64,000 nucleotides of DNA from Roseinatronobacter monicus. GTDB taxonomy: Bacteria > Pseudomonadota > Alphaproteobacteria > Rhodobacterales > Rhodobacteraceae. The notes beneath the pieces are model-generated. The model searched no databases. It was not told where the DNA came from and saw only the letters and a list, made by a program, of their open reading frames with translations. Within the stretch, counting starts at the first letter, position 1. The number at the start of each line of letters is the position of its first letter. The position numbers and the translations under genes are program-made. The DNA is taken from positions 3,529,001 to 3,593,000 of the forward strand of contig NZ_VFPT01000001.1 of the NCBI RefSeq assembly GCF_006716865.1, in the 5' to 3' direction. Positions 1-64,000 of this stretch are shown here, piece after piece.

Positions 1-354
1 GATTTCGGCCCGACCGCGCATCTGTCTGCCATTGTTGACCGCTGGGCACCCTATTACATCGACCGCATTCAGGCGGTGAAAGATGGCACTTGGGAAGCGC
101 AAAACTCTTGGATGGGCTTTGCCGAAGGCGTGATCGAGATGGCACCTTGGAATGACCGCGTTCCGGCAGAATTGCAGGAAGAGGCGGATGCCCTTGTCGC
201 ATCCATAGCGGCGGGCGAATATCACCCCTTCACAGGTCCGATCAACCGCCAGGACGGCACACCTTGGCTGGCTGATGGCGAAGTGGCCGAAGATGGCGCG
301 CTTGCCACGATGGATTTCTACGTCGAAGGGATCACCGGAGAGTTCCCCAACTAA
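1..354 (+). CDS. BMP-family ABC transporter substrate-binding protein (C-terminal part)
   Basis: The reading frame is open from the first base and stops with TAA at 352-354, so only the last 117 residues are visible. The segment reads like the C-terminus of a basic membrane protein (Bmp/PnrA-like) periplasmic binding protein, which binds nucleosides or related ligands for an ABC importer. Supporting features are the late 'DGTPWLADGEVAEDGALATM' stretch and the terminal 'FYVEGITGEFPN', which resemble the ends of these proteins in Rhodobacteraceae. Signal peptide and ligand pocket lie outside the window. A strong terminator follows 20 bp after the stop, so the gene ends its transcription unit. 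Family assignment is from recognition of the C-terminus only. Confidence 0.75.
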   Translation, partial: DFGPTAHLSAIVDRWAPYYIDRIQAVKDGTWEAQNSWMGFAEGVIEMAPWNDRVPAELQEEADALVASIAAGEYHPFTGPINRQDGTPWLADGEVAEDGALATMDFYVEGITGEFPN

Positions 355-374
355 TCCCGACCCCATACACAGAC

Positions 375-406
375 AAAGCCCCCGGACATGCGCCGGGGGC
401 TTTTTT
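375..406 (+). terminator. Intrinsic terminator after the BMP-family gene
   Basis: GCCCCCGG at 378-385 pairs with CCGGGGGC at 393-400 around a 7-base loop and is followed by six T (401-406). This is a textbook rho-independent terminator for the plus-strand gene ending at 354. Confidence 0.92.
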
Positions 407-602
407 CTGGCGTTTGCCGCCCTTGTGGCAAGCTGTGCCAGCGCGACGACACACAAGGGCGCGCATCCTTGATTTCAGCGCCGCGAAATGGCCTGCGCTT
501 TGGCCCGATACCAATACCCGTGGCAAGAAAGATAACTAACAGCGGTATCAAAACGCAGGCGCCTTGGTCCGATACCTCGACCGGACCAAGTTCTTGTTTC
601 AG

Positions 603-1397
603 TTATTGCATCAGCGCCGAGACAAGCCTGTCCAGCGTCGTGTTCACGACAAGGCCTTGGGCCGTGGCGCGCCCGCCTGTTGTCGGGTATTCGACGCAGC
701 CACCGCTGGGGACAGCCTGCGTGCTGACCGCCACACGCACACGCGTCAGGTCCGAGCCGCTGGTATAACCCCCAACAACATTTCCGAGGAAGACATTGTC
801 ACGATCAAACACGGCCACGCCATTCAGCACATCATAATTTCCGGCTGCCGAACACCGGCTTGATGCCGCGGATCTTGGGGCGCTCTGAAGCGCAGTTGCA
901 TTCGGGATACCAATTCCGCCGCCACCGTTATCACCGCCGGTGCCACCGCCACCACCGTTGTTCCCGCCACCGTTGCTTCCGCCACCGTTACCGCCGCCGC
1001 CGTTGTTCCCGCCGCCATTATCGCCGCCACCGTTGTCGCCGCCGCCATTACCGCCGTCGCCGCCACCGCCGCCGGTGCCAACACTGACAGAGGCTGTGCT
1101 ATCGCCACCGACCGTGGCATCTGCGCTCACTCCGCCGACCCCTACTGAAACGCCAACGGTACTGCCTGTCGACTCGCCCGTGCCCGAAGCGGTCACAGTC
1201 CCGCTGGTTGCCTTGCTGGTCACGCTGCCGACAGCATCTACAGTGCTATCAACCGTACTGGTCAGTGATCCAAGCAAGCTAGAGGCTTGTACCGGCTGAA
1301 CCAGCGCCGTTGCCCCCAGTAAGGCGGCGGCTGCAAGCAAATACTTGCGCGGTACTGTAAATGTTTTTGGTTTATTTTTTGTAAATTTAAGTGGCAT
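603..1397 (-). CDS. Secreted glycine-rich protein with a conserved Cys-containing C-terminal domain
   Basis: 264 residues. The N-terminus is basic, followed by a hydrophobic segment ending near 'VQASS', a typical signal peptide. Residues about 40-105 are Ser/Thr/Val/Gly rich. Residues about 107-165 are almost only Gly, Asn and Asp in GGGN/GGGD-type repeats, which look like a flexible linker. The last 80 residues form a compact domain with 'AGNYDVLNG', an 'LTRVR' motif, 'GGCVEY' and 'GGRAT', and two cysteines that could form a disulfide. The plus-strand gene at 4206-4967 has the same C-terminal domain after a different stalk. No function is known to me; a cell-surface or matrix role is inference. 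The coding strand is clear because the same stretch read on the other strand gives only His/Arg or Pro runs. Confidence 0.8.
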   Translation of the reverse strand: MPLKFTKNKPKTFTVPRKYLLAAAALLGATALVQPVQASSLLGSLTSTVDSTVDAVGSVTSKATSGTVTASGTGESTGSTVGVSVGVGGVSADATVGGDSTASVSVGTGGGGGDGGNGGGDNGGGDNGGGNNGGGGNGGGSNGGGNNGGGGGTGGDNGGGGIGIPNATALQSAPRSAASSRCSAAGNYDVLNGVAVFDRDNVFLGNVVGGYTSGSDLTRVRVAVSTQAVPSGGCVEYPTTGGRATAQGLVVNTTLDRLVSALMQ

Positions 1398-1809
1398 GTG
1401 CGATCTCCTGATCTGTCACCCTTGACGTTACAGATTTGCCAGATAGCCTTTGAATAACCACACTCTTAACGCAAGCAACGCCACCTGACCCGATATCGGT
1501 TTGGCACAATTCGGTGCATCCCCTTACAAAAGGGATACACAGTTTGTTTACTTCGGCAAAGGGTGGTTATTAAATAACCCATTGAATTACAATAAAAATA
1601 GCACCAAAGCCGTATGGGCTTCATACTAAGATACGATAAACTTTGAGCTTTGATCGCGCATGCACAATAGGTGCGATTGCTGTTTGTCGCCAGTTGTCAT
1701 AACCGAAATGAATCAGTTTGCGGAAAAATTGCTGCAAAAGGTGTAAATTTTCAGAATCATGAGAATCCAGACTATCGGTGTATAAACGCACGCCCCGAAT
1801 CCTCTTCTT
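1398..1809. other. Intergenic region, promoter side of the glycine-rich protein gene
   Basis: 412 bp without a convincing gene. It is AT-richer than its surroundings. A near-palindrome around 1563-1580 (GGTTATT followed by AAATAACC) could be a regulator site for the minus-strand gene starting at 1397. A second AATAACCA copy lies near 1453. Short frames here have no codon pattern I would trust. Confidence 0.4.
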
Positions 1810-2328
1810 TCAGGATCGTGACGTGATGGCAATTTTCTGCGGCGGCCAAACCGAAAGATAGTCGTCCATAAGACTATTGACCGATACATCGCAGATTTCC
1901 TTTTCGTCATCGACTTCAGCTAGATCATTTTCCGCGGCAAGGCGCATTGCACGTTCGTTTAACCGCTCATACTGGCGATCAACCCAATTCCACACTTCAT
2001 CAGGATCCCAACCTGTGCCACCCCTTGCGGCCCATTCCGCGAAATCTCTGATCCTGTCCTCCGTCAGCGAGATAAGATCAGTTCCGCGTGGAATAGCAGC
2101 GAGCGGCCGATCAGGAATGTAGTCGAGAGGCATATCAAACGGCAGACGCGTCAAGCGCAGCGAAATTGCATCGAGAATTTCTTGGTCCGGAAGACAGATA
2201 CCATGAGCCTGGAATGCTTGGATTATGCACTGTTTATCAACCGGCGCAGAACTGGGTTTGTAGGCAGTGATCAATGCCGTCTGAAGCGCACGCCACCCTT
2301 TTTGAGAATCTAAACCGACATTCCCCAA
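1810..2328 (-). pseudogene. Hypothetical protein, probably 5'-truncated by the IS1380 element
   Basis: An open frame encodes up to 172 residues with no recognised domain. It is acidic, has a helix-rich middle ('FAEWAARGG', 'VWNWVDRQYERLNERAMRLAAEN') and ends 'WPPQKIAITSRS'. The only available start is a TTG at 2328, which lies inside the left inverted repeat of the IS1380 element (2319-2330). The frame runs upstream into the element and meets a stop at 2347-2349. The simplest reading is that the original N-terminus was lost when the element inserted. I could not find that N-terminus on the far side of the element (past 3978), so a deletion or rearrangement may also have happened. It is probably not a functional full-length gene. 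Confidence 0.5.
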
Positions 2329-3978
2329 GTGGCCTGCCGTCTGACGTCAAGATCGCCTGATTGCGCCAGTTGATCAAGCGTTTTTCGTCCCGAGCGGCGT
2401 CTGCGGTCGCGCAAACGCCTGGAGTTGGGCGGATCGGGCCAGGAGCCCGCAGCATCCCGGCTCGGCGGCGACGTTTTTCAGCGCGGTGGACGGACCTGTC
2501 CTGCCGCTTTCGTTCAGTTTGGGTCCGGATCGCGGTCATGCGCATAGCGGTGGCGCTCGCAATCGGCGGATGGCGGCAAGGATGGCGCGCACCATTGGGC
2601 CAGTCACCGCGACCTCGGCCAGTTGGAAGGTGATGGCGCGGGCGTGGCGGACGACACGCGCCCCGATCTTGATCAGCTTCAGTTGCAGGCTGGTCAATGA
2701 CCAGTCGGCCATGGCCTCGGGCAGCTCGATGCAGCGCAGGAAGGTTGCCAGATTGTAAGCCAGCGCGTGCAATTGCAGCCGCACCTCGTTGTCGCGGAAC
2801 TTCCGGCATGACAGCCGCGTCCAGTGGAAGGCGTATTTGCCCTCCTTGATATGCTGCTCGGCCGTGCCGCGCTGGTTGTAGAACCGAACCACCCAATCCG
2901 GTTCCATCGGCAAGTTGGTGACGATGAAGCCAACACGCGGGAACAGCTCGCCTGGGTGCCATTCGATCTTGGCAATCACGCGGCGCTCCTTGTCCCAGGA
3001 CGCGGCCTGATAGTGGAAATCCTCAAAGAACCGCTTCACCTTGGTCAGCGAAGGCCGCCCTACGGGCCGGTTCAGCCGATGCGCGATCTTCTCGCGCAGG
3101 ACGCTGTTGGCGGGTAGTCGGATGGCGTAGAAATAGCCTACTTCTTCCAGCCGCGCATAGATCGCGGGGTTCGCATAGGCGGCATCGGCGCGGAATAAGC
3201 GCATGATGTCGCGCTTGGCATATCGGGCGATGACGGGGTCGAGGACGTCCCGCCAGCCATCAGCACTATGGACGTTGCCATTGCGTAGGGCGCAGCGTTC
3301 CAGCATCCCGAACTGGTTGAACAGAAAGTTCGGATGATAGCAGGTGCAGTCGAAATGCCCGTTCCAGGCGGAACCTTCCTGATCGCCGTGGGTGGGGCTG
3401 ACCGAGCTGTCCATGTCCAGCACGATGAACTTCAGCCCGTTGCGGTCATGAAACCGGTCGATCCACTGGCCGTTCAGGTCGGCCAGTGCCGCCCGGTTCT
3501 CGGGCAAGGCCAGCGTCTCGGTCTCGAACCGCCCCATCTGTGAGGCCGAGGCCGCTTGCGCATCGACAGCCCGACCACCAACAACCTGACGCATCACGGG
3601 ATCGAGCGCGAGACGGTCGGCATCGTTGACGTCCTCGTATCCGGCCAGCCGCCCGAACACTGACTGCCGGAACAGCCCGTCGAGCCGATGGACGGTGTTC
3701 TTGCCGGTGCGGTTGTCGCACAGCGCCGCAGACGCGAGGCCAGACAGCCCGAGCGCGTCATCCAGCTCGCGCATCACCAGAAGGCCACCGTCGGAGCTGA
3801 GCTGAGTGCCGCGAAATTCCAGTCGCACGCGAGGGTCGAAATCCACCCGATCTGCTCGCTGCAAGCCCGCACCCTCTGGGTGATCCATAAAACTCGCCCC
3901 CTGCATCCATCAACACCATGATTTATATAAGAAATACCATGGTTAGGACAGCAAAATCATAGATTTACTTGGGGAATG
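2319..3978 (-). mobile_element. IS1380-family insertion sequence
   Basis: About 1660 bp, a normal size for the family. The proposed ends are the 12-bp perfect inverted repeats CATTCCCCAAGT at 2319-2330 and ACTTGGGGAATG at 3967-3978. They flank a single full-length transposase gene (2536-3906, minus strand). No matching target duplication is visible at these borders (CCGA before, CGGG after), so the exact ends or later rearrangement remain open. The left end truncates a hypothetical gene. Confidence 0.75.
2536..3906 (-). CDS. IS1380-family transposase
   Basis: 456 residues, full length for an IS1380-type DDE transposase. Near the N-terminus it carries the family-typical 'LEFRGTQLSSDGGLLVMREL'. 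The central 'FIVLDMDSSVSPTHGDQEGS' supplies the first catalytic Asp region, and 'MRLFRADAAYANPAIYARLE' the second. The late 'YNQRGTAEQHIKEGKYAF' contains the conserved glutamate region before the C-terminus. The ATG at 3906 is followed by a second in-frame ATG six codons later; either could be used. It appears intact, so the element may still be mobile. Confidence 0.92.
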   Translation of the reverse strand: MQGASFMDHPEGAGLQRADRVDFDPRVRLEFRGTQLSSDGGLLVMRELDDALGLSGLASAALCDNRTGKNTVHRLDGLFRQSVFGRLAGYEDVNDADRLALDPVMRQVVGGRAVDAQAASASQMGRFETETLALPENRAALADLNGQWIDRFHDRNGLKFIVLDMDSSVSPTHGDQEGSAWNGHFDCTCYHPNFLFNQFGMLERCALRNGNVHSADGWRDVLDPVIARYAKRDIMRLFRADAAYANPAIYARLEEVGYFYAIRLPANSVLREKIAHRLNRPVGRPSLTKVKRFFEDFHYQAASWDKERRVIAKIEWHPGELFPRVGFIVTNLPMEPDWVVRFYNQRGTAEQHIKEGKYAFHWTRLSCRKFRDNEVRLQLHALAYNLATFLRCIELPEAMADWSLTSLQLKLIKIGARVVRHARAITFQLAEVAVTGPMVRAILAAIRRLRAPPLCA

Positions 3979-4205
3979 CGGGACATACTGAACCATGCAT
4001 TATTTATCACACGGACAAATCGGTATTGCCGGTCTTAATTGTATCCGGCGGTTTGTTTGTACAGCGTGGTCTTGGGGGGTGCGAAACCGATATAGATGGG
4101 CGCAGCAGGGTGAATGCCGTGCTGCAAAACGTTGATACGGGTTTTACGATCCTTCGCGCTTGTGCAGCACAAAGCAGTCATTCGTGACGATGAAGGAAAC
4201 GGGTC

Positions 4206-4967
4206 ATGCAGATATTTGAACGAAACGCAAAGCGCATCACGAGTAAAACGCAGTGGCGCGGGAGAGCTTTGTTGGCCGCTGCCTTTGGTATGGTGTTGGC
4301 ACCACTGAGCGTGCAAGCGCAATTGCTGTCGATCGGTGGCAGCGATGATGGCGGGCTGAGTGTCGGGGCCAATGTTGGCGATTTGTCGGTGGGCGCCGAG
4401 GTTGGCGGTAGCAGTGCGGCTAGCGTGGATGCCAGTGCCGGCTCTGACGTTTCGGCCGGTGCGAGTGTCGGTGGGGATAGTGGGCTTGCCAGTGTTTCGG
4501 CAAGTGTTGGTAGTGTCGATGCAGATGCAAGTGTCCTTGGGCCAGATAGTGTTGCATCGGTCGGTTTGACGACAGGCAGCAGTGGTCCTGACAGCCCCAG
4601 CACCCCACCTGATGGTCAGGCTCCGGGGGGGGCGCCGCCGGGCACAATTCCGGGGCAACCCTTCATTGATATCAGCACTATCTCGATAATTCAGCGCCTG
4701 ACACCGGCCAGCCAGTGTTCTGGTGCAGGCAATTATGATGTGCTGAACGGCATCGCGGTTCTGGATGCAAGTGGCACATTTCTGGGTGTGGTCGTCGGGG
4801 CCTATGTCACCGGCACGGAACTGACCCGCGTCCGTATTGCTGTTGATCCGGGCGCGGCTGATGGCGGGGGGTGCGTTGAGTATTCCACGGCCGGTGGACG
4901 GGCAACACCCCAAGGCATTATTATCAACACCACCCAGTCCAGCCTACAAGCAGCTCTGGCGCGCTAG
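4206..4967 (+). CDS. Secreted protein with Ser/Gly/Val repeat stalk and conserved C-terminal domain
   Basis: 253 residues, preceded by a good ribosome binding site (AAGGAAACGG just before the ATG). A signal peptide ends near 'LSVQAQ'. Residues about 38-125 are an irregular repeat of Val-Gly-Ala-Ser units ('SVGANVGDLSVGAEVGG', 'SAGASVGGDSGLASVSASVG'). A Pro/Gly hinge follows (about 133-150). The final 80 residues match the minus-strand protein at 603-1397: 'CSGAGNYDVLNGIAVLD', 'LTRVRIAV', 'GGCVEY', 'GGRATPQG' and a terminal 'NTT..SLQAAL'. The two genes are paralogues whose C-terminal domain is conserved while the stalk has been replaced. The role is unknown; export to the periplasm or beyond is supported by the signal peptide only. 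Confidence 0.82.
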   Translation: MQIFERNAKRITSKTQWRGRALLAAAFGMVLAPLSVQAQLLSIGGSDDGGLSVGANVGDLSVGAEVGGSSAASVDASAGSDVSAGASVGGDSGLASVSASVGSVDADASVLGPDSVASVGLTTGSSGPDSPSTPPDGQAPGGAPPGTIPGQPFIDISTISIIQRLTPASQCSGAGNYDVLNGIAVLDASGTFLGVVVGAYVTGTELTRVRIAVDPGAADGGGCVEYSTAGGRATPQGIIINTTQSSLQAALAR

Positions 4968-5373
4968 GGTGGGCGGCGGGCCAGTTACCCATAATTTTAA
5001 CGGCCTGACAGGGGTATTCGGGGACCGTGGCCGCGGTTTCCGAATATCTGCGTCATGCTGCGTGATATGCGCTTTTCAGCCATCGGCACCCCCCCTGACT
5101 TAAGTGCTATAGGCCGCCAATCATACCAAGCGGGCATTCCTTTTCAGCGGTGCGGCCGCAATATGGCGGTCAGGTCGCGTCCCACGCCCGGTGCGTGATC
5201 TGAGAGCGCAGTTTCTAAGGACGCAAACATGATTGCCCGCATTGGCCGCAAGACAAGGCCCGAACGCAGGCAATTCCTTGGGCTGATCCTTTTGGCACAT
5301 GTGGGTGGCGGCAGCGAGTTCTGCCTTGCGGTTCCCAAAGACGGATCGCCTGCATATTTCGACGGAGTGTAGC
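4968..5373. other. Intergenic region without a gene
   Basis: 406 bp between the secreted protein gene and the next plus-strand gene. I see no strong terminator and no convincing coding frame. Frames on both strands across 5121-5485 lack a recognisable protein and conflict with the gene that starts at 5374. Confidence 0.5.
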
Positions 5374-5994
5374 ATGACGCTGTTCCAAGATCCCCACCTC
5401 CCCCGCGACAGCCGCGAAGGTTCAATTCGTCCCGGCATGTTGTCCCGAATTCTGGCACGTCTGGGCTATGACAAGACCGATGCACAGCACCACCGCAGAA
5501 ACAGGGACCGCGACTTGGGCATCGCTGTCAGCTTTGATGTCGTGGCACCGCATCTGATCAAGGAGCGCCGCATCTATGTTGTGGAAGGGCAAACGCGCCC
5601 GCTGTTTTCGCATGTATCAAAGATTGCCGCGCCTGCGTTGTCGATTGCGTCGCTCAGCAATTTCGCCCGCGCAGAGAGTGCAATTCTGGGCCTGAGGTCT
5701 GAGCAAGCCTTGTTGGTTGTGAATATTGATACGCTTGGCACGACAGCAGAGGCCGTGGACATGCTGATCGGATTCCGCACACGGTCACCCGAAACACCCG
5801 TCATCATTGGCAGCGCCTCATTTGCCAGACATGATTTCTCAATGTCGCGCGGGGTTATCGCCGATGCATCCATGCGGATGCCCTGCGATTACATGTCTGT
5901 CGCATTGGCCATCGAAAGCGCGGTGGGCAATAGTGCAATGCGGTTCCGCGCAGAGCAAAGCTACCTGAGCGCGGAGCAATCTTGCGTCAACTGA
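5374..5994 (+). CDS. Receiver-like (atypical response-regulator fold) protein of unknown function
   Basis: 206 residues from the ATG at 5374, chosen because GGAG lies seven bases upstream; longer forms starting near 5299 have no such site. The first 50 residues are charged and poorly structured. Residues about 65-190 resemble a receiver-domain core. 'RRIYVVEG' looks like strand 1, 'ALLVVNIDTLG' like the strand carrying the phospho-acceptor Asp, and 'TPVIIGSASF' like the strand ending in the conserved Ser/Thr. The acidic pair of a true receiver and the late Lys are not obvious, so it may not be phosphorylated. There is no DNA-binding domain. It sits upstream of a small exported protein and a membrane-bound LuxR-type protein, which suggests a common regulatory unit. 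The assignment is structural guesswork. Confidence 0.5.
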   Translation: MTLFQDPHLPRDSREGSIRPGMLSRILARLGYDKTDAQHHRRNRDRDLGIAVSFDVVAPHLIKERRIYVVEGQTRPLFSHVSKIAAPALSIASLSNFARAESAILGLRSEQALLVVNIDTLGTTAEAVDMLIGFRTRSPETPVIIGSASFARHDFSMSRGVIADASMRMPCDYMSVALAIESAVGNSAMRFRAEQSYLSAEQSCVN

Positions 5995-6037
5995 TGGTGT
6001 CGCCTATGGTCATGCAGACCTCCGTTCCTGCAATCGA

Positions 6038-6445
6038 GTGGCTTGCGTGAAGCGATTTTCAACCTTTATCATGCTGATTTTTCTGGCCAGTGCGACAGCA
6101 GTGGCCGGCCAATCCGGGCGCGGGATGAGTATCGTCGATGTCGAGCGCAGTGTCGGACGCGAGGGGAATGACCATTATATTGCGGTTCTGCAAACGCTTG
6201 AACAACGCGGTTACAGTATTGTAGAGGTGTCCAGCACGTTGCTGAACAGGCTCAGGATATGGGCCGAGAATAATGTTCATAGGCGTGAAATTGTGGTCAG
6301 CCGCGCAAACGGACGCATCCTGCGTGATGTGATTGTGGAAACCTATAAAAATGCCGGGGCCGATCCACAGGTTATTCCCGTGATACCGATCGAAGACCTT
6401 TTGCAAAACCATTCGGGAGGTATCAGGATTGTTCCAAATCCCTGA
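6038..6445 (+). CDS. Small exported protein of unknown function
   Basis: 135 residues with a GTG start (6038; a second GTG at 6047 is possible). A signal peptide ends near 'ATAVAGQ'. The mature part of about 110 residues has an alpha/beta look: 'HYIAVLQTLEQRGYSIVEVSSTLLNRLRIWAEN' followed by 'HRREIVVSRANGRILRDVIVETYKNAG'. The pattern of a short strand, the 'SRANGRILRD' turn and another strand recalls PepSY-like small periplasmic proteins, but I do not claim membership. It lies 43 bp after the receiver-like gene and 36 bp before the LuxR-type gene, so co-transcription is likely. Confidence 0.6.
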   Translation: MACVKRFSTFIMLIFLASATAVAGQSGRGMSIVDVERSVGREGNDHYIAVLQTLEQRGYSIVEVSSTLLNRLRIWAENNVHRREIVVSRANGRILRDVIVETYKNAGADPQVIPVIPIEDLLQNHSGGIRIVPNP

Positions 6446-6481
6446 GAAAAGTATCAATCAATTGTGGCGGGAAACCCTGTG

Positions 6482-6988
6482 ATGTTTGGCTTTCGTTGGC
6501 CAGTGCTCATCATAATTATTCTTGTGCTTTTTGTTCAGGTCGCAAGTGCAGGCTTCTTTATAATAAAGATTCTGTCGGAACTGTTCTTGATTGAATTCCT
6601 GTGGGTGGCTTGGGAAGTTCAGGAATTGCTGGAAATACTTTCCAGTTTCGGGCTTTTATTCGGGGTAATCAGCAGTGTTGTGTTGCTGAGCATCGGGTCA
6701 CGACGTGCGACGCGCATAAACGATCAATTGCAGGCGGCGGCGGGCCAGTTTTATGACTATGTCGACCGCCAGTTTGAAGTGTGGAAACTGACCCTGACAG
6801 AACGCCATGTCGCCATTCTGGTAATCAAGGGTTTCTCCAATGCCGAAATAGCCAAATTGCGCGGCACGACAGAATCGACTGTGAAATCTCAATTGTCTTC
6901 AATCTTCCGAAAATCGGAATTGAGCAGCCGACAGCAGCTCGTCGCCTATGTGATTAAGGATCTGGTATCGGCCATTCCAGAACCCTGA
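6482..6988 (+). CDS. Membrane-anchored LuxR-type transcriptional regulator
   Basis: 168 residues from the ATG at 6482; an in-frame GTG at 6464 would add six. Two hydrophobic segments (about residues 4-30 and 50-72) should place the N-terminus in the inner membrane. A short linker leads to a C-terminal LuxR/FixJ-type helix-turn-helix: 'LTLTERHVAILVIKGFSNAE' then 'IAKLRGTTESTVKSQLSSIF' and 'RKSELSSRQQLVAYVI'. There is no receiver or autoinducer domain. The arrangement suggests a regulator that responds to membrane or periplasmic signals, perhaps through the small exported protein encoded just upstream. Targets are unknown; the secreted protein genes at 603-1397 and 4206-4967 are the nearest candidates. 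Confidence 0.75.
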   Translation: MFGFRWPVLIIIILVLFVQVASAGFFIIKILSELFLIEFLWVAWEVQELLEILSSFGLLFGVISSVVLLSIGSRRATRINDQLQAAAGQFYDYVDRQFEVWKLTLTERHVAILVIKGFSNAEIAKLRGTTESTVKSQLSSIFRKSELSSRQQLVAYVIKDLVSAIPEP

Positions 6989-6990
6989 CG

Positions 6991-7755
6991 CTACTTTGCG
7001 GGCAGTCGCGTTGCCCCGTCCAGCCGGATCGTAGTGCCGTTCAGATAGGGGTTCTCGATAATCTGCGCGACCATCAGCGCGAACTCAGCCGGATCACCCA
7101 ATCGGGCGGGGAAGGGGATGTTTGCCGTGATCGCGGACGTGGTCTCTTCCGGCAGCGCCTCCATCATCGGGGTGCGGAACAGCCCCGGCGCGATGGCCAT
7201 GCAGCGAATGCCGTCGCGGGCCAGATCGCGGGCAACTGGCAGGCTCATCGCGGCAATCCCGCCCTTGGACGCGGCATAGGCCGCTTGTCCTACCTGCCCG
7301 TCCTGCCATGCCGCAGACGATGTGTTCACCACCACCCCCCGCTCGCCACCCGCCAGCGCATCCAGTTTGCGCATTTCAGCCGCCGCATGGGCCATAACAT
7401 TGAACGACCCGATCAGGTTGACGCGAATCACACGCTCGAACAGCGCGGTTGAGGGGGTGCCATCGCGCCCCACAACCCGCGCGGCATTGGCAATGCCCGC
7501 GCAATTCACCGCCATGCGCAACGCGCCGCGCGCATCTGCCACAGCCTGCGCCACGCCCGCAGCGACGGAGTCTGAATCGGCCACATCCACCTTATAGGCG
7601 CGTGCGCCAAGCTCGGTGGCCACGGCCTGCGCGCGTGCTTCGTCAAAGTCCAGAATAGCGACTTCGGCGCCTTTGGCGGCCAGATGGCGCGCTGTCGCGG
7701 CCCCCAAGCCGCTGCCGCCGCCGGTCACAATCGCCAGATGTCCTGCAATCTCCAT
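6991..7755 (-). CDS. SDR-family 3-hydroxyacyl-CoA dehydrogenase (type II / HSD17B10-like)
   Basis: 254 residues, full length. The N-terminal 'AIVTGGGSGLGAATARHLAA' is the Rossmann NAD-binding motif, 'NCAGIANA' the NNAG-equivalent, and 'NTSSAAWQDGQVGQAAYAAS' followed by Lys supplies the catalytic Ser, Tyr and Lys. The late 'IAPGLFRTPMMEALPE' and the C-terminal 'NPYLNGTTIRLDGATRL' are typical of type II 3-hydroxyacyl-CoA / 2-methyl-3-hydroxybutyryl-CoA dehydrogenases used in fatty-acid and isoleucine breakdown. It is convergent with the LuxR-type gene (2 bp between stops). The substrate is inferred from sequence similarity alone. Confidence 0.82.
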   Translation of the reverse strand: MEIAGHLAIVTGGGSGLGAATARHLAAKGAEVAILDFDEARAQAVATELGARAYKVDVADSDSVAAGVAQAVADARGALRMAVNCAGIANAARVVGRDGTPSTALFERVIRVNLIGSFNVMAHAAAEMRKLDALAGGERGVVVNTSSAAWQDGQVGQAAYAASKGGIAAMSLPVARDLARDGIRCMAIAPGLFRTPMMEALPEETTSAITANIPFPARLGDPAEFALMVAQIIENPYLNGTTIRLDGATRLPAK

Positions 7756-7890
7756 GCGCTTTCCCCTCTCTCCTGTTGGCCTATAGCTATGCGTATGCCA
7801 GACCCGCCCCGCAAAGGCGACGTTGCGTCACTGGCTTGCCGCGCAGCGCTTGGGAAGCTATGCCATCACAAAACCTGCAAGAGAAGCCCT

Positions 7891-8484
7891 ATGCCCCCAC
7901 CCCCTCGCGCCTGGCAACGCATGTTGTCTGGCCGCCGCCTTGACCTGCTGGACCCGACCCCTGTCGATATCGAGATCGAGGATATCGCGCATGGTCTGGC
8001 CTTTGTTGCGCGCTGGAACGGGCAGACGATGGGCGACTGGCCCTATTCCGTGGCCGAACATTCCTTGCTGGTGGAAGAAATTTTCACCCGTACCAGTGCC
8101 CGCCCCGACCCGCGCTGGCAACTGGCCGCATTGCTGCATGATGCGCCGGAATATGTAATCGGGGACATGATTTCCCCGGTCAAGGCGGCGGTCGGCCCCA
8201 GCTATGGCGAATTGGATGACCGCCTCAGCGTGGCGATTCACATCCGCTTCGGGTTGCCCGCCCATCTGCCTGCCGCGATCAAGAAACGCATCAAATCCGC
8301 CGATAAACTCTCCGCATGGCTGGAGGCCACGCGCATCGCTGGCTTCACCGAGGCCGAGGCAAACCGGTTTTTTGGCCGCCCTGATCCGGCCCTGCTGTCG
8401 GAATTGTCGCTGCATCTGCGCCCCCCGCGCGACGCGCGCAACGCCTATCTGGCCCGCCATGCAGAGCTGCTTGCGAAAATGTAA
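7891..8484 (+). CDS. HD-superfamily hydrolase
   Basis: 197 residues from the ATG at 7891, which has GAGAAG four bases upstream; upstream frames are out of context. 'SVAEHSLLVEEIF' supplies the first His, 'LAALLHDAPEYVIGDMISPV' the HD pair and a following acidic residue, and 'KSADKLSAWLEATRIAGFTE' the distal Asp. This is the metal-binding pattern of YfbR/YqeK-like HD phosphohydrolases that act on nucleotides or similar phosphate esters. The substrate cannot be told from sequence. It is upstream of hemF on the same strand with a 63-bp gap. Confidence 0.8.
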   Translation: MPPPPRAWQRMLSGRRLDLLDPTPVDIEIEDIAHGLAFVARWNGQTMGDWPYSVAEHSLLVEEIFTRTSARPDPRWQLAALLHDAPEYVIGDMISPVKAAVGPSYGELDDRLSVAIHIRFGLPAHLPAAIKKRIKSADKLSAWLEATRIAGFTEAEANRFFGRPDPALLSELSLHLRPPRDARNAYLARHAELLAKM

Positions 8485-8547
8485 ACTTATCTTGTCACTT
8501 TTGCCCCACCATGCCAAATCTGAGGGGTAGCGAAAAGGATACTGCCC

Positions 8548-9444
8548 ATGACCGACGATCTGTTCATTGACCGCAAGCGCCGCGCCGCCCTTTGGTTCCG
8601 CGAGTTGCGTGACCAGATCGTTGCGGCGTTCGAGGGCGTGGAAGATGACCATACCGATGGCCCGATGTCCGACCATGCTGCGGGGCGCTTCGAGATACGC
8701 GAAACCTCGCGCCAAGGGCCGGATGGCGCGGATGCGGGCGGCGGATTGATGAGCGTCATGCGCGGCGGGCGCGTGTTCGAGAAGGTGGGCGTCAACGTCT
8801 CAGAGGTGTTTGGCCCATTGGGCGATCAGGCGCAGCGGTCCCTGACCGCGCGCAAGGAAATTCCGGGCCTGCAAGATGACCCGCGCTTCTGGGCCAGCGG
8901 CATTTCACTGGTCGCCCATATGCAGAACCCGCATGTGCCTGCGGTGCATATGAACACGCGCATGTTCTGGACACCGGGCGGCTGGTGGTTTGGCGGCGGG
9001 TCCGACCTGAACCCCTGTATTGAATACAGCGAAGATACGGCGGATTTTCACGCCACCTTGCAGCGTCATTGTGACCCGCATGGTGCCGATCTGTACCCCC
9101 GTTTCAAGGAATGGGCGGATGAGTATTTCTATATCCCGCACCGCAAACGCGCGCGCGGTGTGGGCGGGATTTTCTACGACGACCATTGCACCGGCGATTG
9201 GGAACGCGATTTCGCCTTCACCCAAGATGTGGGCCGCGCATTTCTGCCTGCCTTTCTCGCGCAGGTCGAACGGCGTCGGCAGATGAACTGGTCCGACGCC
9301 GACAAGGAAACCCAGCTTATCCATCGCGGGCTGTATGCCGAATATAACCTTGTCTATGATCGCGGCACCAAATTCGGTTTGCAGACAGGCCATGACCCCG
9401 ATGCCGTGCTGATGAGCCTGCCGCCCTTCGCGCGCTGGGTCTGA
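8548..9444 (+). CDS. hemF: Oxygen-dependent coproporphyrinogen III oxidase
   Basis: 298 residues, normal length. HemF converts coproporphyrinogen III to protoporphyrinogen IX with oxygen, a step of heme and bacteriochlorophyll synthesis in the cytoplasm. Family motifs are visible in order: 'GGGLMSVMRGGRVFEKVGVN', 'HMQNPHVPAVHMNTRMF', 'WWFGGGSDLNPCIEYSEDTA', 'RGVGGIFYDDH' and 'LVYDRGTKFGLQTGHDPDAV'. It follows the HD hydrolase gene. No regulator site (Fnr-like palindrome) was obvious in the 63-bp gap. Confidence 0.97.
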   Translation: MTDDLFIDRKRRAALWFRELRDQIVAAFEGVEDDHTDGPMSDHAAGRFEIRETSRQGPDGADAGGGLMSVMRGGRVFEKVGVNVSEVFGPLGDQAQRSLTARKEIPGLQDDPRFWASGISLVAHMQNPHVPAVHMNTRMFWTPGGWWFGGGSDLNPCIEYSEDTADFHATLQRHCDPHGADLYPRFKEWADEYFYIPHRKRARGVGGIFYDDHCTGDWERDFAFTQDVGRAFLPAFLAQVERRRQMNWSDADKETQLIHRGLYAEYNLVYDRGTKFGLQTGHDPDAVLMSLPPFARWV

Positions 9445-9547
9445 CCTTCTCGCGCCTGTCACGTCCGTTCACGACACCGAGAGGATGGTTCGCGCCAAGG
9501 GCAAGCGGGCGTATACCCTGCTGTAGCACCACAGGATTGAGGGCAAG

Positions 9548-10045
9548 ATGAGCAAGAACCGGCGCAAGAAACCCGCAACTAAAGGGCACCGCAAACAATC
9601 TGCCTCCGGCCCAAACGCAGCGCCACCAACAACCCGCCGCGCCATGCTGCGCAATATTGCGGCCTTTGGTGCAGTTGGGGTTGCGGTGGCGGGGGGTGTC
9701 GGTTTTCTGGCGCACGGTGTGATGGCATCTGTCGCGGAAGCCGACCTTGACGTGATCGGGCAGGGCGTTCCGGTGATTGTGCAGATCCATGACCCAAGCT
9801 GCCCTGATTGTACGCGCCTGCAACGCGAGGCGCGCGCCGCCATGCGCGATTTCAATGATGACCAACTGCTGTACCGTGTCGCCAATCTGACCACAGAGAA
9901 GGGCGCGCGGTTTGCAGCAGGCCATGGTCAGGGGCGCGTGACGCTGATCTTGCTGAATGCACAGGGGCGCAGGGTGCAGGTGGTGAACGGCGTGCATGAC
10001 CGCCAGTCACTGGCGCAGGATTTCGCGCTTCTGGCCGCTGACTGA
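9548..10045 (+). CDS. Membrane-anchored thioredoxin-like protein with CPDC motif
   Basis: 165 residues. The first 30 are strongly basic and Pro-rich. 'TTRRAMLRNIAAFGAVGVAV' starts a hydrophobic segment (about 37-58) that could be an uncleaved anchor or a Tat-like signal because of the Arg-Arg pair. The rest resembles a thioredoxin fold: 'PVIVQIHDPSCPDCTRLQRE' carries a CxxC (C85, C88), and 'GRVTLILLNAQGRRVQVVNG' matches the strand pair after the cis-Pro position, although that position holds Val-Thr rather than a clear Pro. Function may be periplasmic thiol handling. It stands alone between hemF and panC. Confidence 0.6.
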   Translation: MSKNRRKKPATKGHRKQSASGPNAAPPTTRRAMLRNIAAFGAVGVAVAGGVGFLAHGVMASVAEADLDVIGQGVPVIVQIHDPSCPDCTRLQREARAAMRDFNDDQLLYRVANLTTEKGARFAAGHGQGRVTLILLNAQGRRVQVVNGVHDRQSLAQDFALLAAD

Positions 10046-10124
10046 TGACTGCGCCTGCGCTTGCCCAAGCCGCACCAAACGCTTAAACACAGCGCAACAA
10101 GGCGGGGCAGGGAACCAATGACAT

Positions 10125-10994
10125 ATGCAGATTTGCCGAACGAAGGCTGAGGCAAGGGCCGTCATCAACGACTGGCGCGCGCACCGGTGTGATGTGGTGC
10201 TGGTGCCCACAATGGGATTCCTGCACGAGGGGCATCTGTCGCTGATGCGGCTGGCCCGTACGCGTGCAGGCGCGGGCGGCAAGGTCATCGCGTCGATCTT
10301 CGTCAACCCGACGCAATTCGGGCCGGGCGAAGACCTCGACAGCTACCCCCGCGACGAGGCGCGCGATTTCGACCTGCTGCGCGCCGAGGGTATTGATGCG
10401 GTCTTCGCGCCCGACGCGGCCGAGGTGTACGACCCCAAAGCCCAGACGATTGTCGAGACGACCGAGCTTGCGAAAGTGCTGATTGGCCGGTTGCGGCCGG
10501 GGCATTTTCGGGGTGTGGCCACAGTTGTGACCAAACTGTTCAACATCATCCGCCCCGATGCGGCTGTGTTTGGCGAAAAGGATTTCCAGCAGCTTGCGGT
10601 TATTCGCACCCTTGTGCGCGATCTGGATATGGAGATCGAGATTATCGGCGGCCCAATCGCGCGCGAAGGGGACGGGCTGGCCATGTCGTCGCGCAATGTG
10701 CGCCTGTCACCCGCCGACCGCGCCGCCGCCCCCGTTCTGGCCCGCGCGCTGGAACAGGCCGCCGAGATGGCCCCTACAGGCATCACTGCGTCGCGCCTTC
10801 GCAGCCATGTCCGCGCCACATTAGAGGCCGAGCCGCGCGCGCAGGTGCAATCGGTGGATATCCGCGATGCAGTCACCCTCGACACCATTGCAGGCCCGCT
10901 GACACGGCCTGCGGTGATTCTGCTGGCCGCCAAATTCGGTCAGGTGTTTCTGATCGACAACCGTGTCCTACACCCCGCAAAGGAAAGCACATGA
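10125..10994 (+). CDS. panC: Pantothenate synthetase
   Basis: 289 residues. PanC joins pantoate and beta-alanine with ATP to give pantothenate. Visible motifs are '[19 protein letters not shown]' (ATP-binding HIGH-type, here HEGH), '[20 protein letters not shown]', '[20 protein letters not shown]', '[20 protein letters not shown]' and '[13 protein letters not shown]'. All are conserved. Its last four bases overlap the panB start (ATGA at 10991-10994), so the two are translated from one message. Confidence 0.97.
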
Positions 10995-11800
10995 GCACCC
11001 AAGCCCCCATCCGCCGCATGACGGTTCCGCAAATCCGCGCGAAGAAGGGCGCCGATCCGATTGTCTCGCTGACCTCGTACCATGCGCATACGGCAGCTAT
11101 TGTTGATAAATTCGCGGATTTCATTTTGGTGGGTGACAGTCTTGGCATGGTGATGCACGGCATGGATTCGACCATCGGCGTGCCGCTGGACCTGATGATC
11201 ATGCATGGCCGCGCCGTGGTGCGTGGCACCAAACGCGCGCTGATTGTGGTCGATATGCCCTTTGGCACCTACGAAGAATCACCCAACATGGGCTTTCGCA
11301 ATGCCGCCAAGATCATGAAGGAAACCGCCTGCGGTGCGGTCAAGCTGGAAGGTGGCGCGCGCATGGCCGAGACGATCCGCTTTCTGTCCGAACGCGGGAT
11401 TCCTGTCATGGCGCATATCGGGCTGACGCCCCAATCGGTGAACACCATGGGCGGGTTCAAGGTGCAGGGCCGCGACGAGGCTGCATGGAAAACCCATATC
11501 GACGACGCCCGCGCTGTGGCCGAAGCCGGTGCGTTTGCGCTCGTTGTCGAAGGCGTGGTCGAAGAGCTGGCTGACAAGATCACCGCAGCGGTGGATATTC
11601 CCACCATCGGCATAGGCGCGTCGAAAAACTGTGACGGGCAGATACTGGTGCTCGAAGACATGCTGGGCCTGAACCCGCGTGTGCCGAAATTCGTCAAGGT
11701 TTACGGCGATCTTGGCCCCGCAATTGAACGCGCAGTCGCGGAATATACCGAGGAAGTGAAAACCCGCACCTTTCCGGGCGAGGATAACGTGTATCGCTGA
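10991..11800 (+). CDS. panB: 3-methyl-2-oxobutanoate hydroxymethyltransferase
   Basis: 269 residues. PanB makes ketopantoate from 2-oxoisovalerate and methylene-tetrahydrofolate, the first committed step to pantothenate. Landmarks are '[20 protein letters not shown]', '[13 protein letters not shown]' (metal-binding Asp), '[14 protein letters not shown]', '[20 protein letters not shown]', '[13 protein letters not shown]' and '[20 protein letters not shown]'. It is the second gene of panC-panB. No strong plus-strand terminator was seen right after it; the hairpin at 11859-11887 could serve both directions. Confidence 0.97.
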
Positions 11801-11858
11801 CATGGCACGACAGGGCGGCGCAGAGTCAGTATTGCGCCACTCGGTCACACATAAGAAA

Positions 11859-11887
11859 GCCGCCCCAAGCGCAAGGCTTGGGGCGGC
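11859..11887 (-). terminator. Terminator hairpin between panB and rpmJ
   Basis: GCCGCCCCAAGC at 11859-11870 pairs with GCTTGGGGCGGC at 11876-11887 around a 5-base loop. On the minus strand the stem is followed by TTTCTT, which fits termination of rpmJ. It may also stop panCB transcripts coming from the left. Confidence 0.85.
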
Positions 11888-11912
11888 ACTTCAGATTCCG
11901 ATGAGGAAATAC

Positions 11913-12038
11913 TCAGCCCTGACGGGCTTTGAATTTCTTCTGCGTCTTGTTGATCACATAAACGCGGCCTTTACGGCGCACGATCTGACAATCGCGGTGG
12001 CGGCTCTTGAGCGAGCGCAGCGAGTTTCTGACCTTCAT
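11913..12038 (-). CDS. rpmJ: 50S ribosomal protein L36
   Basis: 41 residues beginning '[20 protein letters not shown]' and ending 'KKFKARQG'. This is the alphaproteobacterial form of L36, a small basic protein of the large ribosomal subunit. AGGAGAAGG sits just upstream of the ATG at 12038, a near-ideal ribosome binding site. Only one of the usual zinc cysteines is present, as in other C-minus L36 proteins. It lies 65 bp downstream of tRNA-Val on the same strand and is followed by a terminator, so the two may share a transcript. Confidence 0.97.
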
Positions 12039-12103
12039 TGGCCTTCTCCTATTCGCGGCGCGCGAGCGCCTTTGCGGTTGGTCCTGCAAGATGCAGGGGT
12101 GAA

Positions 12104-12178
<75 letters not shown>

Positions 12179-12325
12179 TGACCAGATGTTTTCTGCGCCC
12201 CAAACAAAAGGGACGCGGAGAGCACCGCGTCAATTGAGCGGTCTATAAAAGGAGTCGCAGGCAGGATCAAGGGCTTTTGAATACTCAATGCCATGCGCTA
12301 TAGTCAAAAAAAACAGAACGGTGCC

Positions 12326-13189
12326 ATGCAGTCCTATATCTTCCTTCCCGCCGCTACGCCTGACAGTGCTGTGGTCTTCGCCTCGCCCCATAGCGGGCGC
12401 GAGTATCCGCCGGAATTTCTGGCAGCAACAACACTTGACCCGATGCTGCTGCGATCCTCGGAAGATGCGTATGTCGACCGCCTTTTGCGCGCAGCCCCTG
12501 TGGCGGGGGCGGGCATTCTGTTGGGCGGTGCGCCGCGCGCCTATGTCGATTACAACCGCGCCGCGACCGAGTTGGACCCCGCCCTCATCGCCGGGGTATC
12601 CGTGCGCGGGCTGAACCCGCGTATCAGTTCCGGTCTGGGCGTGATCCCGCGTGTCGTGGCAGGCGGGCGGGCAATCTACCGTGGCAAGATTTCTCAGGCC
12701 GAGGCCGAGTTGCGCTTGCGCCGCTACTGGCACCCGTATCACGAAAAACTGTCTGCGATCATGGCGGCACAGCGCGCGCGCCATGGTCGCGCCATCTTGC
12801 TGGACATGCATTCCATGCCGCGCGATGCGGTTGCCATGAATGGACAGCATACCTCGCTGCGCCCGGATATCGTGTTGGGCGACCGTTTCGGGGCCTCTGC
12901 GCATTCCGAGGTTACCGAAGCTGTCGCCGCGGTCTTTACCGCAGCCGGGCTGCGTGTGGCGCGCAATTCACCCTTTGCAGGGGCCTATATCGCACAGCGG
13001 TATGGCCTACCCTCCAGCGGGCAACATGCGATCCAGATTGAAATTGATCGCAGCCTGTATCTGGACGAACGCCAGGTTTGCCCCAATGCCGATTTCGACA
13101 GCTTCCAGGCCCTGATGGATGGGGTGGTGCGTGACCTCGCAGCCCTTGGTCGCAGCCAGAGCGGCGCGGTTCCCCTCGCTGCTGAATAG
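12326..13189 (+). CDS. N-formylglutamate amidohydrolase
   Basis: 287 residues from the ATG at 12326; an in-frame ATG at 12293 would add 11 poorly conserved residues. The enzyme hydrolyses N-formylglutamate to glutamate and formate, the last step of one histidine degradation route. Motifs are 'VVFASPHSGREYPPEF' (metal-binding His), 'SEDAYVDRL', 'APRAYVDYNRAATELDPALI', 'AILLDMHSMPR' and 'LPSSGQHAIQIEIDRSLYLD'. No other hut gene is nearby. An IS630 element is inserted at the TA of its TAG stop codon; the element starts with G, so the stop is restored and the protein is unchanged. Confidence 0.9.
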   Translation: MQSYIFLPAATPDSAVVFASPHSGREYPPEFLAATTLDPMLLRSSEDAYVDRLLRAAPVAGAGILLGGAPRAYVDYNRAATELDPALIAGVSVRGLNPRISSGLGVIPRVVAGGRAIYRGKISQAEAELRLRRYWHPYHEKLSAIMAAQRARHGRAILLDMHSMPRDAVAMNGQHTSLRPDIVLGDRFGASAHSEVTEAVAAVFTAAGLRVARNSPFAGAYIAQRYGLPSSGQHAIQIEIDRSLYLDERQVCPNADFDSFQALMDGVVRDLAALGRSQSGAVPLAAE

Positions 13190-14239
13190 AGCGTCGAGCC
13201 TTTAACCTGATGCATATCCAGCCCCACAGAAGAAGTTCCAGCATTCGTCCGGTGTGAAGAGGTCGCAGATTTCCGTGAGCGCGTCGAACATCTGATCGAA
13301 TGTTCTGGCTCCAATCCTACGCAGATGTGCCTTGAGCTTTGAGAAAGCCATCTCGATGGGGTTGAGGTCAGGGGAGTATGGCGGCAGGTACAAGAACCAG
13401 CATCCCACATCTCTTAAAGCCGTCGCAGCAGCCTTGTTGTAATGGGTGGCGAGGTTGTCGCAAATAACGACAGTGCCTGGCTGTAATTCCGGGGCCAGGA
13501 CATTTCGGACATAGGCCTCAAAGGCTTCACCATCCATTGCCCCTTTGATGACCCACGGCGCGATCAGATTGTCGTGCGTCAAACCAGCGATAAATGTCTG
13601 CGTTCCCCACGCCCCGAACGGGGCATCCATTTCCAGGCGCTTTCCGCAGAGACTGCGTCCGTATTGACGGGTCAGGTTGGTTTTGACGGAGGTTTCATCA
13701 ATAAAGACAAGCCGATCAGGATGCGCTTGCATGGCAGGCAGGTGATGCCTGAACCAGTTCTTACGCCGCTCCTTCACATGAGCGCGCAACCGTTCGGTGG
13801 CAACCAGCGACTTTTTTTATATGTGTATCCGAGCTTGCGCAGAAACCGCCCGATGGAGGCCGCGTGCGCGGTAATGCCAGTGGCAGCTTCCAATGCACCG
13901 GCAAGTTCTGGCAAAGTGATATCACCATCCTGCGCCACCAATTCTTCCAGCAACGCTTGATGAGAAGACAGCTTCCCATGACCAGGAGGACGGCCTTGGG
14001 GCTCCGGCTCAATCGAACCCGTTTCCCGCAGCCTGCGTTGCCATCGCACACCAGTGGCGGCGGACAACTTCAGCCGTGCTGCTGCGGCACGACCGCTCAA
14101 TCCTTCTACAATACACTCTTGAAACCGCGCACGAAGCGCTGACGGCAATGCTGATGACATAAGACATCCTCCCAAGGAACATGAATCACAAATCAACCTC
14201 AAAGGGAATCCATCGATTCACGTTTCAAGCGCGGCGCTC
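13189..14239 (-). mobile_element. IS630-family insertion sequence (first copy)
   Basis: 1051 bp flanked by TA on both sides (13187-13188 and 14240-14241), the target and duplication expected for IS630. The imperfect ends are GAGCGTCGAGCCTTTAA on the left and, on the complementary strand, GAGCGCCGCGCTTGAAA on the right. The element contains one transposase split by a frameshift. It landed in the stop codon of the N-formylglutamate amidohydrolase gene. Confidence 0.88.
13202..14160 (-). CDS. IS630-family transposase, read through a -1 frameshift
   Basis: Two frames overlap. The first starts at the ATG at 14160 (GGGAGGATG upstream) and encodes the helix-turn-helix part ('GLSGRAAAARLKLSAATGVR'). 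It reaches a run of seven A on the coding strand (13818 to 13812). Slipping back one base there continues as 'KKSLVATERLRAHVKERRKN' into the catalytic part: 'RLVFIDETSVKTN' (first Asp), 'TVVICDNLATHYNK' (second Asp) and 'LPPYSPDLNPIEMAFSKLKA' (Glu). The join restores the standard family sequence exactly, so this is either programmed -1 frameshifting on A AAA AAA or one recent indel. The first option fits, because the IS630 copy at 62078-63315 has the same arrangement. Confidence 0.88.
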
Positions 14240-14291
14240 TAGTGCTGCATTCTGTCACAGATCATTGATAATTGCAGTTTTTGCATAGCTA

Positions 14292-15430
14292 TACTCCGAG
14301 TCCTGTGGAACCCGAGTTTTGCTTGACGGTTCGGTTTGATTGGATTCTGATGGGTTCATGCGTATTGAGCCGAAATTCCTGACATCTTCAGAACGTGCTG
14401 AGCTGATGTCCTGTGTGCGACGCCATCGCGAGGATCACGGTGTTGCGCGTCGCGCCAATGCGATTTTGCTGCTGGATGAGGGCAAATCCTGCCAACTGAT
14501 CGCCGAATTTCTTTACCTTGACGATGATACGGTTCGTCTTTGGTACAAGGCTTACCGCGAAGGGGGCTGGGACCTCCTATCCACTGATGGATGGAAGGGC
14601 GGTCAATCCCGGATGACCTCGGCTCAGGAGGCCGAACTCAGCGCGTGGCTGGAGGATCGTTTTTGTCGTTCGACGACCGAGGTCCGGGCCCATATCTCCG
14701 CGACGTATGGCTTGGAGTATTCCCATTCTGGCTGCATCAAGCTTCTGACGCGTCTGGGGTTTGAGTATCGCAAGCCGAAGGGACTTCCGCGCGTTGCGCC
14801 TGCCGCAGCACAAGCCGCCTTCATCGAGATGTATCAGCGCTTGCTGAACGAGTTGGGGGCTGATGAAGCTGTCTATTTCGCAGATGCCGTGCATCCGGAG
14901 TATCAGACGAAACCGGCTTATGGTTGGGTGAAGGCCGGGACAAATCCTGCCGTGCAGACCACAGCAGGGCGTGGGCGTGTGAACATCCATGGTGCACTGA
15001 ACTTGGAAACATTCGATTTGTCGTTTGTCGAGCCGATTACGGTAGACGGGATCAGCGCTGTCCAGCTCTTGGCCAAAATCGAGGCATCCAACCCTTACAA
15101 GCGCCTCATCCACGTGATCTGGGACAACGCGGCGTATCATAAAGGGCAAGAGGTGCGAGACTTCCTTGCAAGGCCGGACTGCCGCATCCACTTGATCCCA
15201 TTGCCGCCATATTGCCCACATCTCAACCCGATTGAACGATTGTGGGCCGTCATGCACCGCTGTGTCACACACAATCAGTATTATCCCACGCAAAAGCAAT
15301 TTGCCGATGCGATACTCGCATTTTTTCGAAAAACCCTCCCCAACGAATGGCGGAGCTTCCGCGACACCATCTCCGACAACTTCCGTGTCATCTCACACGA
15401 CAATTTTCGGGTTTTCGCGTAAGGCGGGTA
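14292..15430 (+). mobile_element. IS630-family insertion sequence (second, different type)
   Basis: About 1139 bp between TA dinucleotides at 14290-14291 and 15431-15432. The imperfect terminal repeats share TAC at the tip and an AACCCGA block about 19 bases in. It sits 50 bp from the first IS630 element and ends only 42 bp before the antiporter gene. The transposase is a single uninterrupted frame and differs in sequence from the other two IS630 elements. Confidence 0.8.
14358..15422 (+). CDS. IS630-family transposase (single-frame type)
   Basis: 354 residues from the ATG at 14358 (a TTG at 14340 is possible). The N-terminal part has two helix-turn-helix-like segments ('ARRANAILLLDEGKSCQLIA', 'YLDDDTVRLWYKAYREGGWD'). 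The DDE catalytic core follows: 'VYFADAVHPEYQTK' (first Asp), 'RLIHVIWDNAAYHKG' (second Asp) and 'IPLPPYCPHLNPIERLWAVM' (Glu). The C-terminus ends with a short duplicated 'DNFRVISHDNFRVFA'. It is intact and probably active. Confidence 0.92.
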   Translation: MRIEPKFLTSSERAELMSCVRRHREDHGVARRANAILLLDEGKSCQLIAEFLYLDDDTVRLWYKAYREGGWDLLSTDGWKGGQSRMTSAQEAELSAWLEDRFCRSTTEVRAHISATYGLEYSHSGCIKLLTRLGFEYRKPKGLPRVAPAAAQAAFIEMYQRLLNELGADEAVYFADAVHPEYQTKPAYGWVKAGTNPAVQTTAGRGRVNIHGALNLETFDLSFVEPITVDGISAVQLLAKIEASNPYKRLIHVIWDNAAYHKGQEVRDFLARPDCRIHLIPLPPYCPHLNPIERLWAVMHRCVTHNQYYPTQKQFADAILAFFRKTLPNEWRSFRDTISDNFRVISHDNFRVFA

Positions 15431-15472
15431 TAATTCATTCTCTCTGCAATATTTTCTGCTTATAGTCATTTT

Positions 15473-17992
15473 ATGGATATCATTGCACTTGTCGGCGCTT
15501 TGGCCGTGCTCTTCATCGTCATAGGCGTGTCCGAGCCGCTGTCCGAGCGGCTGCGCCTGCCGTTCACGGTAATTCTGGCGATTGTGGGGGCGGTTATCGG
15601 TGCGGGTGCGCTGTATGTGCTGTCCAGCGATCTGGCGACCACCCTGAACCCCGTAATGCGGCGTTTTCTGGAATTGCCGATCCGGTCCAACATCTTTTTG
15701 TATGTGCTGCTGCCAACCTTGTTGTTTCAGGTGGCGCTGATGGTCAATGCGCGCCGTATGCTGGATGACTGGGTGCCGATTCTTGTCATGGCTGTGGGCG
15801 CGGTAATCGTGGCGACGGTGGTTATTGGTTACGCGCTCAGCCCGTTTACCAGCCTGTCCTTCGCGGCCTGCCTTTTGATCGGGGCGATTGTGTCGACCAC
15901 CGACCCGTCCGCTGTGGTCAGCATCTTTCGCAACATCGCCGCCCCCCAGCGCCTGACCCGCATTGTCGAAGGGGAAAGCCTGCTGAACGATGCCGCCGCG
16001 ATTGCGCTGTTCGGGTTTTTTCTGACCTTTGTGATGTCCGGTGTGCCGGACCCGAGTTTGCAAGATGCGCTGGTCATCTTTCCGTGGCTGGTTTTCGGCG
16101 GCGTTTTGCTTGGCCTGTTTCTTGCGCGGCTGACTGTGGCGTTGATGTCGGTAATCCCGACCTTTCCGCGCGCACAAGTCTCGATCAGCGTAGCGCTGCC
16201 CTATCTGACCTATATCATCGCCGAGCAGTTTCTGGCCACTTCGGGCGTGATTGCCGTGGTTGTCGCGGGCCTGACGCTGAACCTGACAGGGCCGGGGCGA
16301 TTGACCCCAATCAGTTGGAGTTATCTGCGCGAAGTCTGGGAAGTGCTGGCCTATTGGGCGGGGGCGTTGATCTTTATTCTGGCAGCGCTGCTTATTCCGC
16401 GCCTGATGGGCGATCTGCGTCTGAACGATCTGTATCTGATGGGGGTCGTCATCCTCGCGGCTTTCTTTGCGCGGGGGATCATTCTGTGGGGCATGTTGCC
16501 CGCCTTGTCCTTTGTACGCCTGTCGCCGCAGGTGGAACCCGCCTATCGCGCGGCGATCCTGTGGGGGGGGCTGCGCGGGGCTGTGACTCTGGCGCTGGCG
16601 CTGGCTGTTACGGAAAACGCCCTTGTGCCCCCCGCGATTAAGCGCGAGGTGGGCATTCTTGCCACGGGCTTTACCTTGTTCACGCTGTTGGTTCAGGGGA
16701 CGACCCTGCGCTGGGTGATCGCGCGGCTGGGGCTGGACCGGCTGCCACGGCTGGATCAGGCGCTGTCGAATCAGGTTATCGCGGTGGCGCTGCAAAATGT
16801 GCGCGAGGAAGTCGCCGAAACTGCACGCGATTTCAAACTGCCGCAAGAAGTGATCCGCTCTGAGGCAAAGCGCTTCGGCGAACGGCTGGACGGCGCAGTA
16901 AAACTGGCCGAGGCCGCCGAGGAAATCCCGGACCGCGACCGCGTGACACTGGGCCTTGTGGCACTGGCCGGGCGCGAGCGGGATTTGATTATCGAGAATT
17001 TCCGCCAACAATTGTTTTCCGCGCGGCTGGTGGATCGGATGCTGTCAGATGTCGACCGTCTGATTGAGCAAACGCGCGGGGGCGGTCGCAACGAATATCG
17101 CGCGGCAGGGCGCAAGGCTTTGGGCTATGGCGGGTGGTATCGGCTGGCCGTTACAATTCACAACCGGTTGCGCTGGTCGCTGCCGTTGGAGCGTATGACC
17201 GCCGAACGGTTCGAGATTTTGCTGAACCAGCGCCTGATTCTGGGCGAGTTGCACAGCTATATCAACAGCAAGATCCGACGCATTCATGGCCGCCGCGTGG
17301 CGGATCTGTTGCATGAACTTCTGCGCCGCCGCGAAGAGGAAACCGACAACGCCGTCGAGGGGCTGCGCCTGCAATACCCCGGCTATGCCGAAGAGATGGA
17401 GCGCCGCTTTATCCGCCGTGCCTCACTCCGGCTGGAGGAACGCGAATATGACACGTTGTTCAGCGACGGGCTGATCAGCCGCGAGCTGCATGCGACTTTG
17501 CGCAACCGGCTGTCGGGCCGCCGCAGCAAGGTCGAAGCGCGCCCGGCACTGGATTTTGCGCTGCAAAAAGATGCGTTCTTGCGCAGTTTCCCCTTGTTCG
17601 AGGGAATGCGCGACGATCAGCGCCGCAAGCTGGCGCGGGCGCTGCGCACCCATCATGTCGAACCCGGCACCGTCTTATTGCGCAAGGGAGAGGTGCCGCA
17701 TTGCGTCTATTTCATCGCATCCGGTGCGGTCGAAATGGAACGCAAGGGCCAGAAAGTGCGTCTGGGCCGGGGCGAGTTTTTTGGCCATATCGGCCTGCTG
17801 ACCCGCCAGCCACGCCGTGCCATGATCAGCGCGATCAGCCATTGCACCCTGCTGTCACTGGATGAGGCACGCTTCAAGCGCCTGCTTACGCGCAATCGCT
17901 CGCTTTATGATGCGGTTTTGCACAGTGCGGAATTGCGCGGCGTGACACTGGACAGCGCGGCCCTGTCCGACCCGCCCCAGCGCCTTCCCTAA
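15473..17992 (+). CDS. CPA1-family Na+/H+ antiporter with C-terminal cyclic-nucleotide-binding domain
   Basis: 839 residues. Residues 1 to about 410 are the membrane transporter, with about 12 hydrophobic segments, the family motif 'EGESLLNDAAAIALFGF' and 'VAGLTLNLTG'. A long soluble helical region with many charged residues follows (about 430-690). Residues about 705-820 form a cNMP-binding domain: 'FPLFEGMRDDQRRKLARALR', 'VEPGTVLLRKGEVPHCVYFI' and 'GEFFGHIGLLTRQPRRAM', in which GEFFGHIGLL and the late Arg form the phosphate-binding cassette. It probably exchanges sodium for protons at the inner membrane under ligand control. The second IS630 element ends 42 bp upstream and may have replaced the native promoter. 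The 3' end overlaps the GST-like gene on the other strand. Confidence 0.9.
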   Translation: MDIIALVGALAVLFIVIGVSEPLSERLRLPFTVILAIVGAVIGAGALYVLSSDLATTLNPVMRRFLELPIRSNIFLYVLLPTLLFQVALMVNARRMLDDWVPILVMAVGAVIVATVVIGYALSPFTSLSFAACLLIGAIVSTTDPSAVVSIFRNIAAPQRLTRIVEGESLLNDAAAIALFGFFLTFVMSGVPDPSLQDALVIFPWLVFGGVLLGLFLARLTVALMSVIPTFPRAQVSISVALPYLTYIIAEQFLATSGVIAVVVAGLTLNLTGPGRLTPISWSYLREVWEVLAYWAGALIFILAALLIPRLMGDLRLNDLYLMGVVILAAFFARGIILWGMLPALSFVRLSPQVEPAYRAAILWGGLRGAVTLALALAVTENALVPPAIKREVGILATGFTLFTLLVQGTTLRWVIARLGLDRLPRLDQALSNQVIAVALQNVREEVAETARDFKLPQEVIRSEAKRFGERLDGAVKLAEAAEEIPDRDRVTLGLVALAGRERDLIIENFRQQLFSARLVDRMLSDVDRLIEQTRGGGRNEYRAAGRKALGYGGWYRLAVTIHNRLRWSLPLERMTAERFEILLNQRLILGELHSYINSKIRRIHGRRVADLLHELLRRREEETDNAVEGLRLQYPGYAEEMERRFIRRASLRLEEREYDTLFSDGLISRELHATLRNRLSGRRSKVEARPALDFALQKDAFLRSFPLFEGMRDDQRRKLARALRTHHVEPGTVLLRKGEVPHCVYFIASGAVEMERKGQKVRLGRGEFFGHIGLLTRQPRRAMISAISHCTLLSLDEARFKRLLTRNRSLYDAVLHSAELRGVTLDSAALSDPPQRLP

Positions 17993-18625
17993 CGCGGTGT
18001 ATCGTCTGGCGGAAACAGGCAGATATCCTGCCCCGCCACCCATTGCTGATACTTCCCCATGACAGCGCCAAATTCCGCCGATGCAAGAAACCGCGCAAGC
18101 CAGTCTTGCAGGTCCGGCCAAGGTTGGGCATCGAACCACGGCTTGTCGATAAAGGCAAACTGGCGAACGAAGGGCAGCAACGCGAAATCTGCAAGCGTGG
18201 GGCGGCCGAAAATCCAGGTGTCGATCTGCGCATCAAGTTCAGCCAGATAGGCTGCGGCATCGGCCAGATGTTGGGTCCGGTCCTCTTGCGGGTAGCGGCT
18301 GGCGTATTTGCAGCGGTCCAGCGCGCGTTTGAATGGCCCGTCATTGCGCGCAATCCAGTCCCAGCCCGCTGCGGGCATGTCCAACCAGCCGTACGGGTCA
18401 TGCCGCGCTAGCGCCCAACGCATGATGTCCAGACTTTCGTCAATCACCTGTTCTGATGTGACAAGGCAGGGCACGGTTGCACTGGGGGAAGCGGCGCGAA
18501 ACTCTGCCGGTTTGTCGCGCAGCACCACCTCGCGCAGCGCGACCCGTTTGCCCGCTTGCCGCCAGCGCAAGGCGCGCGCGGATCGCATAAGGGCAGCGGC
18601 GAAAGGACCAAAGGATCGGGTGCAT
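17989..18625 (-). pseudogene. Glutathione S-transferase-like gene with a frameshift
   Basis: The ATG at 18625 opens with a typical GST N-terminal domain, 'MHPILWSFRRCPYAIRARLA', carrying the catalytic-region Ser/Cys. In this frame the sequence soon becomes unrelated ('TGRAARGGAARQTGR'). One base shifted, the family sequence resumes as 'KRVALREVVLRDKPAEF' and 'ASPSATVPCLVTSEQVIDES', then runs to the stop at 17989 with the C-terminal helical domain ('WIFGRPTLADFALLPFVRQF'). Removing one G in the GGGC near 18555 would restore one protein of about 211 residues. This is either a real pseudogene or a sequencing error. It lies 67 bp after ilvE on the same strand. Confidence 0.75.
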
Positions 18626-18692
18626 GGCGGCCTTTCTTGCAGGTGTATCGGGCAGGGCAAATGCCCACCCGATACCAATGTTGCAGCGCAGC

Positions 18693-19562
18693 TTATGCGC
18701 GGACCAGCGCCTCGTAGGTTTCCGCAACCTTGCGCGTCATCTGGCCCACCTGAAAATTATGCTCGCCGATCTGGCCCACAGGGGTCACCTCGGCGGCGGT
18801 TCCGGTCAGCCAGCATTCGCTGAAACCGGCCAGTTCTTCGGGCATGATATGGCGCTCATGCACCACGATCCCCATATCGCGCAGCATGGCAATCACGGTC
18901 TGGCGTGTGATCCCGTTGAGGATGGCATCGGGCCAAGGTGTGTGCACCTCGCCATCTTTTACGAAAAACACATTCGCGCCGGTCGCCTCGGCCACATAGC
19001 CGCGATAATCGTAGAACAACGCGTCCGAGCAGCCCTTTTCTTCGGCTGCGTGTTTGGACATGGTGCAGATCATATACAGACCCGCCGCCTTGGCCGATGT
19101 CGGGATGGTTTCGGGCGAAGGGCGGCGCCATTTGGCGATATCCAGCTTTGCGCCCTGCCATTTTGCGTCGCCGTAATAAGCGCCCCATTCCCACGCGGCC
19201 ACCGCCATGCGCACCGGATTGCGCCGCGCCGCGACGCCCATATCCGGCCCTGCACCACGCCATGCGACCGCGCGGACATAAGCATCGGTCAGGTTGTTGG
19301 CCTCAAGCACAGCGGTCTTGGCCGCTTCAATCTGATCGACCGAATACGGGATCGGCATATCCAGCAGGCGGCCGGATTCCAACAGGCGCTCGGAATGTTC
19401 GCGGCTTTTGAAAATCTTGCCGCTATAGCAGCGCTCGCCCTCGAAAACGGAAGAGGCATAGTGCATTGCATGGCTCAGGATATGCACATTCGCATCCCGC
19501 CACGGCACCAGTTGCCCGTCCATCCAGATCATACCGTCCTTGTCATCATATCCGCCGACCAT
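18693..19562 (-). CDS. ilvE: Branched-chain amino acid aminotransferase
   Basis: 289 residues from the ATG at 19562, chosen because GAGGAGG lies just upstream; a TTG 13 codons earlier lacks such a site. The PLP-dependent fold type IV enzyme interconverts Leu, Ile and Val with their 2-oxo acids. Motifs: 'ANVHILSHAMHYASSVFEGE', 'YVRAVAWRGAGPDMG', 'SKHAAEEKGCSDALFYDYRG', 'VAEATGANVFFVKDG' (PLP and substrate contacts) and 'LTGTAAEVTPVGQIG' (PLP phosphate site). It diverges from petP. Confidence 0.95.
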   Translation of the reverse strand: MVGGYDDKDGMIWMDGQLVPWRDANVHILSHAMHYASSVFEGERCYSGKIFKSREHSERLLESGRLLDMPIPYSVDQIEAAKTAVLEANNLTDAYVRAVAWRGAGPDMGVAARRNPVRMAVAAWEWGAYYGDAKWQGAKLDIAKWRRPSPETIPTSAKAAGLYMICTMSKHAAEEKGCSDALFYDYRGYVAEATGANVFFVKDGEVHTPWPDAILNGITRQTVIAMLRDMGIVVHERHIMPEELAGFSECWLTGTAAEVTPVGQIGEHNFQVGQMTRKVAETYEALVRA

Positions 19563-19723
19563 CAGTGCCTCCTCAATGGCGTTTTTCCAGATGTTGCGCA
19601 AAAAAGGTCCGTTACGGACATAATGTTACGTCAAATCGGGGAATCGCTATCAATTCGCTCTTGGAATGTCAACAAGGCTGACATAAACTGCCCCAAAGTT
19701 TGTGGGTGTACGGAATTATCGAG

Positions 19724-20233
19724 ATGGCCGAAGGCAGCAACAGCGCGATGGGTGGCGAAAGCCTGCTGTTCCTGACGGACGAACAATTGCGCAAAGGCAT
19801 CGAGGCGATGTTCTTTGCCTATCGCGGTTTTACCGCAGACCCTGACCGCATTCTGGAAGAACATGGATACGGGCGCGCGCATCATCGCGCGCTGCATTTC
19901 ATCAACCGCACGCATGGCACGACTGTGAACAATCTGCTCAATGTTCTGGGTGTGACCAAGCAATCGCTGAACCGCGTGTTGCGCACATTGATCGAAGATG
20001 GCCTTGTCGAAAGCCGCATTGGCCGCGCGGACCGGCGCGAGCGCAATCTGTTCCTGACTGAAAAAGGCAACACGCTGGAACGCGCCTTGTCCGAAGCGCA
20101 GCGCGAGCGGATGCGCGCGGCCTATCGCGCGGCAGGTCCGCAGGCTGTCGCAGGGTTCCGGCAGGTTCTTGAAGCGATGATGGATGATGAAATCCGCCGC
20201 CAGTATCTGAACATGCGGGACCGTCGCACATGA
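19724..20233 (+). CDS. petP: MarR-family regulator, PetP-like
   Basis: 169 residues from the ATG at 19724. The winged helix-turn-helix is clear: 'HHRALHFINRTHGTTVNNLL', 'LGVTKQSLNRVLRTLIEDGL' (recognition helix) and 'RADRRERNLFLTEKG' (wing). The last four bases overlap the start of the response regulator gene. This MarR/response-regulator pair matches petP-petR, described in Rhodobacter capsulatus next to the cytochrome bc1 operon and needed there for photosynthetic and respiratory growth. Here no bc1 gene follows. Symbol assigned by pair architecture and sequence. Confidence 0.82.
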   Translation: MAEGSNSAMGGESLLFLTDEQLRKGIEAMFFAYRGFTADPDRILEEHGYGRAHHRALHFINRTHGTTVNNLLNVLGVTKQSLNRVLRTLIEDGLVESRIGRADRRERNLFLTEKGNTLERALSEAQRERMRAAYRAAGPQAVAGFRQVLEAMMDDEIRRQYLNMRDRRT

Positions 20234-20949
20234 GCAACGACACGCAACCGCATTTGTTGATTGTCGATGACGACGCCCGCATCCGCGCATTGTTGCACAA
20301 ATACCTTCTGCGCAACGGCTTTCTGGTCACCGCAGCCCGTGACGCCGCCCATGCACGCCGCCTGATGCTGGGCCTTAGCTTTGATCTGATCGTGCTGGAT
20401 GTCATGATGCCCGGCGAAGATGGCATCAGCCTGACACGCCACATCCATTCGCAAGGCACCGCCCCGGTGCTGCTGCTGACCGCCCGAGGAGAGGCCGAAG
20501 ACCGCATCACCGGACTAGAGGCGGGCGCAGATGATTACCTGCCCAAACCGTTCGAGCCGCGCGAGTTGTTGCTGCGCATCAACTCCATCCTGCGCCGCAA
20601 TCCGCAGCAAAATGCGACTGCAATCTTGCCGCAGATATTGGTTATTGGACCATTGCGCTATGATCTGGAACGCGGCGAGTTGAAACAGGATGACAGGCCC
20701 GTCCGCCTGACCCAGACCGAGGCTGCGATCATGCGCCTGTTCTGTGAAAACCCTGGCGAGGTGATAAGCCGCGAAGCGCTGGTCGACCATCTAAGCCGCG
20801 ACCGCGCCGGGCATGGGGGCATGGTCGGGCAGGAACGCGCGGTTGACGTGCAGATCACCCGCCTGCGCCGCAAGCTGGAACACGACCCCAAAAACCCCCG
20901 CCATCTGCAAACGGTGCGGGGCGCGGGCTATATGCTGGTAACGGACTGA
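20230..20949 (+). CDS. petR: OmpR-family response regulator, PetR-like
   Basis: 239 residues. The receiver domain has 'LLIVDDDARIRALLHKYLLR', the phospho-acceptor D57 in 'LIVLDVMMPGEDG', T84 and K106 ('DYLPKPFEPRELLLRI'). The C-terminal winged helix (about 140-236) ends with 'AVDVQITRLRRKLEHDPKNP' and 'QTVRGAGYM'. No sensor kinase is adjacent. The gene is coupled to petP by an ATGA overlap and followed by a strong terminator, so the pair is a complete transcription unit. Confidence 0.88.
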   Translation: MSNDTQPHLLIVDDDARIRALLHKYLLRNGFLVTAARDAAHARRLMLGLSFDLIVLDVMMPGEDGISLTRHIHSQGTAPVLLLTARGEAEDRITGLEAGADDYLPKPFEPRELLLRINSILRRNPQQNATAILPQILVIGPLRYDLERGELKQDDRPVRLTQTEAAIMRLFCENPGEVISREALVDHLSRDRAGHGGMVGQERAVDVQITRLRRKLEHDPKNPRHLQTVRGAGYMLVTD

Positions 20950-20962
20950 GCGCAGAATGACA

Positions 20963-20992
20963 AAAGGCCCCGGAGTCGCCTCCGGGGCCTTT
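20963..20992. terminator. Bidirectional terminator between petR and pnp
   Basis: AAAGGCCCCGGA at 20963-20974 pairs with TCCGGGGCCTTT at 20981-20992 around a 6-base loop. T-rich sequence follows on both strands, so it can end both petPR (plus) and pnp (minus) transcripts. Confidence 0.9.
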
Positions 20993-21012
20993 CTGAATTT
21001 TGGTGACGGGGC

Positions 21013-23142
21013 TTATTCAGCCTGTTCTGCCGCGATTTCTTCGCCAGTTTCCTGATTGACCAGTTTCATAGTCAAACGGACCTTGCCGCGATCGTCGAAG
21101 CCCAGAAGCTTGACCTTCACTTCCTGACCTTCCTTCAGAACATCCGAAGGGTGGTTCAGGCGGCGGTTCTCGATCTGGCTGACATGCACCAGACCGTCGC
21201 GCTTGCCAAAGAAGTTCACGAACGCGCCGAAATCGACCAGCTTCACAACCTTGCCAGTATAGACCATGCCAACTTCCGGCTCTGCCACGATCGAATAGAT
21301 CATGTCATAGGCCTTTTTGATGGCGTCCTGATCGTTCGAGGCGATCTTGATCGTGCCGTCATCGTTGATATCGACCTTGGCACCCGAGACTTCGACAATC
21401 TCGCGGATGACCTTGCCGCCAGTGCCGATGACTTCGCGGATTTTATCCGTTGGCACCTGCATGGTTTCGATCTTGGGCGCATACTGGCTGAAACCAGCGG
21501 GCGCTGTCAGGGCTTGTGACATTTCACCCATGATGTGCATCCGCGCATCCTTGGCTTGTGCCAGTGCCTGTTCCATGATCTCGAAGGTGATGCCTGCAAC
21601 CTTGATGTCCATTTGCAGGCTGGTAATGCCCTCGGACGTACCGGCAACCTTGAAATCCATATCGCCAAGGTGGTCTTCGTCACCCAGAATATCGGTCAGA
21701 ACAGCGAATTTACCGTCTTCTTCAAGGATCAGGCCCATCGCAACCCCAGCCACAGGGGCTTTCAGTGGCACGCCTGCATCCATCATCGACAGTGACCCGC
21801 CACAGACCGATGCCATCGAGGATGACCCGTTCGATTCCGTGATCTCGGACACCATGCGGATGGTGTAGGGGAAGTCGGTTGCCGCAGGCAAAACCGCCTG
21901 CAATGCGCGCCAAGCCAGCTTGCCATGCCCGACTTCACGACGACCGGGAGGGCCGAAACGCCCAACTTCGCCCACCGAATAGGGGGGGAAGTTGTAATGC
22001 AGCATGAAGTTAGATTTGGACGTGCCGGTCAGTGCGTCGATGAACTGCTCATCATCGCCGGTGCCCAGTGTCGTGACGCACAGCGCTTGCGTTTCACCGC
22101 GTGTGAACAACGCCGAGCCGTGTGTACGCGGCAAAAGGCCGGTTTCGGCAACGATCTGGCGCACGGTCTTGGTGTCGCGCCCGTCAACACGTGGCTCGCC
22201 ATTGATGATGGCACCGCGCAGGATCGAGCTTTCCAGCTTTTTCAGGGCTGAACCAAGGTTCTCATCCGCTAGTTGCTCTTCGCTGAGTGCGGCCTTGATT
22301 GCGTCGCGCGCCTCGCCGATTGCGGCAACACGCTCTTGCTTGTCGCGCAGGGCGAAAGCGGCGCGCATCTGTGTCTCGCCCGCAGCTTTGACCGCCGTAT
22401 ACAGGTCCGAGTAATCGGGTGCCTGAAAGTCGAAAGGCTCTTTCGCGGCATCTTCGGCCAGATCAACGATCAGGTCGATCACCGGCTGGATGTTTTCATG
22501 CGCGAATTTCACCGCGCCCAGCATTTCAGCCTCGGTCAGCTCATAGGCTTCCGATTCAACCATCATCACGGCATCTTTTGTGCCTGCGACAACCAGATCA
22601 AGGCGCTGCTCGGGGTTCTCGCGCAGCTTTTCCATGTCCTGACATTCGGGGTTCAGGATGTACGCGCCATCGGCATAGCCCACACGGCATGCCGCAATTG
22701 GCCCCATGAACGGGACACCCGAAATGGTCAGCGCGGCCGAAGCTGCGATCATCGCAACCATGTCGGGCTCATTCACCAGATCGTGGCTCAGCACAGTGCA
22801 GATGACCAGAACTTCGTTCTTGAAGCCATCTACGAACAGCGGGCGGATCGGACGGTCGATCAGACGCGAGGTCAGCACTTCCTTGTCAGAAGGGCGCGCT
22901 TCGCGTTTCAGAAAACCACCGGGCACTTTACCCGCAGCGTAGTATTTTTCAACATAATGCACGGTCAGCGGAAAGAAATCCTGCCCCGGCTTGGCTTGTT
23001 TGGCGTAGGTCACATTGGCCATGACCGATGTCTCGCCCAAAGTGGCGATGACCGAACCGTCAGCCTGGCGGGCAATCTTGCCCGTTTCCAGTGTCAGCGT
23101 CTCTTCGCCCCACTGGATTGATTTTTTTACGATATTGAACAT
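21013..23142 (-). CDS. pnp: Polyribonucleotide nucleotidyltransferase (PNPase)
   Basis: 709 residues, full length. PNPase degrades RNA from the 3' end with phosphate and is part of the RNA degradosome. Domain order: first RNase PH domain (1-230, '[15 protein letters not shown]'-like start), helical linker, second RNase PH domain (about 310-540, with '[20 protein letters not shown]' and '[17 protein letters not shown]'), KH domain (about 555-615, '[15 protein letters not shown]') and S1 domain (about 625-690, '[20 protein letters not shown]'). No rpsO is found directly upstream; ahcY lies there instead. Confidence 0.98.
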
Positions 23143-23295
23143 TCAGCGTATCCTCATAGAAAGCACCAGCCCTCTGGCCTTTCCGTTTCCAATAGCGGCC
23201 CCATTGCCGCCGACCCCAATCCTAATGCATCACGCCGGGGTCACTGCGTCACGTCTCAGATAGCGCGGGCCTTACAGGAAAATGGCGCATAAGAA

Positions 23296-23325
23296 AAGCG
23301 GGAAAGCCGGTGGGCTTTCCCGCTT
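23296..23325 (-). terminator. Terminator after ahcY
   Basis: AAGCGGGAAAGCC at 23296-23308 pairs with GGCTTTCCCGCTT at 23313-23325. On the minus strand the stem is followed by TTCTTATG, consistent with termination of ahcY. Confidence 0.85.
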
Positions 23326-23344
23326 GAATTGCGACAAGCAGAGC

Positions 23345-24733
23345 TTAGTAGCGGTAATGCTCTGGCTTGAACGGCCCTTCAACCGTCACACCGATATAGT
23401 CGGCCTGATCCGGCTTCAGTTCTGTCAGCTTCACGCCGATCCGCTCCAGATGCAGGCGCGCGACCTTTTCATCCAGATGTTTGGGCAGAACAAAGACACC
23501 GGGGCGATACTCGTCACCCTTGGTCCATAATTCGATCTGCGCCAGCACCTGATTGGTGAAGCTGGCCGACATCACAAAACTGGGGTGGCCGGTGGCATTG
23601 CCAAGGTTCAAAAGGCGACCTTGGCTCAGCAGGATCATGCGATTGCCCGAGGGCATCTCGATCATATCCACCTGATCCTTGATGTTGGTCCATTTGTGGT
23701 TTTTCAGCGCCGCCACCTGAATTTCATTGTCGAAATGGCCGATATTGCCGACAATCGCCATGTCCTTCATCTCGCGCATGTGCTCGATGCGGATGACGTC
23801 CTTGTTGCCGGTGGTGGTGATGAAAATATCGGCGGTGGACACCACATCTTCCAGCGTCGTCACCTCAAACCCGTCCATCGCGGCTTGCAGCGCGCAGATC
23901 GGGTCAATCTCGGTCACTTTCACGCGTGCGCCCGCACCTTGCAACGACGCGGCAGAGCCTTTGCCCACATCGCCGTAACCGCAAACCACGGCGACCTTGC
24001 CTGCCATCATCGTGTCGGTTGCGCGGCGGATGCCATCGACCAGCGATTCCTTGCAGCCATATTTGTTGTCGAATTTCGATTTGGTCACGCTGTCATTGAC
24101 GTTGATCGCAGGGAAAGGCAGCAGGCCTTTCTTGTGCAGGTCATACAAACGGTGCACGCCGGTCGTGGTTTCTTCCGACACACCCTTGATCGCGTCGCGC
24201 GTCCTGGTGAACCAGCCGGGGCTTTGGGCCATACGCTTGGCGATCTGGGCCTTGATGACCTCTTCTTCCTCGGATGAAGGGACAGGGATGATATCTTCGC
24301 CCGCTTCGGCGCGCGCACCCAGCAAGACATACAGCGTGGCATCGCCCCCGTCATCAAGGATCATATTCGCGCCGTCAGCGAACATGAAAGAGCGGTCCAG
24401 ATAGTCCCAATGCTCTTCCAGCGTCTGGCCCTTGATGGCGAAAACCGGGGTTCCACCTGCGGCAATGGCAGCGGCGGCGTGGTCTTGCGTGGAATAGATG
24501 TTGCACGACGCCCAACGCACATCAGCCCCAAGTGCTACCAGCGTTTCAATCAGTACTGCGGTCTGGATGGTCATATGCAACGATCCGACAATCCGCGCGC
24601 CGCTCAAGGGCTGGCTTTCGCCATATTCCGCACGCAACGCCATCAGGCCGGGCATTTCCGTTTCCGCAATCGCAATTTCCTTGCGCCCGAATTCGGCCAG
24701 CGAAATGTCTTTTACAATGTAGTCTTGTGCCAT
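23345..24733 (-). CDS. ahcY: Adenosylhomocysteinase
   Basis: 462 residues from the ATG at 24733, which gives the usual start '[20 protein letters not shown]'; AAAGGAT lies upstream. The enzyme splits S-adenosylhomocysteine to adenosine and homocysteine, completing the methyl cycle. Motifs are '[20 protein letters not shown]', '[17 protein letters not shown]', '[20 protein letters not shown]', the NAD-binding '[20 protein letters not shown]' and the C-terminal 'FKPEHYRY'. The leader between 24734 and 24916 was examined for SAM/SAH riboswitch features and none were convincing. Confidence 0.98.
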
Positions 24734-24916
24734 CTGCCGAATATCCTTTGAACCGATGTTTGCTGCGCTGCGACATAGCACTGCCCCCCCTGACAGACAA
24801 GTGAACGCCTGTTATAGATATATCGTGATGAGGCAGCACCTTTTCATTTGCCTTTGGTGTTGTAGCTTGAAACGCTATCTGTAAAACTCGAAACGGAATA
24901 ATAGCGTGGATTTTGG

Positions 24917-26749
24917 GTGCAAAAAAACGTGAAATGTAAGCAAAATTGGTGGCCGTGCGCGCCGAATACAACATCAGCCGCGCTGACTGCCCTATTGCTG
25001 TCTGGCATTCCTGCACAAGCATTCGATGCGCTTGAAATTACATTTCAAGGCGAAGATAGCGCACTGGAAACCGCGCTGCGGCGATCTTCTTTGTTGCAAT
25101 CTGCGCGAGATGAAGGGGTAGAAGACCCTTTTGAAGTGTTCGCAATAGCACGCGCTGAATATGGCCAGTTGATCGGCACATTTTACGAGGCCGGATTTTA
25201 CGCGCCGCAGATTTCCGTGCGCATTGACGGGCGCGAGGCGGCGGATATTTCGCCCTTGAACCCACCCGCCACGATTGGCCGGATTGACCTGATCCTGACC
25301 GAAGGGCCGGCTTTTGTCTTTGGTCAGGCGCAGCTTGGCCCCTTGGCGCGCGACACGGAACTGTCTGATGACTTCGCGTCAGGGCAGCCCGCGCGCAGCA
25401 CAGTGATCCGCGATGCCACCACAGATGCCGTGGATGGCTGGCGCGAGCTTGGCCACGCGAAAGCTGAACCGACAGACCAGCAGATCACCGCGCGCCACCC
25501 GCCGGGCGCGCTGGATGTCGCTGTGCAGATCACGCCCGGCCCGCGCCTGCGTTTTGGCCAGTTGCGCCCCGATGGCCAGCGCCGCACCCGTCCGGCGCGG
25601 ATCGTCAAGATTGCAGGCTTGCCCACGGGCGAAGTTTTCTCACCTCGGGATGTGCAGCGCGCGGCAGAGCGGTTGCGCCGGACAGGCACTTTTGCCTCAG
25701 TCGCATTGCGAGAGGCGGATGAGGCCAACCCCGATGGCACGCTGGATATTGACGCCTCTGTGGTCGAGGCACCCTTGCGCCGGATTGGGGCCGGGGTGGA
25801 ATTTGATACCGAAGCAGGCGGTAAACTCAGCGCGTTCTGGTTGCACCGCAACCTGTTCGGCGGGGCAGAGCGGTTTCGCATTGAAGGCATGGTTGGCGGG
25901 CTTGGGGCGCGCAGTGGCAAGCTGGACTACCGCCTTGGCGTAGAATTTTCGCGCCCAGCCACCTTCACCCCTGATACGACGTTGAATATCGGCGCCTTTG
26001 TCGAGACGGAGCGCGAATCCGACTTTGAAGCACAGCGTGCACGCCTCGATATCGGGTTGGTGCACCGCTTTAGCGACGAGTTGACCTTTGGGGCCGGTAT
26101 CGCGGCATTGCTGGAACGCGCAGATGTAGGGCCAAACCTGCAAACCCAGAGGAATTACCAACTGTTGCTGTTGCCGCTAGACGTAACGTGGGACCGACGC
26201 GACAGCGAGCGCGCGCCGACACGCGGTTTTTATGCGCGTGGCGAAGCAATGCCATTTTTTGGTCTGCGCGACAGCGATAGTGGCGCTCGGGTCTATGCGG
26301 ATTTGCGCGGATACCGCGCCTTCGGGCAGGATGACGGCATAGTTCTTGCTGGTCGCGCGCAAGCGGGTGCTGTGTTCGGCGCTGATCTGGATGGCACGCC
26401 GCGCGATTTGCTGTTTTATTCGGGTGGCGGTGGAAGTGTCCGCGGTCAGCCCTTCCGGTCGCTTGGTGTGACCCGCGGTGGCGTCAGGTCTGGCGGTCAG
26501 GGCTTTGCTGCGCTGTCGGCAGAGGTGCGCGTGCGTGCCACAGATACAATCGGCGTGGTTGGATTTGCCGATGCCGGCTATGTGTCGGAAGGCGCGTTTT
26601 CCGGCAGCTCCGACTGGCACGCGGGCGCAGGGATCGGGCTGCGCTATGACACTGTGGTGGGGCCAATACGCGTTGATGTCGGCTATCCTGTCGCGGGCGA
26701 TACCGGACGCGGATTCCAGCTGTATCTGGGCATTGGGCAGGCGTTTTGA
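24917..26749 (+). CDS. tamA: Translocation and assembly module outer-membrane protein TamA
   Basis: 610 residues. TamA is a BamA-type outer-membrane barrel that works with TamB to insert some outer-membrane proteins. A signal peptide ends near 'IPAQAFD'. Residues about 25-270 hold POTRA domains ('ISVRIDGREAADISPLNPPA', 'IVKIAGLPTGEVFSPRDVQR'). Residues about 290-610 form a 16-strand barrel ('FWLHRNLFGGAERFRIEGMV'), with the Omp85 hallmark 'GGGGSVRGQPFRSLG' and a C-terminal Phe after 'LYLGIGQA'. Its stop overlaps the tamB start by one base (TGATG). Confidence 0.93.
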   Translation: MQKNVKCKQNWWPCAPNTTSAALTALLLSGIPAQAFDALEITFQGEDSALETALRRSSLLQSARDEGVEDPFEVFAIARAEYGQLIGTFYEAGFYAPQISVRIDGREAADISPLNPPATIGRIDLILTEGPAFVFGQAQLGPLARDTELSDDFASGQPARSTVIRDATTDAVDGWRELGHAKAEPTDQQITARHPPGALDVAVQITPGPRLRFGQLRPDGQRRTRPARIVKIAGLPTGEVFSPRDVQRAAERLRRTGTFASVALREADEANPDGTLDIDASVVEAPLRRIGAGVEFDTEAGGKLSAFWLHRNLFGGAERFRIEGMVGGLGARSGKLDYRLGVEFSRPATFTPDTTLNIGAFVETERESDFEAQRARLDIGLVHRFSDELTFGAGIAALLERADVGPNLQTQRNYQLLLLPLDVTWDRRDSERAPTRGFYARGEAMPFFGLRDSDSGARVYADLRGYRAFGQDDGIVLAGRAQAGAVFGADLDGTPRDLLFYSGGGGSVRGQPFRSLGVTRGGVRSGGQGFAALSAEVRVRATDTIGVVGFADAGYVSEGAFSGSSDWHAGAGIGLRYDTVVGPIRVDVGYPVAGDTGRGFQLYLGIGQAF

Positions 26750-29700
26750 TGAAAATCATCCGGCCCCTCATTCAATGGTTCTTTTGCGCCACATTGATCG
26801 TGACGCCTGTCGCAATGGCGCAGGAAACCGAACCCGAGGCTGAAGGCGAAAGCGTGACGGAAACGCTGCTGCCGCGCGCGGGCGAAAGTGATGTCGGCTA
26901 TCTGACCCGTCTGTTGCAGGACGGGCTGTCCGAAAGTGGCCGCGATGTGCGCATCGGGGGCTTTAGTGGCGCATTGTCATCGCGTGCAACATTCGATGAG
27001 TTGAGCATTGAAGATGACGAAGGTGTCTGGCTGCTGGTCGAAGGGGCGGCACTGCAATGGAACCGCTCGGCCCTATTCCAGCGCCGTATAGAGATTGGCG
27101 AAATCTCTGCCGAACGTGTGACGATATTGCGCGCGCCTGTGGGCGACGACAGCGAAGGGGGCGAGCTGTTCACCCTGCCTGATTTCGAGTTGCCGGAACT
27201 GCCACTCTCTGTCCAACTGGACCAGATGCAGATCGGTGAGGTTATCTTGGGCGAGGCGCTGTTCGGGCAGGAGTTGCGCGCAAGCGTGCGCGGGTCTGCC
27301 TCGCTGGCCGATGGCGAAGGCAATGCGCAATTGCAGATCGACCGGATTGACGATGTCGCAGGGCAGTTCCGCCTTGACGCTGCATTCTCGAACGAGACGC
27401 GCGTACTCAGTCTGGATCTGGCAATCGAGGAAGACGCGGGCGGGTTGGCTGTCACGATGCTGGACATTCCAGACAGCCCCTCTGCTGCGCTCACAGTTTT
27501 GGGCGAAGGCCCGATTGAGGATTTCGCCGCCGATATTACACTGGCGACCAATGGCGAACCTCGCGTCGAGGGGCAGTTCCAGTTGCAAACCGCCCAACCC
27601 GGTGTCGCGCAGGCCATCAGACTGGACCTTGCTGGCGATCTGCGCCCCTTGCTGCAAGAGGAATTCCACCCGTTTTTCGGCGAGAACAGCCGCCTGAACA
27701 CGCGTGCCAGACGGTTTGACGATGGCAGCCTGTCGCTGGATGATCTGGATATCCGCACTGACAAGCTGGGATTGCGCGGGCGTATGCGACTGGGCACCGA
27801 GAATTTGCCCGAACTGATCGACCTGCGCGGCGAAGTCTTGTCGCGCGACGGCTCGCGCGTGGTGCTGCCTGTCGGGGGCGGGGAAACCAGTATCGAGTCG
27901 GCAGAATTACGGCTGGCATTCGACGCATCCGAGAATGAAGACTGGGAGTTGGTGCTGGACCTGCTGGGCTATGACGATGGGGATTTCAAGGTTGAAAGCC
28001 TGTTCATAAACGGCCTTGGGCGGATCACCTCGGACGGTTTTGGCGAGAATATTGACGTGGTCGATGCGCTGATCGATTTCACCGCCTTGGGGCTGGAGGC
28101 AACCGATCCGGGCTTGAACGAAGCGCTTGGGCCGTCTGTTTCTGGTTCGTTGGCGATGATCTGGCGCGAAGACAGACCCTTGCTGTTGCCTGGCTTTCAG
28201 CTTGAGGGCCGCGATTACGCCTTGAACGGGCGCGCGCGGCTGGATGAGGGCGTGATTTTCGCCAATACCTTTGCGGAATTTCGGGATGTCGCGCGGCTGT
28301 CGACATTGGCGGGCCGACCGCTATCGGGCGGCGTGCAGGCGCAGGTCGATGCAACCATTGGGCCCGAACGCGACCGCTTTCTTGTCGCAGCCCAAATCAC
28401 CGGCCAGAACCTGACACTGGATCAGACCGAGCTGGACCTGCTGCTGGCCGGCGAAAGTCAGATCACAATCGATGCACATGGTGCCGACGGGCGCATCATC
28501 CTGCGCCAACTGGAAGCCACGGCCCGCACCCTGCGCGCCGATCTGCGCGGCGAGCTTTCAGACGATGACATAGAGTTGCGCGGCGAGATCGACTTTTCGG
28601 ATCTGTCGGTTTTGGGTGATGCTTATGGCGGCGCGCTCGATGCACAGCTTGCCTTGCGCGGCCCGCGTGAGCGAGAGGCGTTGACCCTTGAAGCGGTCGC
28701 GCGCGACCTGACTGTCGGACAGGAAGATGCAAATCGTGCGTTGCGCGGGGAAACCCGCCTTGCACTGGAGGGGCAGCGCGATGGCGCGGCCATTGATCTG
28801 AGCAGTCTGCGGGTCAGCAACAGTGCCTTCACGCTGGATGCGGAAGGCCGCTATGAGGCGGGTGCCTCGCGGCTGGATGTGCGCAGCACCGTGCCCAATC
28901 TGGGCGCAATCCGACCCGGCCTTGGCGGGCGCATCGTCGCAGATGCAAGCCTGCGCGAAGACGGGGACGAGCGCCGCGTCACGCTGGAATCCACCGCCAC
29001 AAACCTGCGCCTTGGTGCCGCGACGGCGGACAACCTGCTGGCAGGCACACACCAGTTGAATGCCAGCGTCGTGCAACGCCCCGACGAGGTGCTGCTCGAA
29101 ACCCTGACGCTGACTGGCCCGCAGCTGAACGCGAATGTCACAGGCCGGATTGCCGACGGGCGGCCAGCGCTGGAACTTGATGCGCGGCTGAACAATCTGG
29201 CCGCTGTCGTTCCGGGGATCGAGGGGGCCGTATCGCTGTCAGGAACAGCCCGCGATACTGGCACCGGCTACGCGCTTGATATCGGGGTGTCTGGCCCAGC
29301 GGGCCTGACTGCGCAGATCGCGGGCGACATCTCGACCGAGTTGCAGGCCAACCTTGCAGTGCAGGGCAGCACCGATCTGGCGCTTATCAACCCAAGGCTA
29401 GAGCCGCGCTCGATCCAAGGGCCGGCCGAGTTCAATGTCACGTTGAATGGCCCGCTTGCATTATCGTCACTCAACGGCACGGCGCAGGCCAGCAATGTGA
29501 CATTTGTCCTGCCGCAGCAAGGTATCCGTCTGGCAGATATTTCGGCGCAGGCGCAGATTACAGGCGGGCGCACTTCGGTCAATCTGGCGGGTCGGTCCGC
29601 GAATGGTGGCCAGATTTCAGTTGGTGGCGATATCGACCTTGCAACCCCGATCACAGGTGATCTGCGCGCGCGGCTGGATGCGTTCCGCCTGATTGATCCG

Positions 29701-30633
29701 CGCCTGTTTGAAACAGATGTATCAGGCGAGATCAGGATCACTGGCGAGTTGACACAGGGGCCATTGCTGTCGGGCAATTTGCAACTGGACCGCACAGAGT
29801 TGCGCATTCCGCGTGTTGGTCTGGCAGGGCGGGGCTATATTCCGCCCGATATCCGCCATGTGGGCGAAAGTGCCGGTGCGCGCCAGACGCGCGACCGTGC
29901 AGGTATATTCGCAGGTGAAACGCATGGCCGCGAACGCCGCCCCCCCTCGCTTGACATCAACATTGACGCGCCAAGCCGGATTTTCATTCGCGGGCGCGGG
30001 CTGGACGCGGAACTTGGCGGCAGTTTGCGGCTGACTGGAACCACCGCAGATGTCATTCCCATCGGACAATTCGGTCTGATCCGCGGCAGGCTGGACCTGC
30101 TGGGCAACCGCTTCACCCTGAATGAGGGCTTTGCCAGCCTGCAAGGCGATTTCGTGCCCTTCATCCGCCTGATCGCCTCGACCGAGCGCGACGGCGTGAA
30201 TGCGCAAATCGTGTTGGAAGGGCGCGCAGATTCCCCCGAAATCCGGTTTGAATCGACCCTGCCTTTGCCCGAGGAAGAGATCGTCTCGCTGTTGCTGTTC
30301 GGACGCGGGTTTGAGACATTGTCTTTGTTTCAGGCCGCACAGCTTGCCTCGTCGCTGGCCACATTGTCAGGCCGCACCGACGGGATCATGGAGCGGTTGC
30401 GCCGCAATACCGGACTGGATGATCTGGATGTGCGCACCGATGAAGATGGCGAAACCTCTGTCCGGTTGGGAAGTTATCTGACCGAGAATATCTATACCGA
30501 TGTCGAGGTTAGCCCGCAGGGCAGTGCGGAAGTGTCGATAAATATCGACCTTTCCCCTTCCGTGACCGCGCGCGGTCGCATAGACAATGAGGGCCGCGCG
30601 GGCGTGGGACTGTTTTTTGAGCGTGACTACTGA
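26749..30633 (+). CDS. tamB: Translocation and assembly module inner-membrane protein TamB
   Basis: 1294 residues, starting at the ATG overlapping the tamA stop. An N-terminal hydrophobic anchor ('PLIQWFFCATLIVTPVAMAQ') is followed by a very long region of short beta strands, as expected for the periplasm-spanning lipid-transfer-like groove. The C-terminal DUF490/TamB domain (about the last 300 residues) includes 'GYIPPDIRHVGES', 'LFGRGFETLSLFQAAQLASS' and a final strand ending 'VGLFFERDY'. Together with TamA it bridges inner and outer membranes. Confidence 0.93.
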   Translation: MKIIRPLIQWFFCATLIVTPVAMAQETEPEAEGESVTETLLPRAGESDVGYLTRLLQDGLSESGRDVRIGGFSGALSSRATFDELSIEDDEGVWLLVEGAALQWNRSALFQRRIEIGEISAERVTILRAPVGDDSEGGELFTLPDFELPELPLSVQLDQMQIGEVILGEALFGQELRASVRGSASLADGEGNAQLQIDRIDDVAGQFRLDAAFSNETRVLSLDLAIEEDAGGLAVTMLDIPDSPSAALTVLGEGPIEDFAADITLATNGEPRVEGQFQLQTAQPGVAQAIRLDLAGDLRPLLQEEFHPFFGENSRLNTRARRFDDGSLSLDDLDIRTDKLGLRGRMRLGTENLPELIDLRGEVLSRDGSRVVLPVGGGETSIESAELRLAFDASENEDWELVLDLLGYDDGDFKVESLFINGLGRITSDGFGENIDVVDALIDFTALGLEATDPGLNEALGPSVSGSLAMIWREDRPLLLPGFQLEGRDYALNGRARLDEGVIFANTFAEFRDVARLSTLAGRPLSGGVQAQVDATIGPERDRFLVAAQITGQNLTLDQTELDLLLAGESQITIDAHGADGRIILRQLEATARTLRADLRGELSDDDIELRGEIDFSDLSVLGDAYGGALDAQLALRGPREREALTLEAVARDLTVGQEDANRALRGETRLALEGQRDGAAIDLSSLRVSNSAFTLDAEGRYEAGASRLDVRSTVPNLGAIRPGLGGRIVADASLREDGDERRVTLESTATNLRLGAATADNLLAGTHQLNASVVQRPDEVLLETLTLTGPQLNANVTGRIADGRPALELDARLNNLAAVVPGIEGAVSLSGTARDTGTGYALDIGVSGPAGLTAQIAGDISTELQANLAVQGSTDLALINPRLEPRSIQGPAEFNVTLNGPLALSSLNGTAQASNVTFVLPQQGIRLADISAQAQITGGRTSVNLAGRSANGGQISVGGDIDLATPITGDLRARLDAFRLIDPRLFETDVSGEIRITGELTQGPLLSGNLQLDRTELRIPRVGLAGRGYIPPDIRHVGESAGARQTRDRAGIFAGETHGRERRPPSLDINIDAPSRIFIRGRGLDAELGGSLRLTGTTADVIPIGQFGLIRGRLDLLGNRFTLNEGFASLQGDFVPFIRLIASTERDGVNAQIVLEGRADSPEIRFESTLPLPEEEIVSLLLFGRGFETLSLFQAAQLASSLATLSGRTDGIMERLRRNTGLDDLDVRTDEDGETSVRLGSYLTENIYTDVEVSPQGSAEVSINIDLSPSVTARGRIDNEGRAGVGLFFERDY

Positions 30634-30645
30634 CAGGAGACGCAG

Positions 30646-31407
30646 ATGAGCGTTGATGCAACCTCTATCGCGGGTAAAACCGTGCTGATTACCGGTGCCA
30701 GCCGGGGCATAGGGCTGGAAGCGGCGCGCGCTTTTACCGCTGCCGGTGCCAAAGTTGGTATTGCGGCGCGCAGCGCAGACGCGCTGGAGGCCATCGCCGC
30801 TGAGACGGGTGCCGTGCCAATCGCCTGCGATGTCGCGGATTATGCCGCAGTAGAAGGGGCCGTTGCGCGTATGCAGGCCGAATTCGGGCGGCTGGATATT
30901 CTGATCAACAATGCAGGCGCGATTGACCCGATCGCGCTCTTGTCCAGTGTTGACCCTGCCGAATTCGGGCGGCTGATTGATATCAACCTGAAAGGTGTCC
31001 TGCATGGGCTGCGCGCGGCCTTGCCTGTGATGCAGGCGCAGGGCGTGGGCACGATTATCACAGTCGGGTCGGGTGCGGCGCATAACCCGCTCGAAGGCTG
31101 GGGTGCCTATTGCAGTTCCAAGGCTGGCGCATGGATGCTGACCCGCGTGGCCGATGTTGAAGCGCGCGGGCGCGGTGTGCGGGTCATGAGCCTGTCGCCC
31201 GGAACGGTTGCCACCGACATGCAGCGCACCATCAAGGCAAGCGGCGTGAATGCTGTCAGCCAATTGGATTGGGCGGCCCATGTTCCCGCTGATTGGCCCG
31301 CACAGGCGCTGCTCTGGATGTGCACGCCGGATGCGGATGACTGGATCGGGCGCGAGGTGTCCTTGCGCGATGAGACTATTCGCCGACGGCTGGGGCTTGC
31401 CGGATGA
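30646..31407 (+). CDS. SDR-family oxidoreductase
   Basis: 253 residues, preceded by CAGGAGACGCAG. The N-terminal 'VLITGASRGIGLEAARAFTA' binds NAD(P), 'LINNAGAID' follows, and 'VGSGAAHNPLEGWGAYCSSK' carries the catalytic Ser, Tyr and Lys. The C-terminal 'LDWAAHVPADWPAQALLWMC' is typical of generic 3-oxoacyl-reductase-like SDRs. The substrate is unknown. It overlaps the following enoyl-CoA hydratase gene by 4 bp, so the two may act on the same acyl-CoA intermediate. Confidence 0.85.
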   Translation: MSVDATSIAGKTVLITGASRGIGLEAARAFTAAGAKVGIAARSADALEAIAAETGAVPIACDVADYAAVEGAVARMQAEFGRLDILINNAGAIDPIALLSSVDPAEFGRLIDINLKGVLHGLRAALPVMQAQGVGTIITVGSGAAHNPLEGWGAYCSSKAGAWMLTRVADVEARGRGVRVMSLSPGTVATDMQRTIKASGVNAVSQLDWAAHVPADWPAQALLWMCTPDADDWIGREVSLRDETIRRRLGLAG

Positions 31408-32018
31408 TCCGGGTTGCGCAGGATGCTGGTGTCTGGACCCTGACACTGGACCGCCCCGACAAGGCAAATTCCCTGACAGCCCAAATGCTGCAAGACCTGT
31501 GCGACGCTGTTGATGCCGCCGTCAACGCCAAAGCCTGCGCCCTGATCCTGACTGGCGAAGGGCGCGTGTTCAGTGCCGGTGCCGATCTGGACGAAGCGCG
31601 CGCGGGCCTTGCCACCTCGCACCTGTGGGAAGACCTGTCGGGAGGCATCGCGCAGGCCGAGTGCCTGACCATTGCGGCGCTGAATGGCACGCTGGCGGGC
31701 GGTGCTTTCGGCATGGCGCTGGCGTGTGATCTGCGGGTTTGCGTGCCGGGGGCAAAATTCTTCTATCCGGTGATGAAACTGGGCTTTCTGCCCCAACCAT
31801 CAGACCCCGGCAGGCTGGCCGCGCTGGTGGGGCCTGCGCGCGCCAAGATGATCCTGATGGCTGGTGCCCGTATTGAAGCGGAAGAGGCGCGCGACTGGGG
31901 GCTGGTGGACCATATCGTGCCCGTGGAAGAATTGATGCCTGCGGCACATGCACTCTGCGCGGATGCACTCACGGCGCGCCCGGAGCATGTGGCCGCGATC
32001 AAACGCCTCATCCCATGA
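31404..32018 (+). CDS. Enoyl-CoA hydratase/isomerase family protein
   Basis: 204 residues, shorter than typical crotonases (about 260) because the C-terminal helical part is reduced. 'LILTGEGRVFSAGADLDEAR' forms the oxyanion hole, and 'IAALNGTLAGGAFGMALACD' is the CoA-site helix. The usual catalytic Glu region is 'GFLPQPSDPGRLAALVG', where the first Glu position is not clearly kept, so hydratase activity is uncertain. It is coupled to the SDR gene by ATGA overlap. Confidence 0.8.
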   Translation: MIRVAQDAGVWTLTLDRPDKANSLTAQMLQDLCDAVDAAVNAKACALILTGEGRVFSAGADLDEARAGLATSHLWEDLSGGIAQAECLTIAALNGTLAGGAFGMALACDLRVCVPGAKFFYPVMKLGFLPQPSDPGRLAALVGPARAKMILMAGARIEAEEARDWGLVDHIVPVEELMPAAHALCADALTARPEHVAAIKRLIP

Positions 32019-32413
32019 TTTTGCGCTTTGCCGCAAGCATTCCCGCAGCTAGAAGCTTTGGTATGACAGGCATCTTGCGATCATTTGCAGCCTTGGCGCT
32101 GGCTCTGGCCGTTGCTGTCTCCAGCATCGGCCATGCAGGCGCGCGCGCTCAGGCGCATGGGGCGCAGGCAATGGTCATCTGCACCGGGTCTGGTCTGGTG
32201 CGCATTGTGATGGACAGCGACGGCACGCCCGTCGAGCATACAATGCCCTGCCCTGATTACGTAATATCATTGGCCGCCATTCTGGCTGCACCCGATAGCA
32301 CCGCAGGCGCAAACCTGAATCACCTTGCACATATGCCCGCGCAAGAGTCGCTTTGTCTGACTGGGGCCGCTGGGAAGTGGCATGACACCCGCGCGCCCCC
32401 CTCACGTGTCTGA
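32015..32413 (+). CDS. Small exported hypothetical protein upstream of copper chaperone
   Basis: 132 residues if started at the ATG overlapping the previous stop; a start at 32063 would give a cleaner signal peptide ('MTGILRSFAALALALAVAVS'). The mature part contains 'MVICTGSGLVRIVMDSDGTP' and 'HTMPCPDYVISLAA', a pair of cysteines about 34 residues apart. This resembles small periplasmic proteins of the DUF2946 type often found beside copper genes. It lies 39 bp before the PCu(A)C gene, so a role in copper delivery or sensing is plausible but not proven. Confidence 0.6.
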   Translation: MILRFAASIPAARSFGMTGILRSFAALALALAVAVSSIGHAGARAQAHGAQAMVICTGSGLVRIVMDSDGTPVEHTMPCPDYVISLAAILAAPDSTAGANLNHLAHMPAQESLCLTGAAGKWHDTRAPPSRV

Positions 32414-32452
32414 CGCGCAGTTGACACTCTCAATCAGACAAGGACATATCCT

Positions 32453-32944
32453 ATGAAACGCACCATATTCCTCGCAGCCTGTGCTGCAATTTTCGCGCTG
32501 CCTGCTGTTGCCTGCGACGGCATCCATGTTGAAGACCCCTATGCCCGCGCCTCGACCGCGATGTCGCAATCCGGCGCGGCCTTTATGCGTCTTGTCAATC
32601 ATGGCGATGCAGAGTGCCGCTTGATCGGCGCGCAGTCAGACGCGGCGCAGCGGGTCGAGTTGCACACCCATATCGAAGATGACGCCGGCGTCATGCGGAT
32701 GATAGAGGTCACAGAAGGGTTTGTCATTCCTGCGCATGGCGAACATGCGCTGGATCGGGGCGGTGACCACCTCATGTTTCTGGGGCTGAACCAGACATTC
32801 GATCATGGCGATGACCTTCAGGTCACGCTGCGCTTTGAAGAGGGTGACGACATGCAGATCATCATCCCTGTGGATCTGGAGCGCGCGCCGGATCATGGCG
32901 CTTCTCATGGGCACAGCCACGATCACAGCCATTCGCACGACTGA
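32453..32944 (+). CDS. Periplasmic copper chaperone PCu(A)C with His-rich tail
   Basis: 163 residues with a signal peptide ending at 'LPAVAC'. The conserved copper motif is present: H71/H73, M81/M83, then H106-x-M108 ('DHLMFLGL'). These proteins carry Cu(I) to cytochrome c oxidase CuA or CuB sites. The C-terminus ends in an unusual cluster of His-Asp/Ser/Gly repeats ('ASHGHSHDHSHSHD'), eight residues of extra metal-binding potential. A GC-rich hairpin follows. Confidence 0.9.
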   Translation: MKRTIFLAACAAIFALPAVACDGIHVEDPYARASTAMSQSGAAFMRLVNHGDAECRLIGAQSDAAQRVELHTHIEDDAGVMRMIEVTEGFVIPAHGEHALDRGGDHLMFLGLNQTFDHGDDLQVTLRFEEGDDMQIIIPVDLERAPDHGASHGHSHDHSHSHD

Positions 32945-32955
32945 GTCAACCCGAA

Positions 32956-32979
32956 GCAGGGCCGCATCTGCGGCCCTGC
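32956..32979 (+). terminator. Hairpin after the copper chaperone gene
   Basis: GCAGGGCCGCA at 32956-32966 pairs perfectly with TGCGGCCCTGC at 32969-32979. There is no T tract after it, so it may be a weak terminator or an RNA-stabilising hairpin. Confidence 0.55.
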
Positions 32980-33001
32980 CAGACTAAAACATGGGGGACA
33001 C

Positions 33002-33493
33002 ATGACCCAAGCTGAACGCGTCGTTTTCGTCTGTCTGGGCAATATTTGCCGCTCGCCCACAGCGCATGGCATTTTCCGCGACAAGGCTGCGCAGGCCGGT
33101 CTGAATGTCGTGATAGACAGCGCCGGAACCGGGGATTGGCATATTGGCAGCGCCCCCGACAACCGTGCCGTGCGCGCGGCGCAGTCACGCGGGTATGACC
33201 TGTCTGACCTGCGCGCGCGCCAGTTTTCACCGGCTGATTTTACGGATTATGATCTGATCTTGGCGATGGACCGCGCCAATCTGCGTGCCATCGAGGCACA
33301 GCGCCCCAGCGGCAATGCAACCCCGGTCGCGCTGTTTCTGGACCTGATCGGCCAGCACGACAGCGATGTGCCCGACCCGTATCTGGATGGCGGGTTCGAT
33401 CATGTGCTGGACCTGATCGAGCAGGGCACGGACATGCTCGTGTCCCGCATGAAAAAAGGGCAAGGCTGCACCCAGCACTTGCCCTTTTTGTAG
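33002..33493 (+). CDS. Low molecular weight protein-tyrosine phosphatase
   Basis: 163 residues. The N-terminal P-loop 'VFVCLGNICRSPTAHG' has the CX5RS signature (C11, R17, S18). 'DSAGTGDWHIGSAPDNRAVR' and 'DPYLDGGFDHVLDLIE' (general-acid Asp within DPY) complete the active site. These enzymes remove phosphate from tyrosine and often regulate polysaccharide export, but no partner kinase is nearby. The last coding codons also form a terminator hairpin. Confidence 0.93.
   Translation: MTQAERVVFVCLGNICRSPTAHGIFRDKAAQAGLNVVIDSAGTGDWHIGSAPDNRAVRAAQSRGYDLSDLRARQFSPADFTDYDLILAMDRANLRAIEAQRPSGNATPVALFLDLIGQHDSDVPDPYLDGGFDHVLDLIEQGTDMLVSRMKKGQGCTQHLPFL
33453..33489 (+). terminator. Terminator embedded in the phosphatase C-terminus
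   Basis: AAAAAGGGCAAG at 33453-33464 pairs with CTTGCCCTTTTT at 33478-33489. The T-rich arm lies just before the TAG stop at 33491-33493, so the hairpin encodes the last 12 residues. It could also act on the converging minus-strand gene that ends at 33515. Confidence 0.75.
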
Positions 33494-33514
33494 CTGTAAT
33501 TCCGTAAATTGGTC

Positions 33515-33832
33515 TTAGCGTCCCGCGCAGCTGCGCTCGGCGGCGTCGCCAAAGGCACGGTAGCGCGTCCAGAATGCATTGTCGCGGTCACTTTTCGACA
33601 TGCGCACGTCCTGCGCAAGCTGTGGGTTGCGGAAGAATGTCGCGGCGCGGCGCTGTTCGGCGCGTGTCAGGGTGCTTTGTGCAACGGAATCAATGCAGCG
33701 GCACATTGCCCGTGTTGCTTGTGCGCGGTCAGAGCGCAGGCAAGCGGTTTCCAAAGGACCGGCGCTTGCGGGCGCCGGAACAAGGGGGGCGGCCAAGATG
33801 ACCAGCATTGCTGCGAGAAGTGTTTGTTTCAT
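33515..33832 (-). CDS. Small exported protein of unknown function
   Basis: 105 residues from the ATG at 33832 (AAGAGGGC upstream). The signal peptide ends near 'PAPASAG'. The mature part of about 80 residues has four cysteines ('ETACLRSDRAQATRAMCRCI' and a late 'RSCAG'), consistent with two disulfides, and a helical 'LTRAEQRRAATFFRNPQLAQ'. Similar short periplasmic proteins are common in Rhodobacteraceae; the function is unknown. Confidence 0.75.
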   Translation of the reverse strand: MKQTLLAAMLVILAAPLVPAPASAGPLETACLRSDRAQATRAMCRCIDSVAQSTLTRAEQRRAATFFRNPQLAQDVRMSKSDRDNAFWTRYRAFGDAAERSCAGR

Positions 33833-34138
33833 TATGCCCTCTTCAGGTTTTTTGCATCCTGCCAAGTTGCACCCGGATCGTTGGTTGCCCGGAACATATA
33901 GTTTTGCAACAAGACTGCCTCGATGTATCGATGCGTGAACATAGCAGAAATACGCTATTCTTCACTAACAGATTCTGCACATTGGGGCGTTTTGCCTCAA
34001 TCTGGCAACACCCTCGCGTAAATATTGCGGGGCCTGCCAGCAAGGCCACTAGGGGTGGGTTTCGTGATCCTGCGCGGTGTGGCCGATCTGCGAATAACAC
34101 GGGCAGTCAGGCGGGTTAGCGCCACGAATCAATTCCGC
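33833..34138. other. Intergenic region without a gene
   Basis: About 300 bp between two minus-strand genes. The right part ahead of 33832 should carry the promoter of the small exported protein. No coding frame or hairpin is convincing. Confidence 0.45.
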
Positions 34139-34816
34139 CTAGTCCCGCCATTCGACCCCGGCGACGAAGTAATCCGACAACAACGCGAATCGACCAACAA
34201 AGGATTTTCGGGCACCCCTGAACGGCAGGTCGGCAAGCACCGCCCCCTCGAAGAAGTTGGTGTTCAGATCAATGTTCACCTCGGTGTCGTGATAGGTGAT
34301 TGCGGTGCCGGTGATCTGGAACTGCGCCTTATAGACCGCTTCCTTGATGCATTTCATCAGCATGGCAAAATGCCCGCGTTGCGATGGCCCAAGGCTTGCA
34401 AGCCAGTGCATTTCGCGGATCGTGCAGATTTCGGGCCAACTGGACGATTCGAGCGCCGTGGCAGGCCCGATCTTCAGCCCTAGTGCCAGAATTTCGGGGT
34501 CATCCGATACGACGGCCAATGAATCGCGGCTGGAATGCGAGATTGACCCCGTTAGCCCCGGCGGCCAGACAGGCCCCTGCCCATCGCCCAGCAACACAGG
34601 GCGCGGCGCATGGCCAAGCTGTTCCATCGCGGCATGTGCAGCGGCACGACCGGCGCAAAATTCGCGCGCCCGCGCGGCCCCTTCCTGCTCGATCGCCAGA
34701 ACTTCATCCCCGATCAGGCGTGACATGGGCGCGCGCGGATCAGCCCACGCCATTGCAACCCTGTCACCAAAGAGCGGGTTCGCAAATTCCGAGTATGCGA
34801 ATCGTTGCAGCATCAT
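34139..34816 (-). CDS. 4'-phosphopantetheinyl transferase superfamily (EntD-like), altered metal site
   Basis: 225 residues. Family landmarks are 'FCAGRAAAHAAMEQLG', 'LLGDGQGPVWPPGLTGSISH' (CoA-binding His94) and 'CIKEAVYKAQF' with the conserved KE at about 158-159. The enzyme type transfers phosphopantetheine from CoA to carrier proteins. In the second motif, where family members have G-[IV]-D-x-E with Asp and Glu holding magnesium, this protein reads 'LGLKIGPATAL': Lys115 and Gly117 replace both acids. The frame is otherwise intact. It may be inactive, use a different metal geometry, or have another role. No siderophore or polyketide genes are close. Confidence 0.78.
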   Translation of the reverse strand: MMLQRFAYSEFANPLFGDRVAMAWADPRAPMSRLIGDEVLAIEQEGAARAREFCAGRAAAHAAMEQLGHAPRPVLLGDGQGPVWPPGLTGSISHSSRDSLAVVSDDPEILALGLKIGPATALESSSWPEICTIREMHWLASLGPSQRGHFAMLMKCIKEAVYKAQFQITGTAITYHDTEVNIDLNTNFFEGAVLADLPFRGARKSFVGRFALLSDYFVAGVEWRD

Positions 34817-35007
34817 GTCATGTCACCCCTTCAAGCCGTGGCGCCGCGCATGTCTGACACTTAGCCAATAGCCGGATCAGCACGCACCCTTTGACGGTAT
34901 GCTTGGCATGCGATCAGGGAGAAAATGTGGCGCGCACCGGCCTTTTTTGGGCCTGATGCACGCAGGGCGGCGCTTCCGGTCGTCAGAAAAGCCCCCTTTC
35001 CGGCGCG

Positions 35008-35214
35008 TCACTCCGGCTGGTGCGACAGGTCCGCAGCTTCAATTAGCGCGCGTGCAAGTACAGCTTCATCACCGATATGATTGGCAAGAATCAGGATCAG
35101 CCGCGCGTTCAAGGCATCGCTTTCAGCTTTGGAAAGCCCATCATGCACGGCCATCAGATTGGCATAGAACCCATCCGGGTCTTGCAGATTGCGGTGCAGG
35201 TTCAGATCAGACAT
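35008..35214 (-). CDS. Small coupling-protein-like partner of the flavin hydroxylase (DUF2783-type)
   Basis: 68 residues starting 'MSDLNLHRNLQDPDGFYANL' and ending 'HQPE'; about 7.4 kDa, helical and acidic. It overlaps the end of the flavoprotein gene by 8 bp, so it is translated with it. In Pseudomonas putida the 3-hydroxyphenylacetate 6-hydroxylase consists of a flavoprotein (MhaA) and a very small coupling protein (MhaB) next to homogentisate genes. Size and position here match that pair, but I am assigning by context. Confidence 0.65.
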   Translation of the reverse strand: MSDLNLHRNLQDPDGFYANLMAVHDGLSKAESDALNARLILILANHIGDEAVLARALIEAADLSHQPE

Positions 35215-36829
35215 TTTGACCCCCTTGTGGCGTGGCAATGCTGCGCCGCAATGCACCCTCGACTGCGGCCGCGTTAAAGCGGGTCCAGCGCGCGGCGACA
35301 TGATGGTCGGGGCGCACCAAATAGACGGCACCGGGATGGCCGCCCAGATAGCGCGCGGCCAGATCGGGATTGTCCTGCGCGCAAACCCGCAGCACTGTGA
35401 CATCTAGCCCTGCCATGCGCAGCGTATCGGAGCAGGGTGTATCAATGGCCAGCAGGGTAAAGCCCGATCCAAGCGAGCCGAGCAACCAATCATCGCCCAA
35501 CGGCGCGTCAGGCAGGGGTGCGCCGGGTCTGGCGCGCATTGGCAGGTCTGCGTCATCATCCGTGTTCAGGGGGCCGTCATCATACATGCACGGAACTGAC
35601 AAGCGCCCTGAATTGACCAGCGGGCGCGCAAAATCATGGCGCGCGGCCAGATCCAGCACCGCATTGCGAAACACGCGGCTGATCTCGGATTTGGGGGTGA
35701 TGAATTCGGTCGCGCGGGTGGAATTCATGATGTTTTCATCCGCGCCATAGACGCGTTCCCAATCATAGCTGTCCAGCAAACGCTCTGACGCGCGCCCTTC
35801 CAGCACCAGCGCCAGCTTCCAGCACAGATTGTCGGTATCCTGAAGGCCGGAATTGGCCCCGCGCGCCCCAAAGGGTGACACCTGATGCGCCGCATCGCCT
35901 GCAAAGATCACGCGACCATGGCGAAACTTCGCCATACGGCGGCACTGGAATGTATAGATCGAGACCCACTCCAGCTCGAACTCCACATCCTCGCCCAGCA
36001 TCGCTTTCAGGCGTGTGATCACGCGGTCGGGTTGTTTTTCGGCCTCTCGGTCAATGTCCCAGCCCAGTTGCAGGTCAATCCGCCAGACATTGTCGGGCTG
36101 GCGGTGCAGCAGGGCGGATTGGCCGCGATTGAAGGGGGGGTCGAACCAGAACCAGCGTTCGGTCGGGAAATCGGCTTTCATGACCACATCGGCAATCAGG
36201 AAATTATCCTCGAACACGCGGCCAACGAAATCCAGCCCCATCATGCGCCGCGTGGGGGAATTGGCACCATCGCAGGCAATCAGCCACTCGGCTTGCAATT
36301 CATAAGGGCCTTCGGGGGTTTCAATCTCTAGCCGGACATGGTCGGAATGGCGGCCAATCGCCTCGACCCGGTTGCGGCCGCGTATCTCGATGGGCTTTCC
36401 TTCTGCCGCCAATGCCTGCACGCGTTCGACCAGAAACTGTTCCAGATAGTATTGTTGCAGATTGATAAAGGCGGGGCGGTGGTGGCCCTCTTCGGGCAGC
36501 AGGTTGAATTGAAAAATGTCGCGCTCGTCAAAAAAGACCCGGCCCTTGTTCCATGTCACACCCTTCTCGACCGCGACATCGCCGCACCCCAGACGATCCA
36601 GAATTTCCAGCGTGCGCTTGGCAAAGCAGATCGCGCGAGAGCCGGAACTGACGCGGTCATTCTCATCCAGCACCACAACCGCCACGCCGCGTTGCGCCAG
36701 ATCAATTGCCGCCGCCAGCCCGACAGGCCCCGCGCCCAGAATGACGACCTTGTGGCGCGGCGGTGTGGCGGCGTCCTGATCGGGGTGGCGCGCATAGGGG
36801 TAAAGCGGGGTGTCGAAAACCTTGGTCAT
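35207..36829 (-). CDS. FAD-dependent aromatic hydroxylase (MhaA-like candidate)
   Basis: 540 residues, PheA/MhpA-type flavoprotein monooxygenase (FAD_binding_3). Motifs: N-terminal 'VVILGAGPVGLAAAIDLAQR' (GxGxxG), central 'WLIACDGANSPTRRMMGLDF' (DG motif), and 'GRVIFAGDAAHQVSPFGARG' (GD motif, FAD ribityl). The C-terminal thioredoxin-like extension of this family is present. It hydroxylates a phenolic ring using NAD(P)H and oxygen. Lying in the homogentisate locus, it probably produces homogentisate from 3- or 4-hydroxyphenylacetate, or acts on a related aromatic. The exact substrate is inferred from neighbours. Confidence 0.8.
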   Translation of the reverse strand: MTKVFDTPLYPYARHPDQDAATPPRHKVVILGAGPVGLAAAIDLAQRGVAVVVLDENDRVSSGSRAICFAKRTLEILDRLGCGDVAVEKGVTWNKGRVFFDERDIFQFNLLPEEGHHRPAFINLQQYYLEQFLVERVQALAAEGKPIEIRGRNRVEAIGRHSDHVRLEIETPEGPYELQAEWLIACDGANSPTRRMMGLDFVGRVFEDNFLIADVVMKADFPTERWFWFDPPFNRGQSALLHRQPDNVWRIDLQLGWDIDREAEKQPDRVITRLKAMLGEDVEFELEWVSIYTFQCRRMAKFRHGRVIFAGDAAHQVSPFGARGANSGLQDTDNLCWKLALVLEGRASERLLDSYDWERVYGADENIMNSTRATEFITPKSEISRVFRNAVLDLAARHDFARPLVNSGRLSVPCMYDDGPLNTDDDADLPMRARPGAPLPDAPLGDDWLLGSLGSGFTLLAIDTPCSDTLRMAGLDVTVLRVCAQDNPDLAARYLGGHPGAVYLVRPDHHVAARWTRFNAAAVEGALRRSIATPQGGQNV

Positions 36830-36913
36830 GATCCCTCTCTGTCAAATATGGCTCAAGTGAACATGGACAGCGCAGGCGGGACAATGACTCAGGTCAAGCC
36901 CCGCGCGGGTGCA

Positions 36914-37864
36914 TCAGTCCTGAAGTGCTTGCCACATCTCCAGATCGCGCGCGGCGGTCCAGATGCGGGGGGTGTCGATGCCGCGCGCTTCGTCATAGGC
37001 GCGCGCGACATTGAAGGGCAGGCAATGCTCGTAAATCGCATAATCCGCGAATTTCGGGTCACATTCGGCGCGCACAGCGTTCCATGCGTCTTTCAGACTG
37101 CCGCCCCGCGCGGCCACTTTCGCAGCAGGCGCATAGGTCGAGGCGACAAAATCGCGCGTGTTCTCGATGGCTGTATCGACCATGTCGCGGCCCATCAGTG
37201 CGTCACCGCGCCCCGGTGCAATGGCATCCACGCCATAACCCTTGATCGCGTCAAGCGTATTACCCCAGTCGTTGAAATGCCCGTCGCCGCAATAGCAGGC
37301 GGAATGATACTCGACGATATCGCCTGTAAACATGACATTTTCATCCGGCACATGGATGGAGATATCGCCCGCCGTATGTGCGCGGCCCAGATGCATCAGG
37401 TCCACGCGGCGATTGCCCAGATAGACGCTCATCCGGTTTCGAAAGGTGGTGGTGGGCCATGTCAGGCCCGGAATGCTCTCATGCCCCTGAAACAGGCGAG
37501 GAAAGCGCTGGAATTCGCTGTCCCAGTCTTCTTGCCCGCGTTCCACGACCATCGCGCGCGCAGCGTCAGACATCAGGATTTGCGGGGCGTCATAGGCGGA
37601 CGCGCCCAGCACACGCACCGCGTGATAATGGGTCAGCGCCAGATGGCTGATCGGCTTGTCGGTGACGGTGCGAATGCAGTCAATCACCTTTTGCGCAAGG
37701 CGCGGTGTGGCCTGCGCCTCAATCACCATGACGCTGTCATCGCCGATGATAACGCCGGAATTTGGATCACCTTCGGCGGTGAAGGCATACAGCCCGCGCC
37801 CGATTTCGGTGAAGCTGGTCTTCTTCTCGGTCATATCGCCTTGAGAGGCAAAAGCTTTGGCCAT
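36914..37864 (-). CDS. MBL-fold protein with incomplete metal motif
   Basis: 316 residues, metallo-beta-lactamase fold. The first metal motif, normally HxHxDH, reads 'LTHYHAVRVLG' (H79, H81, then Val83 and Arg84 instead of Asp-His). The second half keeps H163 ('RAHTAGDISIHV') and D182 ('FTGDIVEYHS'). One metal site could therefore remain. The gene lies between the flavin hydroxylase and fahA on the same strand (84 and 75 bp gaps) and probably belongs to their operon. Its task may be hydrolysis of an ester, thioester or lactone formed in the pathway. Confidence 0.78.
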   Translation of the reverse strand: MAKAFASQGDMTEKKTSFTEIGRGLYAFTAEGDPNSGVIIGDDSVMVIEAQATPRLAQKVIDCIRTVTDKPISHLALTHYHAVRVLGASAYDAPQILMSDAARAMVVERGQEDWDSEFQRFPRLFQGHESIPGLTWPTTTFRNRMSVYLGNRRVDLMHLGRAHTAGDISIHVPDENVMFTGDIVEYHSACYCGDGHFNDWGNTLDAIKGYGVDAIAPGRGDALMGRDMVDTAIENTRDFVASTYAPAAKVAARGGSLKDAWNAVRAECDPKFADYAIYEHCLPFNVARAYDEARGIDTPRIWTAARDLEMWQALQD

Positions 37865-37939
37865 GGATCTTTCCTTCGTCTGTTGCGCCGGGTTGAGAGG
37901 GCGGATGCCTCCGGCGGGAGTATTTGGAGCAAGAAAATG

Positions 37940-39184
37940 TCAGCGTGCGTAGGGGTCTGGCAGGGCGGGCAGGAGGGTGCCTGCGCATGTGCCAAAGCCG
38001 ATGCGGTAGCCATCGCCTTGTGCGCCACCATGTAGGGTGATCGTGTCGCCATCTTCCAGAAAACTGCGGGTGATGCCGCCGGTCTGGAGCGGTTCCTTGC
38101 CGCCCCAGCTAAGTTCCAGCAGGCTGCCACGGCTGTCTTTGGTAGGGCCGGAAATGGTGCCAGAGCCGAGCAGGTCGCCCACGCGCATCGGGCAGCCGCT
38201 GGTGGTGTGATGGGCGAGTTGTTGGGCGCTGGAATAATACATCTCGCGGTAATTGGTGCGTGCAATGGTCACGGGCTGGCCGTCTTGTGGCGTCAGATCG
38301 ACATGCAGGGCGATGTCATAAAGCATCGGGCCGCGCTCTTGCAGATGGGGCAAGAGCGGCACTTCGCGCGTGGGGGTGCGAAAGGGGGCGAGTGCTGCGC
38401 TCATGACAATCCACGGGCTGACACTGGTGGCGGTCGCCTTGGACTGAAACGGGCCAAGGGGCTGATACTCCCACGCCTGAATGTCGCGCGCTGACCAGTC
38501 GTTGAGCAGCACATAGCCAAAGATCATCTGGTCCGCATCGGCCACCGTGACCGGCCCGTCCGAGGGTTGGCCGACAATCGCGCCCAGTTCCAGCTCCAGA
38601 TCGAAGCGGGCAGAGGGGGCGAAGCGGGGCTGCGCGTCATCCGGCCCTTTCACTTGCCCCCAAGGGCGGCGGACCGGCGTGCCAGACACGACCACAGAAG
38701 AGGCGCGGCCATTATAGCCAATCGGAATATGCAGCCAGTTCGGGGGGAGCGCGTTTTCGGCCCCGCGAAACATGGTGCCGACATTGGTGGCATGGTGGCG
38801 ACTTGCGTAGAAATCGGTAAATTCGGCAACCGTGAAGGGCATGTGCATCTGCGCCCCGTCGATCGGGTGCAGGAAGGGGGCGACGCGGTCCTGCGCTGGC
38901 GCGCCTTCGCGCAGCAGCGCGGTCAGCTGTGCGCGCAGTGCGGCCCATGCCTTTGGGCCAAGGCCCATCAGCTTGTTCCAGCCGGGGTGATCGAGCACGA
39001 GGGTGGCATTCAACTCAAGCAACCCGGCTTGTTCAAGCCCGGTTGCGTCTAGGATCTGATCGCCAATCGCCACACCGCATCGGGGCGCGCCATTTGCCGT
39101 GAAAACGCCCAAGGGCAGGTTGTTCAGGGGAAAGCCCCCGTCAGGCCGGTTTGCACTGTCAAGCCAAGCGCGGATCAAAGGCAT
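37940..39184 (-). CDS. fahA: Fumarylacetoacetase
   Basis: 414 residues. The enzyme splits fumarylacetoacetate to fumarate and acetoacetate, the last step of homogentisate breakdown. 'DFYASRHHATNVGTMFRG' and 'LPPNWLHIPIGYNGRASSVV' form the substrate site. 'FDLELELGAIVG' carries metal-binding acids, followed by 'FGYVLLNDWSARDIQAWEYQ' and 'GSGTISGPTKDSRGSLLELS'. It heads the leftward operon that continues into the MBL protein and the hydroxylase pair. Confidence 0.96.
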   Translation of the reverse strand: MPLIRAWLDSANRPDGGFPLNNLPLGVFTANGAPRCGVAIGDQILDATGLEQAGLLELNATLVLDHPGWNKLMGLGPKAWAALRAQLTALLREGAPAQDRVAPFLHPIDGAQMHMPFTVAEFTDFYASRHHATNVGTMFRGAENALPPNWLHIPIGYNGRASSVVVSGTPVRRPWGQVKGPDDAQPRFAPSARFDLELELGAIVGQPSDGPVTVADADQMIFGYVLLNDWSARDIQAWEYQPLGPFQSKATATSVSPWIVMSAALAPFRTPTREVPLLPHLQERGPMLYDIALHVDLTPQDGQPVTIARTNYREMYYSSAQQLAHHTTSGCPMRVGDLLGSGTISGPTKDSRGSLLELSWGGKEPLQTGGITRSFLEDGDTITLHGGAQGDGYRIGFGTCAGTLLPALPDPYAR

Positions 39185-39305
39185 TCCATGCTCCTTTCAG
39201 GGTCGAAGGTGCAGCCCCTCGCTGCGTCATCGCGGTGCGCAAGGGAACCGGGACCGGCCTTGCGCGGTTGTTCAACATACCCACCACACCCGCGAGGAGC
39301 ACATC

Positions 39306-39758
39306 ATGCCCACCCCGATTGAAACATTCTCGACCCTTTACACGACTGTTATTGATGCCGTGAAAGGCTATGACGACGCCGCAGAAATTGCCAAACGCGA
39401 TCAGGTTGGCACATTGTGCGCCGAGCTGAAGCGCACGCATATGACTCATGCGCATGACATTGCTGGCCTTTTGCTGGAGCGCGGAGAGCGGCCAGATGCC
39501 GACGGATCTTATATGAGTGTCGTGCACAAGATCGTGCTGAACGCACGGTTCATGATTACGGCGGATGAAGAAAGCCTGTTGCCCGGCCTGCGCGACGGCG
39601 AAAAGCGCCTGCTTGAAACCTATGACGACACGTTGCGCGAGGTTGAGATTGCGAAAGATGCCTTCAAGGCTGCCGAAATAAAGCTGCTGAAAGACCAGCG
39701 CCAGGCGGTTCTGGGCAATCTTGGCAAGATTGATGCACAGATGCAGGCAGCGGCCTGA
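39306..39758 (+). CDS. DUF2383 (PA2169-type) four-helix-bundle protein
   Basis: 150 residues from the ATG at 39306, with GAGGAGC upstream. The whole protein is helical ('ETFSTLYTTVIDAVKGYDDA', 'ELKRTHMTHAHDIAGLLLER', 'EESLLPGLRDGEKRLLETYD'), as in the ferritin-like PA2169/DUF2383 family. The function is not established; members are often stress related. It is transcribed away from fahA and toward hmgA, so it interrupts the homogentisate genes rather than joining their operon. Confidence 0.8.
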   Translation: MPTPIETFSTLYTTVIDAVKGYDDAAEIAKRDQVGTLCAELKRTHMTHAHDIAGLLLERGERPDADGSYMSVVHKIVLNARFMITADEESLLPGLRDGEKRLLETYDDTLREVEIAKDAFKAAEIKLLKDQRQAVLGNLGKIDAQMQAAA

Positions 39759-39811
39759 CGTGGCAGCACCGTCACGCGGGCCAACCGCGTATGCGAGAGG
39801 CGTGCAGGGGG

Positions 39812-41173
39812 TCACTTGACCCCCGGTGTGCCGTCAAATTTCTTCTCAAGGCTGTCCCAGCAGTCGATGTAATCATCCTGAAGCGGTGCCTCATTCGCGG
39901 CAAATGGTGTCAAATGCTGCGGGAAGCGCGTCTCGAACATGAACGACATGGTATTGTCCAGTTTTTCAGCCTTCAGATCGGCATTTGACGCGCCCTCGAA
40001 GGCGGTTTTGTCCGGCCCGTGTGGCAGCATCATATTGTGCAGCGACATGCCGCCGGGAACAAAGCCTTGCGGCTTGGCGTCATACTGGCCGTAAATATTG
40101 CCCATCAACTCGGACATGATGTTCTTGTGATACCACGGCGGGCGGAAGGTGTTTTCGGCCACCATCCAGCGTTCGCGGAACAGCACAAAGTCGATATTCG
40201 CCGTGCCCGGCACGCCGGATGGGGCTGTCAGAACTGTAAAGATTGACGGGTCCGGGTGGTCGAACAGGATCGCCCCCACCGGGCAATAAGTGCGCAGGTC
40301 GTATTTTACCGGCGCGTAATTGCCGTGCCATGCGACCACATCCAGCGGTGAATGCCCGATCTCGCAGTGATGAAACTGGCCGCACCATTTGATCGTCAGG
40401 GTGGACGGTGTTTCGCGGTCTTCAAACGCGGCCACAGGTGTTTTGAAATCACGCCGGTTCGCCATGCAATTCGCGCCAATCGGCCCACGGCCCGGCAATT
40501 CGAATTTCTGGCCGTAATTCTCGCAGACAAACCCGCGGCAGGGGCCATCCAGAACCTCGACCCGGTAGACCAGCCCGCGCGGGATGATGGCGATTTCCAT
40601 CGGCTCCAGATCAATCACACCCAGTTCGGTGCAAAAGCGCAAACGCCCCTCTTGCGGGACGATCAGCACTTCGCTGTCGGCAGAGTAGAAGTATTCATCC
40701 ACCATCGATGTGGTGACCAGATAGATATGGGTCGCCATGCCCACCTGTGTGTTCACATCACCCGCCGTGGTCATGGTGCGCATACCGGTCAGCCATGTCA
40801 GCGCTTGGTCGCCATGCGGCACAGGGTTCCAGCGATACTGGCCAAGGCTGATGACATCGGGGTCAATGCAGGGCGCGGATTTCCAATAGGGCAGTTCAAG
40901 CTTCGCATAGCGCCCCGAATGCTTGACCGAGGGGCGGATGCGGTAGCACCATGTGCGCTCGTTCTGGTGGCTGGGCGCGGTAAAAGCCGTGCCAGAGAGT
41001 TGCTCGCCATACAGGCCATAATTGCATTTCTGCGGGCTGTTCATACCTTGGGGCAAGGCGTCAGGCAGGGCCTCCGTCTCAAAGTCATTGCCGAAACCGG
41101 GCATATACCCTTCGTTTGGGCCGGTATGCGATGGCGCGCGGACCATCCCCTGCGGCAGATCATGGCGTGTCAT
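39812..41173 (-). CDS. hmgA: Homogentisate 1,2-dioxygenase
   Basis: 453 residues. The non-heme iron enzyme opens the ring of homogentisate to maleylacetoacetate. Motifs are '[20 protein letters not shown]', '[20 protein letters not shown]', '[20 protein letters not shown]' (iron and substrate His residues), '[20 protein letters not shown]' and '[20 protein letters not shown]'. Divergent from maiA with a 105-bp gap, where the promoters for both should lie. Confidence 0.97.
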
Positions 41174-41278
41174 GGCAGCCCCCTTTGGTGGATTAATGAT
41201 CGCTTTCCCCTCTTATTGGTTGCATTTGCAACCATGTCAAGGTTAGCGTGGACAGATCGGGCAGAAAGGGAGGCGGGC

Positions 41279-41905
41279 ATGATCCGGCTATATGACTATT
41301 GGCGGTCATCCTCATCATACCGCGTGCGGATCGGGCTGAACCTGCTGGGGCTGGCATATGAGCGCGTGCAGGTTGATCTGGGCACCAACGAGCAGGCCGC
41401 AGTTGAAAATCTAGCCCGCAACCCGCAAGGCATTGTTCCCACACTGGAAATTGACAGCCACCAACTGACGCAATCGCTGGCGATACTGGAATATCTGGAT
41501 GAGGTATATGCCGCCGGATGGCTGCCTGACCCCGCGCTGGCCCGTGCGCGGGTTCGGGCCTTGGCGATGGCCGTTGCGATGGAGATACAACCGGTCTGCA
41601 ATCTGCGCGTCGCCCAAGAGGCCGTTGCCGCCTCAGGTGGCACCCATGCGCTGGAAGGCTGGATGCGCGACCATATCGGCCCCGGATTGGCCGCAGTTGA
41701 AAAGATGCTGGACCATCCGCAGACTGGCCGGTTCTGTCATGGAAACACGGTGTCGCTGGCGGATATTTGTCTGCTGCCGCAGGTCTATAACGCGCGGCGC
41801 TGGGGGGTGGACATGGCGCCACTGCCCCGAATACGCGCGGTTGAGAAGGCGATGCTCGCGCTGGACGCAGTACAGGCGGCCCACCCTGACACTTTGGCCC
41901 CCTGA
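41279..41905 (+). CDS. maiA: Maleylacetoacetate isomerase (zeta-class GST)
   Basis: 208 residues from the ATG at 41279. It converts maleylacetoacetate to fumarylacetoacetate with glutathione. The start 'MIRLYDYWRSSSSYRVRIGL' contains the zeta-class SSCS/SSSS motif at the glutathione site. 'NPQGIVPTLEIDSHQLTQSL' and 'LEYLDEVYAAGWLPDP' complete the N-domain. The stop codons of maiA and the converging lolA are directly adjacent. Confidence 0.94.
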   Translation: MIRLYDYWRSSSSYRVRIGLNLLGLAYERVQVDLGTNEQAAVENLARNPQGIVPTLEIDSHQLTQSLAILEYLDEVYAAGWLPDPALARARVRALAMAVAMEIQPVCNLRVAQEAVAASGGTHALEGWMRDHIGPGLAAVEKMLDHPQTGRFCHGNTVSLADICLLPQVYNARRWGVDMAPLPRIRAVEKAMLALDAVQAAHPDTLAP

Positions 41906-42511
41906 TCAGCGGCGGCGGGCGTCAGCCTCGGCGGAAATATTGAACAGCCGCGCGGACAAGGTGCCGCCAAACTGCATATTGCCCAAGATTACCGTGGTTT
42001 CAGCGCCCGTATCGTCGCGGATAACCCATTGGCGCAACTCGGTCGGATTGGCCGAGAACACCAACCGGATAGAGCCGTATTGCGGATTCTCCGGGTCTTG
42101 CGCAACGACACTGGTTGTGTCGCCGTCATGCGAGTGGCCTACGACCATGTTCCGGTTTTCAAAATCGACATTCTGTTCCAGTATCAGGTTCAGCGGTGTC
42201 TGCCGAAGCGGGTACTGGTTTGGCCCTTGATTGGACCGGCCATCGAAAATTGCGACCTGTCCGCCGCCTGCCATGACCAGCGACTGCTCTGGCGGGTCAT
42301 ATTCAAACCGCACGCGACCGGGGCGGCGGATGAAAATGCGGCCAGTGGCAATGCTGCCATCCGGGTTGATCTGGGTGAAATCGCCCTGCGCGTTCGAGAA
42401 ACCGTTAAAATAACGCGATATCTCGGACAGTGGGATTGCCTGCCCGAAAGCAGGTGCAGCCAGCGCCAGCGCAGGCAAGGACAAAAGAAGGGAACGGCGT
42501 GTGATACTCAT
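41906..42511 (-). CDS. lolA: Outer-membrane lipoprotein carrier LolA
   Basis: 201 residues from the ATG at 42511 (an upstream GTG at 42541 would add ten). LolA shuttles lipoproteins through the periplasm. The signal sequence 'MSITRRSLLLSLPALALAAP' is followed by the open-barrel fold: 'FNGFSNAQGDFTQINPDGSI', 'RRPGRVRFEYDPPEQSLVMA' and a late 'GSIRLVFSANPTELRQWVIR'. It converges with maiA without spacing. Confidence 0.93.
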   Translation of the reverse strand: MSITRRSLLLSLPALALAAPAFGQAIPLSEISRYFNGFSNAQGDFTQINPDGSIATGRIFIRRPGRVRFEYDPPEQSLVMAGGGQVAIFDGRSNQGPNQYPLRQTPLNLILEQNVDFENRNMVVGHSHDGDTTSVVAQDPENPQYGSIRLVFSANPTELRQWVIRDDTGAETTVILGNMQFGGTLSARLFNISAEADARRR

Positions 42512-42783
42512 ACGCACTAGATAGATGTTTTTCTGCGCCACGGAAGCCTTGATCTGCTCACGCAGTCAACACAAGGCAGAGAGTTGCCGATTCCACCAAC
42601 GTTTTGGCCCCTTTTCGCCTGCACTGCGTGACGGGTTGCGCGGTGACATCGCGCCCATCCTCTGCTTTACGGGGATGGAGGGGGCGGGGCCACCCTTGGG
42701 CGAAATATCCCGGTGTGGACGCGTTTGTCTGGTGCGGCATCCGGGGGGCGGGCGGCGCGTGATAAAGTGAGGGGACAGGACAG

Positions 42784-44055
42784 ATGACAGAGATTTATGA
42801 CACCGTGCGCGAAGATACGGGCGCAATGGACGTGGCCCTTGAACGTAACGGCGGAATTGTCCGGCTGGCGCCCGCATGGGTGCCGCGCGTGTTCTGCACG
42901 CCGGGGCGGCGCATTCGCCTGCATCCTGATGACTATTTCGCGTTCGGCGCTGGGCGCGGCGGGATTGATGAACGCTGGTTTGCATCGGCGGTGCGCGCTG
43001 AAAACGGCCCCGACACCACGGCGCATGAAGGGCTGTCGCTGGTTGTGGGCGAAAATGGCGTGCTGCTGCCCTTTGATGCGTTTGTGGCCCATCATGGGGC
43101 TGACCTGCTGGGGCAGCGACTATGGGACGTGCATGGCGGTTGGCCGATGTATTCCAAGTTCTTCGACAACCAGCAACCCTTGCCCTTTCATCTGCACCAG
43201 ACCGAGGAAAAGGCAGCCCTTGTGGGCAAGCGCAGCAAACCCGAAGCCTATTTCTACCCGCCCGAGGTCAACAACCATCTGGGCGATCAACCCATCGCCT
43301 ATTTCGGCCTGCGCCCGGATGTGACGCGCGATCAGGTGCGCGATGCCCTGCGCCGCTTCGGCGCGGGTGGCGATAACCGCATCACGGATCTGGCCGTCGC
43401 TTACCGGCTGCGCTTGGGTACGGGCTGGGATGTCCCTGCGGGTATTCTACACGCGCCCCCATCTGTGTGCACATATGAGCCGCAAGCCGCGTCGGATGTG
43501 TTCTCGATGTGGGAAAGCTGGTCCAACAACCGCGAAGTGCCGCAAGACCTGCTGTGGAAAGACGTGCCTGCGCAGCATCATGGCGATCTGGATTTCCTCA
43601 TGTCGCTGCTGGAATGGGACGACAATGTTGACCCGAACTTTGCCGCCAAGCGCTTTTCGCCCAAAATTCGCACCGCGCGCTCGGTCGCTGCGGGCGACGC
43701 TGCGGGATGGGTAGAAAGCTGGATCACCTACCGCTCGCCCTATTTCAGCGCCAAAGAATTGCGCGTCGCAGCGGGGGCAGAGGTCACATTGCGCGAAGAC
43801 GACGCGCACGGTGCCATCGTCATTGCGGGGCGCGGGCGCATGGGCGGTCTGCCCGTCGCCGCCGCAACAGCAATCCGCTTCGGCGATCTGAGCGAGGATG
43901 AGGTGTTCGTATCAGCGCAAGCCGCCAGTGCATTGCGGGTGGTCAATGACAGCAGCACAGAGACACTTGTGATCCTGCGCCATTACGGCCCCGGCAACGC
44001 AGAACTGGCCGCCGATGATCTGGCGGGGCATGGGGCGCTGCGAATGCCAGACTGA
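42784..44055 (+). CDS. Cupin-type protein related to class I mannose-6-phosphate isomerases
   Basis: 423 residues. 'FFDNQQPLPFHLHQTEEKAA' and 'GKRSKPEAYFYPPEVNNHLG' look like the metal-binding cupin core of type I phosphomannose isomerases (His-x-His and Glu). 'TGWDVPAGILHAPPSVCTYE' supplies a further His. The C-terminal 90 residues look like a second, smaller cupin half. It lacks the usual PMI substrate signature as far as I can see, so the substrate is not assigned; a sugar or sugar-acid isomerase is the best guess. It is monocistronic and convergent with the LysR gene. Confidence 0.65.
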   Translation: MTEIYDTVREDTGAMDVALERNGGIVRLAPAWVPRVFCTPGRRIRLHPDDYFAFGAGRGGIDERWFASAVRAENGPDTTAHEGLSLVVGENGVLLPFDAFVAHHGADLLGQRLWDVHGGWPMYSKFFDNQQPLPFHLHQTEEKAALVGKRSKPEAYFYPPEVNNHLGDQPIAYFGLRPDVTRDQVRDALRRFGAGGDNRITDLAVAYRLRLGTGWDVPAGILHAPPSVCTYEPQAASDVFSMWESWSNNREVPQDLLWKDVPAQHHGDLDFLMSLLEWDDNVDPNFAAKRFSPKIRTARSVAAGDAAGWVESWITYRSPYFSAKELRVAAGAEVTLREDDAHGAIVIAGRGRMGGLPVAAATAIRFGDLSEDEVFVSAQAASALRVVNDSSTETLVILRHYGPGNAELAADDLAGHGALRMPD

Positions 44056-44124
44056 TACCTGATGTCGGTTGCTGCATTCCCCCAGACATGCGCAGGGAAC
44101 GGCAGCGCCACGCAAGCGCGGCGC

Positions 44125-45021
44125 TTAACTCTCAGGTGCTGCTGGCACAGACATGCCCATATCCACTGCTTCGCGGCGCAATTCCTCACAAAGCAGGTCG
44201 CAAAACCTGCGGCGCGGTGATGTCGGGTCGAACATCAGGCCCAGCAGTCGCAACGGCGGCGGGTCACCCAAAGGCATGACGCGGAATTGCGGGTTTTGCA
44301 GCTTTGGATGCTCGGGCACGACCGAAACCCCCAAACCCGCCGCCACCAAGGCCAGAACCCCGTCTTGCGTGTCCACTTCCATGACGGTCTGAACCTGAAT
44401 GCCGTTATGTTCCAGCGCGCGCTCCACCATCTCGCCGACCCGCGCCTGACGCGAAAAGCGGACATAAGGATTATGCTGCAACAATTCCCGAAAATCCGCG
44501 CCCTTGGCCCCGGCATGGGCCAGAACGACCAGACGTTGGGCGCTGATCGTGTGGAATACGAAACCGGTGGCCACTTCGGTTGTGCCTGTGGTCAGCGCCA
44601 CATCAATCAGGCCCGCGCGCAATGTCGCGTCCAGTTCATGCGCAAGCCCCGTTGTCAGGCGCATTTCCAGATTGGGATGGCTTTCGCGCAAGCGCCGCAA
44701 TGCTGCGGGCAATAGGGTCGACACTGCCGTATGCACAGCGCCGATACGCAGCTTGCCGGCGTTGCTGTCGCGGCGCAGGCTGTGGGACAGGTCTTCCCAT
44801 ATGGCAATGACTTCGCGGGCGCGCTCGATGAAATCGCGGCCCTCATGCGTCAGCACGGGCGGGCGGCGGCTGCGGTCGAACAGGCGCATATCCACATCTG
44901 CCTCAAGCCCGCGCATCTGCACACTTATCGCCGAGGCTGACAGGTCCAACGCCTCTGCGGCTTGCGCAAAGCTGCCGTGATCGACCACCGCGATAAACGT
45001 ATACAGGGACTTCACATCCAT
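44125..45021 (-). CDS. LysR-family transcriptional regulator (first of two)
   Basis: 298 residues. The N-terminal winged helix 'SLYTFIAVVDHGSFAQAAEA' and 'LDLSASAISVQMRGLEADVD' are typical LysR DNA-binding elements. The effector domain spans about 90-290. It is the last gene of the leftward block, 12 bp after the first TauE/SafE gene. It probably controls the divergent promoter region at 50754-50987. The inducer is likely the island's substrate or an intermediate. Confidence 0.92.
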   Translation of the reverse strand: MDVKSLYTFIAVVDHGSFAQAAEALDLSASAISVQMRGLEADVDMRLFDRSRRPPVLTHEGRDFIERAREVIAIWEDLSHSLRRDSNAGKLRIGAVHTAVSTLLPAALRRLRESHPNLEMRLTTGLAHELDATLRAGLIDVALTTGTTEVATGFVFHTISAQRLVVLAHAGAKGADFRELLQHNPYVRFSRQARVGEMVERALEHNGIQVQTVMEVDTQDGVLALVAAGLGVSVVPEHPKLQNPQFRVMPLGDPPPLRLLGLMFDPTSPRRRFCDLLCEELRREAVDMGMSVPAAPES

Positions 45022-45033
45022 CTGATCGGCCCT

Positions 45034-45798
45034 TTACCCGCCACTGAACCCGCGCCACAGCAGGTTTACCCCAAGACAGCCCAGCACCACCAGCACCAAT
45101 ACCCGGAACCGGTGCGCCGGCACATAGGCCACCATGCGATTGCCCAGCCACATGCCCCCGATTGCCGCAGGTAGTGCGACGGCGGCCAAAAACAGCCGCT
45201 CAGGTGTAAAAAGGCCAACCAGCAGAAACGCCCCCGACACCAAAACCGCCGACAAAATGAAAAACAGGCTGAGCGCTGACAGAAATTCGCGCCGCTCGAC
45301 CCGTAACCCGACCAGATACATCACGAATAAAGGGCCGCCCACAGTTGTCAGCGCCCCCACGATCCCGCCCAGAATGCCCGCGATCCAGCCCGCAGGGCGT
45401 TCCTGCGACGCTCTGATCCCAAGATTGACCGCGCTGAGTGACAGCACCGAGAAGGTCACCACAACCGCTCCGAGTGCCAGCAACAAGACATCATCCGAAA
45501 AGGCTGACACCATCGCTGTGCCCAGCGGCACCCCGATCACGATCCCCCACAGCACTGGCGCAAAGCGCGTGGCCGTCTCGCGCATCTGCCCCATTTGCAG
45601 GAATTGCGCGATATTGGTCAGGAACAAGACCACCACATTCACTGCCAGCGCCGCGTCGACCGGCACAAAGAAGGGCAGGATCGCCATTGTCGTCAGTGGC
45701 AGGCCAAACCCCAACGCGCCCTTGACCATCCCCCCAAGGACAAAGACTGCTGCAACAAGCGCTGCATCCGCAGGGGTAATCGTCGTCAGAAAATTCAT
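45034..45798 (-). CDS. TauE/SafE-family anion exporter (first copy)
   Basis: 254 residues from the ATG at 45798. Eight to nine hydrophobic segments. The repeated family motif appears as 'LGGMVKGALGFGLPLTTMAI' in the first half and 'GGIVGALTTVGGPLFVMYLV' in the second. TauE/SafE proteins export sulfite, sulfoacetate or other small anions, though some carry organic acids. Placement between TctA (10 bp) and the LysR gene (12 bp) puts it in the transporter operon. Confidence 0.9.
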   Translation of the reverse strand: MNFLTTITPADAALVAAVFVLGGMVKGALGFGLPLTTMAILPFFVPVDAALAVNVVVLFLTNIAQFLQMGQMRETATRFAPVLWGIVIGVPLGTAMVSAFSDDVLLLALGAVVVTFSVLSLSAVNLGIRASQERPAGWIAGILGGIVGALTTVGGPLFVMYLVGLRVERREFLSALSLFFILSAVLVSGAFLLVGLFTPERLFLAAVALPAAIGGMWLGNRMVAYVPAHRFRVLVLVVLGCLGVNLLWRGFSGG

Positions 45799-45808
45799 AC
45801 GTGCGCGT

Positions 45809-47347
45809 TCAGGTTTTGGGGCCTTGCGGGGCCGATTTCTCTCCGTAAGCCCCAAGCTCGCGCTTCAGGCGCGCCGCTTTGACAGTGGACCGGATGATCA
45901 GAACAACCGAGATGACGGTCATGCACAAGAACAAAATCGTGATTGGCCCGCGCGCGAATATGCTCAGATCGCCGCGTGACATCAGAAGCGCCTGCCGAAA
46001 GTTGTTCTCCAGCATTGGCCCCAGAATGAACCCGATCAGGAAGGGTGCCGCCGGAAAGCGCAGGATCAGCATGATATAGCCCACCACCCCCATCACAAGC
46101 ATGACCGCCACGTCAAAGATCGAGTTGTTGACCGCATAAACCCCGTAGATGCACAGCACCAGCACACCCGGAAACAACAGGTTCGAGGGGACATCCGCAA
46201 TATAGCGAAACGCCCGGATCGCAACAGAGCCGATGATAAGCAGCAGAAACGAGCTGGCGATCAACCCGATGAACAGCGCATAGACAAGATCGGCATTGTT
46301 CACGAACAAAAGCGGCCCCGGCGTCAGGTTATGCACCATGAACGCGCCGATGATGATGGCCGTTATCACGTCACCCGGAATGCCCAGCGACAACAGCGGA
46401 ATCAGCGTGGCACCCGCCACCCCGTTATTGCCCGCCTCTGCTGCGGCGACGCCTTCGACCTCGCCCTTGCCGAAATTGTCACGGTTGGGCGATGCGCGGC
46501 GCGCCTCGGAATAGGACAGGAACGCAGAGGGCGCAGCCCCGATGCCGGGAATGGCGCCCAGAAACACACCAATGGCGCTGCCGCGAAAGATAGATTTCAA
46601 CGAGCGCCGGAAATCCACCATTTTCAGTTTTGAGTAACCCATGCCGCGCACGCGGTGATCGGCAGATGCGGATTTGCGCATATAGGCGATGATTTCAGGC
46701 AGGGCGAACAGCCCGATCAGCACGGCGATGAAATTCAGCCCCCCGCGCATATCGACCGACCCGAAGGTCAGCCGCTCGGACCCTGCGATCAGATCAAGGC
46801 CGACCGTCGCCAGAAGCAGACCGAGCGAGGCCGCGACAATCCCCTTGACCAGACTGTCGCCAGACACACCGGCGATGATCGTCAGTGAGAATACAATCAG
46901 CGTGAACATCTCGGGCGGGCCGAAATTCAGTGCGAAAGAAGCCAGCCAAGCGGCAAAGACAATCAGCGCAAGGTTCGAGATCAAATCAGCAATGCAGGAC
47001 GCATAAAGCGACATGCTCAACGCTTCGCCCGCGCGGCCCTGTTCGGCCATTGGGTAGCCATCCAGCGCGGTCGCCGACGACGCGGGCGTGCCTGGCGTCT
47101 TGATCAGGATGGCCGGAATGGACCCGCCGAAGATGCCGCCCTTATAGACCCCCAGCAACAGCAAAATGCCAAAGATCGGTTGCAGCGCAAAGGTGAAGGG
47201 CAAGGTCAGGGCCACGGCCATTGTCGCCGACATGCCGGGGATGGCCCCTGCCACGACCCCGATGGTCACACCTATCGCCAGAAAGAAGATGCTTTCCCAT
47301 TGCGCGACCATGATAAAGCCCGCGCTGAGTGCTTCGAGAAATGTCAC
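45809..47347 (-). CDS. Tripartite tricarboxylate transporter large permease TctA
   Basis: 512 residues with about 12 hydrophobic segments. Family motifs are 'VGAIPGMSATMAVALTLPFT' near residue 35 and 'VFLGAIPGIGAAPSAFLSYS' near residue 260, the pseudo-repeats of the TctA fold. It forms the membrane channel of the importer with TctB; TctC delivers substrate. The start overlaps the TctB stop by 4 bp. Confidence 0.94.
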   Translation of the reverse strand: MTFLEALSAGFIMVAQWESIFFLAIGVTIGVVAGAIPGMSATMAVALTLPFTFALQPIFGILLLLGVYKGGIFGGSIPAILIKTPGTPASSATALDGYPMAEQGRAGEALSMSLYASCIADLISNLALIVFAAWLASFALNFGPPEMFTLIVFSLTIIAGVSGDSLVKGIVAASLGLLLATVGLDLIAGSERLTFGSVDMRGGLNFIAVLIGLFALPEIIAYMRKSASADHRVRGMGYSKLKMVDFRRSLKSIFRGSAIGVFLGAIPGIGAAPSAFLSYSEARRASPNRDNFGKGEVEGVAAAEAGNNGVAGATLIPLLSLGIPGDVITAIIIGAFMVHNLTPGPLLFVNNADLVYALFIGLIASSFLLLIIGSVAIRAFRYIADVPSNLLFPGVLVLCIYGVYAVNNSIFDVAVMLVMGVVGYIMLILRFPAAPFLIGFILGPMLENNFRQALLMSRGDLSIFARGPITILFLCMTVISVVLIIRSTVKAARLKRELGAYGEKSAPQGPKT

Positions 47348-47835
47348 GGCAGCCTCACAATCTGGCCCTGAGGTATGGCAACCCCGGCGACCTTGGTGAA
47401 AAACAGATACAAAAGCAGCGGCAGCAAGATTGCGATAATCATGCCCCAGCCCAGATTTTTGCCCCGGCTCAGCAACACCATCAGCGCATAGGCAATCATG
47501 CAGACCCAGACCATGCCGACAACCGGCAGCGCGAAAAAGATGCCAATCAAAATGGCGCCAAGCGCCAGCAAACGCAGCCCCTCGGGGCGCGATACGGACA
47601 GATCATCGGCCACAGCATCAGGTGGGGCGGGGGCCAAGGCCGCGCGCAGCACCAAAATCAGACCGCAGCCCAAAATCGTCCAGGCAATGATCCTTGGCCA
47701 GAACGCAGGCGACAGCGCCAAAATCGGCACGCGCCGTGGCGTGGTGATATAGGTCGGAATGATCCACCAAAGCACCAATGCGCCAAGTGCCATGACACAG
47801 AGTCCGGTCAGGAATTCATCGCGTCGCGAGAGCAT
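47344..47835 (-). CDS. Tripartite tricarboxylate transporter small permease TctB
   Basis: 163 residues with four hydrophobic segments ('FLTGLCVMALGALVLWWIIP', 'RIIAWTILGCGLILVLRAAL', 'LALGAILIGIFFALPVVGMV', and a final 'GMIIAILLPLLLYLFFTKVA'). This is the expected size and topology for TctB. It overlaps TctA and follows TctC after a 127-bp gap that contains a hairpin. Confidence 0.9.
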   Translation of the reverse strand: MLSRRDEFLTGLCVMALGALVLWWIIPTYITTPRRVPILALSPAFWPRIIAWTILGCGLILVLRAALAPAPPDAVADDLSVSRPEGLRLLALGAILIGIFFALPVVGMVWVCMIAYALMVLLSRGKNLGWGMIIAILLPLLLYLFFTKVAGVAIPQGQIVRLP

Positions 47836-47901
47836 GTGATCTCCGTTTCAACGCTGGCGGAGCCGTGGCGTCCCGCCAGACGTGCAGCATGGACTGCGAA
47901 T

Positions 47902-47934
47902 GCCCCTCACAAGCGGCAGGCGTTTGTGAGGGGC
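47902..47934 (-). other. Intercistronic hairpin between tctC and tctB
   Basis: GCCCCTCACAA at 47902-47912 pairs with TTGTGAGGGGC at 47924-47934. There is no T tract on the minus strand after it. Such hairpins behind binding-protein genes often stabilise the upstream message or limit read-through, giving more TctC than permease. Confidence 0.65.
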
Positions 47935-47962
47935 GTTGGTCAGGGCCAGCAGGCCGCAAGCA

Positions 47963-48943
47963 TCAGTCGATTTCCAGATCAAGCTCGACAACCAGTCGAC
48001 GGAAGCTTTCATAGGCGCTGTTGACGAATTCCACCGTTTCATCCGGCGACATCACTTGCACGATGGACCCGCCAGACGTCATGAAGCGCTGGAAATCCTC
48101 GTCTTGGGTGGCTTCGGCCAGCCATTCACCCCATTTCTCGGTCGCCTCATCGGTCAGGCTTGCAGGCCCGGCAAGGCCAGTCCAGCCAACAAGTGCGGCC
48201 AGTTCCGGCTTGCCGATCTCCTCGACTGTGGGGGCGTCAAACCCATCCAGACGCTCGGCCGATGTCACCATGAGCGGGCGCATTTGCCCACTGTTGATGA
48301 ACGGTGCCGCGGGCGAGGTGCTGCCGCAATAAAAGTCGGAGGTGCCCTGCAAAACGGCGGTCAGCGCCTGACCATCGCCTTCGGTCGGAATGTGAATGAC
48401 ATTCTCATCCAGATCGGACACATCGAACGCATCCAGCACCATCAGCGCGCCGAAATGGGGCAGTGACCCAACCCCGGACGAACTGAAAAGGATTTCGCCG
48501 GGGCGGTCATTGACCGCGTCGATCAGGTCATCAATGCTGTGAAAATCCGAATTGCTGTTGACGACACAAGCAACGGGGTTGATCTCATAGATACCCACGA
48601 AGCGGAATTCATCCAGCGTATAAGGCAGGTTCGGGTTCATGGCCGGGTTCACCGTGTGCGACCCGACGCGCGCAAGAAGCAACGTGTAGCCATCGCCCTC
48701 GGCATCGCGCACAGCAACCGAACCGGTTGCCCCGCCTGCGCCCGCGCGATTAGTCAGCACAATGGATTGCGGCACAATCTGCGACAGCGGTGTGGACAGG
48801 GCGCGTGCCGACAGGTCAGTCGCGCCGCCGGGGCCGAATGGAATAATCATCTGGATCGTGCGTGTGGGGTATTCAGCGGCAACAGGTGCGGCCAAGGCAG
48901 CGGCCGATACGCCCATGCCGAGTGCGATCAAAGTGGTCTTCAT
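47963..48943 (-). CDS. Tripartite tricarboxylate transporter substrate-binding protein TctC
   Basis: 326 residues from the ATG at 48943 with GGGAGGAG upstream. The signal peptide ends near 'AAPVAAEYP'. The mature start 'YPTRTIQMIIPFGPGGATDL' is the TctC/Bug family signature. 'NRAGAGGATGSVAVRDAEGD' follows. These periplasmic proteins bind carboxylates, usually di- or tricarboxylates or aromatic acids. The ligand here is not known. Confidence 0.94.
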   Translation of the reverse strand: MKTTLIALGMGVSAAALAAPVAAEYPTRTIQMIIPFGPGGATDLSARALSTPLSQIVPQSIVLTNRAGAGGATGSVAVRDAEGDGYTLLLARVGSHTVNPAMNPNLPYTLDEFRFVGIYEINPVACVVNSNSDFHSIDDLIDAVNDRPGEILFSSSGVGSLPHFGALMVLDAFDVSDLDENVIHIPTEGDGQALTAVLQGTSDFYCGSTSPAAPFINSGQMRPLMVTSAERLDGFDAPTVEEIGKPELAALVGWTGLAGPASLTDEATEKWGEWLAEATQDEDFQRFMTSGGSIVQVMSPDETVEFVNSAYESFRRLVVELDLEID

Positions 48944-49064
48944 GTTAACTCCTCCCAAGTTAAGAATGACTTCGGCTTGCGCCGGAAGTCACGGTTGCTG
49001 CCCGGTGTCAGGGCTGGCTGGTAACAGGCGAAGCGACCTCCTTTCGTTGCAGAGTTGTGCAGGG

Positions 49065-50753
49065 TTAGTGCGCGGACCCTGCGGGCGGGGTGTTGCCCTG
49101 CACGACCGGGGCCGGTGCCGGGCAGATCCGCACATTCACACAGGCGGGTTTTCTGGATTTCTGTGCATGGTCCAGCGCTTCGGCCAAGGCCGCTGTGCTG
49201 TTCGTGTTCACAAAAACCCCGAAGCCGCCAAGGGCCTGCGCGGCCAGATCATAGCGCGCCATTGGCGAGAGCGCGCAGCCATAGGTGCGGTCCGGGCCAA
49301 ATTCGCGGATCTGGATCTGGTGCTCGGCATTCCAGACATGGTCATTGCCGATCACCGCCACAAAGCGCGCCTCCTCGCGCGCTGCGGTTTCGTATTCAGC
49401 CAGCAGAAACCCGGCTGTGCCATCGCCCATTGCGGCGATGACAGGCACATCGGGGCAAGCAATGCTGGCTGCAATCGCATAGGCGGGTGCGGCACCGATT
49501 GCGCCTGACACGCCGTTTATCACGCGCGGGCCGTCATGATGAATGGCCTGCATCCATTGTCCGAACTCGCCCCCGTCGACCACCAGCACCGCGCCCGGCG
49601 ATTTTGCCAGTTGCGCCGCGACAGCCGCGCCCACCTGCGCGGCGTGCAGCGTATCGGGACCAGAGGCCGTCGCCGATGGCACCTCAGCCCGCAGGGCCAA
49701 TGCCTGCGCCGAATGTGCAAGCCAATCGGCGCGGTCAGGCACGTCGGCGGCCTGCGCGATCAGTTTTCGCAAGGCAGGCAGCGCGTCGCCCTGACAGGCA
49801 ATATCAAGCTGTCCGCCAATGCGTGCGCGTGCGCGCTCAATCTCGGGGGCTTCGGGGTCAACCACTGCGAAGCGCGCGTCTGGCGTGCCCATGTCCTTGC
49901 CCAGAAACCCTGTTGTGAAATCAGCCGATTTGCCCAGCAGCAAGATACGATCCGCTGTGCGCGTCAGGTCAATCAACGCACCCAGCGAGGGGTCGCGCAA
50001 GCCGCGGGGGCTTTCCATGCAAATAACAGGTACATTCAGCGTCGATTGAAGCTGCGCCAGCGCGTCACCTGTCCGCGTGCGCGCAAGTGCAGGGCCGGTC
50101 AGCACAACCGGGTGCGCCGCGCCATTCAGGAATGTCACAAGCCTTTCAGCATCCGCATTGGTCAATGCCTGCTCGCCATAGGTCAGGGCAAGGGCACTGT
50201 GCGCAGGCGCGGTCAATGGGGCGGTCAGCACATCGGCGGGCAAGGCCAGATGCACAGGTCCGGGCCTGCCAGACAGCGCCGTGGCAATGGCTGTCGCAAG
50301 CTCCGAGGGCAACCGGTCGGCAGTGCTGGCGCGCCGTGCAAGCTTGGTGACGGGCTGCGCCATTGCAACCTGATCCATTTCCTGAAACGCGCCCATACCA
50401 TCTTGATTACGCGGGGAATCCCCGCTGAGCAGCAGCACCGGTGTTTCAGAGGCGCGTGCAGAAATCAGCGCGCCCAAAGCGTTGCCAAATCCCGCCCCCG
50501 CCGTCACAAGCGCGACGCCGATTTCGCCCGTCAATTGCGCATAGGCTTCGGCCATATAAACGGCGGCGGCTTCGTGCCGGACATGAACCAGCCGGATGCC
50601 GCTGTCCAGAAGCGCATCATAAACAGGCATGATCTGATTGCCGGATAAGGAAAAAATGCAACGCACGCCTGCGCCTTGCAGGGCATGCACTAGGGCATGC
50701 GCCCCCTGATTTGTCTGATGATCTCGCAAGAATGGTCCTCCTGCGGCCATCAT
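49065..50753 (-). CDS. Thiamine-diphosphate-dependent enzyme (acetolactate synthase-like)
   Basis: 562 residues with the three domains of the family. The PYR domain contains the catalytic-base Glu61 in 'VRHEAAAVYMAEAYAQLTG' and 'ALVTAGAGFGNALGALISAR'. The central domain spans about 190-330. The C-terminal TPP-binding motif begins 'AAMGDGTAGFLLAEYETAAR' and ends near 'VIGNDHVWNAE'. Possible reactions are decarboxylation of a 2-oxo acid or carboligation. It is the first gene of the leftward block and diverges from the FrdB-like gene. The usual acetolactate synthase regulatory subunit is absent, so amino-acid synthesis is unlikely. Confidence 0.82.
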   Translation of the reverse strand: MMAAGGPFLRDHQTNQGAHALVHALQGAGVRCIFSLSGNQIMPVYDALLDSGIRLVHVRHEAAAVYMAEAYAQLTGEIGVALVTAGAGFGNALGALISARASETPVLLLSGDSPRNQDGMGAFQEMDQVAMAQPVTKLARRASTADRLPSELATAIATALSGRPGPVHLALPADVLTAPLTAPAHSALALTYGEQALTNADAERLVTFLNGAAHPVVLTGPALARTRTGDALAQLQSTLNVPVICMESPRGLRDPSLGALIDLTRTADRILLLGKSADFTTGFLGKDMGTPDARFAVVDPEAPEIERARARIGGQLDIACQGDALPALRKLIAQAADVPDRADWLAHSAQALALRAEVPSATASGPDTLHAAQVGAAVAAQLAKSPGAVLVVDGGEFGQWMQAIHHDGPRVINGVSGAIGAAPAYAIAASIACPDVPVIAAMGDGTAGFLLAEYETAAREEARFVAVIGNDHVWNAEHQIQIREFGPDRTYGCALSPMARYDLAAQALGGFGVFVNTNSTAALAEALDHAQKSRKPACVNVRICPAPAPVVQGNTPPAGSAH

Positions 50754-50987
50754 TCAGTTAGCGTGAAAAAAATTCAAGTTATTTTTTCGACATTGATAAA
50801 ATTAACCGAATGTGCTTGGGTAAGCTGAACAAGGATGCGTGGGATTTGTAGGGGAAAAGCAGTGCTTTAGGCAATATTGCGGCTTTTGTTAATTTTTACT
50901 TACACAAAGCCTAAATATTTTTTCCTTTTAGTTAGCAGATGAATACATCTAAAATCTCACAAACTGCCCGCAGGATGGAAAGTAAAC
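50754..50987. promoter_or_regulatory. Divergent promoter region of the catabolic island
   Basis: 234 bp, clearly AT-richer than the flanking genes, between the TPP enzyme (leftward) and the FrdB-like gene (rightward). It holds runs such as GAAAAAAATTC near 50764 and TAAATATTTTTTCC near 50912. TTTAGGC at 50866-50872 is inverted as GCCTAAA at 50909-50915, and a perfect 10-bp palindrome lies at 50871-50880. This is the natural place for both operon promoters and for LysR binding. Confidence 0.7.
50871..50880. promoter_or_regulatory. Candidate LysR operator
   Basis: GCAATATTGC is a perfect palindrome with an AT core, near the middle of the divergent promoter region. It fits the T-N11-A type of interrupted palindrome bound by LysR proteins (TTAGGCAATATTGCGG context). 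Either of the two LysR proteins of the island could bind it. Confidence 0.4.
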
Positions 50988-51719
50988 GTGTCAGACCGAG
51001 AGAGCATAACCGTAACCGTGCAGCGCGGCGGGCCAGAAACGCCCCAGTATCCGCAGGAATTCGAGGTGCCCGCCTTCGAGAGTCAGACCGTGCTGGACGT
51101 GGTTTCGTGGATTCAGCAGAATGTCGACCCGACCCTGACCTATCGGTTCGCCTGTCGTGTCGGCATGTGTGGGTCTTGCGCCATGATGGTGAATGGCGTG
51201 CCCCGCTGGACCTGCCGCACCCATGTCAACAAAGTGCTGAAAGGCGGCAAGATCGAGGTTGGCCCCTTGCGCAATCTGCCTGTCATCAAGGATCTGGCCG
51301 CCGATATGGACCCGTTCTTTGACAAATGGGTTGCCGCCGAGGGGCGCCACCACCCCACCCTAAGCCGCGATGATGCGATTGCGGAAATCGACCCTGAACA
51401 GGCACAGCGCAAAGAGGCCAGTCTGGGGATCGAGTGCATAAACTGCTCGATTTGCTATTCGGCCTGCGACACGGTGGCGGGGGATTCTGATTACCTTGGT
51501 CCGGCTGCACTACAGCGCGCATGGACACTGTATAATGACGGCCAAGACGCGGACAAAGACGCGATCCTTGACGCCGTGTCTGGCAAGGGCGGGTGCCATT
51601 CGTGCCACTCTATGGGGTCTTGCACCGCCTATTGCCCCAACGGACTGGACCCGTTGTCCGCCATTGCCGGATTGAAACGCGCGACGACACAGCGCTTTTT
51701 CAGGGGGAGAGCCAAATGA
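50988..51719 (+). CDS. Fumarate reductase/succinate dehydrogenase-like iron-sulfur subunit
   Basis: 243 residues with a GTG start (GGATGGAAAG upstream). Cluster ligands are visible: [2Fe-2S] by C56, C61, C64 ('ACRVGMCGSC') and C76; [4Fe-4S] by C150, C153, C156 ('CINCSICYSAC') with C160; [3Fe-4S] by C206, C212 and C216 ('CHSMGSCTAYCP'). The 'CINCxxCYxAC' form resembles quinol:fumarate reductases more than the usual alphaproteobacterial SdhB. It passes electrons from the flavoprotein to quinone. First gene of the rightward block. Confidence 0.9.
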   Translation: MSDRESITVTVQRGGPETPQYPQEFEVPAFESQTVLDVVSWIQQNVDPTLTYRFACRVGMCGSCAMMVNGVPRWTCRTHVNKVLKGGKIEVGPLRNLPVIKDLAADMDPFFDKWVAAEGRHHPTLSRDDAIAEIDPEQAQRKEASLGIECINCSICYSACDTVAGDSDYLGPAALQRAWTLYNDGQDADKDAILDAVSGKGGCHSCHSMGSCTAYCPNGLDPLSAIAGLKRATTQRFFRGRAK

Positions 51720-52057
51720 CACCCTTTCATCTGTATATGGCGCAACGGCTGAGCGCGCTGGTCATGGCCCCGTTCGTGTTGGTGCATCTGGGCGTCATGA
51801 TCTACGCCATTCAGGGCGGTCTGACGGCAGCGGAAATTCTGGGCCGGACGCAAGGCTCGGTGTTCTGGTTCCTGTTCTACGGCATGTTCGTGGTGGCTGT
51901 GGCGCTTCACGCGGCCCTTGGGTTGCGGGTGGTCTTGTCCGAATGGGCAGGGCTGCGGGGGCGCACACTGACCGTCACAGCTTGGATCATCGGCCTTGGG
52001 CTTTTGGGGCTTGGCGCGAATGCGGTCTGGGCTGTCACGGCAGGGGGGATGTCATGA
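51716..52057 (+). CDS. Succinate dehydrogenase-like membrane anchor subunit
   Basis: 113 residues with three membrane segments ('ALVMAPFVLVHLGVMIYAI', 'SVFWFLFYGMFVVAVALHAA', 'LTVTAWIIGLGLLGLGANAV'). 'AQRLSALVMAPFVLVH' and 'ALHAALGLRVVLSEW' provide His residues that could bind heme b. Start ATG at 51716 overlaps the upstream stop (ATGA). With the next gene it should form the quinone-reactive membrane part. Confidence 0.85.
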   Translation: MTPFHLYMAQRLSALVMAPFVLVHLGVMIYAIQGGLTAAEILGRTQGSVFWFLFYGMFVVAVALHAALGLRVVLSEWAGLRGRTLTVTAWIIGLGLLGLGANAVWAVTAGGMS

Positions 52058-52395
52058 AAGCAGTGGCGCGCGCCCATCCGCTTTGGCTGGCCTATATCCT
52101 GCACCGCCTATCTGGCATCGGGCTGGCGCTGTTTTTGCCGTTTCATTTCTGGGTGTTGTCGCTGGCGCTGAACAACGCTGCACAGCTTGACGCCTTTCTA
52201 ACGCTGTCCGACCTGTTCCTTGTCAAACTGGCGGAAACGGGGCTGGTTTTCCTGCTGGCCGTTCACATGTTCGGCGGCCTGCGACTGATGGCGCTGGAGT
52301 GGCTGCCGTGGTCGCCCTCGCAAAAGAGATGGGCCGCCGCCGCCACCGCTGGCGCGTTCTTCATTTCCATTATTTTCCTGATGCAGGCAATCTGA
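52054..52395 (+). CDS. Succinate dehydrogenase-like cytochrome b subunit
   Basis: 113 residues with three membrane segments. 'AYILHRLSGIGLALFLPFHF' carries the HRxSG signature of SdhC-type subunits (quinone and heme site), and 'LVFLLAVHMFGGLRLMALEW' another His. Start ATG at 52054 overlaps the previous stop. The following flavoprotein gene begins one base after the stop. Confidence 0.88.
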   Translation: MKAVARAHPLWLAYILHRLSGIGLALFLPFHFWVLSLALNNAAQLDAFLTLSDLFLVKLAETGLVFLLAVHMFGGLRLMALEWLPWSPSQKRWAAAATAGAFFISIIFLMQAI

Positions 52396-52396
52396 C

Positions 52397-54160
52397 ATGT
52401 TCACCGTAAAAGATATCGACCGGCACGACACCGACATTCTTATCCTTGGCACAGGCGGGGCGGGGTTGTTCGCGGCATTGCACGCCCTGCAAACCGCACC
52501 TGAAGGCACGAAAGTGACCATCGCCGTCAAGGGGCTGATCGGCAAATGCGGCTGCACGCGCATGGTGCAGGGCGGCTATAATGTGGCGGTGGGCGGCGGC
52601 GACAGTGTCGAGCGGCATTTCATGGATACTGTGCAGGGCGGCAAATGGCTGCCCAATCAGGATATGGCGTGGCGGTTATGCGAACAGGCCGTGGTCCGCA
52701 TCCGCGAGTTGGAGAATGAGATTGGCTGCTTCTTCGACCGCAACGCCGATGGCACGCTGCACCAGAAAGCGTTTGCAGGCCAGACAGCGGATCGCACTGT
52801 GCATAAGGGCGATCTGACCGGCATCGAGATCATCAACCGGCTGATGGAACAGGTCTTGGCCCGTCCGGTCGAGAAATTGCAGGAACACCGCGCCATCGGC
52901 CTGATCCCCACCAAGGACGGCAGCGCCTTGGCGGGTGTGCTGATGATCGACATGCGCACAGGCCGCTTTCGGTTTGTCCGCGCGAAAACCGTGCTGATGG
53001 CCACGGGCGGCGGTCCCACCATGTACAAATACCACACCCCCAGCGGCGACAAGACGATGGACGGGCTGGCGATGGCACTGCGTGCGGGCCTGCCCCTGCG
53101 CGATATGGAAATGGTGCAGTTTCACCCAACGGGCCTGCTGGCGGGCGACCATACCCGCATGACCGGCACTGTGCTGGAAGAGGGGTTGCGCGGGGCGGGC
53201 GGGCAGTTGGTCAACCATTCGGGCCAACGCTTCATGTTCGACTATGACGCCAAGGGCGAACGCGCCACGCGCGATGTGGTCAGCCGCGGCATCTATTCGG
53301 AAATGCGCAAGAACAACAATCCCGAACAGGAAGGGGTGTTCATTTCCATGGCCCATCTTGGCCCCGACTTCGTGGCCAAAAAGTTCAAGGGCATGGTCGA
53401 GCGTTGCGCCGATTGCGGCTTTGATCTGGCGGGCGGCAAGGTCGAGGTGGTGCCAACCGCGCATTACTTCATGGGCGGCGTGGTGGTCGATGTGGACACA
53501 CGCACCGCGATGGAGGGGCTTTATGTTGCTGGCGAAGATGCCGGGGGCGCGCATGGCTCTAACCGGCTGGGCGGCAATGGTGTGGCGAATTCCACTGTTT
53601 ATGGCGGCATTGCGGGCGATGTCATGGGGATGGATATTCGCCAGATGGGCACGCTGCGCGCCCCCGATGAGGGCGTGTTAGAGGCAGAGCTGGCCCGCGC
53701 CTGCCACCCGCTGACCCGCGCGCCGGAACTGGTGCTGCCATTGCGGCAGCAGTTGCAAGAAGTGATGTGGGACGAGGTCGGCGTCATGCGCCATGAGGCG
53801 GGGTTGCAGCGTGGGCTAAGCGGCATCGCGCAAGTGTCTGACGCGCTGATGGATGTGGGGGTCGCGCCGGACAATCTAGCGTTCAACCTGACATGGCATG
53901 ACTGGCTGAACCTTCGCTCGCTCTGCGACATCTCTGAAGTGATCGCCAAAGCCGCCCTTGCGCGCGACAATTCGCGCGGTGCGCATTACCGAGAAGATTA
54001 CCCAGACCCCGGCGCGATGGAAGACAGCTATTTCACGGTCGCCCAAGCCAAAACCGGCCCTGTCGAAGTGACCCGAGAGCCGGTGCAATTCACCATCGTG
54101 CGACCGGGCGAGACGGTCTTGCCGGACGGTTCCCCCGAAACGCTGGTTGCCGCACAATGA
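52397..54160 (+). CDS. Fumarate reductase/succinate dehydrogenase-like flavoprotein, no canonical FAD-linking His
   Basis: 587 residues. FAD-binding 'ILILGTGGAGLFAALHALQT' near the N-terminus and 'MATGGGPTMYKYHTPSGD' are present. The dicarboxylate site is kept: 'VQFHPTGLLAGDHTRMTG', 'LEEGLRGAGGQLVN' (Arg), 'PTAHYFMGGV' (His) and 'GSNRLGGNG' (Arg). The covalent-flavin motif R-S-H-T is replaced by 'GKCGCTRMVQGG', with Cys53 where the His should be, so FAD is probably not bound through His. This separates it from housekeeping SdhA. Together with three upstream subunits in B-C-D-A order it forms a complete membrane complex likely oxidising a C4 dicarboxylate. Confidence 0.88.
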   Translation: MFTVKDIDRHDTDILILGTGGAGLFAALHALQTAPEGTKVTIAVKGLIGKCGCTRMVQGGYNVAVGGGDSVERHFMDTVQGGKWLPNQDMAWRLCEQAVVRIRELENEIGCFFDRNADGTLHQKAFAGQTADRTVHKGDLTGIEIINRLMEQVLARPVEKLQEHRAIGLIPTKDGSALAGVLMIDMRTGRFRFVRAKTVLMATGGGPTMYKYHTPSGDKTMDGLAMALRAGLPLRDMEMVQFHPTGLLAGDHTRMTGTVLEEGLRGAGGQLVNHSGQRFMFDYDAKGERATRDVVSRGIYSEMRKNNNPEQEGVFISMAHLGPDFVAKKFKGMVERCADCGFDLAGGKVEVVPTAHYFMGGVVVDVDTRTAMEGLYVAGEDAGGAHGSNRLGGNGVANSTVYGGIAGDVMGMDIRQMGTLRAPDEGVLEAELARACHPLTRAPELVLPLRQQLQEVMWDEVGVMRHEAGLQRGLSGIAQVSDALMDVGVAPDNLAFNLTWHDWLNLRSLCDISEVIAKAALARDNSRGAHYREDYPDPGAMEDSYFTVAQAKTGPVEVTREPVQFTIVRPGETVLPDGSPETLVAAQ

Positions 54161-55128
54161 CGGAGGCGCAGATGATCCCCCTCGACCTGATCCAGACCAC
54201 CGCCGAGCGACTTATGGACAAGGCGGCCATCGAGATTCCGCAAGACTATCTCGATGGGCTGCAAGAAGCGGCAAAAACCGAAGATGGCGACCTGTCATCC
54301 TTTGTGCTCAAAGCGATGCTCGACAATTACGAGGCCGCGAAAGAGGACCGCCGCGCAATGTGTGGCGATACGGGCGTGCCGCGCTGGTTCGTGAAAATGG
54401 GCAATGACGCGCAGGTTCAGGGCGGCATGGTGGCACTTGAGGGTGCTTTGCGCCGCGCCACTGCCAGCGCCACCAACGGCGTGCCGCTGCGCCCCAACCG
54501 CGTGCACCCGCTATGGCGCACCGACCACAACAACAATGTCGGCATCGGCGCGCCTGAAATCGAATACGGGTTTGAACCCCATGGCGACTGGATCGACCTG
54601 ATTACGGTTCACAAGGGCGGGTTGTTCGGCACCGATTACCGGATGTTGTTTCCATCCGACGGGGTGCAGGGGATCAAGCGCTTCTACCTCGACAGTCTGA
54701 TGGCATTCGGCAAGCGCGGGCTGGCCTGCCAGCCTGCGATCATCGGTATCGGCTTGGGCGGGTCAAAAGACACCTGCATGACCCTTGGCAAACGGGCATC
54801 CGTGCTGCGCACTGTGGGCAGCCGCAATTCCGACCCGCGCATCGCTGAAATGGAAGACGAGTTCAAGGAATTGGGCAATTCCATCGGCATGGGCGCGATG
54901 GGGTTTGTCGGCAAGAACATGGTGATCGATTGCAATATCGAAGTGGGGTACTGCCACACGGGCGGTATGCCCATGTCTGTGCACGCGTTTTGCCTGTCGT
55001 CGCGGCGCGCCGTGGCGCGGCTATGGCCCGATGGGCGGGTCGAATACCGCACCGACCCCGAGTGGTTCACCCCCTATCAGCGCCGCGAAACTGTCGATTG
55101 GGAACCCGCACAGGAGGCCGCAGAATGA
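54157..55128 (+). CDS. Class I fumarase / L(+)-tartrate dehydratase-like alpha subunit
   Basis: 323 residues. Oxygen-sensitive [4Fe-4S] hydro-lyase alpha chain. 'AMCGDTGVPRWFVKMG' holds the first cluster Cys (C69); C191/C207 and C266 ('VGYCHTGGMPMSV') are candidates for the others. 'NSIGMGAMGFVGKNMVIDCN' and 'FCLSSRRAVARLWPDG' match the family. It adds or removes water from a C4-dicarboxylate-like substrate. The start overlaps the flavoprotein stop and the end overlaps the beta subunit (ATGA), so the four upstream subunits and this enzyme share one message. Confidence 0.88.
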   Translation: MTEAQMIPLDLIQTTAERLMDKAAIEIPQDYLDGLQEAAKTEDGDLSSFVLKAMLDNYEAAKEDRRAMCGDTGVPRWFVKMGNDAQVQGGMVALEGALRRATASATNGVPLRPNRVHPLWRTDHNNNVGIGAPEIEYGFEPHGDWIDLITVHKGGLFGTDYRMLFPSDGVQGIKRFYLDSLMAFGKRGLACQPAIIGIGLGGSKDTCMTLGKRASVLRTVGSRNSDPRIAEMEDEFKELGNSIGMGAMGFVGKNMVIDCNIEVGYCHTGGMPMSVHAFCLSSRRAVARLWPDGRVEYRTDPEWFTPYQRRETVDWEPAQEAAE

Positions 55129-55790
55129 GCGTGCGCGAGATACGCCTGTCCACCACCCCGACGGCTGAGGCGATTGCCGACCTTAAACTGGGCGATATCG
55201 TCTATCTGGACGGGCTGATGTATACAGCGCGCGAAGGCGTCTATATGCGTGCATTGGAACAGCAGGCCAATATCCCGATGGAACTGCCGTCCGAGAGTGC
55301 GGCGAATTTCCACTGCTCGCCCGCCGCGCGAATCAATGCAGACGGGTCATTCGATATGGGCGCAGTCACGGCTACCGCGTCGTTCCGCTTTGCCAAATGG
55401 CTGCCGGAATGGATGGCCAAGACAGGGGCTAAGCTGATTATCGGCAAAGGTGGCATGACCTCGAAGGACTATAAGGAATATTTCGTGCCCAATGGCGCGG
55501 TGTATCTGTCCACCGTGGGCTATGGCACTGGCGCACTTCTGGGGCGTGGCGTGGAAAAGGTCGAGGCCGTTCACTGGAACGAGGAACTTGGCCTTGCACA
55601 AGCCATGTGGGTCATCCGTTGCAACAAGATGGGGCCGTTTATTGTGGCGTCCGACATGAATGGCGATTGCCTGTTCGAGCGTGAAAATGCCAAGATCAGT
55701 GAAAATATCGCGCGCGTTTATGAGGGCACGAAACCTGCGATCCTCAAGCGCTATGGCGAAAGCGATGACCGATCGGATGAGGTGATCTGA
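55125..55790 (+). CDS. Class I fumarase / L(+)-tartrate dehydratase-like beta subunit
   Basis: 221 residues from the ATG at 55125. 'LKLGDIVYLDGLMYTAREGV' and 'GAKLIIGKGGMTSKDYKEYF' are the family motifs of the C-terminal (beta) half. The pair with the alpha chain makes a two-subunit class I hydro-lyase rather than the fused FumA type. Fumarase, tartrate dehydratase and mesaconase members are hard to tell apart by eye. The stop is followed after one base by the molybdoenzyme gene. Confidence 0.88.
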   Translation: MSVREIRLSTTPTAEAIADLKLGDIVYLDGLMYTAREGVYMRALEQQANIPMELPSESAANFHCSPAARINADGSFDMGAVTATASFRFAKWLPEWMAKTGAKLIIGKGGMTSKDYKEYFVPNGAVYLSTVGYGTGALLGRGVEKVEAVHWNEELGLAQAMWVIRCNKMGPFIVASDMNGDCLFERENAKISENIARVYEGTKPAILKRYGESDDRSDEVI

Positions 55791-55791
55791 C

Positions 55792-56889
55792 ATGACAGAC
55801 AGCCCCTTTACACCGGGTGCCACGCGCAATGGCGTGCGAGAATTCACCCGCGAGGAAGTGGGCCTTGCAAACCGCAATTCCGGTGCACTTCTGGAAACGC
55901 TGGACTGCGATATTACGCCCGCAGGCACGCATTACCTGCTGACCCATTTTGATGTGCCAATGCTGTCTGCACCCGATCATGTGCTGGAATTTGCGGGCGC
56001 GTTTGACGCGCCTTTCACCCTGAGCATGGACGAGATTATGGCCCAGCCGCAGGTCACGCAGCCGGTGACGCTGGAATGTGCGGGCAATGGCCGCGCAGGC
56101 ATGGACCCGCGCCCCTTGTCGATGCCCTGGATGTACGAGGCTGTTGGTACATCGGAATGGACAGGCACGCCGCTTGCCCCCTTGATCGCCCGCGCAAAAC
56201 CGCACGACAGCGTGCAGGATTTTGCCTTTATCGGTGCGGATTTCGGCTATGACAAAGGGGTTGCCCATGCCTTTGGCCGCAGCCTGACCCCGCAGGACGT
56301 GGCGGAACTGGATGTCATGCTGGTCTGGGGCATGAATGGCGCGCCGCTGTTGCCGCAGCATGGCGCACCGCTGCGCCTGATCGTGCCGGGGTGGTATGGC
56401 ATGGCCTCGGTCAAGTGGCTGACGAAGATCGAGGCGTTGGAGCATCGCTATCAAGGCTTTCAACAGGTCGAAACCTATCGCTTTCGCGCCTGTGAGGGCG
56501 ATCCGGGCCAGCCTGTCACCCGCATTCATGTCAGATCGCTGATGAAGCCGCCCGGTGTGCCGGATTGGTTCACGCGCGACCGCTGGGTGCCAGCGGGGCG
56601 TGTCACGTTGTCGGGGCGGGCATGGTCCGGGGGCGGCGTGCCGATTGAGCGGGTCGAGGTGTTGCTGAGCGGCGACTGGCACGATGCCGCGCTGACGGGC
56701 CGCGCGGGCCGCTACGCGTGGACGGGTTGGCAGATTGATTGGACGGCCACACCGGGCCTGCATGAACTGGCCTGCCGCGCCACCGATGCCGAAGGCAATC
56801 GCCAGCCCTTGAGTGCGGCGCAAAACCTTGGCGGGTTTGCCAATAACTCCGTGCACCGTGTGCGGGTGCATGTGGCCGAAAGTGCCTGA
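55792..56889 (+). CDS. Sulfite-oxidase-like molybdopterin enzyme, no export signal
   Basis: 365 residues. The Mo-cofactor domain (about 60-245) carries the molybdenum-ligand Cys96 in 'TLECAGNGRAGMDPRP', then 'VGTSEWTGTPLAPLIARAKP' and 'LRLIVPGWYGMASVKWLTKI'. The C-terminal dimerisation domain (about 255-360) includes 'LSGRAWSGGGVPIERVEVLL'. Sulfite oxidase family members oxidise sulfite or related compounds. Unlike SorA/SorT-type sulfite dehydrogenases it has no Tat or Sec signal, so it should stay in the cytoplasm. As the last gene of the operon it suggests that sulfite or a similar oxyanion is formed by the pathway. Confidence 0.85.
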   Translation: MTDSPFTPGATRNGVREFTREEVGLANRNSGALLETLDCDITPAGTHYLLTHFDVPMLSAPDHVLEFAGAFDAPFTLSMDEIMAQPQVTQPVTLECAGNGRAGMDPRPLSMPWMYEAVGTSEWTGTPLAPLIARAKPHDSVQDFAFIGADFGYDKGVAHAFGRSLTPQDVAELDVMLVWGMNGAPLLPQHGAPLRLIVPGWYGMASVKWLTKIEALEHRYQGFQQVETYRFRACEGDPGQPVTRIHVRSLMKPPGVPDWFTRDRWVPAGRVTLSGRAWSGGGVPIERVEVLLSGDWHDAALTGRAGRYAWTGWQIDWTATPGLHELACRATDAEGNRQPLSAAQNLGGFANNSVHRVRVHVAESA

Positions 56890-56904
56890 AGCGCGGTCAC
56901 AGCC

Positions 56905-57648
56905 CTACCACAGCACATTCGCCAAAGTGCCCAGACCCAGCACCAGCGACAGCCCGATCAGCAGCCGCCGGAAAGCGGTGTCGCTGGTGCGCCGGAACAC
57001 CCATAACCCCGCCTGCACCGCCAGAAACGACGCGGGCAACGCGATCAGAAATGCGGTCATCGTGGTCGGGGTATAGACCCCGCGCCACCACAGCATGGCC
57101 GTGGTCGCACCCAGAATGCTGACATTGAACGGTTGCAGCACCGCGCGGGTTTCTGCCTTCGGCCAAGGGCGCATGGAACACCAGATCACCAACAGCGCAC
57201 CCGACAGCCCCGCCATGCCGCCAAGGAAGCCACCCGAGAAGCCCATCATGCTGTCCAGCACCGGAGTGCGGCGCTCGAATTTTGGAAGGTTTTTTCGCAG
57301 GCTGAAAAAACCGCCATAGACGATCAGCAAGGTGGCGATCAGCAGCTTGAGCATATCGGCATTGATAACCGTCAGCAGCGTAACCCCGACCGGCACGCCC
57401 ACCAGCCCCGGCAGGATGAACCGCATCAGCCGCGCCACATTCTGGCGCAAGGCGTGGCGCACTTCCCAAAGCCCTTGCATACCAGTAACCACAGACATCA
57501 GCGTGACCACACCCACCGCGCTGACAGGGTCCAGCGCGACCATCAAAAACCCCAGCGCGAACAGGGCGGTTCCGGTGCCCGCCAGCCCGTTGATGAACCC
57601 GCCCGCCAGTGCCCCGGCAACAATAAAGGCAATGTCGTGCCAACTCAT
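56905..57648 (-). CDS. TauE/SafE-family anion exporter (second copy)
   Basis: 247 residues with eight hydrophobic segments. Family motifs are 'GALAGGFINGLAGTGTALFA' and 'FSGGFLGGMAGLSGALLVIW', clearly different from the first copy, so this is not a recent duplication. It is transcribed toward the rightward operon and its start overlaps the second LysR gene stop by 4 bp. Exported anion unknown; sulfite is a candidate. Confidence 0.9.
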   Translation of the reverse strand: MSWHDIAFIVAGALAGGFINGLAGTGTALFALGFLMVALDPVSAVGVVTLMSVVTGMQGLWEVRHALRQNVARLMRFILPGLVGVPVGVTLLTVINADMLKLLIATLLIVYGGFFSLRKNLPKFERRTPVLDSMMGFSGGFLGGMAGLSGALLVIWCSMRPWPKAETRAVLQPFNVSILGATTAMLWWRGVYTPTTMTAFLIALPASFLAVQAGLWVFRRTSDTAFRRLLIGLSLVLGLGTLANVLW

Positions 57649-58547
57649 GGCGCGGTCAGGTCAGACAGCGGGCGGGCGGTTTCAACGGCGCTGACGAATG
57701 CCTTGTGAATCTCTTCGATCACGCGAATTTTCGGGTTTTCCTTGTGAAAGGCCAGCCCAACGATGCGCAGGGGTGCATCCGCGCCCAAGGGCAGCCAGCG
57801 CAGGGGCAGGGCACCGGGATTGGCCACACAGGGCGCAGGAACAATCGACACGCCTAGATTGGCATGAACCATGCTGGAAATCGCTTCGAGGTTCTCCAGC
57901 TCCATCGTTTCAGACACGCGGACAGCGTTGTTTTGAAGCCATGTCTCGATCAATGTGCCGACCACGGCGTCGCGGTTGAACCGGATGAACGGGTGCTTTT
58001 GCAAAATCTGGATCGGGTCTGTTTCGGGAATTTCGGCAGATGTGACCAGATGCAACCGCTCTTCGGCGATGTTGAGAAACCGCATTCCGATCGGCAGGAT
58101 GATCGGCTTGCTGACCAGCGCCACATCCAGTTGCCCGCGGTCGATCCCGCTGAGCAAGGCCCCTGTCAGCGCGGGATGAATGCGCAGGCGAAGGCCCGCG
58201 TGCTTGCTGCGCAAAATCGACATCGCCATAGGGGTCAGTCCGGTCAGGGTGGTGGGCACTGCACCAAGCGCCAACTCGCCCTGAAACCCGTCATCGCCCA
58301 GTACGGAAGGAACAAGATTGTCGTAGTCGTGCACAATCTTGCGCGCCTGCGCAACGACGCTGCGCCCGGTGGGCGACAATGTCGGTGTGCGGCGGCTGCG
58401 GTCGAACAGGACCAGCCCAAGGTCTTCTTCAAGGGCGCGCATCTGCTGGCTGACAGCGGCATGGGTGATGAAGACAGCATCCGCCGCTTCCCCGAATGTC
58501 TTGTGGTCGGCAACAGCAATCAGGGTTTTGAACAGACGGATCGACAT
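57645..58547 (-). CDS. LysR-family transcriptional regulator (second of two)
   Basis: 300 residues. 'IRLFKTLIAVADHKTFGEAA' and 'VFITHAAVSQQMRALEEDLG' form the N-terminal helix-turn-helix. The effector domain covers about 90-295. It is co-transcribed with the second TauE/SafE gene. An inverted repeat ACACATA-N8-TATGTGT about 35 bp upstream is a likely autoregulatory site. Confidence 0.92.
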   Translation of the reverse strand: MSIRLFKTLIAVADHKTFGEAADAVFITHAAVSQQMRALEEDLGLVLFDRSRRTPTLSPTGRSVVAQARKIVHDYDNLVPSVLGDDGFQGELALGAVPTTLTGLTPMAMSILRSKHAGLRLRIHPALTGALLSGIDRGQLDVALVSKPIILPIGMRFLNIAEERLHLVTSAEIPETDPIQILQKHPFIRFNRDAVVGTLIETWLQNNAVRVSETMELENLEAISSMVHANLGVSIVPAPCVANPGALPLRWLPLGADAPLRIVGLAFHKENPKIRVIEEIHKAFVSAVETARPLSDLTAP

Positions 58548-58580
58548 GGCCTTTGGTAAGCCTTTCTTACATTAACATTC

Positions 58581-58602
58581 ACACATACTAACGTTTATGT
58601 GT
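58581..58602. promoter_or_regulatory. Inverted repeat upstream of the second LysR gene
   Basis: ACACATA at 58581-58587 is inverted as TATGTGT at 58596-58602 with 8 bases between, located about 34 bp upstream of the LysR start in an AT-rich stretch. It is a plausible LysR box. Confidence 0.45.
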
Positions 58603-58721
58603 ATTTTATTAATGAATACCGAAACGTCGACCGGACAGCAAGCCATGACACTACGCCGCACCGCCCAAGCGTGGAGCAGATCGCCGCTTGCGGATGTTGC
58701 GCAACCCGAAGGGGCGCAGGT

Positions 58722-59336
58722 TCAGAACTCGACGCCTTTTTGCGCCTTGATCCCGTCGCGGAACGGGTGCTTGACCAGCGTCATTTCCGTGACCAGATCG
58801 GCCAGTTCAATCAACTCTGGTTTGGCATTGCGTCCGGTCAGCACCACATGGGTCATGTGCGGTTTTTCATCACGCAGAAAATCAACCACCTCGGAAATCG
58901 GCAAATAGTCGTAGCGCAGGGCGATGTTGATTTCATCCAGCAGCACCATGCGGATTTCAGGGTCGCGGATCAGCGCCTTGGCCTGTTCCCAGCCCGCGCG
59001 GGCCGCCGCGATGTCGCGGTCGCGGTCTTGTGTGTCCCAAGTAAACCCCTCGCCCGAGACGACGAATTTGCACTGCTCTGTAAAATTCCGGCGTAGAAAT
59101 TCACGCTCTCCTGTGACCCAGTTGCCCTTGATGAACTGAACCACGGCGCAGGGCATTTCATGGGCGATGCAGCGCATAATCATGCCAAAGCCCGATGATG
59201 ACTTGCCTTTGCCCGCGCCCGTATGCACCACGATCAGACCTTTCTCATCGGTCTTGGTCGCCATCATCTTGTCCCGCGCTGCTTTGATTTTCTTCATTTT
59301 CTCGCGGTGGCGGGCGGCGTCATCAGTGTCGGTCAT
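58722..59336 (-). CDS. cobO: Cob(I)yrinic acid a,c-diamide adenosyltransferase
   Basis: 204 residues from the ATG at 59336 (AAGGA upstream). CobO/BtuR-type enzymes attach the adenosyl group to corrinoids for vitamin B12. The P-loop 'LIVVHTGAGKGKSSSGFGMI' near the N-terminus is diagnostic, followed by 'AVVQFIKGNWVTGEREFLRR', 'VLLDEINIALRYDYLPISEV' and 'HVVLTGRNAKPELIELADLV'. No other cobalamin gene is in the window. Confidence 0.95.
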   Translation of the reverse strand: MTDTDDAARHREKMKKIKAARDKMMATKTDEKGLIVVHTGAGKGKSSSGFGMIMRCIAHEMPCAVVQFIKGNWVTGEREFLRRNFTEQCKFVVSGEGFTWDTQDRDRDIAAARAGWEQAKALIRDPEIRMVLLDEINIALRYDYLPISEVVDFLRDEKPHMTHVVLTGRNAKPELIELADLVTEMTLVKHPFRDGIKAQKGVEF

Positions 59337-59631
59337 GTCTGTGTTCCTTGTGGTGTCTCGGTTCGGGTTGCCTGTGTGCCGTGATCTGGCGCAAACCATG
59401 TCCGCGCGGCGCGAATTTCGCAAGGCCCAGCGGCAAGATCAAGAACAGTGAATTTTGCAGCGCGCCGCTGATTGTGCCGCCGCGCGCACATAGCCTGTGC
59501 GGTATTGGGGTGTTTTCATCCCACCGGGCAAAGCGCAGATGTGTGGCAGATTAACGCATAGGAGATACCGTATTGGGGCTCGGCGCGAATCACGACCGTT
59601 GTGAATTGAAATCCGAGGTTGATTGATGTGT
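59337..59631. other. Upstream region of cobO and left flank of the IS110 element
   Basis: About 295 bp without a gene. The left part should carry the cobO promoter. The left boundary of the IS110 element lies somewhere in or just after this stretch but cannot be fixed from one copy. Confidence 0.4.
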
Positions 59632-59717
59632 CGTTGCCCTTGGCACGCTGGGCTGCGTGTCAACGGGGTCGTGCTGTGAAGCGCGCCCCAAGATATCCAA
59701 TACGAAAGGGCAACGAC
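59632..59717 (+). repeat. 12-bp inverted repeat just before the IS110 transposase start
   Basis: GTCGTTGCCCTT at 59632-59643 is perfectly inverted as AAGGGCAACGAC at 59706-59717, directly touching the transposase ATG. The arms enclose 62 bases and could form a stem that hides the ribosome binding site or serves as a subterminal repeat of an IS1111-type element. Confidence 0.7.
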
Positions 59718-60758
59718 ATGGATTTGTATATCGGTTTAGACGTCTCTCTTGCAAGCACCGCGATTTGCGTGGTGTCCGCGCAGGGCAAGGTGGTGAAAGA
59801 AACGGCCGCGCCGAGCGAACCCGAAGATCTGGTGAGGGTCTTGCGTGGCCTGCCCGGGCGCGTCGTTGGGGTAGGGCTTGAAGCTGGGCCATTGTCGCAA
59901 TGGCTGTATCAGCATTTGACCGAGGCTGGCTTTGCCACCGTTTTGATGGAAACTCGGCAGGTGAAGGGTGCGCTGAAGGCGATGCCGATCAAAACAGACC
60001 GGCGCGACGCCGAAGGGATTGCGCGGCTCTTGCAGATGGGGTGGTTCCGATCGGTTCATTGCAAATCCCTGTCGGCACAGGAAATGCGCGCGCTGCTGTC
60101 TTCGCGCAAGGCAATCCAGCAAGCGACCCTCTCGCTTGAGCTGTCGATCCGTGGAGTGCTGCGCAACTTCGGACTGAAGATGGGACAGGTGGCCAAGGGG
60201 CGGTTTGAACAGCGGGTGCTGGAGCTGGCCGAGGGCAATCCTATGCTGGAAGCTGCCGCGACCCCGATCCTGAGTGCGCGCCGTGCCCTGCGTCAGGAGC
60301 TGGCAGGGATGGAGAAGTTGCTGCGTGATCATGCCAAATCGGATCGCGTCTGCCGTCAGTTGATGACCATGCCAGGCGTTGGTTACCGCGTGGCTCTGAC
60401 GGTCAAGGCAGCGATTGATGACCCTGAACGATTTCGATCTTCCAGAGACGTTGGTCCCTGGGTTGGCCTGACGCCACGCCGCGAGCAATCCGGTGAACGC
60501 GATATCATTGGCGAGATCTCACGGGCGGGCGATGCGGGGCTGCGCACGGCGCTTTATCAAGCGGCAACGGTGATGTTGCATAGCGGGCGCCCCAATTGGC
60601 TGAGTGCCTGGGCTTGGAATGTCGCCAAACGGCGCGGAAAGAAGCGCGCGACAGTTGCGCTGGCGCGTCGGATCGGGGTGGTTCTGCACCGCATGTGGCG
60701 AGACAACGCTGAATTTCGCTACACCCGCTCTGATGCTGTGGCGGCCACCACAGCATAG
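59718..60758 (+). CDS. IS110-family transposase/recombinase
   Basis: 346 residues from the ATG at 59718 ('MDLYIGLDVSLASTAICVVS'). The N-terminal RuvC-like DEDD domain shows D in 'IGLDVSLAST', E in 'VGLEAGPLSQWL' and the pair in 'IKTDRRDAEGIARLLQM'. The C-terminal transposase_20 domain has 'LMTMPGVGYRVALTVKAAID' and 'VGPWVGLTPRREQSGE', with the nucleophilic Ser in the late 'REQSGERDIIGEISRAGDAG' region. These recombinases are guided by a bridge RNA encoded in the element. The frame is intact. Confidence 0.93.
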   Translation: MDLYIGLDVSLASTAICVVSAQGKVVKETAAPSEPEDLVRVLRGLPGRVVGVGLEAGPLSQWLYQHLTEAGFATVLMETRQVKGALKAMPIKTDRRDAEGIARLLQMGWFRSVHCKSLSAQEMRALLSSRKAIQQATLSLELSIRGVLRNFGLKMGQVAKGRFEQRVLELAEGNPMLEAAATPILSARRALRQELAGMEKLLRDHAKSDRVCRQLMTMPGVGYRVALTVKAAIDDPERFRSSRDVGPWVGLTPRREQSGERDIIGEISRAGDAGLRTALYQAATVMLHSGRPNWLSAWAWNVAKRRGKKRATVALARRIGVVLHRMWRDNAEFRYTRSDAVAATTA

Positions 60759-61114
60759 GCTGTGAAAAACCGCACCCCCATTCACATCAGAGTTCTGAAG
60801 CAAAAGGAGAGATAGGCCGCGCCTGACGGCGATGGCTCACCGAGGTCCCCAAGCCGGGACGCGGTTCCCGATGATGCCGACTGTGGGCTAGTCACCAGAT
60901 AACCATCTGAGTGCGCCTAGGAGATAGGCACGCGGGAACCGTTCTTGGACTGGGTATAATGTAGCGGCCACAGCGCTGACTACGGATGGAAGCACATTCC
61001 GGTGCGGGATATTTCGGTGATGCTGATGCGCGCAAAACAAGGCCAAACACACAGCTTCTTCAAACTACAGGGGCGCCGCGGCTCCTATCCCCGGGGCGTT
61101 CACCGCTGCGATAG
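60759..61114 (+). ncRNA. Candidate bridge RNA region of the IS110 element
   Basis: 356 bp of non-coding sequence directly after the transposase with several local stems: CGGGAC/GTTCCCG around 60857-60870, GCCTA-GGAGA-TAGGC at 60915-60929, and a further stem around GCACATTCCGGTGC near 60990. In IS1111-type members of the IS110 family the bridge RNA is encoded in the 3' flank, and this stretch has the expected position and structure. The RNA ends are not determined. Confidence 0.4.
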
Positions 61115-61282
61115 ATGGATGTCTTCGCGCTGAACGCCCCTCGCCGTGGTTCTCCTGCAATGATCCCGATCCGCAGGATCGGCCAATCGATGACACCCTC
61201 GCAGCCAACAGCTCAGCCGGGGGCGAGACTTTTTGTGAAAATATCTCTTGATAACACCCGCCCCAATATGGAAGCCTGCATC
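61115..61282. other. Region between the IS110 flank and the FMN reductase gene
   Basis: 168 bp upstream of the reductase. The frame in phase with the gene stays open from 61115 but its sequence has no conserved look, so I treat it as promoter region. Confidence 0.4.
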
Positions 61283-61870
61283 ATGTCTGTGAAACCACGT
61301 ATCGCCATTATTCTGGGGACAACGCGCGACTCGCGTTTTGGCAACACCCCTGCTGACTGGATTCTGAACCGCGCGAAAGCCCGCGCTGATTGGGATGTTG
61401 AACTGGTCGATCTGAAATCCTTTGATCTGCCCTTGTTCAACGAGGTTGCGTCAAACGCATGGGCGCCTTCGGAAAGCAGCGCGGCACTTGCTTGGCAGGC
61501 AGAAATTGCAAAGTATGACGGCTATATTTTCGTGACCCCCGAATACAACCGCTCGATCACGGGCGCGCTGAAAAACGCGCTCGATCAGGCCTATGTCGAA
61601 TGGAACAAAAAGGCGTTCGGGATTGTCAGCTATGGCTCGGTCGGTGGGACACGCGCCGCTGAACACCTGCGCAGCATCGGGATCGAGTTGCAGATGGCCT
61701 CGACCCGGTCCGCTGTGCATATTGGTGGCAGCGATTTCTTCAGCGTTCACCCGCTGGGCGGTGATCCAAAGCCGATCGAGTCGATTGAAGGCTCTATCGG
61801 GGGTTCGGCGGATTCGATGCTGGACGAGCTGGATTGGTGGACCCGCGCCACAATGGCGGCACGCGGCTAA
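61283..61870 (+). CDS. NADPH-dependent FMN reductase-family protein
   Basis: 195 residues from the ATG at 61283 (ATGGAAG upstream). Flavodoxin-like fold: 'RIAIILGTTRDSRFGNTPAD' (FMN phosphate loop), 'DGYIFVTPEYNRSITGALKN' (the classic PEYN motif) and 'IVSYGSVGGTRAAEHLR'. These enzymes reduce FMN, quinones or azo compounds with NAD(P)H. No partner monooxygenase is adjacent. A terminator follows 22 bp after the stop. Confidence 0.9.
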   Translation: MSVKPRIAIILGTTRDSRFGNTPADWILNRAKARADWDVELVDLKSFDLPLFNEVASNAWAPSESSAALAWQAEIAKYDGYIFVTPEYNRSITGALKNALDQAYVEWNKKAFGIVSYGSVGGTRAAEHLRSIGIELQMASTRSAVHIGGSDFFSVHPLGGDPKPIESIEGSIGGSADSMLDELDWWTRATMAARG

Positions 61871-61892
61871 ACCTGCAAAGCTGAACGAAAAT

Positions 61893-61921
61893 CAAAGGGG
61901 CGCGTCCTGCGCGCCCCTTTG
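61893..61921 (+). terminator. Intrinsic terminator after the FMN reductase gene
   Basis: CAAAGGGGCGCG at 61893-61904 pairs with CGCGCCCCTTTG at 61910-61921 around a 5-base loop. The T content after the stem is modest, but position and stem strength support a terminator, possibly bidirectional. Confidence 0.8.
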
Positions 61922-62077
61922 ATAGAGGAAAGATCATAGTCTTGGTTTCATCGATTGCTTTCCGGTCGTGCCAAGAGCGTTACTGACGCGCCGCGCGCGA
62001 CTCTTGCTGAATGGCAACACCCGCGCTGGTCATGTCCTGACCCGCGCCTTCAACTGTGTTGCAAGCAGCGAGCACTA

Positions 62078-63315
62078 GTGCCTCGCTTCGGGGTATTTGA
62101 CAGCTTTGATTTTTTCTGAATCTCTGTGGAGCGTAGCAGCTTTCTGGGGGTGAGATGATGACAAGAGGGTGCAAGCCGAAGTATGTAGTTCGACTGACGA
62201 CAGAGGAGCGTGAACACCTTGAAGGGATGATCAGAACGGGTCGGCAAGCCGCCTACAGACTGCTGAAGGCGCGGATTTTGCTGAAGGCGGATGTGTCCTC
62301 TGATGGCCCGGGATGGGAAGATGCGCGCATTGCCGAGGCATTAGAGACCAGTCTCTCGACTGTTTTCCGCACCCGGCGCCAACTTGTGGAGGAAGGGCTT
62401 GAGGCGACTTTAGCGCGCAAAGTTCCAGCGTCGCTTTCACAACCTCGGATCTTCGATGGGCAAGCCGAGGCCAAGCTGATCGCGCTTGCCTGTTCCGAAC
62501 CACCCGAAGGATATACGCACTGGACACTCAGGTTGTTGGAAAAGCGGGTTGTCGAACTGGGCATTGTTGAGCAGGCCAGTGATACCACAATCCAACGCAC
62601 GCTTAAAAAAACGCGCTCAAACCGCACCGGAACCGGTACTGGGTAATCCCACCCAAAGCCAACGCTGGTTTCGTGGCGGCCATGGAGAATGTGCTGGACG
62701 TCTACACCCGTCCACACGATCAAAACCGTCCGCTGGTTTGTCTGGACGAGACCAGCAAACAATTGACCCGTGAGACCCGCACACCCATTCCCATGCAGCC
62801 AGGGCGCGAGGCGCGCCATGACTACGAATATGAACGCGCAGGTGTCGCCAGCCTGTTCATGTTATTCGCTCCTCTGGAGGGCTGGCGCCACGTCGAGATA
62901 CGCGATCGACGCACTGCCATCGATTATGCCCATATCCTGCGCGATCTGGCTGATCTCCACTTTCCCTATGCCGAAAAGATCGATCTCGTGCAGGATAATC
63001 TGAACACCCACAACCCTGCATCGCTGTACGAGGCTTTCCCGCCTGCCCAAGCGCGCCGCATCGCACAACGGTTCGAATGGCACTACACGCCAAAACATGG
63101 GTCTTGGCTCAACATCGCTGAATGTGAACTCAGCGTCCTCGCTCGCCAATGTCTGGCCCGGCGCATCCCGGACAAAACTATGCTGAAGGCCGAAGTCGAT
63201 GCATGGACAACAAATCGCAACTCCCAACGCGCCAAAACCAACTGGCAGTTCACAACTCAAGACGCGCGCACAAAGCTTATCCGGCTTTATCCGCAAATCG
63301 AGTGAATCGCAGGAC
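62078..63315 (+). mobile_element. IS630-family insertion sequence (third copy)
   Basis: 1238 bp with TA on both sides (62076-62077 and 63316-63317). The imperfect ends are GTGCCTCGCTTCGGGGTATTTG on the left (62078-62099) and a partly matching 22-base end on the right, identical at 13 positions. It contains one frameshifted transposase. The host gene around it can be reconstructed exactly, which confirms both borders. Confidence 0.9.
62155..63305 (+). CDS. IS630-family transposase, read through a -1 frameshift
   Basis: The first frame (from 62155) encodes the helix-turn-helix region ('LEALARKVPAS'-type linker after 'RIAEALETSLSTVFRTRRQL'). At the seven-A run 62605-62611 a -1 slip turns the out-of-family 'KKTRSNRTGTGTG' into 'KKNALKPHRNRYWVIPPKAN', which is the standard family sequence. 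The second frame then supplies the catalytic core: 'RPLVCLDETSKQL' (Asp), 'KIDLVQDNLNTHNP' (Asp) and 'WHYTPKHGSWLNIAECEL' (Glu). Programmed -1 frameshifting is the likely reason. Total length is about 383 residues. Confidence 0.88.
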
Positions 63316-63527
63316 TAGTATACCCAGCACTGGCAGGGTTCTGCGAAGAATGGTCATTTTAGTCACTCCTGTCTGATATTCGCACACAACGCAGCAGGAC
63401 CGATTTCGTTGCAATAAAAGTGCCTTATGCCGAAAACGTGTCAGCTACGCGTGCAGCGCGACGCAGGTTTTTTCGCAGCCCAACGGACCAATTGCGCATT
63501 TCCGGCGTTAGGTGTTCAGAGGTGCCC

Positions 63528-63887
63528 ATGTCCAAAAGCAATGATGACCCAAGCCTGAGCGAAATTCTCGATACGCTCGAAGATGCCGGAGATGCGGAGC
63601 ACGTGACCATCAACCAGATCCTTGAAGGGTTTGGAGATCGTTCACTGGCCCCGATCCTGCTGGTTCCGGCGATGATTACCGCCACCCCGATTTCAGGCAT
63701 TCCCGGTGTGCCCACAATCACGGGGCTGATCGTCGGATTGATCGTTGTGCAGATGTTGATGGGACGCAATACGCTGTGGGTGCCGCAGACCATTGGCAAA
63801 CGCGGCATATCAAAAGACAAAATGGCGAAATCTGTCAGGGTTCTGCGCAAACCTGTGGGCTCTCAAGTTCGACAGCAAAACCGCTAA
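63528..63887 (+). pseudogene. ExoD-like exopolysaccharide protein, 3'-truncated
   Basis: From the ATG at 63528 (AGAGGTG upstream) the protein starts like ExoD-family membrane proteins: 'LSEILDTLEDAGDAEHVTIN' and 'FGDRSLAPILLVPAMITATP', then a hydrophobic segment 'ITGLIVGLIVVQMLMGRNTL' and 'VPQTIGKRGISKDKMAKSVR'. Family members are about 200 residues, but this one stops after 119 with an unrelated tail ('GSQVRQQNR'). The change occurs near 63857, where GGCTCTCAAG could be the tip of another insertion sequence. ExoD proteins affect exopolysaccharide production. Confidence 0.7.
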
Positions 63888-63939
63888 GTCATTGATATTA
63901 TTCGGACGGATTGCCCGAAAATGTACTACATGAAGCAGA

Positions 63940-64000
63940 TTAGGCAGGTTTTGGAAGGTCTAGCGCTTCAAATAACTCCAACTGTTCAGGCGATGATTTT
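63940..64000 (-). CDS. Partial minus-strand coding end, perhaps a transposase
   Basis: The last 20 codons before TAA (63942-63940) read 'SSPEQLELFEALDLPKPA', which has a coding look and continues out of the window. Placed just inside the proposed element tip near 63858, it may be the C-terminus of a transposase. I cannot name the family. Confidence 0.3.
   Translation of the reverse strand, partial: KSSPEQLELFEALDLPKPA

Follow-up and report, generated by a model that had tools for sequence, protein, structure and literature searches.

Excerpts of PMC11489063 describe 3-sulfopropionate as a product of Enterococcus gilvus, for which sulfoquinovose, a sugar of plant sulfolipid, and DHPS serve as starting compounds, and of Burkholderia and Cupriavidus necator, which form it from homotaurine, while Bilophila wadsworthia can respire it. 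In E. gilvus, a TauE protein is regarded as the probable 3-sulfopropionate exporter (PMC11489063). According to the same excerpts, bacterial degradation of 3-sulfopropionate has not been reported except in a thesis. The Konstanz thesis by Mayer, as reported in the Discussion of PMC11489063, has Roseovarius nubinhibens degrading 3-sulfopropionate through sulfoacrylate to sulfolactate. The same species imports sulfolactate by a tripartite tricarboxylate transporter (TTT), as described in excerpts of PMC5812351. No gene assignment for 3-sulfopropionate oxidation was found in the literature searched (homotaurine/sulfopropionate, homocysteate), nor did the search find any paper on fumarase-like or SDH-like sulfonate enzymes.

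Here, a catabolic island is described in the window, that is, the whole stretch of 64,000 nucleotides that was analysed. Judged from its genes, the island may well serve the uptake and catabolism of a succinate-mimicking sulfonate, most likely 3-sulfopropionate, a reading that we place slightly above an even chance.

Layout of the island and its six-gene core

An earlier note on this DNA had listed the genes, their order and their strands, together with a shared promoter region of 234 bp and several 4-bp overlaps. All 15 genes are present as it described, and Pfam backs every assignment (Table 1). The gap between the two blocks measures 234 bp, and 4-bp overlaps occur at six junctions (TctA/TctB, FrdB/FrdC, FrdC/FrdD, FrdA/FumA, FumA/FumB and TauE2/LysR2); at FrdD/FrdA and FumB/Sor the gap is 1 bp. 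With its TTG start, TauE1 overlaps tctA by 47 bp. The promoter region contains a 14-bp inverted repeat (50873-50886/50906-50919; 19-bp spacer, 86% complementary), which is not clearly retained in three relatives that share this arrangement.

Table 1. Features of the island (positions in the window)
Feature	Position	Strand	Support
LysR1, LysR-type regulator ending the leftward block	44125..45021	-	Pfam LysR_substrate 118 bits, HTH_1 68 bits
TauE1, TauE/SafE-family membrane exporter	45034..45855	-	Pfam TauE 91 bits; start uncertain
TctA, large permease of the TTT	45809..47347	-	Pfam TctA 483 bits
TctB, small permease	47344..47835	-	Pfam TctB 39 bits
TctC, periplasmic binding protein	47963..48958	-	Pfam TctC 120 bits
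ThDP (TPP) enzyme, benzaldehyde lyase / 2-hydroxyacyl-CoA lyase-like	49065..50753	-	Pfam TPP_enzyme N/M/C
Shared divergent promoter region, 234 bp	50754..50987	.	Intergenic gap
FrdB-like iron-sulfur subunit	50988..51719	+	Fer2_3 and Fer4_17
FrdC/SdhC-like membrane anchor	51716..52057	+	Sdh_cyt 36 bits (longer frame)
FrdD/SdhD-like membrane anchor	52054..52395	+	Sdh_cyt 40.5 bits (longer frame)
FrdA-like flavoprotein, proposed catalytic subunit of a 3-sulfopropionate dehydrogenase	52397..54160	+	FAD_binding_2 233.5 bits, Succ_DH_flav_C 103 bits
FumA-like alpha subunit of a class I hydratase with two subunits, putative sulfoacrylate hydratase	54157..55128	+	Fumerase 225 bits
FumB-like beta subunit of the FumAB hydratase	55125..55790	+	Fumerase_C 73 bits (longer frame)
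Sor, sulfite oxidase-like molybdenum enzyme	55792..56889	+	Oxidored_molyb 161 bits, Mo-co_dimer 49 bits
TauE2, TauE/SafE-family exporter	56905..57648	-	Pfam TauE 110 bits
LysR2, LysR-type regulator	57645..58547	-	Pfam LysR_substrate 110 bits

The heart of the island is frdBCDA-fumAB, whose genes co-occur far above chance. In 103 fetched FumA loci, some of them truncated contigs, FumB was found in 102, FrdA in 100, FrdD in 98, and FrdC and FrdB in 96 each, and the locus maps of relatives often place a LysR2-type regulator next to this core. Among the loci used are those of the best 80 of 490 FumA relatives; these 80 are mostly from Rhodobacterales and mutually related. Neighbours were called from tblastn matches with E <= 1e-15 over at least 40% of the query, with at least 40% identity for the counts out of 95, the latter being the loci in which FrdB, FrdA, FumA and FumB are all present. 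TctA (43 of 103), TPP-type enzymes (30) and Sor (18) vary, so that the proposed co-conservation holds for frdBCDA-fumAB and fails for the whole 15-gene set, in which the transporter, the TPP enzyme and the sulfite oxidase form variable modules.

The same proposal had seen in these genes a dehydrogenase-hydratase pair separate from the TCA cycle and equipped with an importer and regulators of its own, and this was borne out. The island does not hold the only sdh copies of the genome, whose best SdhA scores 782 bits at C1:2218073, compared with 415 bits for the island FrdA, and TctABC, LysR1 and LysR2 are present by Pfam. The island FumA is the sole class I (Fumerase) match in the genome. FumA of this type occurs in 24 of 198 family genomes (E <= 1e-100), and since the other 174 lack it, it is not the housekeeping fumarase of the family.

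Features of the dehydrogenase and the hydratase

The FrdB subunit falls within the dhsB subfamily (TIGR00384, 180 bits, cut-off 88), and its 12 Cys are invariant in 95/95 orthologs. The membrane anchors keep two His each, H25 and H66 of FrdC in 90/90 and H32 and H72 of FrdD in 98/98 (114-residue readings). The catalytic and substrate residues of FrdA, namely H243, E262, R292, H356 and R390, are kept in 99/99 orthologs, and two substitutions are equally invariant (99/99). C53 occupies the flavin-attachment position, which we take to be that of the covalent-FAD His (E. coli FrdA H44), and E261 the substrate Thr position, presumably the Thr of the TEG motif (FrdA T244); neither the covalent-FAD His nor the TEG-motif Thr is thus retained. 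The best NCBIfam match of FrdA is the fumarate reductase TfrA, below cut-off. In E. coli FrdA, replacement of the covalent-FAD His by Cys spares fumarate reduction and does not spare succinate oxidation. The Cys at position 53 argues against easy oxidation.

Both subunits of FumAB are related to class I hydratases. FumA passes its family model (TIGR00722, 214 bits, cut-off 101), and FumB remains below that of its own (TIGR00723, 113 bits, cut-off 145). The equivalog cut-offs for fumarate hydratase and tartrate dehydratase were missed by the alpha subunit (202.9 of 276 and 149.3 of 365 bits) as well as by the beta subunit (123.3 of 264 and 115.2 of 269). Across 289 class genomes, FumA forms a separate clade, with 66-100% identity among its members and no more than 35% to sequences outside it. 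Of the 16 core FumA matches in this sample, three contain one TGA. Residues C69, C191 and C279, present in 103/103 orthologs, are the putative ligands of a 4Fe-4S cluster.

Sulfur-related neighbours, proposed route and rival readings

A TauE/SafE- or YeiH-type transporter or a sulfite dehydrogenase was found near 63 of 95 cores in the fetched flanks, with TauE/YeiH-type transporters in 58 loci and a sulfite dehydrogenase-like gene in 19; by individual neighbour, the counts were 57 for TauE-type, 17 for Sor and 4 for YeiH. Other sulfite dehydrogenases were single cases in Methylobacterium and Pseudomonas, SoxC and two further sulfite dehydrogenase references matched in only one locus each, and 32 of 95 loci had no sulfite-linked gene at the threshold used. 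Enzymes that could feed the core adjoin 30 of 95 cores (Zn-alcohol dehydrogenase 22, SSADH-like aldehyde dehydrogenase 7, class III aminotransferase 6, sulfolactaldehyde-reductase-like 2) and were missing at threshold from 65. They fit the conversion of homotaurine or 3-hydroxypropanesulfonate through 3-sulfopropanal to 3-sulfopropionate; the island itself has no aldehyde-generating feeder. In Pseudorhizobium NT-26, a TRAP transporter, a reductase and an SSADH lie within 10 kb downstream of the core, the reductase best matching sulfolactaldehyde 3-reductase in NCBIfam (324 of 348 bits). The core of Paracoccus versutus is accompanied by a TTT, a hydroxyacid dehydrogenase and a further dehydrogenase, whose best match is L-sulfolactate dehydrogenase (204 of 500 bits). 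One family genome (G487) has a single contig that holds, within about 30 kb, the core with TTT, ZnADH and SSADH and, after these, TRAP, an HpsN-like gene, ComE and an FMN dehydrogenase. This HpsN-like gene also scores above the cut-off for histidinol dehydrogenase.

Genes of a sulfolactate route were found elsewhere. The genome of the window has one locus with SuyA/SuyB-like, ComC-like and YeiH genes, in which the ComC-like gene scores 190 of 500 bits against L-sulfolactate dehydrogenase. The SuyB label is our assumption, made partly from context; the curated match of the SuyB-type gene is galactarate dehydratase, far below cut-off. SuyB-type genes (at least 65% identity to this copy, or E <= 1e-60) occur in 8/16 core and 17/273 non-core class genomes (p = 8e-6), and ComE (E <= 1e-55; 46 genomes, 45 over cut-off) in 11/24 core and 35/174 other family genomes (p = 0.009), both by Fisher tests that ignore kinship and count the own genome. 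Across 42 core genomes, comprising 16 of the class sample and 26 of 27 further loci (L008 left out), 29 have SuyB-type or ComE. Since neither SuyB-type genes nor matches over cut-off to ComE or TIGR01275 (CuyA proxy) occur in seven of them, and 12 lack Xsc over cut-off, the sulfolactate route is not universal. Five of the seven have ComE-like matches below cut-off, and the remaining two (G291 and G294) have no match for SuyB-type, ComE or TIGR01275 at 1e-60, 1e-15 and 1e-20. It may also be that SuyAB and Xsc act solely on other sulfonates.

Xsc (TIGR03457) was ruled out for the TPP enzyme (158 of 676.4 bits), a true Xsc being encoded elsewhere in the genome (930 bits). The best PDB match of the TPP enzyme is benzaldehyde lyase; the protein search returned 5551 relatives among 7997 scored candidates, and the names shown for the 120 relatives listed are unspecific (for instance, thiamine pyrophosphate-binding protein and acetolactate synthase). 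A part as stand-in for ComDE was not supported: in 42 core genomes, ComE occurs in 3/12 with a TPP-like neighbour (at least 48% identity, or the window itself) versus 15/30 without (p = 0.18). Our guess is that the TPP enzyme decarboxylates a sulfonated 2-oxo acid. Sor has SorA as best PDB match and keeps the active-site C96 in 18/18, with 153.7 of 600 bits to the SorA model NF052245 and 141 of 570 to SorT; no signal peptide was seen by eye, and no cytochrome gene adjoins it in the window.

The succinate-like substrate of the earlier note was kept, as a deduction, although the note had overlooked the sulfur: because of the sulfite-linked genes and the sulfonate-type feeders around related cores, a sulfonate such as 3-sulfopropionate appears likelier than a C4 dicarboxylate. 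Its remark that no described pathway has this gene set agrees with the literature searched, in which no published gene set was found. From gene content, conservation, invariant substitutions and neighbourhoods, all of them observed, we infer substrate, direction and products as follows. TctABC would import the sulfonate, and FrdABCD, as a membrane-bound relative of complex II, would oxidise 3-sulfopropionate to 3-sulfoacrylate and pass the electrons to quinone. FumAB, a two-subunit Fe-S hydratase, would then add water to give 3-sulfolactate, as fumarase forms malate. Sulfolactate would be desulfonated by enzymes encoded elsewhere, here by the suyAB-like locus with its ComC-like dehydrogenase, and sulfite may be oxidised by the Sor-like enzyme, exported by the TauE proteins, or both. 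TauE is not proof of sulfite, since the E. gilvus protein is called a probable 3-sulfopropionate exporter.

The same substrate could yield another product if FumAB added the hydroxyl to the carbon of sulfoacrylate that bears the sulfonate; the resulting bisulfite adduct would break down spontaneously into malonate semialdehyde and sulfite. Such hydration, a C-S cleavage by a hydratase distinct from SuyAB, Xsc and CuyA, seems rather doubtful to us; it is a sub-case of the 3-sulfopropionate reading, with which its odds overlap. It would suit the seven core genomes without the three markers over cut-off, including the two without any match, the sulfite-linked genes that adjoin the core itself, and the methylmalonate-semialdehyde dehydrogenase found in 2/103 loci, that of Pseudomonas sp. 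MPC6 (L122), where it comes directly after fumB, and that of Cupriavidus sp. P-10 (L121), where it is close to the core. However, the thesis reported in the Discussion of PMC11489063 names sulfolactate, SuyB-type or ComE genes are present in most core genomes and both are enriched there, and five of the seven genomes retain the weaker ComE-like matches. Distinctly unlikely is sulfosuccinate, which the complex would oxidise to sulfofumarate for hydration to sulfomalate, or to oxaloacetate plus sulfite: it lies closer to the true succinate/fumarate pair and the TTT importer, has sulfite-linked genes nearby and, should oxaloacetate form, would need no further carbon enzyme, but it leaves the dehydrogenases and aminotransferases beside 30 cores unexplained, and no paper on its catabolic genes was found in the literature searched.

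A non-sulfonated dicarboxylate pathway, as the earlier note had it, would make the sulfite-linked genes bystanders. Members of the TTT, complex II and class I fumarase families have di- and tricarboxylates as their substrates, and a third of the loci (32/95) show no sulfite-linked gene; against this, the TauE-type, Sor and YeiH neighbours and the single sulfite dehydrogenases of Methylobacterium and Pseudomonas make the pathway unlikely. A reductive direction, with FumAB dehydrating sulfolactate and FrdABCD reducing sulfoacrylate with quinol in an anaerobic respiration that exports 3-sulfopropionate, would agree with C53, with TfrA as the best, sub-cut-off match, and with the exporter role proposed for the E. 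gilvus TauE; the importers and the sulfite oxidase in the cluster, and feeders expected to turn aldehydes into 3-sulfopropionate, render it highly improbable. Should the six-gene core be the missing step of 3-sulfopropionate degradation, this would be immediately testable in roseobacters that can be cultured, and genes whose present annotation is succinate dehydrogenase or fumarate hydratase would be sulfur-cycle enzymes.

Comparison with known systems

The island complex shares with complex II (SDH/FRD; TfrA) the four subunits, the Fe-S cluster Cys and the catalytic Arg and His. It differs from SDH/FRD in its B-C-D-A gene order, and its FrdA in the Cys for the covalent-FAD His, the Glu for the substrate Thr and an insertion with a near-invariant Arg; FrdA scores under the cut-offs of the 25 models listed, out of 29. 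FumAB resembles class I fumarase and TtdAB in its Fumerase and Fumerase_C domains and three invariant Cys, whereas it remains below their equivalog cut-offs and in a clade of its own. Sor likewise has the fold domains and active-site Cys of SorA and SorT, with scores under their cut-offs. The sulfolactate transporter SlcHFG of R. nubinhibens is a TTT for a C3 sulfonate (excerpts of PMC5812351), a likeness to TctABC in transporter type. A close parallel is the route of R. nubinhibens ISM, for which the report in the Discussion of PMC11489063 names no genes; the strain is absent from the best 80 of the 490 FumA relatives. Its host belongs to the Roseobacter group, and its two steps call for just one dehydrogenase and one hydratase, the pair proposed for the island.

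Island layout and a set parallel to the TCA cycle

The content and divergent layout described in the earlier note were borne out by gene order and Pfam matches, the 15 genes of the island forming two blocks that diverge from a 234-bp spacer. Neighbouring genes overlap by 4 bp at six junctions and stand 1 bp apart at two more, which suggests that the genes lie in operons. The closest FumA among the best 80 of 490 relatives comes from a Roseinatronobacter record (L006, 99% identity), as does the closest TPP (ThDP) enzyme among the matches listed (P0001, 98%).

The claim that this set runs parallel to the TCA cycle also held. A typical SdhA is encoded elsewhere in the R. monicus genome (782 bits, versus 415 for the island FrdA), so the island is not its only sdh copy. 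The island FumA is the sole class I fumarase match of that genome; island-type FumA occurs in only 24 of 198 family genomes and is therefore not the housekeeping fumarase of that family. Across 289 class genomes, FumA matches split into 16 genomes at 66–100% identity (three of these matches contain one TGA) and a remainder at 35% or less, and by this split island-type FumA is a distinct subfamily.

Features of the island, its surroundings and related loci
Feature	Sequence	Position	Strand	Remarks
Island	window	44125–58547		
Leftward block	window			TPP enzyme, TctC, TctB, TctA, TauE1, LysR1; Pfam support for each
Rightward block	window			FrdB, FrdC, FrdD, FrdA, FumA, FumB, Sor; Pfam support for each
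TauE2, LysR2	window		−	after Sor; Pfam support for each
IS110-family transposase (Transposase_20, DEDD_Tnp_IS110)	window	59619–60758	+	about 1 kb off the island
Homogentisate 1,2-dioxygenase	window	39812–41173	−	upstream of the island; unrelated aromatic pathway
423-aa ORF	window	42784–44055	+	between LolA-like gene and island; no Pfam match at E ≤ 0.001
NfsA-like nitroreductase	L041	5892–6731		
Mandelate racemase/muconate lactonizing family	L061	11732–13432		
Mandelate racemase/muconate lactonizing family	L118	11656–12795		
3-Sulfinopropanoyl-CoA desulfinase (as annotated)	L118, Sulfitobacter plasmid	20751–20963		about 9 kb from core; clipped at stretch edge
DUF126, aconitase X, FAD-linked oxidase	L116, Sulfitobacter plasmid	3453–6640		immediately upstream of core
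Second sulfonate-like locus	L126 (R. monicus)	470–9966 (C1:808469–817965)		HpsN-like, SDR, Zn-ADH, GntR regulator, Ldh_2 ComC-like, SuyA-like, SuyB-like, YeiH

The six-gene core, its neighbours and the candidate substrate

The 80 FumA relatives were mapped together with eight plasmid loci and 15 class-genome stretches, giving 103 loci with FumA. Hosts of the core among the 80 include culturable roseobacters such as Marivita cryptomonadis CL-SK44 and Tateyamaria omphalii KCTC 12333. The core partners were FumB (102), FrdA (100), FrdD (98), FrdC (96) and FrdB (96), followed by LysR (78), the exporter TauE (61), TctA of the tripartite tricarboxylate transporter (43), an NfsA-like nitroreductase, often divergent to frdB (37), and TPP-like enzymes (30); Zn-ADH (23), the sulfite oxidase-like Sor (18) and GST (16) were rarer. 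In six loci, tauE is separated from the core, or from sor, by a mandelate racemase/muconate lactonizing family gene. When neighbours were counted at 40% identity or more in the 95 loci with FrdB, FrdA, FumA and FumB, numbers that are descriptive only, given the kinship among these loci and the shortness of some, TauE/YeiH exporters were found in 58, any sulfite dehydrogenase in 19, either of these in 63, TctA in 37 and TPP-type enzymes in 23. Feeder enzymes (Zn-ADH, SSADH, aminotransferase or reductase) were present in 30, and together with the TPP enzyme in one locus only, L037.

The core is also plasmid-borne in Sulfitobacter, Paracoccus, Pseudorhizobium, Methylobacterium, Cupriavidus and Pseudomonas, with YeiH-type exporters among the neighbours of plasmid cores. 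On NT26_p1 (L119), typed as conjugative, it adjoins type IV secretion genes. Sulfite dehydrogenase-like genes with cytochrome c lie near the core in Methylobacterium nodulans and Pseudomonas sp. MPC6. The NT-26 locus has an SSADH gene after a reductase whose best match is sulfolactaldehyde 3-reductase (324 of 348 bits). In Paracoccus versutus, the neighbours are a TTT transporter, a hydroxyacid dehydrogenase and a further dehydrogenase for which L-sulfolactate dehydrogenase is the best match (204 of 500 bits). The family genome G487 carries core, TauE, LysR, TctCBA, Zn-ADH and SSADH, then, on the same contig within about 30 kb, TRAP genes (DctP, DctM), an HpsN-like gene, ComE over cut-off and an FMN dehydrogenase. 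Its HpsN-like gene is 57% identical to that of R. monicus, for which the curated match, over cut-off, is histidinol dehydrogenase; the labels HpsN, ComC and SlcD-type on neighbour genes are presumptive.

Since sulfite-linked and sulfonate-type genes neighbour the core, the complex II–fumarase pair was probably recruited for a sulfonate. The dehydrogenase–hydratase pair of the earlier reading stands, and its succinate-like substrate is refined to a probable sulfonate by the sulfite-linked neighbours and feeders. Judged from gene content, the leading candidate is 3-sulfopropionate, which is succinate with a sulfonate in place of one carboxylate; the feeders, the set such a conversion needs, would make it from homotaurine or 3-hydroxypropanesulfonate.

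Possible fate of the proposed intermediate sulfoacrylate

According to PMC11489063, 3-sulfopropionate degradation was unreported, one Konstanz thesis excepted, in which Roseovarius nubinhibens uses homotaurine via 3-sulfopropionate, sulfoacrylate and sulfolactate. The portions consulted of that paper and of PMC5320631, PMC11659671 and PMC12890257 assign no genes to aerobic 3-sulfopropionate breakdown, most subscription journals lying outside the search. TTT importers include SlcHFG for sulfolactate and another for dithiodipropionate (PMC5812351).

R. monicus could use sulfolactate, as follows from its SuyAB-like/ComC-like locus, a true Xsc and a TIGR01275 member (CuyA proxy) over cut-off; ComE gave no match there at E ≤ 1e-15. 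The ComC-like gene best matches L-sulfolactate dehydrogenase (190 of 500 bits). The SuyA-like ORF is small (98 aa), and the SuyA and SuyB names are presumptive and lean on context, the sole curated match for either being galactarate dehydratase, far below cut-off. Among 42 core genomes, SuyB-type genes occur in 11 and ComE over cut-off in 18, without overlap (29 combined), and Xsc over cut-off in 30. With kinship ignored in both tests, SuyB-type genes are enriched in class genomes that carry the core (8/16, versus 17/273 of those lacking it; p = 8e-6), as is ComE in family genomes with the core (11/24, versus 35/174 for the rest of the family; p = 0.009). These data favour sulfolactate as the product. 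They leave room for direct sulfite release from sulfoacrylate, bypassing sulfolactate, for which a methylmalonate-semialdehyde dehydrogenase beside two cores (L121, Cupriavidus sp. P-10; L122, Pseudomonas sp. MPC6) speaks. In the 13 core genomes with neither SuyB-type nor ComE over cut-off, TIGR01275 exceeds its cut-off in six. The other seven are G060, G080, G194, G205, G287, G291 and G294; ComE-like matches below cut-off were found in five of them, and none in G291 and G294.

The FrdA active site

The island FrdA was compared with E. coli FrdA and the R. monicus SdhA, conservation being scored over 99 orthologs and the roles of positions being taken from E. coli work. At the covalent-flavin His position it carries Cys53 (99/99); E. 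coli FrdA His mutants lose succinate oxidation, so this residue counts against the sulfonate reading. The catalytic residues H243, E262, R292, H356 and R390 are the same as in both reference enzymes (99/99), whereas the TEG-motif Thr that binds substrate is replaced by Glu261 (99/99). An insertion carries Arg254 (98/99), whose added positive charge may lie next to the site for the second carboxylate and would suit a sulfonate.
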